A program made the translations under genes and the position numbers. A stretch of 44,080 bases of DNA. It comes from Planktothrix paucivesiculata PCC 9631 (GTDB lineage: Bacteria > Cyanobacteriota > Cyanobacteriia > Cyanobacteriales > Microcoleaceae). The stretch spans positions 508,439-552,518 of the forward strand of contig NZ_LR735018.1 of NCBI RefSeq assembly GCF_900009265.2, written 5' to 3'. Every line of letters starts with the position of its first letter. Position 1 is the first letter of the stretch. Under the pieces are notes generated by a model. It saw only the letters and a program-made list of their open reading frames with translations. It did not search any database and had not been told where the DNA came from. Below, piece after piece: positions 1-44,080 of the stretch.

Positions 1-1428
1 GAATTAATCATTGCTGCTAATATGCAGATTTTGGGTAAAAAATACGGTCAAAATTTCAGTAATTTGCAGTTATCCGAACGGGCTAAAACCGCTTTAGCTA
101 ATATTGAAGAATTGCAACAGGAAGATGGTGGAATTGCAACCTATCCGGGTTCAAGAGTCTCTAGTCCTTTCCTTTCCGCTTATACAGGAGACGCCTTAGC
201 TCAAGCTCAAAACGCGGGATTTTCGGTTAATTCTGAGTTGATTAATTCTCTAAAAACCTATTTAACTCAAGGTGTAAATGATCCCCTAAAATATGATTTT
301 TGTACGGATGAAGTGTGCAAAAATCAAATCCGATTAAATGCTTTAATTGCTTTAGATAAACTCGGAGAAAAACGCAGTGATTTCTTAGATGATATTCTGC
401 AAAATTTCGATCAATTTGATCCCCTCACCCAGATTAAACTGGTACGCTATTTATCTCAATTTCCTCAATGGAAACAGGAGTATGATACTCTATTTGAGCA
501 AGTGCAAAAACAGATTTACGTCACCGGAAGAACGGCAACTCTGAACTTACCTCAAGGCTATAGTTGGTTGAATTCTGATACAGCAATTCAATCCCAAGGC
601 TTGGGTTTATTGTTAACAAAAAATCCCCAATCTGCCACCGTTGATAAGCTGGTGGAAAGTTTATTAAATCTGCGTCGAGATGGAACTTGGGGAGGCAGTT
701 ATGATAACGCCCAGGCGTTAACAGCTTTAACTGCATATAGTCAAACTGAGGCGACACCCCCTAACTTTAAGGTGGCGATTACTTTAGCAGATCAAACTTT
801 AGGAGAAACTCAATTCAAAGGGTATAAAGATTCTAATTTTAGTTTAAATATACCTATGTCAGAATTACCCAAAGGCAAAAATGATTTAATTTTAGAACCG
901 TCAAATCAAGGCAAACTAAATTATTGGGTCGCCTATCGTTATCGTTTAGAAGGAAATCAACCCGGACGTTTAAATGGGTTAAGAATTACCCGCACAATTC
1001 GCCCAGCTAATGAGGATAAAATTTTACAAACAATTGACTTGAATAATCCTAAAGATCTGCTCAAGGTATCACCGGGACAAGTGTTTGATATCGGTTTAGA
1101 TATTATTACCGATCATCCTATTGATCAAGTCATGATTACTGACCCCCTTCCCGCCGGATTTGAAGCGATTGATGCTAGTTTTAAAACCAGTAATTTAGCA
1201 GTAGAAGCGCAAGAAAGTAGTTGGCAAATTAATTATCAAACGGTTCACAATGACCGAATTACAGCCTATAGCGATCGCTTAGAACCAGGGATTTATCAAC
1301 TGCATTATTTGGTTCGTTCTGTTACTCCTGGGGAATATTTATGGCCGGGTGCAGAAGCGAAATTACAACATACTCCCGAACAATTTGGTCGCAGTGCATC
1401 GACAACTTTATTAGTTTCTAAACCTTAG
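1..1428 (+). CDS. Alpha-2-macroglobulin family protein, C-terminal part (5' truncated by window)
   Basis: The reading frame is open from base 1, so this is the C-terminal roughly 475 residues of a longer protein. It has an alpha-helical barrel region rich in aligned aromatic and Gly motifs (GYSWLNSDTAIQSQGLG, then DGTWGGSYDNAQALTAL). A beta-rich C-terminal part follows (RTIRPANEDK, then VMITDPLPAGFEAID and LRSVTPGEY-type ending), which is the usual end of bacterial YfaS-like alpha-2-macroglobulins. Family members are large periplasmic or lipoprotein protease traps. The thioester motif and signal peptide would lie upstream and cannot be checked. The family call rests on the C-terminal order of motifs. 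The stop TAG is followed by repeat-rich intergenic DNA, so this gene is probably the last of its unit. Confidence 0.8.
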   Translation, partial: ELIIAANMQILGKKYGQNFSNLQLSERAKTALANIEELQQEDGGIATYPGSRVSSPFLSAYTGDALAQAQNAGFSVNSELINSLKTYLTQGVNDPLKYDFCTDEVCKNQIRLNALIALDKLGEKRSDFLDDILQNFDQFDPLTQIKLVRYLSQFPQWKQEYDTLFEQVQKQIYVTGRTATLNLPQGYSWLNSDTAIQSQGLGLLLTKNPQSATVDKLVESLLNLRRDGTWGGSYDNAQALTALTAYSQTEATPPNFKVAITLADQTLGETQFKGYKDSNFSLNIPMSELPKGKNDLILEPSNQGKLNYWVAYRYRLEGNQPGRLNGLRITRTIRPANEDKILQTIDLNNPKDLLKVSPGQVFDIGLDIITDHPIDQVMITDPLPAGFEAIDASFKTSNLAVEAQESSWQINYQTVHNDRITAYSDRLEPGIYQLHYLVRSVTPGEYLWPGAEAKLQHTPEQFGRSASTTLLVSKP

Positions 1429-1459
1429 TTATGATCCCCCTAAATCCCCGTTATTAATT

Positions 1460-1549
1460 AGGACTTACGCAGAATACCCAATTATACACCATCTGTAGGG
1501 GCGAACGGCCGTTCGCCCCTACTAGATATGGTTGTTTTGCGTAAGTCCT
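1460..1549. repeat. MITE-like element with 12-bp terminal inverted repeats
   Basis: AGGACTTACGCA at 1460-1471 is matched perfectly by TGCGTAAGTCCT at 1538-1549. Inside is a perfect 28-bp palindrome (1495-1522) with arms GTAGGGGCGAACGG. There is no ORF, so this is a short non-autonomous element or a folded repeat. The same 12-bp end occurs alone at 19872-19883. TTAAT is present close to both ends, but a target duplication is not certain. Confidence 0.6.
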
Positions 1550-1578
1550 GTTAATGGGGACTTTGAAATCGGTTTCCT

Positions 1579-1612
1579 CCTGTAGAGAGGTTCCATGGAA
1601 CGTCTCTACAGG
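1579..1612. repeat. Palindromic intergenic repeat, CTGTAGAGA family
   Basis: Arms CCTGTAGAGA (1579-1588) and TCTCTACAGG (1603-1612) enclose a nested palindrome GTTCCATGGAAC. A closely related repeat with the CCATGG centre lies at 4188-4235. It sits about 100 bp upstream of hisH. It could fold in RNA but has no T-run typical of a terminator. Confidence 0.55.
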
Positions 1613-1710
1613 GGCAAATGTGTAGAAAACATTTACAGATTTAATATAATAAAGCAGAAAAAATGCTAAAATCAGAATAGTTTTAACCCACAGGATAAGG
1701 AAGCAAATCA

Positions 1711-2373
1711 ATGTCTGTGATCGCGGTAATTGACTACGATATGGGGAATTTACACTCGGTTTGCAAAGGCTTAGAAAAAGCCGGGGTAAAACCTCAAGTG
1801 ACTGACTCAGCCACAATTATTAAAAATGCCGATGCGGTTGTATTACCTGGGGTGGGTTCCTTTGACCCCGCTATGCAACATTTGCGATCGCGCAATTTAG
1901 TCGAACCAATTCAAGATGTAATTGCTTCCGATGTTCCCTTTTTAGGCATTTGTTTAGGGTTACAAATTCTGTTTGAATCTTCAGAAGAAGGTCAAGAAAA
2001 AGGCTTAGGAATATTCCCGGGAACTGTGCGCCGTTTCCAGTCCGAACCTGGGTTAACTATACCCCATATTGGTTGGAATCAACTATCTTTAACTCAACCA
2101 AATATTCCCTTATGGAAAACCATTGGTTCCCAACCTTGGGTTTATTTTGTCCATTCCTATTATGTTGATCCAACTGATAGGAATTTAACCGCCGCGACTA
2201 TTCAACACGGAAGTCAAATTATTACGGCTGCGATCGCCAAAGATAACGTCATGGCGGTACAATTTCACCCGGAAAAATCCTCTAACGCTGGACTAAAAAT
2301 TCTGGATAATTTTGTGGAATTAGTTGAAGGTAAAAATAAAAACTTTGAGATGATAAACCAGGTTTCTGTATAA
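1711..2373 (+). CDS. hisH: Imidazole glycerol phosphate synthase, glutamine amidotransferase subunit HisH
   Basis: HisH hydrolyses glutamine and channels ammonia to HisF, which makes imidazole glycerol phosphate and AICAR in histidine synthesis. The class I glutamine amidotransferase features are visible: the opening IDYDMGNLHSV, PGVGSF near residue 46, the nucleophile Cys81 in GICLGLQ, and His186/Glu188 in QFHPEKSS. Length (220 residues) is slightly above the usual 200-210 because of a short C-terminal tail. The start ATG follows AGGATAAGGA at good spacing. Its partner hisF lies about 5.6 kb downstream on the same strand, not adjacent, as is common for scattered cyanobacterial his genes. Confidence 0.97.
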   Translation: MSVIAVIDYDMGNLHSVCKGLEKAGVKPQVTDSATIIKNADAVVLPGVGSFDPAMQHLRSRNLVEPIQDVIASDVPFLGICLGLQILFESSEEGQEKGLGIFPGTVRRFQSEPGLTIPHIGWNQLSLTQPNIPLWKTIGSQPWVYFVHSYYVDPTDRNLTAATIQHGSQIITAAIAKDNVMAVQFHPEKSSNAGLKILDNFVELVEGKNKNFEMINQVSV

Positions 2374-2441
2374 ATTTTGGGGATAAAATCAAAATTTCAG
2401 ATTGAGAAACTCGGTTTCTGATTAATTGGAGGAATAAATTT

Positions 2442-2984
2442 TTGAGTTTAAGAATCTATGGAAACCGCCTATTAAAAACCTTACCCGGAGAAGAAACTAG
2501 ACCAACATTAGCTAGGGTCAGGGAAGCGGTTTTTAATATTTGGCAAGGTAAAATAAAAGGCTGTCGCTGGTTGGATTTATGTACGGGTAGTGGTTCAATG
2601 GGGGCTGAGGCATTATGTCGGGGGGCGGCGGTTGTGATCGGGATTGAACAACACGGGAAAGCCTGTAAACTTATCCAAGAAAATTGGCAAACAATGGCGG
2701 ATTCTTCCCAACAAATTCAAGTAATTCGAGGGGATATTTTAGGGAAATTAAAGACTTTATCCGGGCAAAAATTTGATTGTATTTATTTTGATCCGCCCTA
2801 TAATAGCAATCTTTATCAACCCGTATTAGAAGCCATATCTCAATATCAACTCCTATCCGATCATGGAGAAATTGCCGTAGAACATCATCCCCATCGTTGG
2901 CAAATTCAACCCATTACAGAGTTAGAAATTTGTCGAGAAAAAACCTATGGCAATTGTGCTTTAACATTTTATAGTTTAAAATAA
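2442..2984 (+). CDS. rsmD: 16S rRNA (guanine(966)-N(2))-methyltransferase RsmD
   Basis: This SAM-dependent methyltransferase modifies G966 of 16S rRNA in the small subunit. Visible features are the N-terminal LRIYGN and RPTLARVREAVFNIW, which are typical of RsmD. The SAM-binding WLDLCTGSGSMGAEALCRGA lies at about residues 43-62, and the catalytic DPPY at 117-120. The length of 180 residues is normal. The start is TTG at 2442, supported by GGAGG at 2428-2432 nine bases upstream; no ATG fits the N-terminal homology. It lies 68 bp after hisH on the same strand and may be co-transcribed. Confidence 0.93.
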   Translation: MSLRIYGNRLLKTLPGEETRPTLARVREAVFNIWQGKIKGCRWLDLCTGSGSMGAEALCRGAAVVIGIEQHGKACKLIQENWQTMADSSQQIQVIRGDILGKLKTLSGQKFDCIYFDPPYNSNLYQPVLEAISQYQLLSDHGEIAVEHHPHRWQIQPITELEICREKTYGNCALTFYSLK

Positions 2985-3006
2985 TAAAGGGTAATTCCGT
3001 AATCAT

Positions 3007-3071
3007 TTGTAGGGGCGGGTTATGTTCGATTTTTGTGAATCACCTAAATCTGGATAAACCCGCCCCTACAA
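3007..3071. repeat. Inverted repeat with 15-bp arms
   Basis: TTGTAGGGGCGGGTT (3007-3021) is perfectly complementary to AACCCGCCCCTACAA (3057-3071), with a 35-base loop. The GTAGGGGCG core is shared with the palindrome at 1495-1522, so both belong to one family of dispersed intergenic palindromes. It lies just after rsmD and could act as a transcript-end structure. Confidence 0.55.
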
Positions 3072-3099
3072 GAATTTATCAGTCCGATAATTGTTGACT

Positions 3100-3157
3100 A
3101 TTACCCTGTTACTGAGCGAAGTCGAAGTATTACCCTGTTACTGAGCGAAGTCGAAGT
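3100..3157. repeat. Tandem direct repeat, 29 bp x 2
   Basis: Two identical 29-bp units (3100-3128 and 3129-3157) contain CTGAGCGAAGTCGAAGT, followed by the first seven bases of a third unit. They end 22 bp before the nucleotidase start. CGAAGTCGAAGT-type motifs are common repeats in bacterial intergenic DNA. No function is visible. Confidence 0.7.
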
Positions 3158-3179
3158 ATTACCCATTAACGGAGTTTTT

Positions 3180-4139
3180 ATGTCCTACGAAAAAGAAAAA
3201 GAAATTGCCATTGCAGCCACATTAAGCGCCTGGAAACTGTGCGAAAGAGTGCGGGAAAATATTCCGCAAGCGATGGAAAAAATTGATAAAAGTCCGGTGA
3301 CGGTAGCTGATTATGGATCTCAAGCAATTATTTGTAAAGCTTTAGCAGAAGCATTTCCGAATGATCCGGTAGTTGGGGAAGAAGACGCCACGGAATTACA
3401 AACCCCAGAAATGGCGGAAAACCTAGCAAAAATCACTCAATATGTCCAAGAAATTATTCCCGATGCTACTTCAGAACAGATTATAAACTGGATTAATCAA
3501 GGGAATGGCAAGGTTAAAAAAAGGTTTTGGACATTAGACCCAATTGATGGGACAAAAGGCTTTTTAAGACAGGATCAATATGCGATCGCCTTGGCTTTAA
3601 TTGAGGATGGAGAGGTGAAAGTTGGGGTGATGGGATGCCCAGCCTATCCGGTGGAAAATCATCAACCTGGGGCGTTATTTGTAGCAGTTAGGGGACAGGG
3701 ATCAACGATGTTAATTCCGGCAACGGGGGAAGAAATTCCGATTCAAGTTGTCGCTGAAAATGATATGGAAAATCTGCGATTTGTGGGCAGTATTGAAGCC
3801 AGTCATGGTGATATTGATCGTCAAGATGCTGTGGCAAAAGCGGTGGGAATTGTGGCGTCAGCAGTTAAGATGGATTCGCAGGCAAAATATGGGGCGGTGG
3901 CGTCTGGAAAAGCGGCGTTATATTTGCGACTTCCTTCTCCTAAAACCCCTAATTATCGGGAGAATATTTGGGATCATGCGGCGGGTGCAATTGTAGTAGA
4001 AGAAGCGGGGGGACGGGTGACTGATATGGTGGGTAAACCGTTGGATTTTGCTTCTAATCCTAAGATGTTAGAAAATCGGGGAATTATTGTGAGTAATGGG
4101 ATTATTCATGATACGGTTTTAGCCGCATTAAATCCATAA
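3180..4139 (+). CDS. 3'(2'),5'-bisphosphate nucleotidase, inositol monophosphatase superfamily
   Basis: The likely reaction is removal of the 3'-phosphate of PAP or PAPS, which prevents build-up of this by-product of sulfate assimilation. The metal-binding motifs of the FIG/inositol phosphatase superfamily are present. VVGEED lies near residue 65-70, LDPIDGTKGFLR has Asp120 and Asp123, and IWDHAAGAIVVEEAGG has Asp265. The IDGTKGF form, TVADYGSQA and the 319-residue length match the eukaryote-like HAL2/SAL1 branch better than short CysQ. The ATG is preceded by CGGAG. It could act on inositol phosphates, but the motif set favours the nucleotidase. The gene stands alone between repeats. Confidence 0.88.
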   Translation: MSYEKEKEIAIAATLSAWKLCERVRENIPQAMEKIDKSPVTVADYGSQAIICKALAEAFPNDPVVGEEDATELQTPEMAENLAKITQYVQEIIPDATSEQIINWINQGNGKVKKRFWTLDPIDGTKGFLRQDQYAIALALIEDGEVKVGVMGCPAYPVENHQPGALFVAVRGQGSTMLIPATGEEIPIQVVAENDMENLRFVGSIEASHGDIDRQDAVAKAVGIVASAVKMDSQAKYGAVASGKAALYLRLPSPKTPNYRENIWDHAAGAIVVEEAGGRVTDMVGKPLDFASNPKMLENRGIIVSNGIIHDTVLAALNP

Positions 4140-4187
4140 ATTATCCGAATTATCTTAAGTCTCCGAAGCCCGAAATTTGTTTCCGGG

Positions 4188-4235
4188 CTGTAGAGACGTG
4201 CCATGGCGCGTCTCTCCCATGGCGCGTCTCTACAG
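4188..4235. repeat. Palindromic intergenic repeat, CTGTAGAGACG family
   Basis: CTGTAGAGACG (4188-4198) pairs with CGTCTCTACAG (4225-4235). The interior carries CCATGGCGCGTCTCT twice, so the element looks like a palindrome with a partially duplicated right arm. It is related to the repeat at 1579-1612. It lies between convergent genes and may serve as a bidirectional transcript end, although no T-run is clear. Confidence 0.55.
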
Positions 4236-4257
4236 AGATTCTGAATCACATAACTTT

Positions 4258-4671
4258 TTAACGGAATTTACGTTCGGATTCGTCAATTGGTAAATCGTTA
4301 ATACTGGCTTCCCGTCGCTGCATTAACCCATTGGGGGCAAATTCCCATTGTTCGTTACCATAGGCGCGATACCACTGACCCGAATCCGTGCGATATTCAT
4401 ACTCAAATGCGACAGAAATTCGGTTATCAGTGAAACTCCATAACTTTTTTTTCAAACGATAATCTAGTTCTGTATTCCACTTGCGAGTCAGAAATTCTCG
4501 AATTTTGTCCCGTCCCGTAAAAAATTCCGCCCGATTTCGCCAAACGGAATCCTCTGTATAAGCTAATGCAACTCGTTCGGGATCACAGGTATTCCAAGCA
4601 TCCTCAGCGGCTTGTACTTTGGCTTTAGCGGTTTCCAGGGTAAAGGGTGGTAAGGGGGGTCTAGTTTCCAT
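4258..4671 (-). CDS. DUF1348 / NTF2-like (SnoaL-type) protein
   Basis: This 137-residue single-domain protein has an NTF2-like fold pattern. Near the N-terminus is [30 protein letters not shown], with [12 protein letters not shown] following. A beta-rich second half contains [26 protein letters not shown]. This pattern matches the DUF1348 family, whose biochemical role is not established. It is third in a minus-strand operon after the GST and PPOX genes, 44 bp downstream of the latter. Its likely role is therefore part of the same xenobiotic or redox response, under the TetR-type regulator encoded divergently at 6057. Confidence 0.8.
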
Positions 4672-4715
4672 GAGAGATTCTCCTTGATGATGATGATTAA
4701 GTTTATGGGTTGTTG

Positions 4716-5327
4716 TTATGGGTTGTTGGGAGGGTTGCTTAATTGCTCTAACTCTACAATTCGAGTTTGTAGGGGTGTGATCATTGCTTCCACTTCCGCC
4801 TCAGAATATCGGATGGGGATATGTTGGGGACAATTCTCACTAATAGCTTCAACATGAAAAATAATCGCCCGTTCAATTTCTGAAGGATCGTTAGGCATTT
4901 TTAATTGTGCAATTAATACCGGATCTCCTTCAATATATTCAGCTTTTCCCCAAATTTTAATCCGTTGGCGGTGACGATAATCCATTAAAAACAAAAAGGC
5001 TTTATTGTTTCCTGATAGATTCCCAACGCTAATGTACTGCACATTCCCCGAAAAATCAGCAAAGCCTAATGTCTTCTCATTCATCACCTTTAAAAAACCC
5101 GGCTTCCCCCCCCGAAATTGAATATAGGGATAGCCATTAGAACCAACAGTTCCTAAATAAAACCCGTCTAATTGATCAATCAAGTCCTGAATTTTGGGAG
5201 TGATCGTATCATTAGCATCCCCATTCGCAATATAGCGTTGATAGGTTTGCCTCGATCCGCGTAATTCCTGGGCGGCTTCAACTTCTGGGGTAAAGGCAAT
5301 TTCTCCAAATTTGCGGGGCATACTCAC
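4716..5327 (-). CDS. Pyridoxamine 5'-phosphate oxidase family (FMN-binding split barrel) protein
   Basis: The central part reads [28 protein letters not shown], followed by [24 protein letters not shown] and [16 protein letters not shown]. This is the flavin-binding split-barrel pattern of the PPOX superfamily. Such proteins bind FMN or F420 and act as oxidoreductases, often of unknown substrate. The N-terminal 50 residues ([23 protein letters not shown]) are characteristic of the longer subgroup often found beside GST genes. The start ATG lies three bases after the GST stop codon, so the two are translated from one mRNA. It is probably not a true PdxH, because it sits in a GST operon and lacks the PdxH layout. 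Confidence 0.85.
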
Positions 5328-5330
5328 CTC

Positions 5331-5948
5331 CTACACCGTCACAGGTTGTGGAATCCCGATCATACTCACAAAGCCCGGAAGATGTTGCAGGCGATCGCAC
5401 CAAGCCAAAATATGGGGATAATTATCCAGAGCAATCTGACCATCGGGAGCGAGGGCAACGTAGGGAAACACGGCAATATCAGCAAGAGTTGGATGTCCTA
5501 ACTCCAACCATTCTTTGTTTGATAAATGAGTATTAAGTTGGGTTAAAATGAATTCGGCTGTTTGATTCGCCCGTTCTAAATTAATGCTAGTGACGTTGAA
5601 GCGATAATACAATCGCGCTGACTCTGGCCCTTGGCGAATTTCTCCAGCCGTTGTTGATAGCCAACGAATCACCCGACTTAGGGGTTCTGCCTCCATTGGC
5701 AACCATTTATCCCCCCCATATCGCCGTGCCAAATACACTAAAATCGCCTGAGCATCCGCCAAAATGATATCATCATGCACCAGTAGGGGAACTTGTCCAA
5801 AGGGATTGAGGGCAAGAAATTCTGGCTGTTTGTGTTCTCCAGCCATTAAGTCAACCTTAATCCACTCGTAATCTAAGGCTAACAGAGACAGCATTAATTT
5901 GACTTTGTAGCTGTTTCCAGACAGTTCATGACCATAAAGCTTAATCAT
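5331..5948 (-). CDS. Glutathione S-transferase
   Basis: The 205-residue protein has the thioredoxin-like N-terminal half (MIKLYGHELSGNSYKVKLML, then NPFGQVPLLVHDD and ILADAQAILVYLARR). An all-helical GST C-terminal half with HPTLADIAVFPYV follows. It would conjugate or reduce electrophiles with glutathione in the cytosol. The start at 5948 is chosen because homology begins at MIKLYG. A longer frame to 6002 would run through the operator and promoter shared with the divergent regulator. The usual ESxAI motif is DAQAI here. It is the first gene of the GST-PPOX-DUF1348 operon. No strong Shine-Dalgarno is seen, and the predicted leader is short. Confidence 0.9.
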   Translation of the reverse strand: MIKLYGHELSGNSYKVKLMLSLLALDYEWIKVDLMAGEHKQPEFLALNPFGQVPLLVHDDIILADAQAILVYLARRYGGDKWLPMEAEPLSRVIRWLSTTAGEIRQGPESARLYYRFNVTSINLERANQTAEFILTQLNTHLSNKEWLELGHPTLADIAVFPYVALAPDGQIALDNYPHILAWCDRLQHLPGFVSMIGIPQPVTV

Positions 5949-5965
5949 GTCGGTTCTCGGTAAGA

Positions 5966-6016
5966 ATTGTACCGTGCGTTCGGTATATTTGGACTGTACC
6001 AATTGTTCGGTACAAT
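5966..6016. promoter_or_regulatory. Divergent promoter region with two TetR-type operator palindromes
   Basis: Two inverted repeats with the same core are visible: TACCG-N6-CGGTA at 5970-5985 and TGTACC-N8-GGTACA at 5995-6014. On the plus strand, TTGGAC (5989-5994) and TACAAT (6011-6016) form a -35/-10 pair with a 16-bp spacer that contains the second palindrome exactly. On the minus strand, TACAAT (5971-5966) is a plausible -10 overlapped by the first palindrome, although its -35 is weak. Binding by the neighbouring TetR protein would block both directions. The layout is seen; the binding is inferred. Confidence 0.65.
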
Positions 6017-6056
6017 GTCAAGAGATGGAACCCATAATTTTTATCCCGGTCTAAAA

Positions 6057-6608
6057 ATGCCCAAAGAAACCTATGTTCCCTGCCTTCTGCAACTGTTTCG
6101 ACAGTACGGCTATGATGGAGCTACCCTATCCAAGATTTCGCAAGCCACGGGATTAGGGAAAGCCAGTCTGTACCACCACTTTCCAGGGGGAAAGAATGAG
6201 ATGGTTAAGGCGGTGCTGGATTATTTGGAACAATGGTCGGAGGAAAATCTGTTGTCCACTTTGCGGGGGGAGGGGGATGCAGAGTCTCGACTCCGAAGAA
6301 TGTGCGATCGCCTGAATCAACTGTATCAAGGGGGACAGCAACCCTGTGTATTTGTCATTTTGCTATCGGGTTCAGCCAGGGATGTTTTTCATGATCAAGT
6401 TAAAGGGTTATTTGTCACTTGGATTGATGCGATCGCTCAAGTCTTAATCGAAGCCGGAATGGATGAAAAATTAGCCCAAGAAAGGGGAGAAGATGCCGCG
6501 ATCGCAATTCAAGGAGGATTAATTTTATCCCAAGGTTTAGATAATCCCTCTGCCTTTCAACGGGTGATTCAACAATTACCAAAACAACTCTGTAATTTAG
6601 ATAAATAA
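6057..6608 (+). CDS. TetR/AcrR family transcriptional regulator
   Basis: The N-terminal DNA-binding domain reads PKETYVPCLLQLFRQYGYDGATLSKIS, then QATGLGKASLYHHFPGGKNEM, a textbook TetR helix-turn-helix of the LmrA/YxaF-like branch. The C-terminal ligand-binding domain contains GGQQPCVFVILLSGSARD. The protein is 183 residues from the chosen start. ATG 6057 is preferred because the upstream in-frame ATG at 6015 overlaps the predicted -10 hexamer. It is divergent from the GST operon and shares its operator region, so it most likely represses that operon and itself, with release by an electrophile or other small ligand. Confidence 0.88.
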   Translation: MPKETYVPCLLQLFRQYGYDGATLSKISQATGLGKASLYHHFPGGKNEMVKAVLDYLEQWSEENLLSTLRGEGDAESRLRRMCDRLNQLYQGGQQPCVFVILLSGSARDVFHDQVKGLFVTWIDAIAQVLIEAGMDEKLAQERGEDAAIAIQGGLILSQGLDNPSAFQRVIQQLPKQLCNLDK

Positions 6609-6617
6609 CCACTTTCT

Positions 6618-7118
6618 CTACTGACGACGAGATGAATTTAAAGAACGAATAAAACCCATGATTTCTTGATCGCTTGGTTTAAATTTTAACGCCATTAATG
6701 CCGAAACCCTAGCATTTTGATATTGCTTCATCCTCGCTAAAATTTGAGCTTTTAACATCCAGAGTTGAGGATTTTGATCATCTAAACTTAAAGCCCTTTC
6801 CACAGAACTTAACGCTTGAGAATAGAGTTGTAACTTCATTAATATTTCTCCGCGTAATTGCCAAATAGTTTCCTGTTGATTATCCAGTTTTAACCCTTGA
6901 TCTAAAGATAGAATCGCCTCTTGATAATCCTGGATTTGATAATAAGCAATTCCTCGATTAATCAAAGCCGGAACAAAATCAGGTTTTAAATTAATCGCCC
7001 GGTTATAGGATTCAATCGCCTCTTGATGCTGTTTTAACTGCTTCATCAATAAATTTCCCCTAGAATACCAAATCTGATAATCGTCATTGTAAAAACTTTT
7101 GTAGGGGAATACCGGCAC
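6618..7118 (-). CDS. TPR protein, probably the detached C-terminal half of a protease-TPR fusion
   Basis: At least three tetratricopeptide repeats are readable: AIESYNRAINLKPDFVPALI, AILSLDQGLKLDNQQETIW and ALSSVERALSLDDQNPQLW. A fourth degenerate one ends in ALKFKPSD. The only upstream start is GTG 7118, which lies inside the 3' end of the protease gene in another frame and encodes an implausible MPVFPY opening. Removing one T from the T5 run (plus-strand AAAAA at 7091-7095) would join both genes into one 395-residue frame. I therefore read it as the broken C-terminal half of a serine protease-TPR protein, an arrangement known in cyanobacteria. Independent translation from GTG remains possible. 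Confidence 0.75.
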   Translation of the reverse strand: MPVFPYKSFYNDDYQIWYSRGNLLMKQLKQHQEAIESYNRAINLKPDFVPALINRGIAYYQIQDYQEAILSLDQGLKLDNQQETIWQLRGEILMKLQLYSQALSSVERALSLDDQNPQLWMLKAQILARMKQYQNARVSALMALKFKPSDQEIMGFIRSLNSSRRQ

Positions 7119-7806
7119 TATATCCTAATGTCACCCGAGAAACCGATCCCAATTCTGGATTACTAAAAATTTGCCCCTCCGATTGACCATGAATGCCAAT
7201 AACTCGACCCTCCCGATCTAAAATCGGAGATCCGCTCATTCCCACCTGCGTCCTATTAGTATAGAATAAATCATATCCTCGGGTAAAAGGTTCTTTAATT
7301 AAGGAGTTTTTTTCGGCTTCACTAATTAATAAACCCGTCGTAAATACTCGTCTGCGGTCAGCAATGGGTAACTTAGAATCGGGCCAGCCTGAAATAAAAA
7401 TATATTCCGATTGGCTATCATAATTATAATCAGCCAGACGAGCAATAGAATAAGTTTTGTCGCTGCTAAAAGGGATAAGAGCTAAATCAATTCCCGGTAA
7501 TTTAATCACCTGATTGTAGTCAATGGGATATTGTTCACCATCAACAGTAATTACGGTATATTCATCGGGACTTTTAACAACGTGATTTGCTGTTAATACA
7601 TAATAAGTATTTTGATTTTTAGCAATAATTACTCCCGACCCCGGATTTAACCCATCAATTAACACAGTAATCGACTGACTGATGCGGTTGATCTCCTCGG
7701 TGGTTAATCCCATGACTTTAGGATTTAAACCCAAAGTTAATATCAGACCGAATATAATAGATAAGCCAATTTTAAAAAACCGATAACGGATGAATCGAAA
7801 GCTCAT
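7084..7806 (-). CDS. Trypsin-like serine protease, exported; likely frameshifted from the TPR gene
   Basis: A hydrophobic N-terminal segment at residues 11-27 suggests a signal peptide or anchor. The S1 triad is visible: His75 in LTANHVV, Asp107 in GIDLALIPF and Ser191 in GMSGSPIL. GRVIGIHGQSEG follows as the substrate-cleft strand. It would act in the periplasm or lumen. The protein stops at residue 240 right after AGIPLQKFLQ, exactly where fusion homologues would go on into TPR repeats. The TPR reading frame continues in +1 (see next gene). The catalytic domain itself appears complete, so the truncated protein may still be active. Confidence 0.83.
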   Translation of the reverse strand: MSFRFIRYRFFKIGLSIIFGLILTLGLNPKVMGLTTEEINRISQSITVLIDGLNPGSGVIIAKNQNTYYVLTANHVVKSPDEYTVITVDGEQYPIDYNQVIKLPGIDLALIPFSSDKTYSIARLADYNYDSQSEYIFISGWPDSKLPIADRRRVFTTGLLISEAEKNSLIKEPFTRGYDLFYTNRTQVGMSGSPILDREGRVIGIHGQSEGQIFSNPELGSVSRVTLGYSAGIPLQKFLQ

Positions 7807-7991
7807 TTTCCCCTCCTAATTTGTTCTGACTTATAACTCCTTCTTTCTTCCATCGGTTTTTTATTGATCCGGTTTCAATAACTGATCAATTAACTATTCC
7901 CTATTTTGGTATTCCCTGCTATATAATTAATATCAACTTAAAAAAGGGATTGTTACCCTTAATTTAAGTATCGTAATCTTTAACATTTATT

Positions 7992-8771
7992 ATGCTGGCA
8001 AAACGAATTTTACCTTGTTTGGATGTGAAAGCAGGTCGAGTGGTAAAGGGGGTTAATTTTGTTGATTTAAAAGATGCTGGTGATCCCGTGGAATTGGCGG
8101 CGGCTTATAATGATGCTGGAGCCGATGAATTAGTATTTTTGGATATCACCGCCACCCATGAAGACCGAGATATTATTTTTGATGTGGTTTATCGCACCGC
8201 CGAACAGGTATTTATTCCCTTAACGGTGGGAGGTGGGATTCAAAACTTAGAAATGATTAAAAACTTATTAAGAGCCGGAGCAGATAAAGTTAGTATTAAT
8301 TCCGCCGCCGTGCGTGATCCTGACTTAATTAATCGAGCCAGCGATCGCTTTGGGGTGCAATGTATTGTAGTAGCAATTGATGCCCGTCGGCGCACAAATC
8401 CCGATAATCCTGGTTGGGATGTTTATGTGCGAGGCGGTCGGGAAAATACCGGAATTGATGCTCTAAAATGGGCGAAAGAAGTTACAAAAAGAGGTGCGGG
8501 AGAACTTCTAGTTACCAGTATGGATGCCGATGGAACCCAAGCGGGCTATGATTTAGAATTAACTCGAACTATTGCCGAATCCGTGGAAATTCCGGTGATT
8601 GCATCGGGAGGTGCCGGGACTTGTGAGCATATTTATCAAGCCCTAACCCAAGGGAAAGCTGAAGCCGCTTTATTAGCCTCCCTATTGCATTATGGTCAAT
8701 TAAGTGTGGCAGAAATTAAGACCTATTTAGCAAAACATCAAGTTCCGGTGAGGAATCCTGATATTTTGTAA
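7992..8771 (+). CDS. hisF: Imidazole glycerol phosphate synthase, cyclase subunit HisF
   Basis: The TIM-barrel cyclase uses ammonia from HisH to turn PRFAR into imidazole glycerol phosphate and AICAR. Signatures are [19 protein letters not shown] with catalytic Asp11, [16 protein letters not shown] with catalytic Asp130, [15 protein letters not shown] and VIASGGAGT. The 259-residue length is normal. The 185 bp upstream hold no gene and presumably the promoter. HisH is encoded 5.6 kb upstream on the same strand, so the two subunits are not in one operon here. Confidence 0.98.
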
Positions 8772-8795
8772 AGGCTAGGTCATTTTTTATTTGGC

Positions 8796-9131
8796 CTACA
8801 CAAATATTTGTTGATACCGAATTCGCGCCATAATTAGACTATTCCAAAGAAAAAACAGTGATTCTCCACCACCAGAGCGAAGAATTTTTTCAGCAATTTT
8901 TCTCACGTCTATCTGTTGATTCACTTTTTGATCAGCTAGATAAACACCGAGTAAAGCTCGATTTATCATGTGATGAAACTGTTTATGCGGTAACTGAGAA
9001 ACAGCTTGATCAGCCTTTTTGAGAAAGTAAACAAGCCGTTCAGTTATTTCCTTTTGACTATGATAGTAAGTACAAAAATTCAAATCACCCCCTATCCTGT
9101 CTTCTTCTTGGTCAATCAAATAGTCAAGCAT
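8796..9131 (-). CDS. Hypothetical protein, 111 residues
   Basis: I do not recognise a family. The protein is mainly helical with mixed charges (ITERLVYFLKKADQAVS, KVNQQIDVRKIAEKIL) and has no signal peptide or membrane segment. A GGGES turn precedes a hydrophobic C-terminal helix SLFFLWNSLIMARIRYQQIFV. It runs convergent with hisF, whose stop lies 24 bp away. Codon use is compatible with a real gene. The start ATG at 9131 is the only good one. Confidence is moderate that it is expressed. Confidence 0.5.
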   Translation of the reverse strand: MLDYLIDQEEDRIGGDLNFCTYYHSQKEITERLVYFLKKADQAVSQLPHKQFHHMINRALLGVYLADQKVNQQIDVRKIAEKILRSGGGESLFFLWNSLIMARIRYQQIFV

Positions 9132-9437
9132 AATATGAAGTCCTTTTTATATATTAAATTAAAATCTTTAAGTATCATCTATCGCTTGGAACAGTTTTGA
9201 TTAAAATATTATCTATAATTAGACAGATATCAGTCAATAATCAGTGATCAGTGCGCTCTGACTCATCAGTATATTGGTTGATAATCCTAAAAAATCCCCC
9301 GAAATGTTTGAGCAACAATTTAGTAAAATAAAACAGCCCTGCCTTAAAAATGGGGTGAGGGCGGATCGATTCCCTCTTGCATAATTAGCAGATTTATATT
9401 AATCTGGATCAAAGAATTCATCAAATAAACGATTTAG
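9132..9437. other. Intergenic stretch without a recognisable gene
   Basis: About 300 AT-rich bases lie between divergent genes. There are short direct echoes of ATCAGTCA/ATCAGTGA near 9229-9252, but no convincing terminator, RNA or promoter. It presumably carries the promoters for both neighbours. Confidence 0.5.
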
Positions 9438-10613
9438 ATGTTAGATCAAGCCAACGAGTTATTCCAGCAAGGGATTTTACACTATCAAAATGCAGAATAT
9501 CAAGCCGCTTTAGCATCTTGGCAAGAAGCTCTCCACACCTACCGAAACCTACAGGATCGCAAACGGGAAGGGGCAGCTTGGGGGAATCTAGGGGTTGTAC
9601 ATGAAGCCCTATTAAGCCCGGAATTAGCGATCAATTGCTATCAACAACATTTAGAGATCGCCCAGGAAATTCAAGATCCCAAGGGAGAAATGAATGCTTT
9701 AATTAATCTTAGCAATATTTACTATAATTTAGCAGACTATTTTAAAGCCCTAGAATACCAAAATCAACGGTTAGCCCTCGCCCGTCAGTTTTTAGATCCC
9801 CGCACGGAAGAACAGGCATTATCCGTATTAGGAAAAATCTATCTCGTCCAAGAACAATTTGAATTGGCAAGTGAGGCTTATAAACAACAATTAACCCTCG
9901 CCCAAGCTCACCACAATTATCCCAGTCAAGGTCAGGTTTTTAACCATTTAAAACTCATCTATGAGCAGTTAGAACAATGGGAACAAGTTGAATATTATTA
10001 TCAACAGCATCAAGCTATTTTTCGAGACTTTTTAATAGAAAATCCCGGAAATATTCTACAGCAAGCCCAAAATATAGGCTTAGATCCTTTGTTTGACTTT
10101 GCCGGAATGGATTTAAGTCATCTTGATTTTAATTACGCCGATTTAAAAGGGGCAAATTTAGAAAAAACCAACCTCAGTTATGCTAATTTAACCTTGGCGG
10201 ATTTGAGCGGAGCTATTTTAAAAGAAGCTAATCTCAGTTATGCTATTTTAACAAACGCTAATTTACGCGACGCCGATTTAAGCGGTGCTAACCTCAGCGA
10301 AGCCGATGTCAGGACAAAAATGCCCAGGGCGAATCTGAGTCATGCCAACTTAACCCATGCTAACTTGATCAGTGCCTATTTACCCTACGCCAACTTGACC
10401 CAAGCCAACCTCAGTCAAGCCAATTTGAACTTTGCCGACCTAACCGGGGTAAAATTTCAAGGTGTGAACCTAACAGGCGCTAATTTTAGCCAAGCCGAGA
10501 CTAAAAATGCCCAGGTCACAAACGTTGATTTTACCGAGGTAGTGGGAATTTCCCAGCGAATTAAATCCGAGTTAGTCAAACAAGGGGCAATTTTTAGGGA
10601 AAATAAAGATTAG
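9438..10613 (+). CDS. TPR and pentapeptide-repeat protein
   Basis: Residues 1-195 hold about four to five tetratricopeptide repeats (for example GAAWGNLGVVHEALLSPELA and GEMNALINLSNIYYNLADYF). Residues 225-370 are pentapeptide repeats of the A(D/N)LxxA type, which form a right-handed quadrilateral beta-helix. A linker GLDPLFDFAGMDLSHLDF and the ending QGAIFRENKD have close counterparts in the next gene. No enzymatic motif is present, and a scaffolding or protein-binding role is likely. It is followed 48 bp downstream by its paralogue on the same strand. One disturbed coil, SEADVRTKMPRANL, breaks the repeat register around residue 288-300. Confidence 0.88.
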   Translation: MLDQANELFQQGILHYQNAEYQAALASWQEALHTYRNLQDRKREGAAWGNLGVVHEALLSPELAINCYQQHLEIAQEIQDPKGEMNALINLSNIYYNLADYFKALEYQNQRLALARQFLDPRTEEQALSVLGKIYLVQEQFELASEAYKQQLTLAQAHHNYPSQGQVFNHLKLIYEQLEQWEQVEYYYQQHQAIFRDFLIENPGNILQQAQNIGLDPLFDFAGMDLSHLDFNYADLKGANLEKTNLSYANLTLADLSGAILKEANLSYAILTNANLRDADLSGANLSEADVRTKMPRANLSHANLTHANLISAYLPYANLTQANLSQANLNFADLTGVKFQGVNLTGANFSQAETKNAQVTNVDFTEVVGISQRIKSELVKQGAIFRENKD

Positions 10614-10661
10614 GTTAGTAGAACATCCTAGGTGTTAGTGGTTAACCCTCGGTGATGTTTA

Positions 10662-11471
10662 ATGATATTAATAAACAAAACCATTAAAACTATTATGACT
10701 GGTGTAGAAGGACTTTGGCCCCATAATCTTAGCCCCAACCGCTTGGCGGTGTTGGAACGTAAATTGGTACTTTGGTTACAAAAACAACCTTTACCTGCTG
10801 ATATTCACGAAATAGCACTCCATTATAAAACCCATGAAGACCTACAATTGTTAACTCAAAAAGCCGCGGCCCAAGGGTGTCATTTTTCTGATTTACAAAC
10901 AACAGTACAAGCCATTATATCGGCAAAAACCGATGATTTTTTAGAGTTAGCGGAAATTGCTGGTTTAAATCCCTTAGAAGATTTTGCCCAAGCGAAACTA
11001 TTAGGAGCTAAGTTAAGTGGATTGGATTTAAGTGGGGCAAAATTAAGTAATGCCTACTTACGAGGCGCGGATTTAAGCGATATTAACTTAACGAATGCTG
11101 ATTTAAGAAACGTGAATTTAGGGGGGGCGGATTTAAGTGGAGCCCTATTAAGTGATACGGATTTAAGTGGCGCAGATTTGCACCGGGTGAGTTTAGCTTT
11201 AGCGAATTTAAGTGGAGCTAATTTAAGCAATGTTAATTTGGAAGATGCTAATTTAAGTAATTGTAATTTAAGCGATGCCAATTTAACGGGAGCTTGTTTA
11301 AAAAATGCTGATTTACGTCAAGCTGGATTAGCTTTAACCAATTTAGCTGGGGTAGATTTTACCGGAGCAAATGTTAAAGAAGCTCGACTCTGGCATGATG
11401 CCGGATTATCTGAAGAATTGAAAGAGAATTTAATCCATCGGGGTGCAATTTTTGATGAAATTTCAGAATAA
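10662..11471 (+). CDS. Pentapeptide-repeat protein
   Basis: A helical N-terminal domain of about 100 residues (NRLAVLERKLVLWLQKQPLP, HYKTHEDLQLLTQKAAAQGC) precedes about 25 pentapeptide repeats of the LSGADL type at residues 108-245. The junction GLNPLEDFAQAKLLGAKL and the tail HRGAIFDEISE match the neighbouring upstream gene, which marks the two as tandem paralogues with different N-terminal domains. ATG 10695 (MTGVEGLWPHN) is an alternative start, because the first 11 residues look like non-conserved leader. Function is unknown; the fold suggests binding rather than catalysis. Confidence 0.88.
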   Translation: MILINKTIKTIMTGVEGLWPHNLSPNRLAVLERKLVLWLQKQPLPADIHEIALHYKTHEDLQLLTQKAAAQGCHFSDLQTTVQAIISAKTDDFLELAEIAGLNPLEDFAQAKLLGAKLSGLDLSGAKLSNAYLRGADLSDINLTNADLRNVNLGGADLSGALLSDTDLSGADLHRVSLALANLSGANLSNVNLEDANLSNCNLSDANLTGACLKNADLRQAGLALTNLAGVDFTGANVKEARLWHDAGLSEELKENLIHRGAIFDEISE

Positions 11472-11779
11472 ATAAAAAAAAGCGATCGCTCCCGTGTGCC
11501 GTAGGCATATCAGGCTTTAAACAGAGCGATCGCGCGAACGTGCCGTAGGCATATCGCTTCTTTTAGGATAAAAAACCTCAACAATATGTTGAGGCTTTGA
11601 TCCTTATCGTCGTTAGGAGAAATATTTCTTTGAGGATTTGAGTAGCAGGGTAAAAAAAGAGAAATTTTTAATGGGGGTGATATTGCACTGGGATAGGAGT
11701 TTGGAGATAACACCCCTGCTAGGCTGATGAACCTCCAAACCCCTCGAAAATGTTACAGATTAGACCCTCACACCTGTAG
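11472..11779. other. Intergenic stretch with repeats and a hairpin, no gene
   Basis: It holds two copies of GTGCCGTAGGCATATC (11496-11511 and 11540-11555), each beside a HIP1 site GCGATCGC. A hairpin CCTCAACA-ATA-TGTTGAGG (11576-11594) is preceded by AAAAAA on the plus strand. Read on the minus strand it is a stem followed by a T6 run, i.e. a terminator facing left. A 67-codon minus-strand frame here has no coding signs. Confidence 0.55.
11576..11594 (-). terminator. Candidate intrinsic terminator, minus orientation
   Basis: An 8-bp perfect stem with a 3-base loop is followed on the minus strand by TTTTTT. No annotated minus-strand gene lies directly to its right apart from IS630 flank DNA, so it may be a relic or serve antisense transcription. 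Confidence 0.4.
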
Positions 11780-11781
11780 TA

Positions 11782-12964
11782 AGTAGGTGGTCATAAATAG
11801 AGTTAAAATAAGAAATGAAGAAATATCAGAGGAATAGTCATGCCACTGAGGTTAAGAATTCAACTAACAGAAGAAGAAAAACAAGAGCTACTAACTCTGT
11901 ATCAGCAAGAGAAAGTTCCGAAAAGAACAAGGCAGAGAATAGATATATTAATGTTTAGTGATGGAGGATGGATGGTCTCAAAAATAGCCCAGACTTTAAG
12001 GTGTTCAGAAGCCATGGTAAGAAAAACAATAACTCGATGGATAAATCAAGAAAAAGAAGGATTATTTGATGCTCCTCGTTCGGGAAGAAAACGGAGGTGG
12101 AAAGAAGAAGATATAGAATATTTAGAAACTTGTATAGAGTCAGATGAAAGAACTTATAATAGCCGTCAACTGTCGGAAAAACTTCTGCGAGAGAGAGCGA
12201 TCGCACTAAGCGCAGAAAGAATTAGAAAAATCTTAAAAAAAAAAGACTGGCGCTGGAAAAGAACAAAAGCCAGTTTAAAGAAAAAACAGAATCCCGAAAA
12301 AACAGCGAGCAAGAAAAGAGATTTGGAGACGTTAAAGCGTTATGAAGAAGAGGGTTTGGTCAGATTAAAATATTTAGATGAGGCAGGTTTTTGTTTATGG
12401 AGTCCTGTGAGTTACACCTATGTAAAAAAGGGGAAGCAGAAACAAATAAACCAGACGAAAAAGCGAGGAAAAAGATTGAATGTAATTGGAGTATTAGAAA
12501 AAGGAAAAAGTTTTGAGTACGGTTTAAGTTTGTCAGGAATTACAAGTGAGAATTACATAAAATTTATAGATTGGCAAGCGGAAAAAGCTGAAAAGCATTT
12601 TCAAAATACTCGACAAATTACCGTACTGATTCAAGATAACTACAGTGTCCATAAAAGTCAAAAAATACAAGAAAAAGAAAGGGAGTGGCAAGACAAAAAA
12701 TTAGAATTTTTCTTCCTGTCTGCTTATAGCCCTGAATTGAATGAAATCGAACCAGAATGGCATCAATTAAAAACTCATGAACTGGCGGGAAGAATGTTTG
12801 AAGATGAATATGATTTGAGCCAAGCTGTGATTCAAGCCATTGAAGATAGAAACGAAAGAAATGATTGTACCTGCGATCGCTTGCGATTTAATTCCCTGAG
12901 TAACTCTCAAGAATTATCCTAAACAATCTTTTTCTATTATTGACTTTATTTATGACCACCTACT
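11782..12964 (+). mobile_element. Complete IS630-family insertion sequence, 1183 bp
   Basis: The left end AGTAGGTGGTCATAAATA (from 11782) is matched by its reverse complement ending at 12964, with similarity continuing inward to AGAAA. TA at 11780-11781 and 12965-12966 is the expected 2-bp target duplication of IS630/Tc1-type elements. One intact transposase gene fills the element, so it may be active. It separates the pentapeptide genes from ffh. Confidence 0.9.
11840..12922 (+). CDS. IS630-family transposase
   Basis: The 360-residue protein has an N-terminal winged helix-turn-helix region (GGWMVSKIAQTLRCSEAMVRKTITRW) and a second HTH part around RTYNSRQLSEKLL. The catalytic DDE domain follows, with Asp in LKYLDEAGFCLW, Asp in VLIQDNYSVHKS and Glu in SPELNEIEPEWHQLK. 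It cuts and pastes the element at TA targets. GAGGAAT precedes the ATG. No stop or frameshift interrupts it, unlike many cyanobacterial IS630 copies that need frameshifting. Confidence 0.95.
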   Translation: MPLRLRIQLTEEEKQELLTLYQQEKVPKRTRQRIDILMFSDGGWMVSKIAQTLRCSEAMVRKTITRWINQEKEGLFDAPRSGRKRRWKEEDIEYLETCIESDERTYNSRQLSEKLLRERAIALSAERIRKILKKKDWRWKRTKASLKKKQNPEKTASKKRDLETLKRYEEEGLVRLKYLDEAGFCLWSPVSYTYVKKGKQKQINQTKKRGKRLNVIGVLEKGKSFEYGLSLSGITSENYIKFIDWQAEKAEKHFQNTRQITVLIQDNYSVHKSQKIQEKEREWQDKKLEFFFLSAYSPELNEIEPEWHQLKTHELAGRMFEDEYDLSQAVIQAIEDRNERNDCTCDRLRFNSLSNSQELS

Positions 12965-13122
12965 TAGGATTTTTATTCAGAGTAAAAAATTATGATTTTT
13001 TGTTACTTTTCTAGGATTTTTAAAATATTGTAAATTCTTAAATCGGCTAATTTTAGCACAATTGCAACCCTTTCAATATTATTATAGAGAGTGATGACAA
13101 TCTACTCGATAAAGAAATTGCT

Positions 13123-14562
13123 ATGTTTGATGCCTTAAGTGAACGGTTTGAATCCACTTGGAAGAAACTCCGAGGTCAAGATAAAATTAGTGAGTCTAAT
13201 ATTCAAGATGCCCTAAAAGAAGTCCGTCGCGCCCTGCTCGAAGCCGATGTTAACCTGCAAGTGGTTAAGGAATTTGTGGCGGAAGTGGGCGAAAAAGCCC
13301 AGGGAGCAGCAGTCGTGTCCGGTGTGCGACCCGGAGAACAGTTCGTTAAAATCGTCCATGATCAATTGGTCAACGTCATGGGGGAAAGTAACGTTCCCCT
13401 CGCCCAAGCGGACACCGCCCCAACCATTATATTAATGGCCGGGTTGCAAGGGACAGGAAAAACCACCGCCACGGCAAAATTAGCCCTACATTTGAGAAAG
13501 GAAAATCGCACTACTTTGTTAGTTGCTACGGACATTTATCGCCCAGCGGCAATTAATCAATTAATCACATTAGGCAAACAAATTAACGTTCCTGTGTTTG
13601 AAATGGGAACCGATACCGACCCCGTAGAAATTGCCCGTCAAGGGGTCGAATATGCCCGAAATCAAGATATTGATACCGTCATTATTGACACCGCCGGACG
13701 TCTGCAAATAGACGAAAATATGATGGCGGAATTAGCGCAAATTAAAGAAACCATTGAACCCCATGAAACCCTGTTAGTGGTGGATGCCATGACGGGTCAA
13801 GAAGCCGCTAATTTAACCCGCACCTTTAACGACCAAATTGGGATTACTGGGGCGATTTTAACTAAGATGGATGGGGATAGTCGTGGCGGGGCGGCGCTAT
13901 CAATTCGTCGGGTATCGGGGGCTCCGATTAAATTTGTCGGGGTGGGGGAAAAAGTTGAAGCGCTACAACCTTTTTACCCTGACCGAGTTGCCTCTCGAAT
14001 TTTAGGCATGGGGGATATTTTAACCTTAGTTGAAAAAGCCCAAGAGGAATTCGACTTGGCGGATGCCGAGAGAATGCAGGAAAAAATTGTGACGGCAAAA
14101 TTTGATTTTACCGACTTCCTGCGTCAAACTCGAATGATGAAAAATATGGGATCTTTGGGGGGATTAATTAAGTTAATTCCGGGGATGAATAAGATTTCCC
14201 AAGACCAATTAGACCAGGGAGAAGCACAATTAAAACGGTCGGAAGCGATGATTAATTCCATGACCGTTAATGAGCGCAAAAACCCCGATTTATTAGCTAG
14301 TTCTCCTTCCCGTCGCAAACGTATTGCTAAGGGTTCAGGAATGCTAGAAAAAGATGTGATGAAGTTAGTTAGTGATTTCCAAAAAATGCGGGTAATGATG
14401 CAACAAATGAGTCAAGGAATGATGCCGGGAATGGGAGGTATGCCCGGAATGGGAGGTATGCCCGGAATGCCCGGAATGCCCGGAATGGGAGGAGGTTATC
14501 CCGGGGCGGCGAAAGCCAAGAAAAAGAAAGACAAGAAGAAAAAAGGTTTCGGTCAACTCTAA
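13123..14562 (+). CDS. ffh: Signal recognition particle GTPase Ffh (SRP54)
   Basis: Ffh binds 4.5S/SRP RNA and signal sequences and docks with FtsY to deliver membrane proteins co-translationally. The domain order is complete. The N domain contains ALKEVRRALLEADVNLQVVK. The G domain has GLQGTGKTTATAKLA, DIYRPAAINQL, DTAGRLQID and TKMDGDSRGGAALS. The C-terminal M domain is Met-rich with RRKRIAKGSG. The M domain ends in a low-complexity GMPGMGG-type stretch (about 425-460) and a Lys-rich tail KKKKDKKKKGFGQL. The 479-residue length is normal for cyanobacteria. The gene stands alone just after the IS630 element. Confidence 0.98.
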   Translation: MFDALSERFESTWKKLRGQDKISESNIQDALKEVRRALLEADVNLQVVKEFVAEVGEKAQGAAVVSGVRPGEQFVKIVHDQLVNVMGESNVPLAQADTAPTIILMAGLQGTGKTTATAKLALHLRKENRTTLLVATDIYRPAAINQLITLGKQINVPVFEMGTDTDPVEIARQGVEYARNQDIDTVIIDTAGRLQIDENMMAELAQIKETIEPHETLLVVDAMTGQEAANLTRTFNDQIGITGAILTKMDGDSRGGAALSIRRVSGAPIKFVGVGEKVEALQPFYPDRVASRILGMGDILTLVEKAQEEFDLADAERMQEKIVTAKFDFTDFLRQTRMMKNMGSLGGLIKLIPGMNKISQDQLDQGEAQLKRSEAMINSMTVNERKNPDLLASSPSRRKRIAKGSGMLEKDVMKLVSDFQKMRVMMQQMSQGMMPGMGGMPGMGGMPGMPGMPGMGGGYPGAAKAKKKKDKKKKGFGQL

Positions 14563-14574
14563 CCCCTCCCCTCG

Positions 14575-14619
14575 TTCCAAGGTTCTACCTTGGAATGCCA
14601 ACCGGAGGCTCTGCCTCCG
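14575..14619. repeat. Two adjacent hairpins after ffh
   Basis: TTCCAAGGT-TCT-ACCTTGGAA (14575-14595) is followed by CGGAGGC-TCT-GCCTCCG (14603-14619). They start 13 bp after the ffh stop and could protect or end its transcript. A third stem, GAGCG-AGGA-CGCTC, lies near 14662. Such tandem stems are widespread cyanobacterial intergenic repeats; a degenerate relative is near 15419. Confidence 0.55.
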
Positions 14620-14683
14620 ATATTTTATCAAATAATTGATCAATAGTTTATATATTATACCGAGCGAGGACGCTCGCACTACC

Positions 14684-15250
14684 TCATGTTTTATTTATAA
14701 TTTGGTCGGGACTCCAACTTAATAAACATTCTTCCCCAGGAAATGAAGCACCTTCTTTATCCTTCCAAGTTAAATAAATTTTTACAGAAATATTTAATTT
14801 TTTAACCATCTTTAAAATGCCCTTCCAAGCGTGATCAGATGAAACATTTTGAATGGATATATTGAGTTTTTCTACAAACTTATAACCCTTTTCTGTATAT
14901 TCTCCATCAGTAATATTAAAACTGGTAACTAATATCAACTTATCATAGGATTTTTCACGAGAATTAATTTTATTCACTGCTATAATATGAATTTCTTCGA
15001 TAATTTCATTCCAACCAGGATTAGTTAAATGTAAATTATTTAAAATTACTTTTGTTACTTTACTATGTGCTAATTTAGGTGGATTTTCGGGATTTAATTT
15101 ACGAATAGGCTTAACCTCGTTCTGGTGCTGTTCATAAAAATCTAGTAGTTTTTCAATAACGCTGGCTGAAGTATCTGTTAGTGGTTCTGCGATCGCTTGA
15201 AGACGAGTAAAAATAGGCTTGGAGATACGAATAACTTTACCTTGAGTCAT
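14684..15250 (-). CDS. Hypothetical protein with putative DNA-binding N-terminus
   Basis: The first 45 residues (MTQGKVIRISKPIFTRLQAI, then LTDTSASVIEKLLDFYEQH) look like a short beta strand plus two helices of a ribbon-helix-helix repressor. The remaining 140 residues form an alpha/beta domain ending in LNISVKIYLTWKDKEGASFPG, which I cannot assign to a named family. ATG 15250 is preferred over the upstream TTG 15259 because the RHH-like pattern starts there. Overlapping palindromes lie just upstream (15264-15299), which fits autoregulation. It is a single gene with no visible toxin partner, so an antitoxin role is only a guess. Confidence 0.6.
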   Translation of the reverse strand: MTQGKVIRISKPIFTRLQAIAEPLTDTSASVIEKLLDFYEQHQNEVKPIRKLNPENPPKLAHSKVTKVILNNLHLTNPGWNEIIEEIHIIAVNKINSREKSYDKLILVTSFNITDGEYTEKGYKFVEKLNISIQNVSSDHAWKGILKMVKKLNISVKIYLTWKDKEGASFPGEECLLSWSPDQIINKT

Positions 15251-15263
15251 ATTTCTCAATCCA

Positions 15264-15299
15264 TTACTATGTGATATTGTTACATAGTAACATTGTTAC
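15264..15299. promoter_or_regulatory. Overlapping palindromes, candidate autoregulatory operator
   Basis: TTACTATG (15264-15271) pairs with CATAGTAA (15283-15290). Overlapping it is TGTTAC-ATA-GTAACA (15278-15292), followed by one more TGTTAC half-site (15294-15299). All lie 14-50 bases upstream of the minus-strand gene that starts at 15250, where a repressor would block the promoter. Confidence 0.5.
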
Positions 15300-15511
15300 A
15301 GGAAAATCGTCAAGAGTAAGCTGTTAATTATCTAAATTTTTGAGGTGATCCAAGCTAGTAAGGGGTTTCAGCCTCTAAAATATGCAGTTTAAATGCTAAA
15401 CAGCTTATTCTTAAGTCTGGAATGCTAATCGGAAGCTCTGTCTCCTTCGGCGGTGACGATTTTTTTATCCATCCTCCGGGTTGTCCTTGACGACGATTAA
15501 CCCAAACTGTT

Positions 15512-17473
15512 TCAAGGACTAACCCATCCTTTAACCTCCGTATCCGTTAAAGGTTTTTCCATCTTCATACTTTCACTACGAGCCGCATTTAATAAATGTT
15601 TCATCGTCACAGCTTCATTAGAATCCGCCGCCAAAAAAGCAGCATTCATAGCAATATTACGAATATTCCCCCCGGCTACACTTAGTTTAGCTAATTTATT
15701 CACATCCACCCCTTCTAATGGCATTTCCTTGGGAAAAATTCGACGCCAAATTTCAGCCCGTTGGGTCACATCGGGAAACGGAAACTGCACCACAAACCGA
15801 ATTCTTCGCAAAAATGCACTATCTAACGCCCCCTTTAAATTCGTAGTTAAAATTGCTAACCCTCCATAAGCTTCCATCCGTTGTAATAAATAACTAACCT
15901 CAATATTTGCATGGCGGTCATGGGAATCTTTCACATCAGAACGTTTTCCAAATAAAGCATCCGCTTCATCAAAAAGTAAAATCGCTCCACCCGTTTCCGC
16001 CGCATCAAAAACCCGTCGCAAATTCTTCTCCGTTTCCCCAATATATTTACTCACCACTGAACTCAGATCAATCCGATATAAATCTAAATTTAACTCCTGA
16101 GCCATCACTTCCGCCGCCGTAGTTTTTCCCGTCCCACTAGGGCCAGCAAATAACGCACTAATTCCTAAACCCCGTCCGCCTTTTTTAGCAAACCCCCAAC
16201 CCTCATAAACTTTAACGCGCTGGCGAACATGGGCAATCACCGCTTTTAGAGTTTGTGACTGCATTTCAGGTAATACCAAATCCTCCCAACTCGCACTCGG
16301 TTCAATTCGTTGGGCTAAATCTTCCATCCGAGGACGAGCTTGGGCGCGACAAGCCTCCCATAAAGTATTATTTAGCTGATCATAATCCTCACTTACACTT
16401 ATTTGTCCGAGGGTACTGGCACAAGCCGCAGCAATAGCGGGGGCATTCAGGTTAAATTGTCCGACTAAGTGTTCTATAATCTCCGGCAACTCCTCACGCT
16501 CCATCACCAGCGCCTCCTCCCATAATAGGTATTGTTCTGAGTTGGTAGGTTTGCTAACTTCAAAATTAACTAACGGGCGCTGTCTCTGACTAATCCGATC
16601 TCGTGTGGTAATAATCAGAGGACTATTAATTTGTTCAATGATCTGGGCCACAACATTTCCGTCCCGATCTGAACCATCTACCTCGTCGCAGTTTAAGACT
16701 AATCCACTATTACACAAAACCGCTTCCCGATCCCACAACCGCAGCAGTTGAGATAGTTCGTTTCGGTTGCTGGGTAAGTGATCGGCACTGAGTAAATGGG
16801 CATCCAGTCCCAATATTTTACAGGCGGATAGGGCGATCGCCCGTTTGCTACTGGTATCTTCTCCACAGAGTTGCACTGCTGGTACAATGTCATTTCCGGC
16901 ACTCTGAGACAGGGTTTCTGCCAACTGTTCGGCTAACTGTTGGTGAGAGGGGACTAATTGATTTTCTCCTTTTAGTGGCTCAATTATTCCCATCAGTCGC
17001 TCATCTAAGTGCTGGACTCCCACCAAGTAATGCAGGATGCGCTCGTCAATACGGAGGGGACTCTGGGTAAGTGCCGATCCACTACCGATCTCAATTAATC
17101 GCCAGTGTCGTAGGGGAGCCGTAGGGGTGAGGGCGTTCCAATGGGGGTTATCTAGGCTACTGAGGGCTAAACTGAAGGTGGGATAAACTTTTTGCGAGTC
17201 CCCTTGAGCCAGGGCGCACAAGCTGGCAAAACTGGCGTCTAATTCCATACCTGCACAGATCATCAATAAGTCCCGTTCAAAGGTGGACAAGCCAAACACC
17301 CGACAGATCTGTTGTAGAGATGAATGATCCGAGAGTTCCAAAGTAGCCGTCGGCTTTGGAGTCTGACTATCTTGACTGGCTTTCCATTCCAGTACCAGTC
17401 GCACTTGAGCCAGTGCCACCATCAGGGATTCTTGGTTTGCTTTTTGCCAGTCTTGCACAGAAACAGCGTTCAT
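15512..17473 (-). CDS. eCIS-associated AAA+ ATPase
   Basis: The 653-residue protein has a long N-terminal region (about 1-390) typical of the ATPases encoded in contractile injection loci, with LQQICRVFGLSTFERDLLMICAGMEL near residue 55-80. A single C-terminal AAA+ module follows. It has Walker A GPSGTGKTT near 441-449, Walker B ILLFDEADALFGKR near 494-507, sensor TTN and the arginine pair FLRRIRF. Relatives (Afp15/Pvc15) are needed for particle assembly or cargo loading. It lies with the DUF4255 gene on the strand opposite the sheath and tube genes. Confidence 0.92.
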   Translation of the reverse strand: MNAVSVQDWQKANQESLMVALAQVRLVLEWKASQDSQTPKPTATLELSDHSSLQQICRVFGLSTFERDLLMICAGMELDASFASLCALAQGDSQKVYPTFSLALSSLDNPHWNALTPTAPLRHWRLIEIGSGSALTQSPLRIDERILHYLVGVQHLDERLMGIIEPLKGENQLVPSHQQLAEQLAETLSQSAGNDIVPAVQLCGEDTSSKRAIALSACKILGLDAHLLSADHLPSNRNELSQLLRLWDREAVLCNSGLVLNCDEVDGSDRDGNVVAQIIEQINSPLIITTRDRISQRQRPLVNFEVSKPTNSEQYLLWEEALVMEREELPEIIEHLVGQFNLNAPAIAAACASTLGQISVSEDYDQLNNTLWEACRAQARPRMEDLAQRIEPSASWEDLVLPEMQSQTLKAVIAHVRQRVKVYEGWGFAKKGGRGLGISALFAGPSGTGKTTAAEVMAQELNLDLYRIDLSSVVSKYIGETEKNLRRVFDAAETGGAILLFDEADALFGKRSDVKDSHDRHANIEVSYLLQRMEAYGGLAILTTNLKGALDSAFLRRIRFVVQFPFPDVTQRAEIWRRIFPKEMPLEGVDVNKLAKLSVAGGNIRNIAMNAAFLAADSNEAVTMKHLLNAARSESMKMEKPLTDTEVKGWVSP

Positions 17474-17492
17474 TTTGGGTGAAAACTCAATT

Positions 17493-17563
17493 GTAGTAAG
17501 TCCTTTAGGACTCTTAGCCAGATTTGTATATAGGCCCTAAAGAAGCCCTGAAGGGCTTACTAC
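17493..17563. repeat. Imperfect inverted repeat between the ATPase and terminator genes
   Basis: GTAGTAAG (17493-17500) is complementary to CTTACTAC (17556-17563), with further pairing TCCT/AGGG inside. The right arm abuts the stop codon of the DUF4255 gene. It could form a processing or pausing hairpin in the shared minus-strand transcript. Confidence 0.45.
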
Positions 17564-18834
17564 TAGGGGATGGTGATCGTTGGACTAATATACTGATCAA
17601 AGGTGGGACTATGGCGATCGCTATCAATTTGACAGAGACTTTCCGCACCATCCACTTGAATCCTCACTAAATAGTTGCTATTTTTAATAGCTTTAAGTGA
17701 GAAGATAAGCCGAACAGTATTATTATTCCGAGGCTGGGCGTTAAAAATGTAAGCGGCAGGCTGTAGGCTTGTCTGTTCATTTAAAATCAGAATCACTCGC
17801 TGATCTTGACCGACCCTCACGTCTGTCACCACTTCTACCTCAGCATCACGAGGCTCGTCGTCTGTTCCTGACCCATCCAACAGATTCACCTCCTTGATAC
17901 CTGGTCGCAACACAAACGGAGCCACATTGGACTCAACCCGCTCTTGCATGGGGCTATTGGTGCTTCCCCTTTCTAACCTTTGACCGTGAATTACCTGTAA
18001 CCCCTGAACCCCGGGTCGGAGTGCCTCTGGTGGCACTAAGGTTAAAGCTAAGGTAATCTCCTGATCTTGCACCGTACCCGGTGCCACTTCCACACCCCCA
18101 ATTCTAATCGAGGCATTGGCATTGGCAAGCATTTTACCTCGAATTAATAAGGTACTATGGGTGAAAATAGGCTGATATCGACCTTCGGTTGACATGACAA
18201 AATCAATCGTCGGTTGTTTGCTAAATGCCCAGGCGTTCAGGCTGCGATCGCGGATCGGCAGTGCTACCATTGCAGGTTCCTCACCATCTAACACCACAAC
18301 TGTAATTTTATAGATCACAGATAAAACATAAGGGGTCTGAAAAAAGACCGACCAAACCTTCGATAATTCATCCGTTGAAACCGGAACAAATTCCGCTCGA
18401 ATCATCTCAATTTGTTCTGATAGATCGGAATTTGCTAAAAAAGGATAACTGGGATCATTTACCGTTTCTCGAATCATTTGAGACGATAAAACCGCTCGAT
18501 CTTCGAGTGTTCGGATTGCACTTCCTAATAAGCGCTGAGGCTCCAATTCTATCTCATTCCCATAACAACTTAACAGATAGTATAAATCTATAGGTAATTG
18601 ATTCCGCTTTGTTAATTCTCCCTTCCGTTGGCGGGGTGGCATATCTGCATTTCCCAGAGAGGTATTGCGCTTCAAATGGTAGAGGTAAATACTAATTCCT
18701 GTTTCTGGAGTTCCCCCTGTATTTTCTGGACGGTTTGTTGTCACCCTTGCCCCCTCCACATCCATCTGCACAGATTGTTGTAACATCCTCTGCAATGTTG
18801 CCGTCACAGTGGCAATACCTAAATAATTACTCAT
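17563..18834 (-). CDS. DUF4255 / Pvc16-type eCIS tail-terminator protein
   Basis: Residues 1-190 match the Pvc16/Afp16 N-terminal (DUF4255) family: SNYLGIATVTATLQRMLQQS, GISIYLYHLKRNTSLGNADMPPR and LPIDLYYLLSCYGNEIELEPQRLLGSAIRTLED are typical. These proteins cap the end of the tube and sheath and fix particle length. Residues 215-423 form beta-rich, Ig-like segments (LLIRGKMLANANASIRIGG, YLVRIQVDGAESL), so this is a longer version than the minimal terminator. It lies between the response regulator (13 bp downstream of its start side) and the ATPase, in one minus-strand unit. Confidence 0.92.
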   Translation of the reverse strand: MSNYLGIATVTATLQRMLQQSVQMDVEGARVTTNRPENTGGTPETGISIYLYHLKRNTSLGNADMPPRQRKGELTKRNQLPIDLYYLLSCYGNEIELEPQRLLGSAIRTLEDRAVLSSQMIRETVNDPSYPFLANSDLSEQIEMIRAEFVPVSTDELSKVWSVFFQTPYVLSVIYKITVVVLDGEEPAMVALPIRDRSLNAWAFSKQPTIDFVMSTEGRYQPIFTHSTLLIRGKMLANANASIRIGGVEVAPGTVQDQEITLALTLVPPEALRPGVQGLQVIHGQRLERGSTNSPMQERVESNVAPFVLRPGIKEVNLLDGSGTDDEPRDAEVEVVTDVRVGQDQRVILILNEQTSLQPAAYIFNAQPRNNNTVRLIFSLKAIKNSNYLVRIQVDGAESLCQIDSDRHSPTFDQYISPTITIP

Positions 18835-18847
18835 ACTTTAATTTTTC

Positions 18848-19588
18848 TTAAACAAGACCCAGATGTAACGACCGAACAATCGCTCGACTACGGCTATCTA
18901 CGTCTAATTTTTCAAATATTGTTGTTAAGTGGGCTTTGACTGTTGCTACGGTAATATAAAGGGAACTAGCTATTTCTTGATTTCGGTATCCCTCCACCAA
19001 TAATTTTAGGACTTCCCGTTCTCTGTTTGTTAAATTATAGGGATTATAGCTATTTAATTCCGTTAGTTGATCACATAGTTTATTGGGTTGAGGGGCTATT
19101 GATTGATATTGGTTTATCTGAAAAGCGTGAAAGAATCGGGCTGCAACTTCTGGACATAAATAAACTTGATTATTCAGCGCCGCCGTAATCGCAATAGGTA
19201 GTTGCGTCGGTAAATTTTCCTTTAACAGATATCCCCAAGCTCCGGCTTGCATTGTCGCAAAAATACTACTTTCCTCTCCTAAAGAAGACAACACCAAAAT
19301 TTTGCTATCATTCTGATTCTGTTCTGATTTTTGACTTAAACTTCTGATCATTTCAATACCCTCATCAGGTGCCTGAAATAAATCCCAGTCTAGGAAAATT
19401 AAACTGGGTTTACATTGGGCAGCCATACTCAGGACAGGTTTAATTGAACTCGCGTTACCAACTAGCTGAATTTGCCATGACGAACTCAAGTTATAAACTC
19501 TAAGTAATACCTGCAAACTCTTACAAAAATGCAATTCACAGGTTACAAGCATAACTGCAATTGTTTCTGGTAAAATACTCTTAGGCAT
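18848..19588 (-). CDS. LuxR/NarL-type response regulator
   Basis: The receiver-like domain at residues 10-130 has the probable phospho-acceptor Asp67 in LIFLDWDLF, SS in ILVLSSLGEES and the Lys in GYLLKENLP. The usual acidic pair at strand 1 is reduced to a single Glu (VTCELHF), so phosphorylation may be atypical. A LuxR HTH is at about 180-240 (LTNREREVLKLLVEGYRNQE, VATVKAHLTTIFEKLDVDSR). ATG 19588 is chosen because homology starts there. The open frame extends to 19795 but that part reads as AT-rich non-coding, and ATG 19648 is another option. Its place in the eCIS cluster, 14 bp upstream of the DUF4255 gene, suggests it controls the locus. Confidence 0.85.
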   Translation of the reverse strand: MPKSILPETIAVMLVTCELHFCKSLQVLLRVYNLSSSWQIQLVGNASSIKPVLSMAAQCKPSLIFLDWDLFQAPDEGIEMIRSLSQKSEQNQNDSKILVLSSLGEESSIFATMQAGAWGYLLKENLPTQLPIAITAALNNQVYLCPEVAARFFHAFQINQYQSIAPQPNKLCDQLTELNSYNPYNLTNREREVLKLLVEGYRNQEIASSLYITVATVKAHLTTIFEKLDVDSRSRAIVRSLHLGLV

Positions 19589-20059
19589 AAGCCTAGAAAC
19601 ACTTGCACGCCCTTGATTAGAAGTGTGATTAAGTTGATGTACCCACATATCAAGTCTAATTAAAACTAATATGATTTGATGCCCCAAAAGGAAGTTTGTG
19701 TAATTAACACTATATTTCAATATAACATCTATCTTCAGATATAAATTTAATTTTTGCGACTCAATCCTCAATATATTTGTATAGAAACCTAACAAATTAA
19801 TAAGAAAAATAAAGTAATGTTAAATATAATTCATGAATTACCCCCTACATCTAGGGTTACATCCCCAAATTTGCGTAAGTCCTGTAATAACCTATTCAAA
19901 AAGCCAAAAAATTTCGACCAAAGTCTATAACCCCTGGGGTCTATTTCACCTTAATCTAGGCACATTAACTAATAGTAATCAGGACAAACCCGATCTGGGC
20001 TGCATAGCAAATTGTTGAGCAGCACTCGAAGGCTAAATATTGATATAAGGAAAAGAAAT
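19589..20059. other. Divergent intergenic region between the regulator and sheath operons
   Basis: About 470 AT-rich bases must carry promoters for both the minus-strand regulator-terminator-ATPase unit and the plus-strand sheath-tube operon. A lone copy of the MITE end TGCGTAAGTCCT is at 19872-19883, as if an element had decayed or been excised. No clear sigma-70 pair or operator palindrome could be fixed by eye. Confidence 0.5.
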
Positions 20060-21838
20060 ATGGCAAGACTTGACTATTTTGCTCCAGGTGTCTATGTAGA
20101 AGAAGTTGATAGAGGAAGTCGTCCGATAGCAGGAGTCCCCACCGCGATCGCCGGATTTCTCGGTTTTACCGAAGATGTGCGCGGTGGTGCCGAAATGTTC
20201 AAACCCATGTTAGTCACCACTTGGAGCCAATACCTCCAGTATTTCGCCCGCCCCAATTCCGACGGCTTCACCGACTTCAACGCCTACCTGCCCTTTTCAG
20301 TTTACGGCTGGTTTTTAAACGGTGGCGGCCGTTGTTGGGTAACCAGTATCGGCACCAGATTACCAGGTTCTGCGGCTCCAGCACCAACGGAATTAGGCAC
20401 AGAGGTAATGAACCGCGCCAAACGTCCCGCCCTGCGGTTTTCCCTGAACGATCCCGGAATAGCCTCAACCGAAAACATTAACGGCGCTTTAGTATCAGCT
20501 AACGAGAGAACCATCCGCGTTAGGATTACCGAAGGGCAACCCAAAACCCCAGCACCCGCCCTCCCCCCAACCTCCTCAGCAGAGGCAGGTACAGAGGCAG
20601 ATCAGGCAACACAGACAAGGGCAATCACTGCTATACCCGCGAACACAGGGGAATACTTCACCGTTGTCATCACCCAAGGTGGCGAGGAACTAGAACGCTA
20701 CGAACACCTGACCATGAACGCCCAAGCCGACGTCGCCGTGGCCGATTATGTGTTCAATGCCCTGCAAGAGTCCAGCTATATTCGGATCACAGACATTTCC
20801 CTTACAGGTAGCCCCCTAGCAAAACGCCCCAATAATGGCTTTTATGAAGTCAGTCCCCCGCCGCTGGACGTTCAGCCCGAACTATTTAGTCAATATGTCG
20901 AAGGTGGACGGGATGATCGCACAGGGGTAAGGGGTCTATTTGAAATCGACGACGTGACCATTGTTGCCTGTCCCGACTTAATGCGCGTGTACGAAGCCGG
21001 ATTGATGAACCTCGATCAGCTTCATGGGATCATGGATATGATGCTCAGTCTCAGTGAAGGTGCGACGGCGGGCGATATCCCCAACCCACCAAACCGAATG
21101 GTGATTCTCGATACTCCTCCCGATCGAGTTAAACCCCAAGATGTGGCCCGTTGGCTCACCGAAGACTTTAACCGTCGTTCTCAATTTGCGGCTCTCTACT
21201 ATCCTTGGATCAGAGTTCCCAACCCCCGGAATGCCGGGCGTCCGATTTCCATTCCTCCCTGTGGATATGTTGCAGGTGTCTGGTCACGGGTGGATGAAAC
21301 CAGAGGCGTCCATAAGGCTCCCGCCAATGAAGTCCCCCGGGGTCTCGTCGGTTTGAGTTATGACTGCAACTTCCGGGAACAGGAATTATTAAACCCCTTG
21401 GGAATTAACTGTATCCGCAGTTTCCCCAACCGAGGTCTCAGGATTTGGGGCGCCCGAACCCTGGTGGAAGCGGATAATATTCAATGGCGTTATATTAACG
21501 TCCGTCGCTTGATGAGCTACATTGAAAAATCCATTGAACAGGGAACCCAGTGGGTCGTCTTTGAACCCAACGATGAAGACCTGTGGCAACGGGTTAAACG
21601 CACCCTCGGTAATTTCCTTGACTCCCTCTGGCGCGAAGGAGCCCTAGTTGGCGGTAGTCCGGCTCAAGCCTACTACGTCAAGTGTGACGAAGAAATTAAT
21701 ACCCCACAAACGATGCTATTAGGCCGTTTGTATGTTGAAGTCGGTGTAGCCCCCGTTCGTCCTGCTGAATTTGTGATCTTCCGCATGAGTCAGATCACCG
21801 GTGATGAAAACGAAGAAGAAGGTGGCGAATTCAGTTAA
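20060..21838 (+). CDS. eCIS contractile sheath protein
   Basis: The protein of 592 residues belongs to the phage tail sheath/Pvc2-4 family. It opens with ARLDYFAPGVYVEEVDRGSRPI, and its C-terminal domain has NIQWRYINVRRLMSYIEKSI, WVVFEPNDEDLWQRV and LWREGALVGG. AEFVIFRMSQI follows as the end strand that links subunits. The sheath surrounds the tube and contracts to drive it out. A low-complexity loop PAPALPPTSSAEAGTEADQA near residues 165-190 is an insertion likely on the outside. ATG 20060 follows AAGGAAAAG, and the longer frame from 20012 is not needed. Only one sheath gene is visible, whereas some eCIS have two or three. Confidence 0.96.
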   Translation: MARLDYFAPGVYVEEVDRGSRPIAGVPTAIAGFLGFTEDVRGGAEMFKPMLVTTWSQYLQYFARPNSDGFTDFNAYLPFSVYGWFLNGGGRCWVTSIGTRLPGSAAPAPTELGTEVMNRAKRPALRFSLNDPGIASTENINGALVSANERTIRVRITEGQPKTPAPALPPTSSAEAGTEADQATQTRAITAIPANTGEYFTVVITQGGEELERYEHLTMNAQADVAVADYVFNALQESSYIRITDISLTGSPLAKRPNNGFYEVSPPPLDVQPELFSQYVEGGRDDRTGVRGLFEIDDVTIVACPDLMRVYEAGLMNLDQLHGIMDMMLSLSEGATAGDIPNPPNRMVILDTPPDRVKPQDVARWLTEDFNRRSQFAALYYPWIRVPNPRNAGRPISIPPCGYVAGVWSRVDETRGVHKAPANEVPRGLVGLSYDCNFREQELLNPLGINCIRSFPNRGLRIWGARTLVEADNIQWRYINVRRLMSYIEKSIEQGTQWVVFEPNDEDLWQRVKRTLGNFLDSLWREGALVGGSPAQAYYVKCDEEINTPQTMLLGRLYVEVGVAPVRPAEFVIFRMSQITGDENEEEGGEFS

Positions 21839-21914
21839 ATACAAGCCCGGTTTGGGGTTTAGGGTTTCAGGTATTAGGGTCAATCCACAGCATTACTGCA
21901 TAGTAATTATTTTC

Positions 21915-22004
21915 CCCCATTCCCCATTCCCCATTCCCCATTCCCCATTCGTAATTCGTAATTCGTAATTCGTAATTCGTAATTCCCATTACCCATTACC
22001 CATT
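21915..22004. repeat. Heptamer repeat arrays (STRR type)
   Basis: Five CCCCATT units (21915-21949) are directly followed by five CGTAATT units (21950-21984) and about two and a half ACCCATT units. Short tandem heptamers are typical of filamentous cyanobacterial intergenic DNA. This array lies between sheath and tube genes. The CGTAATT part is complementary to the AATTACG array at 22570-22603. Confidence 0.85.
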
Positions 22005-22044
22005 CCTAATTTCCCCACTAAAAACTTACAAAAGGAATAAAAAT

Positions 22045-22566
22045 ATGGTCGGAGTTGTTACTACTGTTGCCTCTCGATTTTATGTAGAGTTTGACGGAAT
22101 TACTCAGGCTCAAATCAAAAGTATGGCTCAAATTTCCTATGAAGGCAAAGTCACAGGAAATGCTAAACCCATAGGTTCATCAAAAGGCGGAATTCATGAC
22201 CGACAAACCACCTCGGGCGGTTACGATTCTAACCCCGCCATGACCGTTGAAGTTTACCTGTGCGATTCTCCCCAAGGTGCCAGCGCCCAAATGTACAAAT
22301 GGTTTCAAGAATGCTTACCCGTTAGTGAGGGCGGTAACGGTAACTGGTCAAATAACCGTAAAAGTGGCTCAGTTGTTGTTTATGACCCCAACGGTAAGGA
22401 AATCCTCCGGTGGAATTTAGAACGCGCTTGGCCGAAAAAATACTCCATTGCCGATGCGGATGTCACAGGTCAAGATCTAGCAGTAGAAACCTATGAACTG
22501 GTGGCTGAACGAATTAATAAAGTCAAATCCGTCAGTGGTGCTGCCGTTACCTATGGTGGTCGGTGA
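22045..22566 (+). CDS. eCIS inner tube protein, copy 1
   Basis: This is a phage tail tube (gp19/T4-like, Hcp-related) family member of 173 residues. It carries SRFYVEFDGITQAQIKSM, then PAMTVEVYLCDSP, a central NNRKSGSVVVYDPNGKEILRW and ERAWPKKYSIADADVTGQDL. The ending VETYELVAERIN is typical. It forms rings stacked inside the sheath as the channel or carrier for cargo. AAAGGAAT precedes the ATG. It is the closest of the three to canonical Pvc1-type tube and is probably the main tube subunit. Confidence 0.93.
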   Translation: MVGVVTTVASRFYVEFDGITQAQIKSMAQISYEGKVTGNAKPIGSSKGGIHDRQTTSGGYDSNPAMTVEVYLCDSPQGASAQMYKWFQECLPVSEGGNGNWSNNRKSGSVVVYDPNGKEILRWNLERAWPKKYSIADADVTGQDLAVETYELVAERINKVKSVSGAAVTYGGR

Positions 22567-22569
22567 CAT

Positions 22570-22603
22570 ATTACGAATTACGAATTACGAATTACGAATT
22601 ACG
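22570..22603. repeat. AATTACG heptamer array
   Basis: Four full AATTACG units plus a partial one start 4 bases after the tube stop codon. It is the reverse complement of the CGTAATT array before the same gene, so the tube gene is bracketed by inverted heptamer arrays that could pair in the mRNA. Confidence 0.8.
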
Positions 22604-22746
22604 AGACAATTAGCTAACTCCTAATTTATTAATTTATTAATTCGTAATTGTTAATTGCCAACATACCTCCCGATAAATCGGGCCAGATGAGCGACAGTAA
22701 GTTAAAACAAAATCAATCTAACTATTAATTAGGAGGAATATTTAAA

Positions 22747-23256
22747 ATGACCGCAGCAACTCAGAGAAGCCTAATGGAATACCTGACAGTTTCTCGCTTT
22801 TACTTAGAAATTAATAATAATACAAGGCTACTGATTTCCAAAGCTAGTGGACTTTCAATTACCATTGATCCCGCTTCTGAGGGCAAGCCTATCGGAACCC
22901 GCAAAGGTCTGACTACGGATACACAAACCACCCCCGCCACCGTCAGTTATCAAAATATTACCCTAGAGTTTGTAACAGCAATTGACAACGATATTCTGTT
23001 GCAATGGTATGTGGATTCACACCCACAAGCAATGGGGAAAGGCGGTCGGCAAACCATGGCTCGGCGTTACGAAGCTTCCCTGGTTTTCTACAAACAAGAT
23101 GGTTCAGAAGGCGCCCGATGGAATATTAAAGATGCCATTCCCGCTAAATACAAAACCACTCAGGTAAAAGCTGACAGTGCCGATATTTTTAAAGAAACCA
23201 TTGAAGTTGCTCACGCCGGGATGCTCCGGGTTCCTGTTGGGGGAAGTAAGCTCTAA
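22747..23256 (+). CDS. eCIS tube-family protein, copy 2
   Basis: This 169-residue paralogue of the tube contains VSRFYLEINNNTRLLISKASGLS, then ARRYEASLVFYKQDGSEGARWNIKDAIPAKYK and ETIEVAHAGML. Contractile systems often encode two or three tube variants, with the minor ones forming the first ring at the baseplate or the cap. GGAGGAAT lies ten bases before the ATG, a strong ribosome site. It follows copy 1 in the same direction after a repeat-bearing spacer of 180 bp. Confidence 0.92.
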   Translation: MTAATQRSLMEYLTVSRFYLEINNNTRLLISKASGLSITIDPASEGKPIGTRKGLTTDTQTTPATVSYQNITLEFVTAIDNDILLQWYVDSHPQAMGKGGRQTMARRYEASLVFYKQDGSEGARWNIKDAIPAKYKTTQVKADSADIFKETIEVAHAGMLRVPVGGSKL

Positions 23257-23257
23257 C

Positions 23258-23380
23258 GACAGGCAATAGGGAATGGGCAATGGGCAATGGGCAATGGGTA
23301 AAGATATTCTCTATTGCTATTGCCTATTGCCCATTCCCTGTCTTTCTCCCATTGCCTATTGCCTATTCCCTATTCCCTAT
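23258..23380. repeat. Third heptamer array forming a long imperfect hairpin
   Basis: Tandem GGCAATG units on the left and GCCTATT/CCCTATT units on the right are mutually complementary. GACAGG at the left end is matched by CCTGTC around 23337-23342. The array runs to within a few bases of the copy 3 start, so it must influence its ribosome access. A frame through it beginning at 23314 is repeat-derived. Confidence 0.75.
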
Positions 23381-23385
23381 TTGGT

Positions 23386-23910
23386 ATGCAAATTAATCAA
23401 GACCAATTAAAACAAAATTTATCAGAGATTCTTACCATTGCTCGCTTTTATGTTGAGCTAAAACTGAACGGAAGCAGCGATCCTGTTGATGCCTATTTTA
23501 TGGAATGCAAAGGGTTTAAATATACCCAAAGTTTAATAGAATTAGCTGAAGTTTTTCCCCAACCTTGGGGCAAAGCTAAACGGGGACGAGTCCTAAGAAC
23601 AAAAATGCCGGGAAATGAAAAAGTTAATAATATTAATTTGCGTCGCGGTCTAAGTGCATCAACTACCTTATGGAAATGGATTGAGAATGTACAAGCAGGT
23701 CAATGGGCAACTCAAAGTTATGATGGTTCTTTAGTCATCTATCGCCAAAGTAGTGAAGAAGGTGCTCGGTTTAATTTTAAAGGGGCTTGGCCTGTTTCCT
23801 ACACCGTTGCTGACAACATTGTTTCTGGTTCAGATCTTGCTTTTGAGGAACTAGAATTAGCAGTAGAAAGCTTTCAGCGAGTTCCTACCCTTCCAAAATC
23901 CTTGTCATGA
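23386..23910 (+). CDS. eCIS tube-family protein, copy 3
   Basis: This 174-residue tube paralogue has ILTIARFYVELKLNG, YDGSLVIYRQSSEEGARFNFKGAWPVSYTV and DLAFEELELAVESFQRV. The start is set at ATG 23386, because upstream in-frame codons only translate heptamer repeats. No Shine-Dalgarno is visible there. The stop TGA overlaps the start of the next gene as ATGA. Minor tube rings at the baseplate or terminator are the likely role of this divergent copy. Confidence 0.9.
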   Translation: MQINQDQLKQNLSEILTIARFYVELKLNGSSDPVDAYFMECKGFKYTQSLIELAEVFPQPWGKAKRGRVLRTKMPGNEKVNNINLRRGLSASTTLWKWIENVQAGQWATQSYDGSLVIYRQSSEEGARFNFKGAWPVSYTVADNIVSGSDLAFEELELAVESFQRVPTLPKSLS

Positions 23911-24248
23911 TCCAAACTGAATTTGAGTTTACCCTACCCAAAGGATACCTAGATGAACAGGGGGATTGTCACCGTCAGGGTGTAATGCGATTATCCCGGG
24001 CTATTGATGAAATTGTTCCCATGCGCGATCCTAGAGTTAAATCAAATCCAGCCTATGCGACTGTAATTATTCTCTCTCGTGTTATTACTCAGTTAGGCAC
24101 TTTAGAAGAAATTTCACCCATGGTAATTGAAAATCTATTTGCCTCCGATTTAAGCTATTTACAGAAGTTTTATCGCTACATCAATGACTTAGAGGAAGAC
24201 CAACCTGACTCTCCCACCCCATCCCCAGTTTATGATCAACCTGAATAG
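23907..24248 (+). CDS. Small eCIS protein resembling tail assembly chaperones, copy 1
   Basis: This 113-residue protein contains FEFTLPKGYLDEQGDCHRQGVMRLSRAIDEI, then YATVIILSRVITQLGTL and LFASDLSYLQKFYRYIN. The pattern of a beta strand, a short charged loop and helices resembles phage Mu gp41/E-like tail assembly proteins, and is often seen right after tube genes in eCIS loci. It starts in an ATGA overlap with tube copy 3, so it is translationally coupled. A chaperone for tube or tape-measure assembly is an inference. Confidence 0.75.
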   Translation: MIQTEFEFTLPKGYLDEQGDCHRQGVMRLSRAIDEIVPMRDPRVKSNPAYATVIILSRVITQLGTLEEISPMVIENLFASDLSYLQKFYRYINDLEEDQPDSPTPSPVYDQPE

Positions 24249-24268
24249 CTCTGAATTAACGATGTTTG

Positions 24269-24592
24269 ATGGAAAACCAATCTCCGATCACCTTTAGTTT
24301 TTCCCTACCCGTCGGGTTACTGGACACCCAAGACAGACGACACCGGGACGGGGAAATGCGTTTAGCCACAGGCCAAGATGAATTATACCAGACCGACCCT
24401 CGCAGCTTGGAAAATCAGGCCTATGGCACTCTGATCTTGCTTTCACGGGTTATTCTCCAGTTAGGGGAATTATCACCCGTCACCCCAGAAGATTTAGAAG
24501 GACTGTTTCTCACCGACTGGCAATATTTACAGGAAGTTTACAACGCTATTAACCCCCCAGAATCGGCAATTTCTACCACGGGGGAGTTGTAG
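24269..24592 (+). CDS. Small eCIS protein resembling tail assembly chaperones, copy 2
   Basis: This is a paralogue of the preceding gene: ITFSFSLPVGLLDTQDRRHRDGEMRLAT, YGTLILLSRVILQLGEL and LFLTDWQYLQEVYNAIN align along the whole length. ATG 24269 is chosen over the adjacent TTG 24266. It ends in a G-run (ACGGGGGAGTTGTAG) directly followed by a DUF6760-like coding stretch in the -1 frame. Two such paralogues in tandem suggest one per tube type. Confidence 0.75.
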   Translation: MENQSPITFSFSLPVGLLDTQDRRHRDGEMRLATGQDELYQTDPRSLENQAYGTLILLSRVILQLGELSPVTPEDLEGLFLTDWQYLQEVYNAINPPESAISTTGEL

Positions 24593-24738
24593 GCTACCCC
24601 CAAGAGGAGTTATATCGGGAGGTAGCCTTTATTGCATTTCACTTTCACTGGTCACGGGAGGAAATTCTGAATTTAGACCACCGAGAAAGACAGCGTTGGG
24701 TTCAGGAAATCGCCTATTTAGTTGATTCCCAGTCCTAA
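24589..24738 (+). CDS. DUF6760-like small eCIS protein without a canonical start codon
   Basis: The 49 codons read VGYPQEELYREVAFIAFHF, then HWSREEILNLDHRERQRWVQEI, which is the pattern of a small conserved protein found next to tube genes in eCIS loci (DUF6760 as I recall it). No ATG, GTG or TTG exists in this frame between the upstream stop TAA at 24550 and the conserved block. It could start at GTA, ATT or ATC, have lost its start by mutation, or be reached by -1 slippage on GGGGG (24580-24584) from the preceding gene. It is too well conserved to ignore. Confidence 0.7.
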   Translation, partial: VGYPQEELYREVAFIAFHFHWSREEILNLDHRERQRWVQEIAYLVDSQS

Positions 24739-24875
24739 TCAATTTTATCAAAAAGGGGAGCCAGAAGACTCGCACCAAAAGGAACGTTGGTGTCGGGAGG
24801 ATGTCAATGATACAATCAATAAAAATATGGCCCACCTTGGTCAATGTCTGAAACTGCAAGCAATGGGGTCTGACG
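24739..24875. promoter_or_regulatory. Conserved 5' region of the cargo genes
   Basis: About 70 bases before ATG 24876 (CCTTGGTCAATG, CTGCAAG and GGGGTCTGAC) recur before the cargo starts at 27122 (27049-27121) and 29480 (29402-29479). They are partly present before 33713. Conservation beyond the ribosome site suggests shared transcriptional or translational control, or simply shared ancestry by duplication. Confidence 0.55.
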
Positions 24876-26915
24876 ATGAAAGTACGACTGAAAAAACAGA
24901 ATCGCCAGAAAGCAGGATCTGTCAATCCGACCGGAATTCAAGCAGAATCCCTGACAGATATTCGCCCCATGGACAACCACCTCACCACACCACAGAAACC
25001 CCAAACCGAAGATATAAACCATCAGCAAATACAGAAAAACCAGGGCTTTAATTTTGCGGAAATATCAATTTTTGCAGGTGGGGCGCAGGGGTTAACACCG
25101 AAAATACAGCCCAAATTTTTCGATCGCCCTGAAAATATAACCCAGCAAAGCAGTATTCCAATTATTCAACGCAAACTCAGCCCAGACCAAATCAAACACG
25201 CCAACCGGATTCGCAAAGCCAGAGGACTCGATCTTCTTCCTATCGAGGCAGCAAAGCAACTCAATAATGTCGAAGAAGCCACCGGGCCAGCCCCGGCTGC
25301 CAATCAACCCGTCGCTAATCAACAACCTACCCAAACACCTCATCAATCCGATGCGAAACGGTCAGAATCTAACTTCCAAGTTGTTCATGATTATTCAGGG
25401 ATTAAATCAACCTTTAAAGAATTGAAAAGCTGGGATAAAGTTAAAGAACAATTTAGTAGTGATCAGAAAACCATGTGGCAATTGTTTGACTTTCGCCAAT
25501 GGTATGTTGATTCATTGATTAGCGTCCTTCGTGATACCTATCCCGGTTTAATTGCCCAATCTGTCGGGAGCGCAGATCCCACCTCAGACTACGACATCAC
25601 AATTTCTACACCCGGTTCAGGAAAAGACGTGGAAGCAATCAAATGGTTTAATGCTCAAGTTCGTAAAGAATTTGGCGTTGAACCCGGCACAGTATTTGAT
25701 ACTAACTTATATGCCAAAAATTATCTGAAAGTTGAAGAAAATATTGACAATCAAGCTGCTATGGGGGAGCAAAAACCCGATCAAAACCTTGAGCAAGTCG
25801 AGGGCGAATTTGGTAAAATAGCTAGTCTTTCCCATGATATGGCAGCTTTAGTCAAACAACGGCGCTACATGAAGCAAGTTGAATGGGATAATTATGTTAA
25901 TCAAGTTGTTAACAATATTACAGATCCAGAGCAGCAAAAATTCACTCGTAATCAATATGAAGAAGCCGATTCTATTTATCAGATTGCCGCTTCTGAATTG
26001 CTAGGTGAAGTCAAGCAAGAAATCAATCAAGACGGAATGAGTGACGAGAAAAAACAAAGGATTCAAGAACACACAAAATTGGGTAAAGCAGAAGAAGAAG
26101 TTCTCAGCCAATTGCCGAATAACAAGTACAAGGATGAGATCCGCAAGCAATTATTAGGGGCAGAAGAATTACAGGCAATTACCCATGAAGATTCCGACTT
26201 AGTTCTGAAGAAAAGTAATGAGCTTTACCTCGACCGGATGGCTAAAGTTCGTCAACTTCAACAAACAATTCACAAGTTGGGGACGGGTGAACCCACAAAA
26301 GTTGAAGCGCTCAAAGCTCAAGTTCAACAAATGTTAGGAGAGGCGTACTTCTATGCCGCAGAAGCCTATCATAGTGAAGGCGCAGTTAAACATATTGTGG
26401 CGGGTGTACAGGGAGCTAAAAACCCAAACCAAAAGGCAGCAGTTATGAACTCTCTCAAACCCGAACATTTCTTACAATCTTTTAACGAGCAACTCGGAGA
26501 TTTTCTCAAAGATTTGAGTCATTATGCCAATGCCCATGATGGGAAAATTTTCTATCGTTCTTCTAAATATCTCTATCGTTTATTTTTGGCTGTGGCGGAG
26601 TTACGCCAGTACAAATTTAAGGATTTCCCCAGCCTACAAATAGAGTCTAAGACTGCCCATGAAATTGCTAAAGATATAGATAGTCAATTGGTAGCTATTC
26701 GTAAAGGCAATAAAAAATTTGACAGTGAAGATGAAAAGAATCAAGCAGCCGTTGATACAATGAAGGAGATTCTTGGGGTGCAGACTGCATCAGATTTAAA
26801 AGTCAAAATTTTAACAATGGCGCAGGAATTTAATGTCAAGGTTCGTAGTCAGATAACCGAACTATCGACTCCTGGTGAAAATACATCTAAGGACTATTTC
26901 ACAAATATCCAATAG
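24876..26915 (+). CDS. Putative eCIS cargo: leader plus nucleotidyltransferase-like domain, no DUF4157
   Basis: Residues 1-70 are the common cargo leader (LTDIRPMDN, then GFNFAEISI). A single QAK/IQR-like part follows (KIQPKFFD, IIQRKL). From about 190 on there is a different domain: VGSADPTSDYDITIS at 230-243 has the GS-x5-DxD signature of the polymerase-beta nucleotidyltransferase superfamily (Gly231, Ser232, Asp238, Asp240). Asp275 in TVFDTNLY is a plausible third metal ligand. The C-terminal 350 residues are helical. Related folds AMPylate proteins or modify RNA, so a toxin role is plausible. It lacks HELTH, so the leader alone may target it to the particle. The substrate is unknown. Confidence 0.65.
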   Translation: MKVRLKKQNRQKAGSVNPTGIQAESLTDIRPMDNHLTTPQKPQTEDINHQQIQKNQGFNFAEISIFAGGAQGLTPKIQPKFFDRPENITQQSSIPIIQRKLSPDQIKHANRIRKARGLDLLPIEAAKQLNNVEEATGPAPAANQPVANQQPTQTPHQSDAKRSESNFQVVHDYSGIKSTFKELKSWDKVKEQFSSDQKTMWQLFDFRQWYVDSLISVLRDTYPGLIAQSVGSADPTSDYDITISTPGSGKDVEAIKWFNAQVRKEFGVEPGTVFDTNLYAKNYLKVEENIDNQAAMGEQKPDQNLEQVEGEFGKIASLSHDMAALVKQRRYMKQVEWDNYVNQVVNNITDPEQQKFTRNQYEEADSIYQIAASELLGEVKQEINQDGMSDEKKQRIQEHTKLGKAEEEVLSQLPNNKYKDEIRKQLLGAEELQAITHEDSDLVLKKSNELYLDRMAKVRQLQQTIHKLGTGEPTKVEALKAQVQQMLGEAYFYAAEAYHSEGAVKHIVAGVQGAKNPNQKAAVMNSLKPEHFLQSFNEQLGDFLKDLSHYANAHDGKIFYRSSKYLYRLFLAVAELRQYKFKDFPSLQIESKTAHEIAKDIDSQLVAIRKGNKKFDSEDEKNQAAVDTMKEILGVQTASDLKVKILTMAQEFNVKVRSQITELSTPGENTSKDYFTNIQ

Positions 26916-27121
26916 CTTATTTTATTTGCTATAAGGTTCGAGACCAATTACAGCAACCGCCCAGGCGATCGTACGCGTCAAATCCTCTGATTTTTTCTGC
27001 TGATAAAACTAAAATTAGACTTAAGTATAGATTTGGTTGTCAATTTTATTGATACAATTAATAAAATTGTAACCCTCCTTGGTCAATGTATTAACCTGCA
27101 AGTAATTAATAGGGGCTGACT
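26781..27121 (+). repeat. Duplicated segment, copy A (cargo 3' end plus next 5' region)
   Basis: The last 45 codons of the nucleotidyltransferase-like gene and the following 200 bases up to the next cargo start are repeated at 29174-29479. That copy lacks about 35 bases (a CAGGCGATCGTACGCG-type stretch near 26961). The ends mark a unit of duplication comprising cargo tail plus cargo head. Confidence 0.85.
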
Positions 27122-28966
27122 ATGAAAATACAACTGAAAAAACAGAATCGCCATGAAGTAGAATCTGTAAATCAAACCGGAATTCAAGCGAAATCCCTGA
27201 CAGATATTCGCTCGATGGACAACGCCCTCGCCACACCGCAGAAACCCCAAACCGAAGATATAAACCATCAGCAAATACAGAAAAAACAGGGTTTTAATTT
27301 TGCGGAAATCCCGATTACAGGAAACACAGATGGGTCACCATCCAGAATACAACCTAAATTTAATTTATCCCTACAAAAAAAATTAACTGTCGGCGAGGCT
27401 GGGGATAAATATGAACAGGAAGCGGATCAGGTAGCCGAAAAAGTTGTACAACAAATTAATACTCCTTCTGGGGAACAGTCAACATCGGGTCAAGGAGTCC
27501 AACGTCAGGAAGGGGAAGAAGACGACCTGCAAATGAAACCTGATATTTCCTCAATTCAACGTCAGGAGGAAGAAGAAGAACTGCAAATGAAACCCGATAT
27601 TTCTGCAATTCAACGTCAGGGAGAGGAAGAAGAAATTCAAGCTAAATCAACCCAACTTGATCAGCAAGTTATGACTGGTGGAGACGCATCAACAGAATTA
27701 GAGACATCAATTCAAACTGCTAAAGGGGGTGGACAGCACTTAGATGGGGGACTGCAACGGTCGATGGGGCAAGCAATGGGGGCAGATTTTAGTGGGGTGA
27801 AAGTTCATACTGATGCTCAGTCTGATCAATTAAATCAATCAATTCAGGCTAAAGCTTTTACGACAGGACAAGATCTCTTCTTTCGGCAGGGAGCCTATGA
27901 GCCCAGTAGCCGAAGTGGACAGGAGTTAATTGCCCATGAGTTAACTCATGTTGTGCAGCAGAATGGGGGTGCTGTGCAGCGCCAACACGCCATCCAGCGA
28001 GAAGGCGAGGATGGCTTGGCATCGGCGAAAACACCTAAAGAAGAGGCTTTCGAGACCATTAACCGAAACAAAAAATATAAGGAAAGATTTGCGCAAGAAC
28101 TCCAAAAAATGGTGAAACGTGAAATCCCCGAAGGTGAAATGTCTCTCATCTGGCAAAGGTTTTCGTCGGCGATGAAACGGCATGAGATCTTGTTACCGCG
28201 CTGGAACGAGACCAATTGGGGCGAGGACTCTGAAAGAGCCAAAGCGGTGGATGTGACTGAAATACAGTTAGCCAAATTAGAAGCCTTCAGACAAGACATA
28301 CAGTTTCTGACTAAAATCGTAGAAACTGGTCAGGGTGAAAAGTTACAGGTTGATAATGTCACTTTATGGAGCAATATTAACATCGGTCGACCCGCCGCTA
28401 ACAGCCAAGAGTTAAACGAGCAAATGGGCGTATCAGGTGGTGGAACACCACTGAATCGGACAAGTATGGGCGCTTTGTTAGATCTCTTTGCTGTTGGGGC
28501 ACTTGAAGGCGGCAATGCAGATTTGAAGAACGTCAACGGCGATCTTTTACTGAACGACAACAACTCGTATATGCAGTGGGGAGGATCTTTTAACGTCTGG
28601 GCAGCCGTGAGTGCCAACTTTGCCGCTAAAGCTACTGGTGAGGTACATGTGTATGTACCTACGGGGACGGGGACGGGGTCTGTGTTTTGGACGGCTGAGT
28701 TACCCGAATTACGGAAAAATCCCTCCATCACGGGCATCTTTATTCACGAATTGAGTGGCGTTGGCAAAGGTGCGGTTGCCCAAGAAAAAGCCAAAACGAT
28801 TGATCAAATGGAATTGCAGACGATCCTCAAATCACCCGAAGCGTGGACAACTTCTACCATTAGTGGTCTAACGGTCACGGGATCTGGTGGCACAAAGGGT
28901 ATATCTGCGGGGAAATTGAAGAATATGGGCAACAAATGGAAAAGTAACGCAAAATCAAAATCCTGA
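27122..28966 (+). CDS. Putative eCIS cargo with DUF4157 core domain and unrecognised C-terminal domain
   Basis: Order: leader 1-70 (LTDIRSMDN, GFNFAEIPI), KLTVGEAGDKYEQEADQVAEKV near 90-115, and a short acidic repeat tract at 128-175. The eCIS-core DUF4157 domain at about 190-285 has MGADFSGVKVHTD and HELTH at 272-276 (zinc-protease-like HExxH). Residues 300-400 are helical. The final domain (about 430-614) contains SFNVWAAVSANFAAKATGEV and VFWTAELPELRKNPSITGI, which I cannot assign; it is the likely effector. DUF4157 proteins are commonly linked to eCIS as cargo. ATG follows GGGGCTGACT as in the sibling genes. Confidence 0.8.
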   Translation: MKIQLKKQNRHEVESVNQTGIQAKSLTDIRSMDNALATPQKPQTEDINHQQIQKKQGFNFAEIPITGNTDGSPSRIQPKFNLSLQKKLTVGEAGDKYEQEADQVAEKVVQQINTPSGEQSTSGQGVQRQEGEEDDLQMKPDISSIQRQEEEEELQMKPDISAIQRQGEEEEIQAKSTQLDQQVMTGGDASTELETSIQTAKGGGQHLDGGLQRSMGQAMGADFSGVKVHTDAQSDQLNQSIQAKAFTTGQDLFFRQGAYEPSSRSGQELIAHELTHVVQQNGGAVQRQHAIQREGEDGLASAKTPKEEAFETINRNKKYKERFAQELQKMVKREIPEGEMSLIWQRFSSAMKRHEILLPRWNETNWGEDSERAKAVDVTEIQLAKLEAFRQDIQFLTKIVETGQGEKLQVDNVTLWSNINIGRPAANSQELNEQMGVSGGGTPLNRTSMGALLDLFAVGALEGGNADLKNVNGDLLLNDNNSYMQWGGSFNVWAAVSANFAAKATGEVHVYVPTGTGTGSVFWTAELPELRKNPSITGIFIHELSGVGKGAVAQEKAKTIDQMELQTILKSPEAWTTSTISGLTVTGSGGTKGISAGKLKNMGNKWKSNAKSKS

Positions 28967-29479
28967 TCTAAAGTACGACAGCAGAAGAACGCAATGCACG
29001 CGGAACTTTTAGGCTTAAAGAAAAGAATAACCCAATCCGAGGAACAGACTCGTCTTGGACTATCTGGAGAAGGACAAAGAGGTGATGAAATTGACCCCTC
29101 AATACCCTAAAAAAGCGATACCTACAAAAAGTAAAATGAGAGCGGATTTTCGTTCATGAACATCATAGTAAAGCAGACTACATCAGATTTAAAAGTAAAA
29201 ATTTTAACAATGGCGCAAGAATTTAATGTCAAGGTTCGTAGTCAGATGACCGAACTATTGACTCCTGGTAGGAATACATCTAAGGACTATTTCAGAAATA
29301 TCCAATAGCTTATTTTATTTGCCATATTGCATCAAATCCTCTAATTTTTTCTGCTGATAAAACTAAAATTAGACTTAAGTATAGATTTGGTTGTCAATTT
29401 TATTGATAAAATTAATAAATAAAAATGTAACCCGCCTTGGTCAATGTATTAAGCTGCAAGTAATGAATGGGGGCTGACT
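28967..29479 (+). pseudogene. Gene-free stretch with relic of a cargo 3' end
   Basis: From 29174 it copies the end of the nucleotidyltransferase-like cargo gene (residues 636 to stop). The copy is still in frame from an ATG at 29156 to a stop at 29308 (50 residues, ending SKDYFRNIQ). The shared 5' region follows up to 29479. The first part (28967-29150) contains a 38-codon frame (28994-29110) that I cannot assign; it could be debris of another effector. No promoter or RNA gene is recognised. Confidence 0.7.
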
Positions 29480-31915
29480 ATGAAAATGCAACTGAAAAAA
29501 CAGAATCGCCATCAAGAAGAAACTGCCAATCAAACGGCTATTCAAGCGAAATCCCTGACAGATATTCGCCCAATGGACAACGCCCTCGCAGCGCCACAGA
29601 AACCCCAAACCGAAGACGCCAAAAATCCGCAGGTACAGAAAAAACAGGGCTTTAATTTTGCTGAAATCCCGATTTCAGGAAAGACAGAGGGGTCAGCAGC
29701 CAGAATACAACCTAAATTTAATTTATCCCTACAAAAAAAATTAACCGTCGGTCAAGCTGGGGACAAATATGAACAGGAAGCGGATAGTGTAGCGGAAAAA
29801 GTGGTCAAACAAATTAATACTCCTACTACAGAAAAAGCCACATCTTCTAAAGGAGTACAACGTCAGGAAGAAGAAGAAGTTCAAGCTAAACCTAATATTT
29901 CTGACCTTCAAAGACAAGGAGAAGAAGAAGAAGAAGTTCAAGCTAAACCTAATATTTCTGACCTTCAACGAGAAGGGGAAGAAGAGGAAGAAGTTCAAGC
30001 TAAATCTGATAGTTCTGCGATTCAACGAGAGGGAGAAGAAGAGGAAGAAGTTCAAGCTAAAGCTGATAGTTCTGCCATTCAACGAGAGGGAGAAGAAGAG
30101 GAAGAAGTTCAAGCTAAAGCTGATAGTTCTGCGATTCAACGAGAGGGAGAAGAAGAGGAAGAAGTTCAAGCTAAATCTGATAGTTCTGCAATTCAACGAG
30201 AGGGAGAAGAAGAGGAAGAAGTTCAAGCTAAAGCTGATAGTTCTGCAATTCAACGAGAAGGGGAAGAAGAGGAAGAAGTTCAAGCTAAAGCTGATAGTTC
30301 TGCAATTCAACGAGAAGGGGAAGAAGAGGAAGAAATTCAGGCTAAACCCCAAAATAAAGCCCTGGGTGGGGGTGCAGTTTCAACAGATATAGAAACAACA
30401 ATTCAAAGTGCTAAAAGTGGTGGAAGTCCCCTAGATGCGGGACTACGACGCAAGATGGGGAAAGCAATGGGGGCAGATTTTAGTGGAGTGAAAGTACATA
30501 CTGATAGTCAATCAGATAAATTAAATCGTTCCCTAAGTTCTCGTGCCTTTGCAACGGGGCCAAATTTGTTTTTTAAACGGGGAGAATATAATCCAGGAAG
30601 TCGAAGTGGACAAGAATTAATTGCCCATGAATTAACCCATGTTGTGCAGCAGGGAGCGGGGAGAGTAGATAGACCTCAACGCAAAGAAACTACAATTATG
30701 AGTAAGGTCAAAGCTGTTCAAAGAAAACCCCTAAAAGTCATGGAAATAACAACTGGGGCAAACTCAAATTCTTACCAACCTTTGCAACGTAAAGTCCTCG
30801 ATATCAGACCACTAGATGACTCAACAGTTACTACGAAGACAATAGGACAAACAAGAACAGAACAAATACAAAAGGGGATTACGACATACAACAAAATTCC
30901 TGCCGAAGATACGCAATACTCGCAGCAAGAAGAAGATCTAAAGAATCTTAACCAATTGGTGAAAGGTTGGTTAGCAGATAACCAACAATTTAACCGAGCC
31001 AAGCCTAAAAATGAGACGGACAAAAATAATAAAAAAAGATATAACGATTTAGATAGAGCTAGGGATGAACTGAATAAAGAATGGGACCGAGTTCAGACAC
31101 AAAGAAGAGAATCCGGGCAATTGAAAGGTGGGAAATCTCAACAGGATACAAAAGGAGAGCTTAAAAAATATTTTGGGGAGCAAGCTAAGGAGCAAGCTAA
31201 GGAAAAATTTGGAGATGATGCGAAGAAGAAAGCTGAGGCAGTTGGCAAGGAAACTGAGGGATTTCTTAAAGACCTTCAGAAAACTGTCCCGGGAAAAGAA
31301 AAAGCTAGCTCTCTTGCCACAGATGGTTTGACTTCAGCCATAGGCCACATACCTTTTCTGGGTTCTATAGGGAATTTATTAAAATCAATTGATAGTGTCC
31401 GCGATAATTATGCCGCTATGGAAGCACTGAATACGGCAAAATCTAATGCTGTATCAGAAGAGTTACAGGAAGCGACAAAACATGGTTATGGTAAAGTCCG
31501 GAGAAGATTTTTGGGATCGGTTGGTAATGTGGTGGGAGCTATTATTGACATTATCGGTGATCTTTTACTGGTTACGGGTGTTGGTGCTTTGGGTTCTGTG
31601 ATTATCAGCCTGGGAAGAGGGGTAATAACGTTAGTGCATGAGGCTTTCACCAAGGTGAAAGGACTCTACAAATTGTTAAAAGGCACGAAGGGCGTTCATC
31701 GGGAGGAAAGTGCTAAAAGGATCATTGAGAAGGCAAGGCTTGGGGAGCAACCCGCTTTGGAACTATTGGTTAAATTAAACCCCATGGGATACACAGACAA
31801 ACCATTAACCACGGAAACAATGTCTACGAAATTAAAGGGTGATCAAATTACCCACGAGCAATTGAATCAGTTTATTGAAAAATTAGCAGGGCAGTTGAAG
31901 TCACAAAATGGCTGA
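29480..31915 (+). CDS. Putative eCIS cargo with expanded acidic repeats, DUF4157 and hydrophobic C-terminus
   Basis: Order: leader 1-70 (LTDIRPMDN, GFNFAEIPI), KLTVGQAGDKYEQEADSVAEK, and eight to nine acidic repeats at 128-289. DUF4157 at about 300-400 has MGADFSGVKVHTDSQSD and HELTH at 383-387. A charged helical part at 480-600 follows. The C-terminal 210 residues have two hydrophobic, glycine-rich segments (LATDGLTSAIGHIPFLGSIG and GAIIDIIGDLLLVTGVGALG). These recall helical hairpins of pore-forming or membrane-inserting toxins, but I know no family match. The first 400 residues are nearly identical to the gene at 33713, while the C-termini are unrelated. An IS701 element sits 52 bp downstream. 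Confidence 0.8.
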   Translation: MKMQLKKQNRHQEETANQTAIQAKSLTDIRPMDNALAAPQKPQTEDAKNPQVQKKQGFNFAEIPISGKTEGSAARIQPKFNLSLQKKLTVGQAGDKYEQEADSVAEKVVKQINTPTTEKATSSKGVQRQEEEEVQAKPNISDLQRQGEEEEEVQAKPNISDLQREGEEEEEVQAKSDSSAIQREGEEEEEVQAKADSSAIQREGEEEEEVQAKADSSAIQREGEEEEEVQAKSDSSAIQREGEEEEEVQAKADSSAIQREGEEEEEVQAKADSSAIQREGEEEEEIQAKPQNKALGGGAVSTDIETTIQSAKSGGSPLDAGLRRKMGKAMGADFSGVKVHTDSQSDKLNRSLSSRAFATGPNLFFKRGEYNPGSRSGQELIAHELTHVVQQGAGRVDRPQRKETTIMSKVKAVQRKPLKVMEITTGANSNSYQPLQRKVLDIRPLDDSTVTTKTIGQTRTEQIQKGITTYNKIPAEDTQYSQQEEDLKNLNQLVKGWLADNQQFNRAKPKNETDKNNKKRYNDLDRARDELNKEWDRVQTQRRESGQLKGGKSQQDTKGELKKYFGEQAKEQAKEKFGDDAKKKAEAVGKETEGFLKDLQKTVPGKEKASSLATDGLTSAIGHIPFLGSIGNLLKSIDSVRDNYAAMEALNTAKSNAVSEELQEATKHGYGKVRRRFLGSVGNVVGAIIDIIGDLLLVTGVGALGSVIISLGRGVITLVHEAFTKVKGLYKLLKGTKGVHREESAKRIIEKARLGEQPALELLVKLNPMGYTDKPLTTETMSTKLKGDQITHEQLNQFIEKLAGQLKSQNG
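29861..30346 (+). repeat. In-frame 57-bp repeats encoding a 19-residue acidic unit
   Basis: Eight units plus a partial one encode REGEEEEEVQAKADSSAIQ with few changes (first two end in PNISDLQ). Copies 3-8 are almost identical at the DNA level, including GAAGAAGAGGAAGAAGTT, so the array can expand and contract by slippage without loss of frame. Confidence 0.95.
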
Positions 31916-31967
31916 TATCTGAAACACAATCAAAATATGGTGTTGATAGAGAATCATTTTCTCTTAG

Positions 31968-33337
31968 TGGGACTTAAACAAAAATAAGGAGCTAAATAGG
32001 TGATAATGATTATATAGCAAGCACATAACATTCAAGAATATTCAAGAATAACGAATGAAAGAGACAACCCCGGCAGCAATGCCCCCTTGCTTCGATAGAT
32101 GGTGTGGTCGATTTGACGATATTTTCAGCCATCAAGCGCAAAAACGGGAATTTAGGAACTATTTAGGGGGATTATTGGGAGAAAGTGAGCGAAAAAACCT
32201 GTCGCAAATGGCGAATAACGCCGTAGGAGTAACTTACCACCGATTACACCACTTTTTAACCGAAGCTCCTTGGTCAGCAATGAAACTAAATCAGCGTCGG
32301 CTGGAGGTGATGAATCAGTGTAAGCAAACCCAGATTAGTCGGGGATTTGCTCTAATTATTGATGATTCAGGACATCGAAAAAGCGGAAATTTTACCGATG
32401 GAGTCGGACGACAATACATCGGAGAAATCGGAAAAACCGACAATGGAATCGTAGCAGTAACGAGCCATCTATACGATGGCAAAAAAAGCTTACCATTAGA
32501 TATAGAATTATATCAAAAAGCCGAGTCATTACCCTTAGGAAAAGCCGACCCCGAATTTAAAAAGAAACCAGAAATAGCATTAGAATTAATAGAGAGGAGC
32601 TTAGACAGAGGATATCGACCGGGAATTGTGCTAACAGATGCCGGGTATGGAAATAACACAAGTTTTTTACAAGAGTTAGAGAAAAAAGGATTAAAATATA
32701 TAGGGGGAGTCGCCAAGAATCGAAAGGTAATCCTCAAAAAAGGGGAAGATGAAACCGAGGAAACTCGATTAGATAATTTAGCTAAATCGTTGCCCCAAGG
32801 AGCTTTTAGTGAAATTCAACTCCAACTGGAAAAACCCAAAACTGTGTGGGTAGCAACAAAAGAAATTGAATTATCAAAGTATGCAGGGAAGAAAGTAATA
32901 GCCATCGTCATGAATGCTGCTACTTTCGACCAAGCCAGTGATATTGATTATTTAATGACTAATGTTGAAGCTTCAAAAGCTACAGGAGAGTGGATAGTAA
33001 CGACCTATTCACAAAGAAATTGGATAGAAGTTTTTTACAGGGAAGCAAAGGGCTGGTTAGGGCTAAAAGAATATCAAGTCCGAGATAAAAGAAGTCTAAT
33101 CAGACATTGGATTTTGGTATTTTGTGCCTATACTTTTATTCTCTGGCATAGTTTAACTGGAGGGTTAAGACGTCGATGGGCGAACAAACCCTTAAACACA
33201 TTTGTTGATGCCCTTGAAGCCTTTCGCACAGCGATTTCTTTTCGATTTGTGGAGTGGCTCCAGGATAATAGGGATGTATTTGCAGCCTATAAAGCTAGTT
33301 TAGGCTTTGTTTGGTCTTAATTTTTGTTTAAGTCCCA
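31968..33337 (+). mobile_element. Complete IS701-family insertion sequence, 1370 bp
   Basis: The left end TGGGACTTAAACAAAAAT (from 31968) is the reverse complement of the right end that finishes at 33337. TTAG flanks both sides (31964-31967 and 33338-33341), a 4-bp target duplication that fits the YTAG preference of IS701. Joining the flanks restores continuous DNA from the cargo gene to the relic at 33362, so the insertion is recent. Confidence 0.93.
32055..33320 (+). CDS. IS701-family transposase
   Basis: The 421-residue DDE transposase of the IS4/IS701 group has the first Asp in FALIIDDSGHRKSG, the second in IVLTDAGYGNN and the Glu in NWIEVFYREAKGWLGL with the YREK-like spacing. The N-terminal DNA-binding part has RKNLSQMANNAVGVTYHRLHHF. 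It is intact with no frameshift and is probably functional. It shares no sequence with the cargo genes and occupies only the spacer between them. Confidence 0.95.
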   Translation: MKETTPAAMPPCFDRWCGRFDDIFSHQAQKREFRNYLGGLLGESERKNLSQMANNAVGVTYHRLHHFLTEAPWSAMKLNQRRLEVMNQCKQTQISRGFALIIDDSGHRKSGNFTDGVGRQYIGEIGKTDNGIVAVTSHLYDGKKSLPLDIELYQKAESLPLGKADPEFKKKPEIALELIERSLDRGYRPGIVLTDAGYGNNTSFLQELEKKGLKYIGGVAKNRKVILKKGEDETEETRLDNLAKSLPQGAFSEIQLQLEKPKTVWVATKEIELSKYAGKKVIAIVMNAATFDQASDIDYLMTNVEASKATGEWIVTTYSQRNWIEVFYREAKGWLGLKEYQVRDKRSLIRHWILVFCAYTFILWHSLTGGLRRRWANKPLNTFVDALEAFRTAISFRFVEWLQDNRDVFAAYKASLGFVWS

Positions 33338-33361
33338 TTAGTTAAAATCCCAGAAACAACC

Positions 33362-33573
33362 ATGAATACCAAAGCTGTTGTTACACCTATCAAAAAAAGT
33401 ACGCCGACTCCTATTCCCCAACTGTCACCAACGGTGGGATTAACCAGTGTGCGGCTGTTTGTGGATGAATCAACAGCTTTAATGGAGGAGGGAGGAAACC
33501 ACTAACTAGCAAAAATTAGCAGGTTCTCCTTGTCCCACACCGAAAATACGACCGGATCAGAATTTTAAAAAGA
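33362..33573 (+). pseudogene. Truncated relic of the giant DUF4157 cargo gene
   Basis: ATG 33362 starts a 47-residue frame, NTKAVVTPIKKSTPTPIPQ then LSPTVGLTSVR, nearly identical to the beginning of the giant gene at 36601. It stops at 33505. DNA similarity continues past the stop to about 33573 (AAAAATTAGCAGG and a match to the EIQRNQNI part), with substitutions and an indel. It is thus a decayed 5' fragment. Even the upstream AACAACC is shared, which shows a cargo-giant gene pair once existed here too. Confidence 0.85.
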
Positions 33574-33712
33574 AAGGAATCTTGTGGCAATCGGGGTTTA
33601 ACTGTTTTTGATTATACTGAAGTCTATTTGATTTTCAAACTTTTTTTTGATAGAATCAACTAAGGATTGATCGTTTCTAATGTATTGGGAATCAAGCAAT
33701 GGGGTCTGTACG
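33574..33712. other. Short spacer upstream of the next cargo gene
   Basis: It contains AT-rich DNA with GATTATACTGAAG and a T-run near 33640, then the partly conserved cargo 5' motif (AAGCAATGGGGTCTG). The open frame can be extended to ATG 33680, but the sibling genes all start at the equivalent of 33713. Confidence 0.5.
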
Positions 33713-36604
33713 ATGAAAATACAACTAAAAAAACAGAATCGCCATGAAGTAGAATCTGTCAATCAAACCGGAATTCAAGCGAAATCCCTAACAGGTATTC
33801 GCCCCATAGACAGTGCCTTCGCAGCCCCACAGAAGCCCCAAACCGAAGAAATAAACCATCAGCAAATACAGAAAAAACAGGGCTTTAATTTTGCTGAAAT
33901 CCCGATTTCAGGAAAGACAGAGGGGTCAGCAGCCAGAATACAACCTAAATTTAATTTATCCCTACAAAAAAAATTAACCGTCGGTCAAGCTGGGGACAAA
34001 TATGAACAGGAAGCGGATAGTGTAGCTGAAAAAGTGGTCAAACAAATTAATACTCCTACTACAGAAAAAGCCACATCTTCTAAAGGAGTACAACGTCAGG
34101 AAGCAGAGGAAGAAGTTCAAGCTAAACCTAATATTTCAGACCTTCAAAGACAAGGGGAAGAAGAGGAAGAAGTTCAAGCTAAATCTGATAGTTCTGCAAT
34201 TCAACGGGAAGGAGAAGAAGAGGAAGAAGTTCAAGCTAAAGCTGATAGTTCTGCTATTCAACGAGAAGGGGAAGAAGAGGAAGAAGTTCAAGCTAAAGCT
34301 GATAGTTCTAATATTCAACGAGAAGGGGAAGAAGAAGAAGAAATTCAGGCTAAACCTGATAGTTCTAATATTCAACGAGAGGGAGAAGAAGAAGAAATTC
34401 AAGCTAAACCCCAAAATAAATCCCTGGGTGGGGGTGCAGTTTCAACAGATATAGAAACAACAATTCAAAGTGCTAAAAGTGGTGGAAGTCCCCTAGATGC
34501 GGGAATGCAACGCAAGATGGGAAAAGCAATGGGGGCTGATTTTAGTGGAGTGAAAGTACATACTGATAGTCAATCAGATAAATTGAATCGTTCCCTAAGT
34601 TCTCGTGCCTTTGCAACGGGGCCAAATTTGTTTTTTAAACGGGGAGAATATAATCCAGGAAGTCGAAGTGGACAGGAATTAATTGCCCATGAATTAACCC
34701 ATGTTGTGCAGCAGGGGGCAAGTAAAATTCAATCAAAAAGAGAATCTTTCTCTAATGTCAAGATCTCATACCAGCTACAAATGAAACCTGTTTTGGTGAA
34801 GGAAAAAACTGAGGCAAGAACTCAGGATGATAAGAAAATTAAAGATAATAAACCTTATGAAAAAGGTAACATTGTTGAAATCAGTGATAATAATGATGAT
34901 CATAAAAAAAATCCAAAAGGCAAAATAGAATGGTATCAGATTAAAGATAGCACCCCTCCTAAGTATATTCGAGCAGAAAAGGTGATGGATTTTGAACCTA
35001 GTAAAGAAGCATCAGAACAAGAACAAGAGAAGGGGAATGATTTAAAAGTCAGTAAAGAGGATTTAGAAGCTATACAAGATTTGATATCTGTAGAAACATG
35101 GCAATTAACAAAACATGGAAAAACAGAAAACAAGAAAACTGAAAAAGCTCAAAGACTAGATATGGAAAAAGGATTTTTAGAGGACAAACATATCCAGGCT
35201 ATAAAATCCTTAAGCCAAAGTGAAAATGGGCAAAAATATCTTAAACAATATGATTTTCTCACACAACAAGAAGTTGAAGAAAAAGCAAAAGACAAGAAGA
35301 CCGCAGGTGATTGGCATAGGCAGAAGAAGCATCGTAATTATGTTGGGATTGTTCCTTTAGCAACAGGGGGTCATATCCTTAGCCACATCTATCGTCTTCA
35401 AATTGCTACAGCCCAGAGAGATTTGGGGATAGCTGATGATCAATACAAGCAAACTCTTGGATATTTGCGTTATGAAGCTCAACAGCTTAAAAGTGGAGAA
35501 AATAAAGAACAATTCAAGGAAACTATTTATGGAAAAGATACCGATATGTGGGAGAAAACCCTAGAAGGAAAATCCGATAATGCAAAGCCTGAATTTCAGG
35601 AACAGGCTAAAAAATACTCAGAACAAACGGAATCAGCAAAAAATATTTTACAAAGGATTTTTATTATTCTCCACGATGGCTTAAAATATCGTAAGGATGA
35701 GAAAGAGCCTTTTGAAAAGGATTGGCCAGCACAAACAGCCGTTGCCCTGTCTCACGGAGGCCGTGTGATGGTTAAATTACCCCCACTTGCTGATAATACA
35801 AAAGATCGAAACGAGTTTATTAATTGGCTTTTAGGCAATGACTCTCAAGAAAAAGATAAAAGAGGATCGACACTTAAACCTAACCAGGCCAAAAAAGAAA
35901 ACACTGAATATCACAAAGCCAAAGTAGATACTCGTATAGCTTCGACCCATGATATTAACATAGATAACAAAGGAACATTTAAAGAGTTAAAAGGAAATAA
36001 TTTTAGCAAAGGTCAATCCGAAGAACATTATGGTATGGATATACCCCTGGGCGGGCTTGGTCAAGAAGATCTAGCAGGTGGAGTGATTCTACCCGATGGT
36101 AGTCATGGTCATATGTACATTTTCTATGAACCGCCAACCCTGGACAAACCCGGTGGCTTGCTCATCGGGGCAGAAACCTCCAGAATGGCTCATGCCGATA
36201 TTTATGGTCAATATCATGATGCAACGGGAACCAGTGCTGAATTTTCCTCTACAGGTACTAGCAAAGAAGGAAGAATTGGTGCTGAAATCGGAGGTCGGAT
36301 AGTTGACTATACTAAAGATGGGAAGGGTAAAGAAGTCGCAGACCCCAATTGGTTACAACAGTTACAGCAAGCCGAACAAAATGTGCAAGCTGGTCTAATA
36401 ACATCCAAAGAATTAGTGGGTAAAGCCAGTAAAGAAGTTGAACAAAAGCTGTTTGGCGATCGCCCATCAAAAAGACCAGAAGAACAACCCCCATCCACGG
36501 AAAATGCTAACAACTCGGCTAGTTCAGAAATTGAGGATGAGAGCATGAATCAGAAAATACAAAACGATGTAAATACAGAACAAAAAGAAGAGGAACAACC
36601 ATGA
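33713..36604 (+). CDS. Putative eCIS cargo with DUF4157 and a novel long C-terminal region
   Basis: Order: leader 1-70 (LTGIRPIDS, GFNFAEIPI), KLTVGQAGDKYEQEADSVAEK and acidic repeats at 128-232. DUF4157 follows, with HELTH at 326-330. The C-terminal 620 residues are unlike the sibling. They include a small SH3-like strand set near 375-425 (KGNIVEISDN, KIEWYQIKD, PKYIRAEKV), a charged helical middle, and a Gly/His-rich block near 765-860 (HYGMDIPLGGLG, LPDGSHGHMYIFYEPP, GGLLIGAETSRMAHADIYG). I know no family for these; the last block is the best candidate effector. Its stop TGA overlaps the ATG of the giant gene (ATGA), so both are translationally coupled. Confidence 0.8.
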   Translation: MKIQLKKQNRHEVESVNQTGIQAKSLTGIRPIDSAFAAPQKPQTEEINHQQIQKKQGFNFAEIPISGKTEGSAARIQPKFNLSLQKKLTVGQAGDKYEQEADSVAEKVVKQINTPTTEKATSSKGVQRQEAEEEVQAKPNISDLQRQGEEEEEVQAKSDSSAIQREGEEEEEVQAKADSSAIQREGEEEEEVQAKADSSNIQREGEEEEEIQAKPDSSNIQREGEEEEIQAKPQNKSLGGGAVSTDIETTIQSAKSGGSPLDAGMQRKMGKAMGADFSGVKVHTDSQSDKLNRSLSSRAFATGPNLFFKRGEYNPGSRSGQELIAHELTHVVQQGASKIQSKRESFSNVKISYQLQMKPVLVKEKTEARTQDDKKIKDNKPYEKGNIVEISDNNDDHKKNPKGKIEWYQIKDSTPPKYIRAEKVMDFEPSKEASEQEQEKGNDLKVSKEDLEAIQDLISVETWQLTKHGKTENKKTEKAQRLDMEKGFLEDKHIQAIKSLSQSENGQKYLKQYDFLTQQEVEEKAKDKKTAGDWHRQKKHRNYVGIVPLATGGHILSHIYRLQIATAQRDLGIADDQYKQTLGYLRYEAQQLKSGENKEQFKETIYGKDTDMWEKTLEGKSDNAKPEFQEQAKKYSEQTESAKNILQRIFIILHDGLKYRKDEKEPFEKDWPAQTAVALSHGGRVMVKLPPLADNTKDRNEFINWLLGNDSQEKDKRGSTLKPNQAKKENTEYHKAKVDTRIASTHDINIDNKGTFKELKGNNFSKGQSEEHYGMDIPLGGLGQEDLAGGVILPDGSHGHMYIFYEPPTLDKPGGLLIGAETSRMAHADIYGQYHDATGTSAEFSSTGTSKEGRIGAEIGGRIVDYTKDGKGKEVADPNWLQQLQQAEQNVQAGLITSKELVGKASKEVEQKLFGDRPSKRPEEQPPSTENANNSASSEIEDESMNQKIQNDVNTEQKEEEQP
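34094..34408 (+). repeat. In-frame acidic 19-residue repeats, shorter array
   Basis: Five units plus a partial one of the REGEEEEEVQAK-type begin at residue 128, exactly as in the siblings at 29480 (eight plus partial) and 27122 (two plus partial, 27503-27646). The array thus differs in copy number between otherwise near-identical N-terminal halves. Confidence 0.95.
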
Positions 36605-39600
36605 ATACCAAAGCTGTTGTTACACCCGTCAAAAAAAGTACGCCGACTCCCATTCCCCAACTATCACCAACGGTGGGATTAACCAGTGTGCGGCCCTTTG
36701 CGGATGAACAACTAGCTTTAAAAGAAGATGACAGTACCAGCGAACAAAAATTAGCAGGGGCGGCTCCTCCACCACCCGAAATACAACGGAATCAGAATAT
36801 TAATTCCGGCTATAATTTTGGTCAAATTTCGATTAGTGAATATATTCCCGCCACACCGCAAGCCAAGTTAGTTGTGGGTGCGCCTGGGGATAAATACGAG
36901 AAAGAAGCCGATGCAATGGCGGATAAAGTCGTGGCGATGACGGTTCCAGTGCAGAAGCAGGAGGAGCAGGGGAGCAGGGGGAGAAGAGAAGCAGGGGGAG
37001 AAGAGGAGCAGGGGGAGCAGGGGGAGGTCAGCCTCAAACCGACAACGGACACCATTCAACCTCCACCGGAAGAAGAGGGAACCATTCACCTCAAACCCTT
37101 AACAGAAAGTATTCAACAGCGCCACGAAGAAGATGGAACCGTTCACCTCAAACCCCTAGCCCAAACAATTCAGCGATATGAACAAGAAGCAACCCTTCAC
37201 CTGAAACGGTTAAGCGGAATTCTTCAACAAAAGGAAATAGAAGGGGTCGTTCACCTCAAAGCCATAGATAACCATATTCCATCAGGGATTAGCCAAACCC
37301 TGAAACAGTCTACCTTGATCTCCCGCCAAGGAAACGGCGGATTTGCAGCCAGCGAGAATATTGAAACTCGCGTTAAAAGTAGCAAAGGCGGCGGGAACCC
37401 CCTACCGGACGAAACCCGTGGTTTCATGGAAGACAGATTTGGGAATGACTTTAGTGGGGTCAAAGTTCATACGGGTTCCGATGCGGTTCAATTAAGTAAA
37501 GATCTCGGTGCTCAAGCGTTTACCCATGAGCAAGATGTCTATTTTAATTCGGGTAAATATTCACCCCATACCGACGAAGGGAAGAAACTTCTCGCCCATG
37601 AACTCACCCACACAATTCAACAAACCGGCCCTAAAATTAAACCCAAATCTCTGAGTCGGAAAAATCAAAAAAAATCCCAAATTCAGCGTCAAATCCAACC
37701 TTCTCCGGTTAAAAATGGAGTTAAAAAAAATCCGCCCTTGAATCTCTCCGGCTTAAAAACATTACCGGAACAATCTCTACAAAAAGAAGATAAAAATAAG
37801 TCTCAACCCGCTACCTCAAAAACCGAAGAGAAAAAAGCGACGACAACCGATACTAAAGCTGAAGCCACCACCGAAACCAAGACTGAGGAAGCATCAGTTA
37901 CTAAAGGGGATACGAAAGAAACAGCCGAAACTAAGTCAGAGGAACGGAAAAAGACCGTTGACAAAGAAAAAGAAGACGCGAAGAAAGAACTCTCAGAGGA
38001 AAAGTACAGTGATGATGATAAAGGCGCTGAACTAAAAAAATATTTAGCGGCGGAATCTTTGAAAAAAGTTGAAACTCAAACCGCTAAAGTTAAGGAAGAT
38101 ACAGATACCGTTAAAAATAAAGTTAAATCCGGTGAAACTGGGGAGAATTTAGGAAAATTAGAGAAAGAAAGTGGGGAAAAAATAGAATCTCAGACTAAAC
38201 AAGAAAGTCAAGAAGCTGAAACAAAAGTTAAAGATAAAGCCGACGAAAAAGGCAAACAAGATGCAAGCGGTCAAAATCCCCCGAAAGAGAGTGTGCCGCT
38301 TCCGCTTAAAGTCGAACCCGGGGCTGTAGAAAATCCTCAAGGCCCTCTTGAGCAAACGGATCAGCCCGAAGCCGTCCCACCCATCCCGGAAGGGGAAGCG
38401 AAAATCGCCGACACTTCACCGATCGCCGTCCCCGAAGTCAGAGGTGATCAAGCGCCAACGACACCCGAAGCAGACCCCGCTTTTCAGGCAGTGATTAAAC
38501 AGTCCAAACAACAAGCCGATCAGCAGTCCAGTCACCAGTCACCCAAATCCGCCGCCGAGGAAGCCCAAACCGCCGCCCAAGATCCCGACCAACAAATGCG
38601 GGAAGCCCAAGCGACAAAAATGGATGATCTAAAGGATAAAAAACCGAAACCCTTTGACCGCAAAGTTTTTGAAGACAGTTTATTAGAAAAATTACAGTTA
38701 GTTAAACCCAAAAACGCGGATCAAGCTGATAATTTTGCTAGTAGTGGCAAAACCGATGATATTAAAAATGCTTTAAATACCGAAGTTAAAGGAGCCAAAA
38801 AAGAATCGGGCGGGGGTTTACCAGAGGAAAGTAAAGCACCCCCAGAACCGGCTGCCGAACAACCTAAAAATGTTGATGAGTTGGAACCGACTCAGGAAGT
38901 TGTGGGGGCTGTACCCCCGGAAATTGAAGCGGAAAAAGCCGTTCCCAAGCCAAAAACAGACAAGGAAATTGAAGAACCTTTAGCAAAAACAACCGAGAAT
39001 TTAGAGGGTGCGTTTGGTGAGATTCAGGCGAAGTCAATAGTTGGCTCTAGCAGTGATCCTGATGAAGTTCAAGCCGATCAAGTGGCGGAACAAGTGATGG
39101 CGACGCCCGAACCCCAATCTCTACAACTAGAACCAGAGGAATCATCAATTCAACTCTCTCTCTCGGAAACGATTCAACTGCTTCCCGAAGTCTTGATTCA
39201 ACGCAAAGAAGAAGTTAAACCCCAGTCCGTTGCCCAACCGGATTCAGAAGTTCCCCTGAATGTAGACCGTTTAGAAACCTGGAAAGATGAGGGCGGGGGG
39301 CAAGCCTTAGATGCCTTAAAAGAAGCCAAGACCCATGCTACCACAGAAGGCCCCAAAAAATTCCGTCAAGAAGAACAGGAAACCCTGACGACGGCCAAAA
39401 CTGACGCCCAGGCATCGGCTAAACAGTCCAATCAGGATATGTATGCAACTCGTACAGAGTCAATGGAGCAGACCGGAGATTCCCAAGAGGCAACCAAGAC
39501 TCAGGACGAAATTAAACGGACTGAAATTAATACCAATATCCAAAGTATTTTTGACAAAACTCAGGGGAGTGTTAAGGGTATTTTGGGGAAAATGGATAGT

Positions 39601-42600
39601 GATGTTAATACTGAGTTTAATCGCGGGATTAGTGCGGCTAAAAATGCTTTTGAAGGTCATGTTAAAAGGAGAATGGCTGAGTATAAGGATAGACGCTATA
39701 CTTTGGTATTTCCGATTAAATTACCTAAGCCTTACTGGTTTGGGATCAGAATGGTGAAAGTCGGGGAACTTCGCATTTTTGACTTTATTACCTGGATTAG
39801 AGATAAGTTTGCTGGCTTACCCGATGAAGTTAATGTTTTTTATGAAGAAGGAAAAAAACTATATATTGAAGAAGTTAAAAAAAGTATCTCTAATATTGGT
39901 GGAATTGTTGAAAAAGGATTAACCGCAGCCCAAACAGAAGTTAACCAAGGGCGAGAAAAAGTCAATGCTTATGTACAATCTTTACCAAAAGACCTGCAAG
40001 AAATTGGGGCTCAATCGGCGGCGGATGTGCAAACTAAATTTGATCAACTTGAGCAGAGTATTAGCGATAAACAAAATCAACTCCTGGAAGATTTAACTAA
40101 AAAATATCAATCTAGTTTAAAAGAACTCGATAAACGCATTGAACAGTTAAAAGCCGAAAATGCCAGCTTAATTAGTAAAGCTTTAAAATTTATTGCGGAT
40201 TTAGCTAAGAATATTATTAAAATTCTCCTCTGGCCGATTAAGAAAATGTTAAGTATTTTTATTGGATCTCTGGCCGAGGATGTGATTGATGCCCTGATCG
40301 ATGATCCGGTGCTATTTATGAAGAATCTCTTTAAAGGGATTGGAGATGGAATTAAGAATTTTGCTAATAATATTGCGAAACATTTACTCAATGGTTTAAT
40401 TACTTGGTTATTTGGTAATTTAGGAGACTTAAAACTTCCTGAAAAATTTGATTTGAAAGGATTTTTAGATATTATTTTACAGGTTTTAGGTTTAACAAAA
40501 GAATATATTTTTGGCATTGTTGAAAATATATTAGGTGGGCCAGCTACGAAATTAATTCAGTTTATTCTCGATGTTGTTCTCAAAAAAGGCCTGGATAGTC
40601 TCAACTATCTTTGGGACTTAGTTAAATTGGTCGTAGAAGCTGGCCCCGATGTGATTATGACCTTAATCAATGAAGGGGTAGAAGCCGTAGAAACTTTCCC
40701 GGATGCTGTACAGAACATCTTAGGAAGTGTTACTGGTGGCCTGGGCGGTATTCTGGGATTTGCTAAGGATTTAATCGGGTCTTTAGGAGAAGACGCCCTT
40801 GACTTTATTTCAGGCCTGCAACCGGGCGTAAAATTTATTTTCACCTTCTTTAGTACCTTAATTAAAGATGGTATATCAGGGGTTTGGGAGTTCATCAAAT
40901 CCTCTTTGGATGATATGAAAAAAATCTTCCTCAAAGGTTTGATGGAAATGGCAATTGTGGAAATTGTCAAGGGGGGGATTAGTTGGCTGATTGGGATGAT
41001 GAATCCAGCGTCAGGAATTGCTAAAATTGCTAAAGTGATTTTTGATGTGATTTGCTTTTTTGTGGAAAAACGGGAAGATATTAAACTCTTTGTCCAAGCA
41101 ATTTTAGATACTTTAAAAGCCATTTGTGACGGGACTCCGGCGGTGATGGCGATGATGATTGAACAGGCTTTGGCTAAAATGATTCCTGTTTTATTAGGAT
41201 TCTTAGCGTCTCTAATTGGTGTTGGGGGAATTCCTAGTAAAATTAAGAAAATTGTGACTACATTAAAAGCACCTGTGGATAAAACTATCGGGGGAATATT
41301 TGGAGGAGCAGCCGCTTTCTTTGGTGGCGGGAAAAGCAAGAAAGGAAAAACAGCCCGCAAAGGCAAAGGCACAAATTCTCAAGCTACAAAGGCTAAAAAC
41401 ACAAAGGCTAAAGACAAGAAAAATAAAGACAAGAAAAATAAAGATAAAAAACAACCTCAGAATGATGCCCAGAAACAAATTAAAGGCGCGGGTCATCACA
41501 CTCAAAATATAGCGAGAAATCTCCGAGATCCTGATGCCGTAGGTCAAAAACTCTCAGGAATTCAGTCTAAACATAAACTGAAACAGTTGAAGTTGACTAA
41601 AAAAGGTAAAAATAAATATCAAATTGTCGGTCAAGCGGAAGCTACTAAAGTTCAACGGTCGGCTGAATCTGCTTGGAAAGATAAGAAAAATGAACTCGTT
41701 GTCAAACAGAAAATTAAAGGGGATAAGAAGAAAGCTAGTTTGACACTAACGGCCAAATTAATGGATAAGAAAAAGATTTTGCCTAAAGTTGCTAAAAAAC
41801 TTAAATCAATTATCAAGAAAAAACCTAAAGCAAAATTAGTAAAAAGTCAACTTCCGGCTTTGAAATCTCAATATAAACTCAAAACCTTAAGTCTAAATAT
41901 CCTGAAACCCGATGGCAGTAAATATGTGATTACTGGGGTTGCTCCCGATGACGATAAATCAACAAAAGCCCAGCGCCAAGCTGCCGGAACTGATCAAATG
42001 CTTGATGCTGATTCCGGCGTAGAAACAGCGATTCAGCGTTCCCTTGGTCAAGGTCAACCCCTACCTACCCCCGTGCGGGAACCGATGGAAAATGCCTTTG
42101 GTTTTGACTTTGCCCAGGTACGGGTTCATCATGATACCGAAGGCGATCGCCTTAGTCGCTCCCTCGACGCCCGCGCCTTTACCACCGGATCTGATGTTTT
42201 CTTCCGCCAAGGTAATTATGAACCTGAAAGTCCTAGTGGTAAAAGGCTCCTCGCTCACGAACTTACCCACGTTGTCCAACAGTCCGGTGAATCCCCCCTG
42301 TTGTCTCGCACGGTGCAGCGAGTCAGTGAGGAAGTGCCTTACTTTGTTCAGAGAGAAGCAGAAAACAGTTCAGGGGATTCAGAAGCTTTAGACAAGAGTG
42401 AAAATCCCCCAAAATCCGATAAAAACAGCCAAACGTCAGCGCTTGTCGGTGCGGGACTTCTGATTGGGGGCAGTATGTTAGTATCAGGTCTTAGCATGGG
42501 TTTTGGAGGTGGCGGCGGTAAACAAAAAGAACAGGCTAATATCACTCAAAGCATTCGGGGTAATAAACTGACGATGCGGGTGATGATTACAAAACAGCAA

Positions 42601-43281
42601 GGTCAGGATGAGCAAAAAGATCAACGCAAGAAAAAAGGTTCATCCGTTGCTAATAATTTGGCTTTACCCGATGATATTGTTGATGATATCGTCACCTTAA
42701 TTCAACAAATTGTTAATCAATATCCAGACCCCGATATTGTTCAGAAAAAACTGGATAAACTCTGTGTTGATTTTGACTTAGATTTGCTGAAAGTCGTGGG
42801 TTCTGCCACTATTGGTAATAGCATCAGCTACGATATTCAGGTCAAAGGCTGTCCCCAAGAACCGACGGATGAAAATAACGCAGCGATCGCTAAAAATTTA
42901 GATAATCTCACACCTAAAGAACCTGAAACTAGACCCAGAAGCGGTAGTTTATTGGGAGGGTTGTTAAGTCAAGTATCTAAGTCTAAAAAAGACAGCAAAA
43001 CCAAAGACGGCAAAACCAAAGAAGATCAACCAGAAAAAACTCCCAAAGCTCAAGAAGAAAAGCAAAAAACTAATCCTGAAAAAACCCAAAAAGAAGCAGA
43101 AGATGACGCTAAATCTAATCAAGCTCAGGAAGAATTGGCAGACGAAAAAGAAGCTGCTAAATCTCAATCTAAGCAAGGCAATAAGCTAGGCAAAAACCCG
43201 CTTGACGTTAATACTAAAGTTAAGCGAATTGATCCTGCAACCGTTGAAATTTCTGTTCGGGCTGATCCGAAGAAAAAATAG
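36601..43281 (+). CDS. Giant eCIS-associated protein with two DUF4157 domains and a hydrophobic centre
   Basis: The protein has 2226 residues. Residues 1-85 are a divergent leader (SVRPFADEQ, GYNFGQISISE). KLVVGAPGDKYEKEADAMADKV follows, then five HLKPL-x-x-x-IQQ repeats (about 145-220). The first DUF4157 has FSGVKVHTGSDA and HELTH 333-337. A Lys/Glu/Thr-rich disordered region spans 380-790, with another QADQVAEQV-like part near 820. Residues 900-1190 are helical, and 1190-1580 is a long series of hydrophobic segments (ILLWPIKKMLSIFIGSLAED and similar). After a KKGKTARKGKG linker come small repeated alpha/beta domains. The second DUF4157 has HELTH 1886-1890, and a Gly-rich tail follows. Tape-measure or large effector function is possible. 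It is coupled by ATGA to the upstream cargo. Confidence 0.75.
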   Translation: MNTKAVVTPVKKSTPTPIPQLSPTVGLTSVRPFADEQLALKEDDSTSEQKLAGAAPPPPEIQRNQNINSGYNFGQISISEYIPATPQAKLVVGAPGDKYEKEADAMADKVVAMTVPVQKQEEQGSRGRREAGGEEEQGEQGEVSLKPTTDTIQPPPEEEGTIHLKPLTESIQQRHEEDGTVHLKPLAQTIQRYEQEATLHLKRLSGILQQKEIEGVVHLKAIDNHIPSGISQTLKQSTLISRQGNGGFAASENIETRVKSSKGGGNPLPDETRGFMEDRFGNDFSGVKVHTGSDAVQLSKDLGAQAFTHEQDVYFNSGKYSPHTDEGKKLLAHELTHTIQQTGPKIKPKSLSRKNQKKSQIQRQIQPSPVKNGVKKNPPLNLSGLKTLPEQSLQKEDKNKSQPATSKTEEKKATTTDTKAEATTETKTEEASVTKGDTKETAETKSEERKKTVDKEKEDAKKELSEEKYSDDDKGAELKKYLAAESLKKVETQTAKVKEDTDTVKNKVKSGETGENLGKLEKESGEKIESQTKQESQEAETKVKDKADEKGKQDASGQNPPKESVPLPLKVEPGAVENPQGPLEQTDQPEAVPPIPEGEAKIADTSPIAVPEVRGDQAPTTPEADPAFQAVIKQSKQQADQQSSHQSPKSAAEEAQTAAQDPDQQMREAQATKMDDLKDKKPKPFDRKVFEDSLLEKLQLVKPKNADQADNFASSGKTDDIKNALNTEVKGAKKESGGGLPEESKAPPEPAAEQPKNVDELEPTQEVVGAVPPEIEAEKAVPKPKTDKEIEEPLAKTTENLEGAFGEIQAKSIVGSSSDPDEVQADQVAEQVMATPEPQSLQLEPEESSIQLSLSETIQLLPEVLIQRKEEVKPQSVAQPDSEVPLNVDRLETWKDEGGGQALDALKEAKTHATTEGPKKFRQEEQETLTTAKTDAQASAKQSNQDMYATRTESMEQTGDSQEATKTQDEIKRTEINTNIQSIFDKTQGSVKGILGKMDSDVNTEFNRGISAAKNAFEGHVKRRMAEYKDRRYTLVFPIKLPKPYWFGIRMVKVGELRIFDFITWIRDKFAGLPDEVNVFYEEGKKLYIEEVKKSISNIGGIVEKGLTAAQTEVNQGREKVNAYVQSLPKDLQEIGAQSAADVQTKFDQLEQSISDKQNQLLEDLTKKYQSSLKELDKRIEQLKAENASLISKALKFIADLAKNIIKILLWPIKKMLSIFIGSLAEDVIDALIDDPVLFMKNLFKGIGDGIKNFANNIAKHLLNGLITWLFGNLGDLKLPEKFDLKGFLDIILQVLGLTKEYIFGIVENILGGPATKLIQFILDVVLKKGLDSLNYLWDLVKLVVEAGPDVIMTLINEGVEAVETFPDAVQNILGSVTGGLGGILGFAKDLIGSLGEDALDFISGLQPGVKFIFTFFSTLIKDGISGVWEFIKSSLDDMKKIFLKGLMEMAIVEIVKGGISWLIGMMNPASGIAKIAKVIFDVICFFVEKREDIKLFVQAILDTLKAICDGTPAVMAMMIEQALAKMIPVLLGFLASLIGVGGIPSKIKKIVTTLKAPVDKTIGGIFGGAAAFFGGGKSKKGKTARKGKGTNSQATKAKNTKAKDKKNKDKKNKDKKQPQNDAQKQIKGAGHHTQNIARNLRDPDAVGQKLSGIQSKHKLKQLKLTKKGKNKYQIVGQAEATKVQRSAESAWKDKKNELVVKQKIKGDKKKASLTLTAKLMDKKKILPKVAKKLKSIIKKKPKAKLVKSQLPALKSQYKLKTLSLNILKPDGSKYVITGVAPDDDKSTKAQRQAAGTDQMLDADSGVETAIQRSLGQGQPLPTPVREPMENAFGFDFAQVRVHHDTEGDRLSRSLDARAFTTGSDVFFRQGNYEPESPSGKRLLAHELTHVVQQSGESPLLSRTVQRVSEEVPYFVQREAENSSGDSEALDKSENPPKSDKNSQTSALVGAGLLIGGSMLVSGLSMGFGGGGGKQKEQANITQSIRGNKLTMRVMITKQQGQDEQKDQRKKKGSSVANNLALPDDIVDDIVTLIQQIVNQYPDPDIVQKKLDKLCVDFDLDLLKVVGSATIGNSISYDIQVKGCPQEPTDENNAAIAKNLDNLTPKEPETRPRSGSLLGGLLSQVSKSKKDSKTKDGKTKEDQPEKTPKAQEEKQKTNPEKTQKEAEDDAKSNQAQEELADEKEAAKSQSKQGNKLGKNPLDVNTKVKRIDPATVEISVRADPKKK
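36957..37026 (+). repeat. GGGGAGCAG-type simple repeat inside the coding region
   Basis: The stretch GCAGGAGGAGCAGGGGAGCA and on consists of AGCAGGGG/GGAGAAG units like intergenic cyanobacterial simple repeats. Here it is translated to EEQGSRGRREAGGEEEQGEQGE within the giant protein without breaking the frame. It probably arose by insertion or slippage. Confidence 0.7.
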
Positions 43282-43421
43282 AGTTTCCTTACTTTCCAAA
43301 ACTGGACTTATCTGGGTTGATTTAGACTAAAGTAGAATAGGATTTGTACAGAAATCATGTAATACTAACGGCAACATCAACGGTAAGTTTCTCAGGGTCA
43401 GTCTAATTCAGGGGCATGGTT
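43282..43421. other. Spacer between the giant gene and the last cargo gene
   Basis: 140 bases with no gene. The conserved cargo 5' motif of the earlier genes is not recognisable here except for a purine-rich CAGGGGCATGG just before the start, so this gene may have its own control. Confidence 0.5.
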
Positions 43422-44080
43422 ATGAAAGCATTTCAACGAAAACGGAATATTCAAAACACCCATCATGATATTCAGCCTGTCCAGGCACAATTTCAGTCCC
43501 GTCCCTTTGCAGAACCGCAAGCAGAAACGAAGTCAGTTAGTGAAAATACTTCCTCTTTACAGTCGGGAAACTCTAAACCAGGGTTTAACTTTGCCGAAAT
43601 TCCCCTTTATCCAACACAACCTCAAGTTACTGCACCCGTTCAACCTAAATTTACCTTCGCTCAAGCTAAATTAGAATCAGGTATTGTCCAACGGGAAGAA
43701 CAGGAAGAAGAACCTCAAGCTAAATTAGAATCAGGTGTTGTCCAACGTTCAGAAGAAGATGATGAACCTCAAGCTAAATTAGAATCGGGTATTGTCCAAC
43801 GGGAAGAACAGGAAGATGAGCCTCAAGCTAAATTAGAGTCGGGTATTGTTCAACGTTCAGAAGAAGAAGAAGAACCTCAAGCTAAATTAGAATCAAGTAT
43901 TGTCCAACGGGAAGAACAGGAAGATGAGCCTCAAGCTAAATTAGAGTCGGGTATTGTTCAACGTTCAGAAGAAGAAGAAGAACCTCAAGCTAAATTAGAG
44001 TCGGGTATTGTTCAACGCTCAGAAGAAGATGATGAACCTCAAGCGAAATTAGAGTCGGGGATTGTTCAACGGGGAGAACA
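43422..44080 (+). CDS. Putative eCIS cargo, N-terminal part only (runs off the window)
   Basis: The frame from ATG 43422 (or in-frame ATG 43416) is open to the end of the window, 219 codons. The leader KAFQRKRNIQNTHHDIQPVQ, then QSRPFAEPQ and GFNFAEIPLYP, has the same two motifs as the other cargo genes, followed by VQPKFTF. From residue 81 it is a tandem array of 18-residue units QAKLESGIVQRSEEEEEP. These carry the same QAK and VQR landmarks as the 19-residue units of the other proteins, but at a different period. A DUF4157 domain and effector domain are expected beyond the edge but not seen. Confidence 0.8.
   Translation, partial: MKAFQRKRNIQNTHHDIQPVQAQFQSRPFAEPQAETKSVSENTSSLQSGNSKPGFNFAEIPLYPTQPQVTAPVQPKFTFAQAKLESGIVQREEQEEEPQAKLESGVVQRSEEDDEPQAKLESGIVQREEQEDEPQAKLESGIVQRSEEEEEPQAKLESSIVQREEQEDEPQAKLESGIVQRSEEEEEPQAKLESGIVQRSEEDDEPQAKLESGIVQRGE
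43662..44080 (+). repeat. In-frame 54-bp repeats encoding an 18-residue unit
   Basis: Seven complete units (starting 43662, 43716, 43770, 43824, 43878, 43932 and 43986) and a partial eighth are cut by the window end. Two unit types alternate: QREEQEEEP/QREEQEDEP and QRSEEEEEP/QRSEEDDEP. This alternation points to duplication of a two-unit block. Confidence 0.95.

Follow-up and report, generated by a model that had tools for sequence, protein, structure and literature searches.

A two-motif N-terminal leader on six predicted cargo proteins, encoded beside an eCIS-type injection machine of Planktothrix paucivesiculata PCC 9631, probably serves as the loading address of cargo for this cyanobacterial type of eCIS, mainly that with a long Pvc16, and can precede many different effector bodies, both those that include a DUF4157 domain and those that lack one. 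This reading, drawn from sequence comparison, has its direct basis in the N-terminal place of the leader, its occurrence almost only in eCIS genomes, its presence on unrelated bodies and both with and without DUF4157, one homologous protein pair that differs in the leader, and the likeness of its second motif to an element of the DUF4157 core. The window, the whole stretch of 44,080 nucleotides that was analysed, holds the machine genes and the six cargo genes (Table 1). A Pvc15-type AAA ATPase, identified as Pvc15 from the locus, is thus present in the locus of the leader, and a PDB sequence search with the Pvc16 protein gave no match at E<=0.01.

Both motifs were found in all six proteins, the first at residues 26-33 and the second at residues 54-76. 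Motif 2 reads GFNFAEI in five proteins and GYNFGQI in cargo 5, and did not occur in any of 200,000 composition-matched random 90-mers, which confirmed the two-motif leader that a preliminary description had proposed for six eCIS-adjacent proteins; a loosened motif 1, [IVS]R[PS][MFI], occurred in 1.0% of 200,000 random 90-mers. Motif 1 as originally written fits five of the six N-termini, cargo 2 having IRSM instead of IRP, and the motif as first defined proved to be the local form of a broader degenerate pattern, which in 19 profile rows is roughly R-P/G-F followed by G-H/F/Y-N/D-F-x-x-I-x-I/V/L with a gap of 16-53 residues. Counted between the motif 1 R and the motif 2 N, the spacing in the window is 29 residues in five proteins and 41 in cargo 5. 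The leader lies at the very N-terminus, as do PVC/Afp-type signal peptides (about 50-70 aa or somewhat longer), and is hydrophilic and slightly basic, with a mean hydropathy of -0.05 to -1.29 over residues 1-35 and a net charge of +3 to +5 over 30 aa in the six proteins. The hydropathy scan of the six leaders revealed no Sec/Tat-type hydrophobic h-region near the N-terminus, the longest hydrophobic run being 2-4 residues. In one structure model, built from an alignment of only 5 sequences, pLDDT was about 34-48 in the leader vs about 88-94 in the core.

Table 1. Features of the window (positions in the 44,080-nt stretch)
Feature	Position	Strand	Remarks
AAA ATPase with winged-helix part, Pvc15-like	15512..17473	-	domain match; Pvc15 identity from locus, not from a family model
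Long Pvc16-type cap protein	17563..18834	-	Pvc16_N plus about 230 further residues
LuxR/GerE-type response regulator	18848..19795	-	
Contractile sheath	20012..21838	+	sequence nearest to solved sheath chain PDB 8bky
Three tube-type (gp19) genes	22045..23910	+	22045-22566, 22747-23256, 23314-23910
Cargo 1	24876..26915	+	leader and effector body; no PF13699; homologous bodies with DUF4157 in relatives
Leader 1	24876..25118	+	on 679-aa cargo without DUF4157
Cargo 2	27122..28966	+	leader, DUF4157 core, C-terminal body
Leader 2	27122..27361	+	motif 1 = IRSM
eCIS_core (DUF4157) of cargo 2	27740..27970	+	
Remnant: second copy of cargo 1 3' end	29173..29326	+	94% identical to 26780-26933; frame broken
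Cargo 3	29480..31915	+	leader, 57-nt repeats, DUF4157 (30428-30661), C-terminal body
Leader 3	29480..29719	+	
Transposase (DDE_5) between cargo genes	32055..33320	+	
Remnant: leader of cargo 5 (36601) type	33352..33489	+	89% identical to 36591-36728
Cargo 4	33713..36604	+	leader, DUF4157 (34490-34720), Ntox11 toxin domain
Leader 4	33713..33952	+	
Cargo 5	36601..43281	+	2226 aa; leader, long middle part, two DUF4157 cores (37399-37629, 42058-42291)
Leader 5	36601..36864	+	GYNFGQI, wider spacing
Cargo 6	43422..44080	+	truncated by window end, then assembly gap
Leader 6	43422..43661	+	

The distribution of the leader was assayed with a profile of 19 leaders on cyanobacterial genomes outside profile construction, with the cap gene Pvc16_N as the eCIS marker. 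In this test, set beforehand as one that could refute the assignment, Pvc16_N was present in 45 of 46 new genomes with a leader match (44/44 at E<=1e-4) in an independent second draw, and about 370 genomes without Pvc16_N yielded only two weak matches at E<=0.01. The leader mostly accompanies, as far as gene content indicates, eCIS whose Pvc16 is long (400-511 aa). Of the long-Pvc16 genomes in the first draw, 15/20 had the leader vs 0/12 others, a partly circular comparison because the A2 rows derive from 12 of those genomes, whereas the second draw is independent. Long-Pvc16 genomes without a leader match numbered 5/20 and 25/67 in the two draws, and the DUF4157 proteins examined near short Pvc16 genes have other N-terminal starts, two genomes excepted. 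A strict rule that the leader occurs only with long Pvc16 was rejected, since three strong matches in two genomes have a 295-300 aa Pvc16 frame as the nearest; two weak matches also adjoin short Pvc16. The leader, at first described as a cyanobacterial eCIS signal, is thus nearly restricted to eCIS genomes but not general among them. Its proposed use for finding unlinked cargo brought up only the six leaders and one remnant in its own genome, but in other genomes it retrieved cargo-like genes that lack DUF4157, among them L342, which seems to be located away from CIS genes.

Two proteins of cyanobacterium FACHB-63 (L215 and L242) carry an HDFS-type motif 2. PF13699 (DUF4157) was present in 15/15 named genomes among the best 80 loci of the genome scan, and 17/27 N-termini from these best-80-loci genomes have FF within the first 100 residues, another leader type. 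The profile, which is purely cyanobacterial and whose empty results elsewhere are uninformative by themselves, matched 0/148 genomes in the phylum to which a Desulfobacterales MAG belongs and 0/149 in the class that includes a Cyclobacterium, 19 of the latter containing PF13699. Scans of IMG/VR with Pvc16 and with leader alignment A1 gave no confirmed relative. No proteome of particles from a strain with the leader was found in the literature. In Anabaena PCC 7120, which lies outside the best 80 loci of the genome scan, mass spectrometry of purified particles identified the DUF4157 proteins Alr3311/Alr3312, according to passages of one report (PMC8894136).

Leader and DUF4157 are separable, as initially claimed: cargo 1 gave no PF13699 match at E<=0.5, and 21 examined leader proteins in many genomes lack the domain (12, plus 9 of the 27 leader frames from a further 20 stretches). 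These cases led to rejection of the idea that the whole leader is no more than a conserved beginning of DUF4157. Seven of the 21 carry a domain over the Pfam cut-off, these being RNAse_A_bac, Lipase_3, PG_binding_1, Peptidase_M15_4, OmpA, Agro_virD5 and PT-HINT, and 14 carry none. Because most examined leaders sit on DUF4157 proteins (18 of the 27 frames still carry it), part of the association between leader and eCIS is the known association of DUF4157 with eCIS. In the window, PF13699 matched cargos 2 to 5, with five cores in these four proteins. The frame of cargo 6 leaves the window and then enters a run of N, and contig C139 of the same assembly has one end within an LESGIVQR repeat also found in cargo 6. 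Cargo 6 very probably has DUF4157, because the C139 frame continues into this domain and shares 97.4% identity with residues 160-850 in the complete cargo 6 orthologue of genome G432, in which PF13699 is present.

The body of cargo 1 carries a nucleotidyltransferase-like signature, GSADPTSDYDI, as judged by eye; a PDB sequence search with this protein gave no match at E<=1, and its fold predicted alone had a mean pLDDT of 41, too low to use. This body occurs without DUF4157 here and in G466, and is joined to DUF4157 in Oscillatoria PCC 7112 (by Pfam) and in G345, G320, G335, G321 and G331 (core by the HExxH pattern), the copies in G320 and G335 having an N-terminus without a profile match. The C-terminal body of cargo 2 gave a weak ADP-ribosyl cyclase match below the cut-off. 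A homologue of this body on a Pseudanabaena plasmid is 89% identical (290/327), and the core is conserved too, whereas its leader is identical at only 17/73 positions and is closer to the leaders of another Pseudanabaena. This is the only clear leader exchange (2/16 pairs, which have one P. galeata protein in common, the own eCIS of P. galeata not being seen).

The leaders of cargos 1 to 4 are 62-84% identical pairwise over 75 aa, vs 27-40% for pairs involving or between those of cargos 5 and 6, and are recent copies by local duplication, as judged from their alignment; therefore, the six leaders amount to about three independent cases. The repeated block of 300 nt begins 66 nt upstream of the four start codons, so that upstream DNA and leader recur four times as one unit, and remnants of the cargo 1 3' end and the cargo 5 leader lie between the genes, all of which would suit a shared N-terminus left over from tandem multiplication through recombination in a conserved 5' part, with no role in loading. 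Such a relic is nevertheless quite unlikely, given that dozens of genomes contain the two-part pattern, that the bodies behind it are unrelated, that the leader differs where the body is almost unchanged, and that genomes lacking Pvc16_N are nearly devoid of it. A role after firing, for example in guiding cargo to a membrane or inside the target cell, is less probable still: basic, disordered N-termini can serve as targeting sequences, but the six leaders have no hydrophobic membrane segment, and the leader type follows, at least partly, the machine of the producer rather than the effector.

Motif 2 resembles the conserved DUF4157 core element FGxDFSxVxVH. One explanation of this likeness is a pro-part, in which motif 2, as a copy of the core element, docks on the core or the toxin and keeps it shut until delivery; this appears unlikely, since the 21 proteins above bear the leader with no core and the leader is unstructured in the five-sequence model. 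A more plausible, though tentative, explanation is that motif 2 could be a portable copy or mimic of a docking element of DUF4157, leader and DUF4157 being two forms of one handle for the same loader. The leaders would then form a set of addresses, comprising RPF/NF, RPF/NLLEKLI (Pseudanabaena) and, alongside other CIS machines, FF-repeat and LQRxxGN. On transfer, a toxin gene would exchange its leader to suit the machine of its new host.

As a loading address, the leader would comprise about 60-120 hydrophilic residues that begin with a positively charged part and have predicted disorder, with a short R-P-F type motif followed by one of the G-x-N/D-F-x-x-I-x-I type. The best candidate for the putative loader is the Pvc15-like AAA ATPase, possibly together with the long Pvc16 cap; the loader would bind this flexible N-terminus and thread the cargo into the tube ahead of firing.

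Comparable arrangements appear in the available passages of several reports. PVC cargo is described there as loaded by disordered N-terminal signal peptides of 50-70 aa with the help of Pvc15 (PMC11495950). PVC/Afp-type signal peptides and the leader are alike in being N-terminal, hydrophilic, found on diverse effectors and encoded in a locus with a Pvc15-type AAA ATPase; the former are disordered, as is predicted for the leader, and can be grouped by sequence (PMC11495950, PMC11297309). Unlike them, the leader is a recognisable, profile-searchable two-motif sequence across many genera, and its loading role is a predicted one. Cgo1 and Cgo2 of AlgoCIS, located in the tube lumen, are described as having a common disordered N-terminus, DUF4157 and differing C-termini, a likeness to the window cargos by description rather than sequence; both carry DUF4157, whereas the leader also occurs without it (PMC8894135). 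Tme of Streptomyces davawensis, as described, resembles cargo 5 in size and layout only (>2000 aa, N-terminal DUF4157, CIS locus), but another DUF4157 lies close to the C-terminus of cargo 5 (PMC11126660). Effectors with eCIS_core/DUF4157 (PF13699) share toxin-type C-termini with the window cargos, according to the parts available (PMC8213781), and the function of DUF4157 in eCIS is described in such parts as not known (PMC8213781, PMC11297309). The leader precedes the core of these effectors as an element of its own, and also occurs alone.

MIX and RIX are marker motifs of type VI effectors, and the leader would resemble them in role, as a cargo-flagging motif of an injection machine, though of another machine. 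Being nearly confined to eCIS genomes and also found without DUF4157, the leader, which a profile can search for, offers a means of listing cargo that is encoded away from the machine and lacks the DUF4157 mark, as well as a defined peptide with which binding and loading could be assayed. The mimic relationship, if true, would account for cargo keeping or losing DUF4157, and a common partner of motif 2 and the DUF4157 core, if there is one, would hint at the role of DUF4157.

Behind an eCIS cluster comprising an AAA ATPase (Pvc15-like), a long Pvc16 (the cap gene), a LuxR-type regulator, a sheath gene and three tube-type genes, six large genes stand in a row. As the preliminary description had reported, the proteins of all six (cargo 1 to cargo 6) begin with a common leader, in which an R-P-F-type motif (motif 1) is followed by a GFNFAEI-type motif (motif 2). 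The eCIS core domain PF13699 (DUF4157) was found in four of the six, with two copies in cargo 5. The first four leaders are near copies of one another (62-84% identity over 75 aa), and identity is 27-40% in every pair that includes the leader of cargo 5 or cargo 6. The row seems, judged from its sequence, to have grown by duplication with swapping of the C-terminal effector bodies, because four copies exist of a 300-nt DNA block beginning 66 nt upstream of the start codon, cargo 2 is followed by a broken 3′ end of cargo 1, and a remnant leader of the cargo 5 type precedes cargo 4. Apart from a transposase, no frame of at least 100 aa was found between the cargo genes, and hence an immunity gene of such length is not evident. 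Cargo 6 is cut by the window end and a run of N, and its remainder, with DUF4157, most likely lies on contig C139; the frame's apparent continuation, noted by eye, into an unrelated protein is probably an assembly effect.

Coordinates of the cargo genes and of other features (window positions unless another stretch, L, is named)
Feature	Coordinates	Remark
Long Pvc16	17563-18834	about 230 residues behind Pvc16_N without Pfam match; no PDB sequence match
Cargo 1	start 24876	
Cargo 2	start 27122	
Cargo 3	start 29480	
Cargo 4	33713-36604	Ntox11 toxin domain, 93.8 bits (cut-off 25)
Cargo 5	start 36601	
Cargo 6	43422-44080; L007:3855-9671	seems continued through the N gap into a kinase/phosphate-binding-type protein
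Tube-like gene (by eye)	L007:10026-10535	beside giant repeat frame
Giant frame of PLQKQSDSTINPTESSDSTDI-type repeats	L007:10548-16649	largely N in the assembly; adjoins tube-like gene
Giant frame of PLQKQSDSTINPTESSDSTDI-type repeats	L008:2-6550	largely N in the assembly; on contig C139
Leader protein without DUF4157 (the L118 gene)	L342:6199-8898	899 aa; AFNFAEIPIF

The claim that the leader is separable from DUF4157 was borne out by 21 leader proteins without a PF13699 match. Twelve were frames chosen as containing no PF13699 hit (0/12 matched), and in three of them, L118, the 291-aa L125 frame and the second L117 frame, the leader scored weakly (E 0.0007-0.008); nine were among 27 leader frames from another 20 stretches, which were selected by eye in a second hit list, and none of these nine had PF13699 at E≤0.5. 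Domains over Pfam cut-offs were present in seven of the 21 (RNAse_A_bac, Lipase_3, PG_binding_1, Peptidase_M15_4, OmpA, Agro_virD5 and PT-HINT) and absent from the other 14; the PT-HINT pretoxin domain is that of L322. Motif 1 is doubled in the leader proteins L323 and L336. The L342 protein is a possible unlinked cargo, since over several kb to either side no gene looks CIS-like by eye.

The body of cargo 1 recurs behind a DUF4157 core in Oscillatoria PCC 7112 (E 3e-32, core by Pfam) and in G345, G320, G335, G321 and G331 (core by HExxH pattern). G466 has, as in the window, the leader and this body with the core absent, and the core was also unseen in a distant second homologue of G320 and G335 and in the G344 homologue. 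The G345 copy matched the leader profile (E 2e-4); in the G320 and G335 copies the basic N-terminus gave no match to it, and the leader is therefore not constant across all cargo 1 relatives. Cargo 1 and nine inspected homologues share a GS..TSD(Y/I)D signature, which we take to suggest a putative polymerase-beta-type nucleotidyltransferase; the Pfam search gave no profile support for this identity.

Among 291 genomes of the window's phylum (cyanobacteria, to judge by named relatives), 37 encode PF13699. Read by eye, many N-termini of these proteins follow the same plan in degenerate form (a basic start, R-P/G-F, a linker, F-G-H-N/D-F/I-S-x-I-x-I/L, and usually QxKLTxGxPxDKYEQEAD and the core), and others lack it. 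A profile of 19 leaders (A2) matched 16 of the 291 at E≤0.01, and 15 of these belong to the 32 genomes with Pvc16_N, the cap domain taken as the marker of eCIS genes; the remaining match, in G082, has an internal stop and is weak (E 0.007). As A2 stems from 12 genomes of this draw, a second draw of 290 genomes, 207 of them new according to their handle numbers, was taken as the test that counts. Pvc16_N was present in 45 of the 46 new genomes with the leader at E≤0.01, and in 44/44 at E≤1e-4. The roughly 370 distinct genomes without Pvc16_N in the two draws together (259 + 111, again counted by handle number) gave two matches, G082 and G441 (E 0.004), against about four expected from chance alone with a per-genome E of 0.01. 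The profile check placed almost all matches in genomes with eCIS genes. A2 matched 0/148 and 0/149 genomes in two other groups, an empty result uninformative alone.

The preliminary reading as a cyanobacterial eCIS signal held for the link to eCIS in cyanobacteria, but the leader goes mostly with one kind of machine, not all. The frames with Pvc16_N are mostly either long, at about 415-511 aa, or short, at about 190-235 aa, with some intermediates; this length serves as a label of convenience for machine type. The leader was found in 15/20 (first draw) and 42/67 (second) genomes with long Pvc16, versus 0/12 and 3/29 (2/29 at E≤1e-4) without it (Fisher p 3e-5 and 1.5e-6, uncorrected for kinship); of the two at the stricter cut-off, G448 has no listed frame, and G471 has one of 214 aa that is possibly a fragment. 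For 28 of 31 strong leader matches the nearest listed Pvc16 within 20 kb is the long form, and for the remaining three (G098 and G164) it measures 295-300 aa. On short-Pvc16 contigs of nine genomes (G057, G061, G088, G113, G164, G171, G194, G248 and G286; paired by eye), DUF4157 proteins carry other N-termini, of the LQRxxGN, FF-repeat or AIGTRSTR type; G088 has both kinds, each closer to its own Pvc16. An exception is formed by tandem frames of ~100 aa, little more than leader, beside short Pvc16 (three in G402, two in G381). These lie between the sheath and the short Pvc16 gene (G402:C78, L340; G381:C52, L341) and are possibly peptide cargo or decoys. On DUF4157 proteins with other CIS machines, FF repeats occur in, e.g., L022, L061, L062, L216, L228 and L232, LQRxxGN in, e.g., L035, L039, L050, L066, L069 and L076, and AIGTRSTR in, e.g., L045 and P0009.

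A Pseudanabaena galeata plasmid protein (OA858_RS23475) shares 290/327 body residues and 85-95% of the core with cargo 2, versus 17/73 of the leader. Three proteins of Pseudanabaena ABRG5-3 with other bodies have leaders more similar to that of the plasmid protein (30/78, 33/73 and 32/78); the eCIS locus of ABRG5-3 has the window's gene order and a 420-aa DUF4255 (Pvc16) protein. Such exchange was seen in 2/16 pairs with bodies at least 60% identical, both involving the P. galeata protein; leader identity is at least 0.55 in the remaining 14. This one case is of the kind that would be expected if the host's machine reads the leader.

Motif 2 resembles an element of the core, GxDFSxVxVH, at which the motif-2 matrix matched best beyond the first 110 residues in 94/114 DUF4157 proteins (chance expectation 0.9; the proteins are related, so this is not a p-value). 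Comparison of profiles from 58 leader and 74 core segments gave 92% probability and a score of 23.0, where 100 column shuffles reached no more than 14.0; both sets were pattern-chosen, which raises the score. In a model of cargo 2 from five window sequences, the core has a pLDDT of about 88-94 and the leader one of about 34-48, low values that, from so small an alignment, are in keeping with disorder.

PMC11297309 describes eCIS toxins as marked by hydrophilic, disordered, basic N-termini, with no specific conserved sequence detected in those of PVC and Afp, and gives 18 predicted toxins for a Moorena genome; PMC11495950 describes disordered, groupable signal peptides of 50-70 aa in connection with Pvc15. 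Cargo precedents are given in PMC8894135, PMC8894136, PMC11126660 and PMC8213781. The literature covered, which excluded bioRxiv preprints and the bulk of subscription papers, yielded no description of the two-motif leader. Collectively, this is a real, portable N-terminal leader of cyanobacterial eCIS cargo, mostly with long-Pvc16 machines, and a novel form of the known eCIS signal peptides, for which loading is the best, and a probable, explanation.
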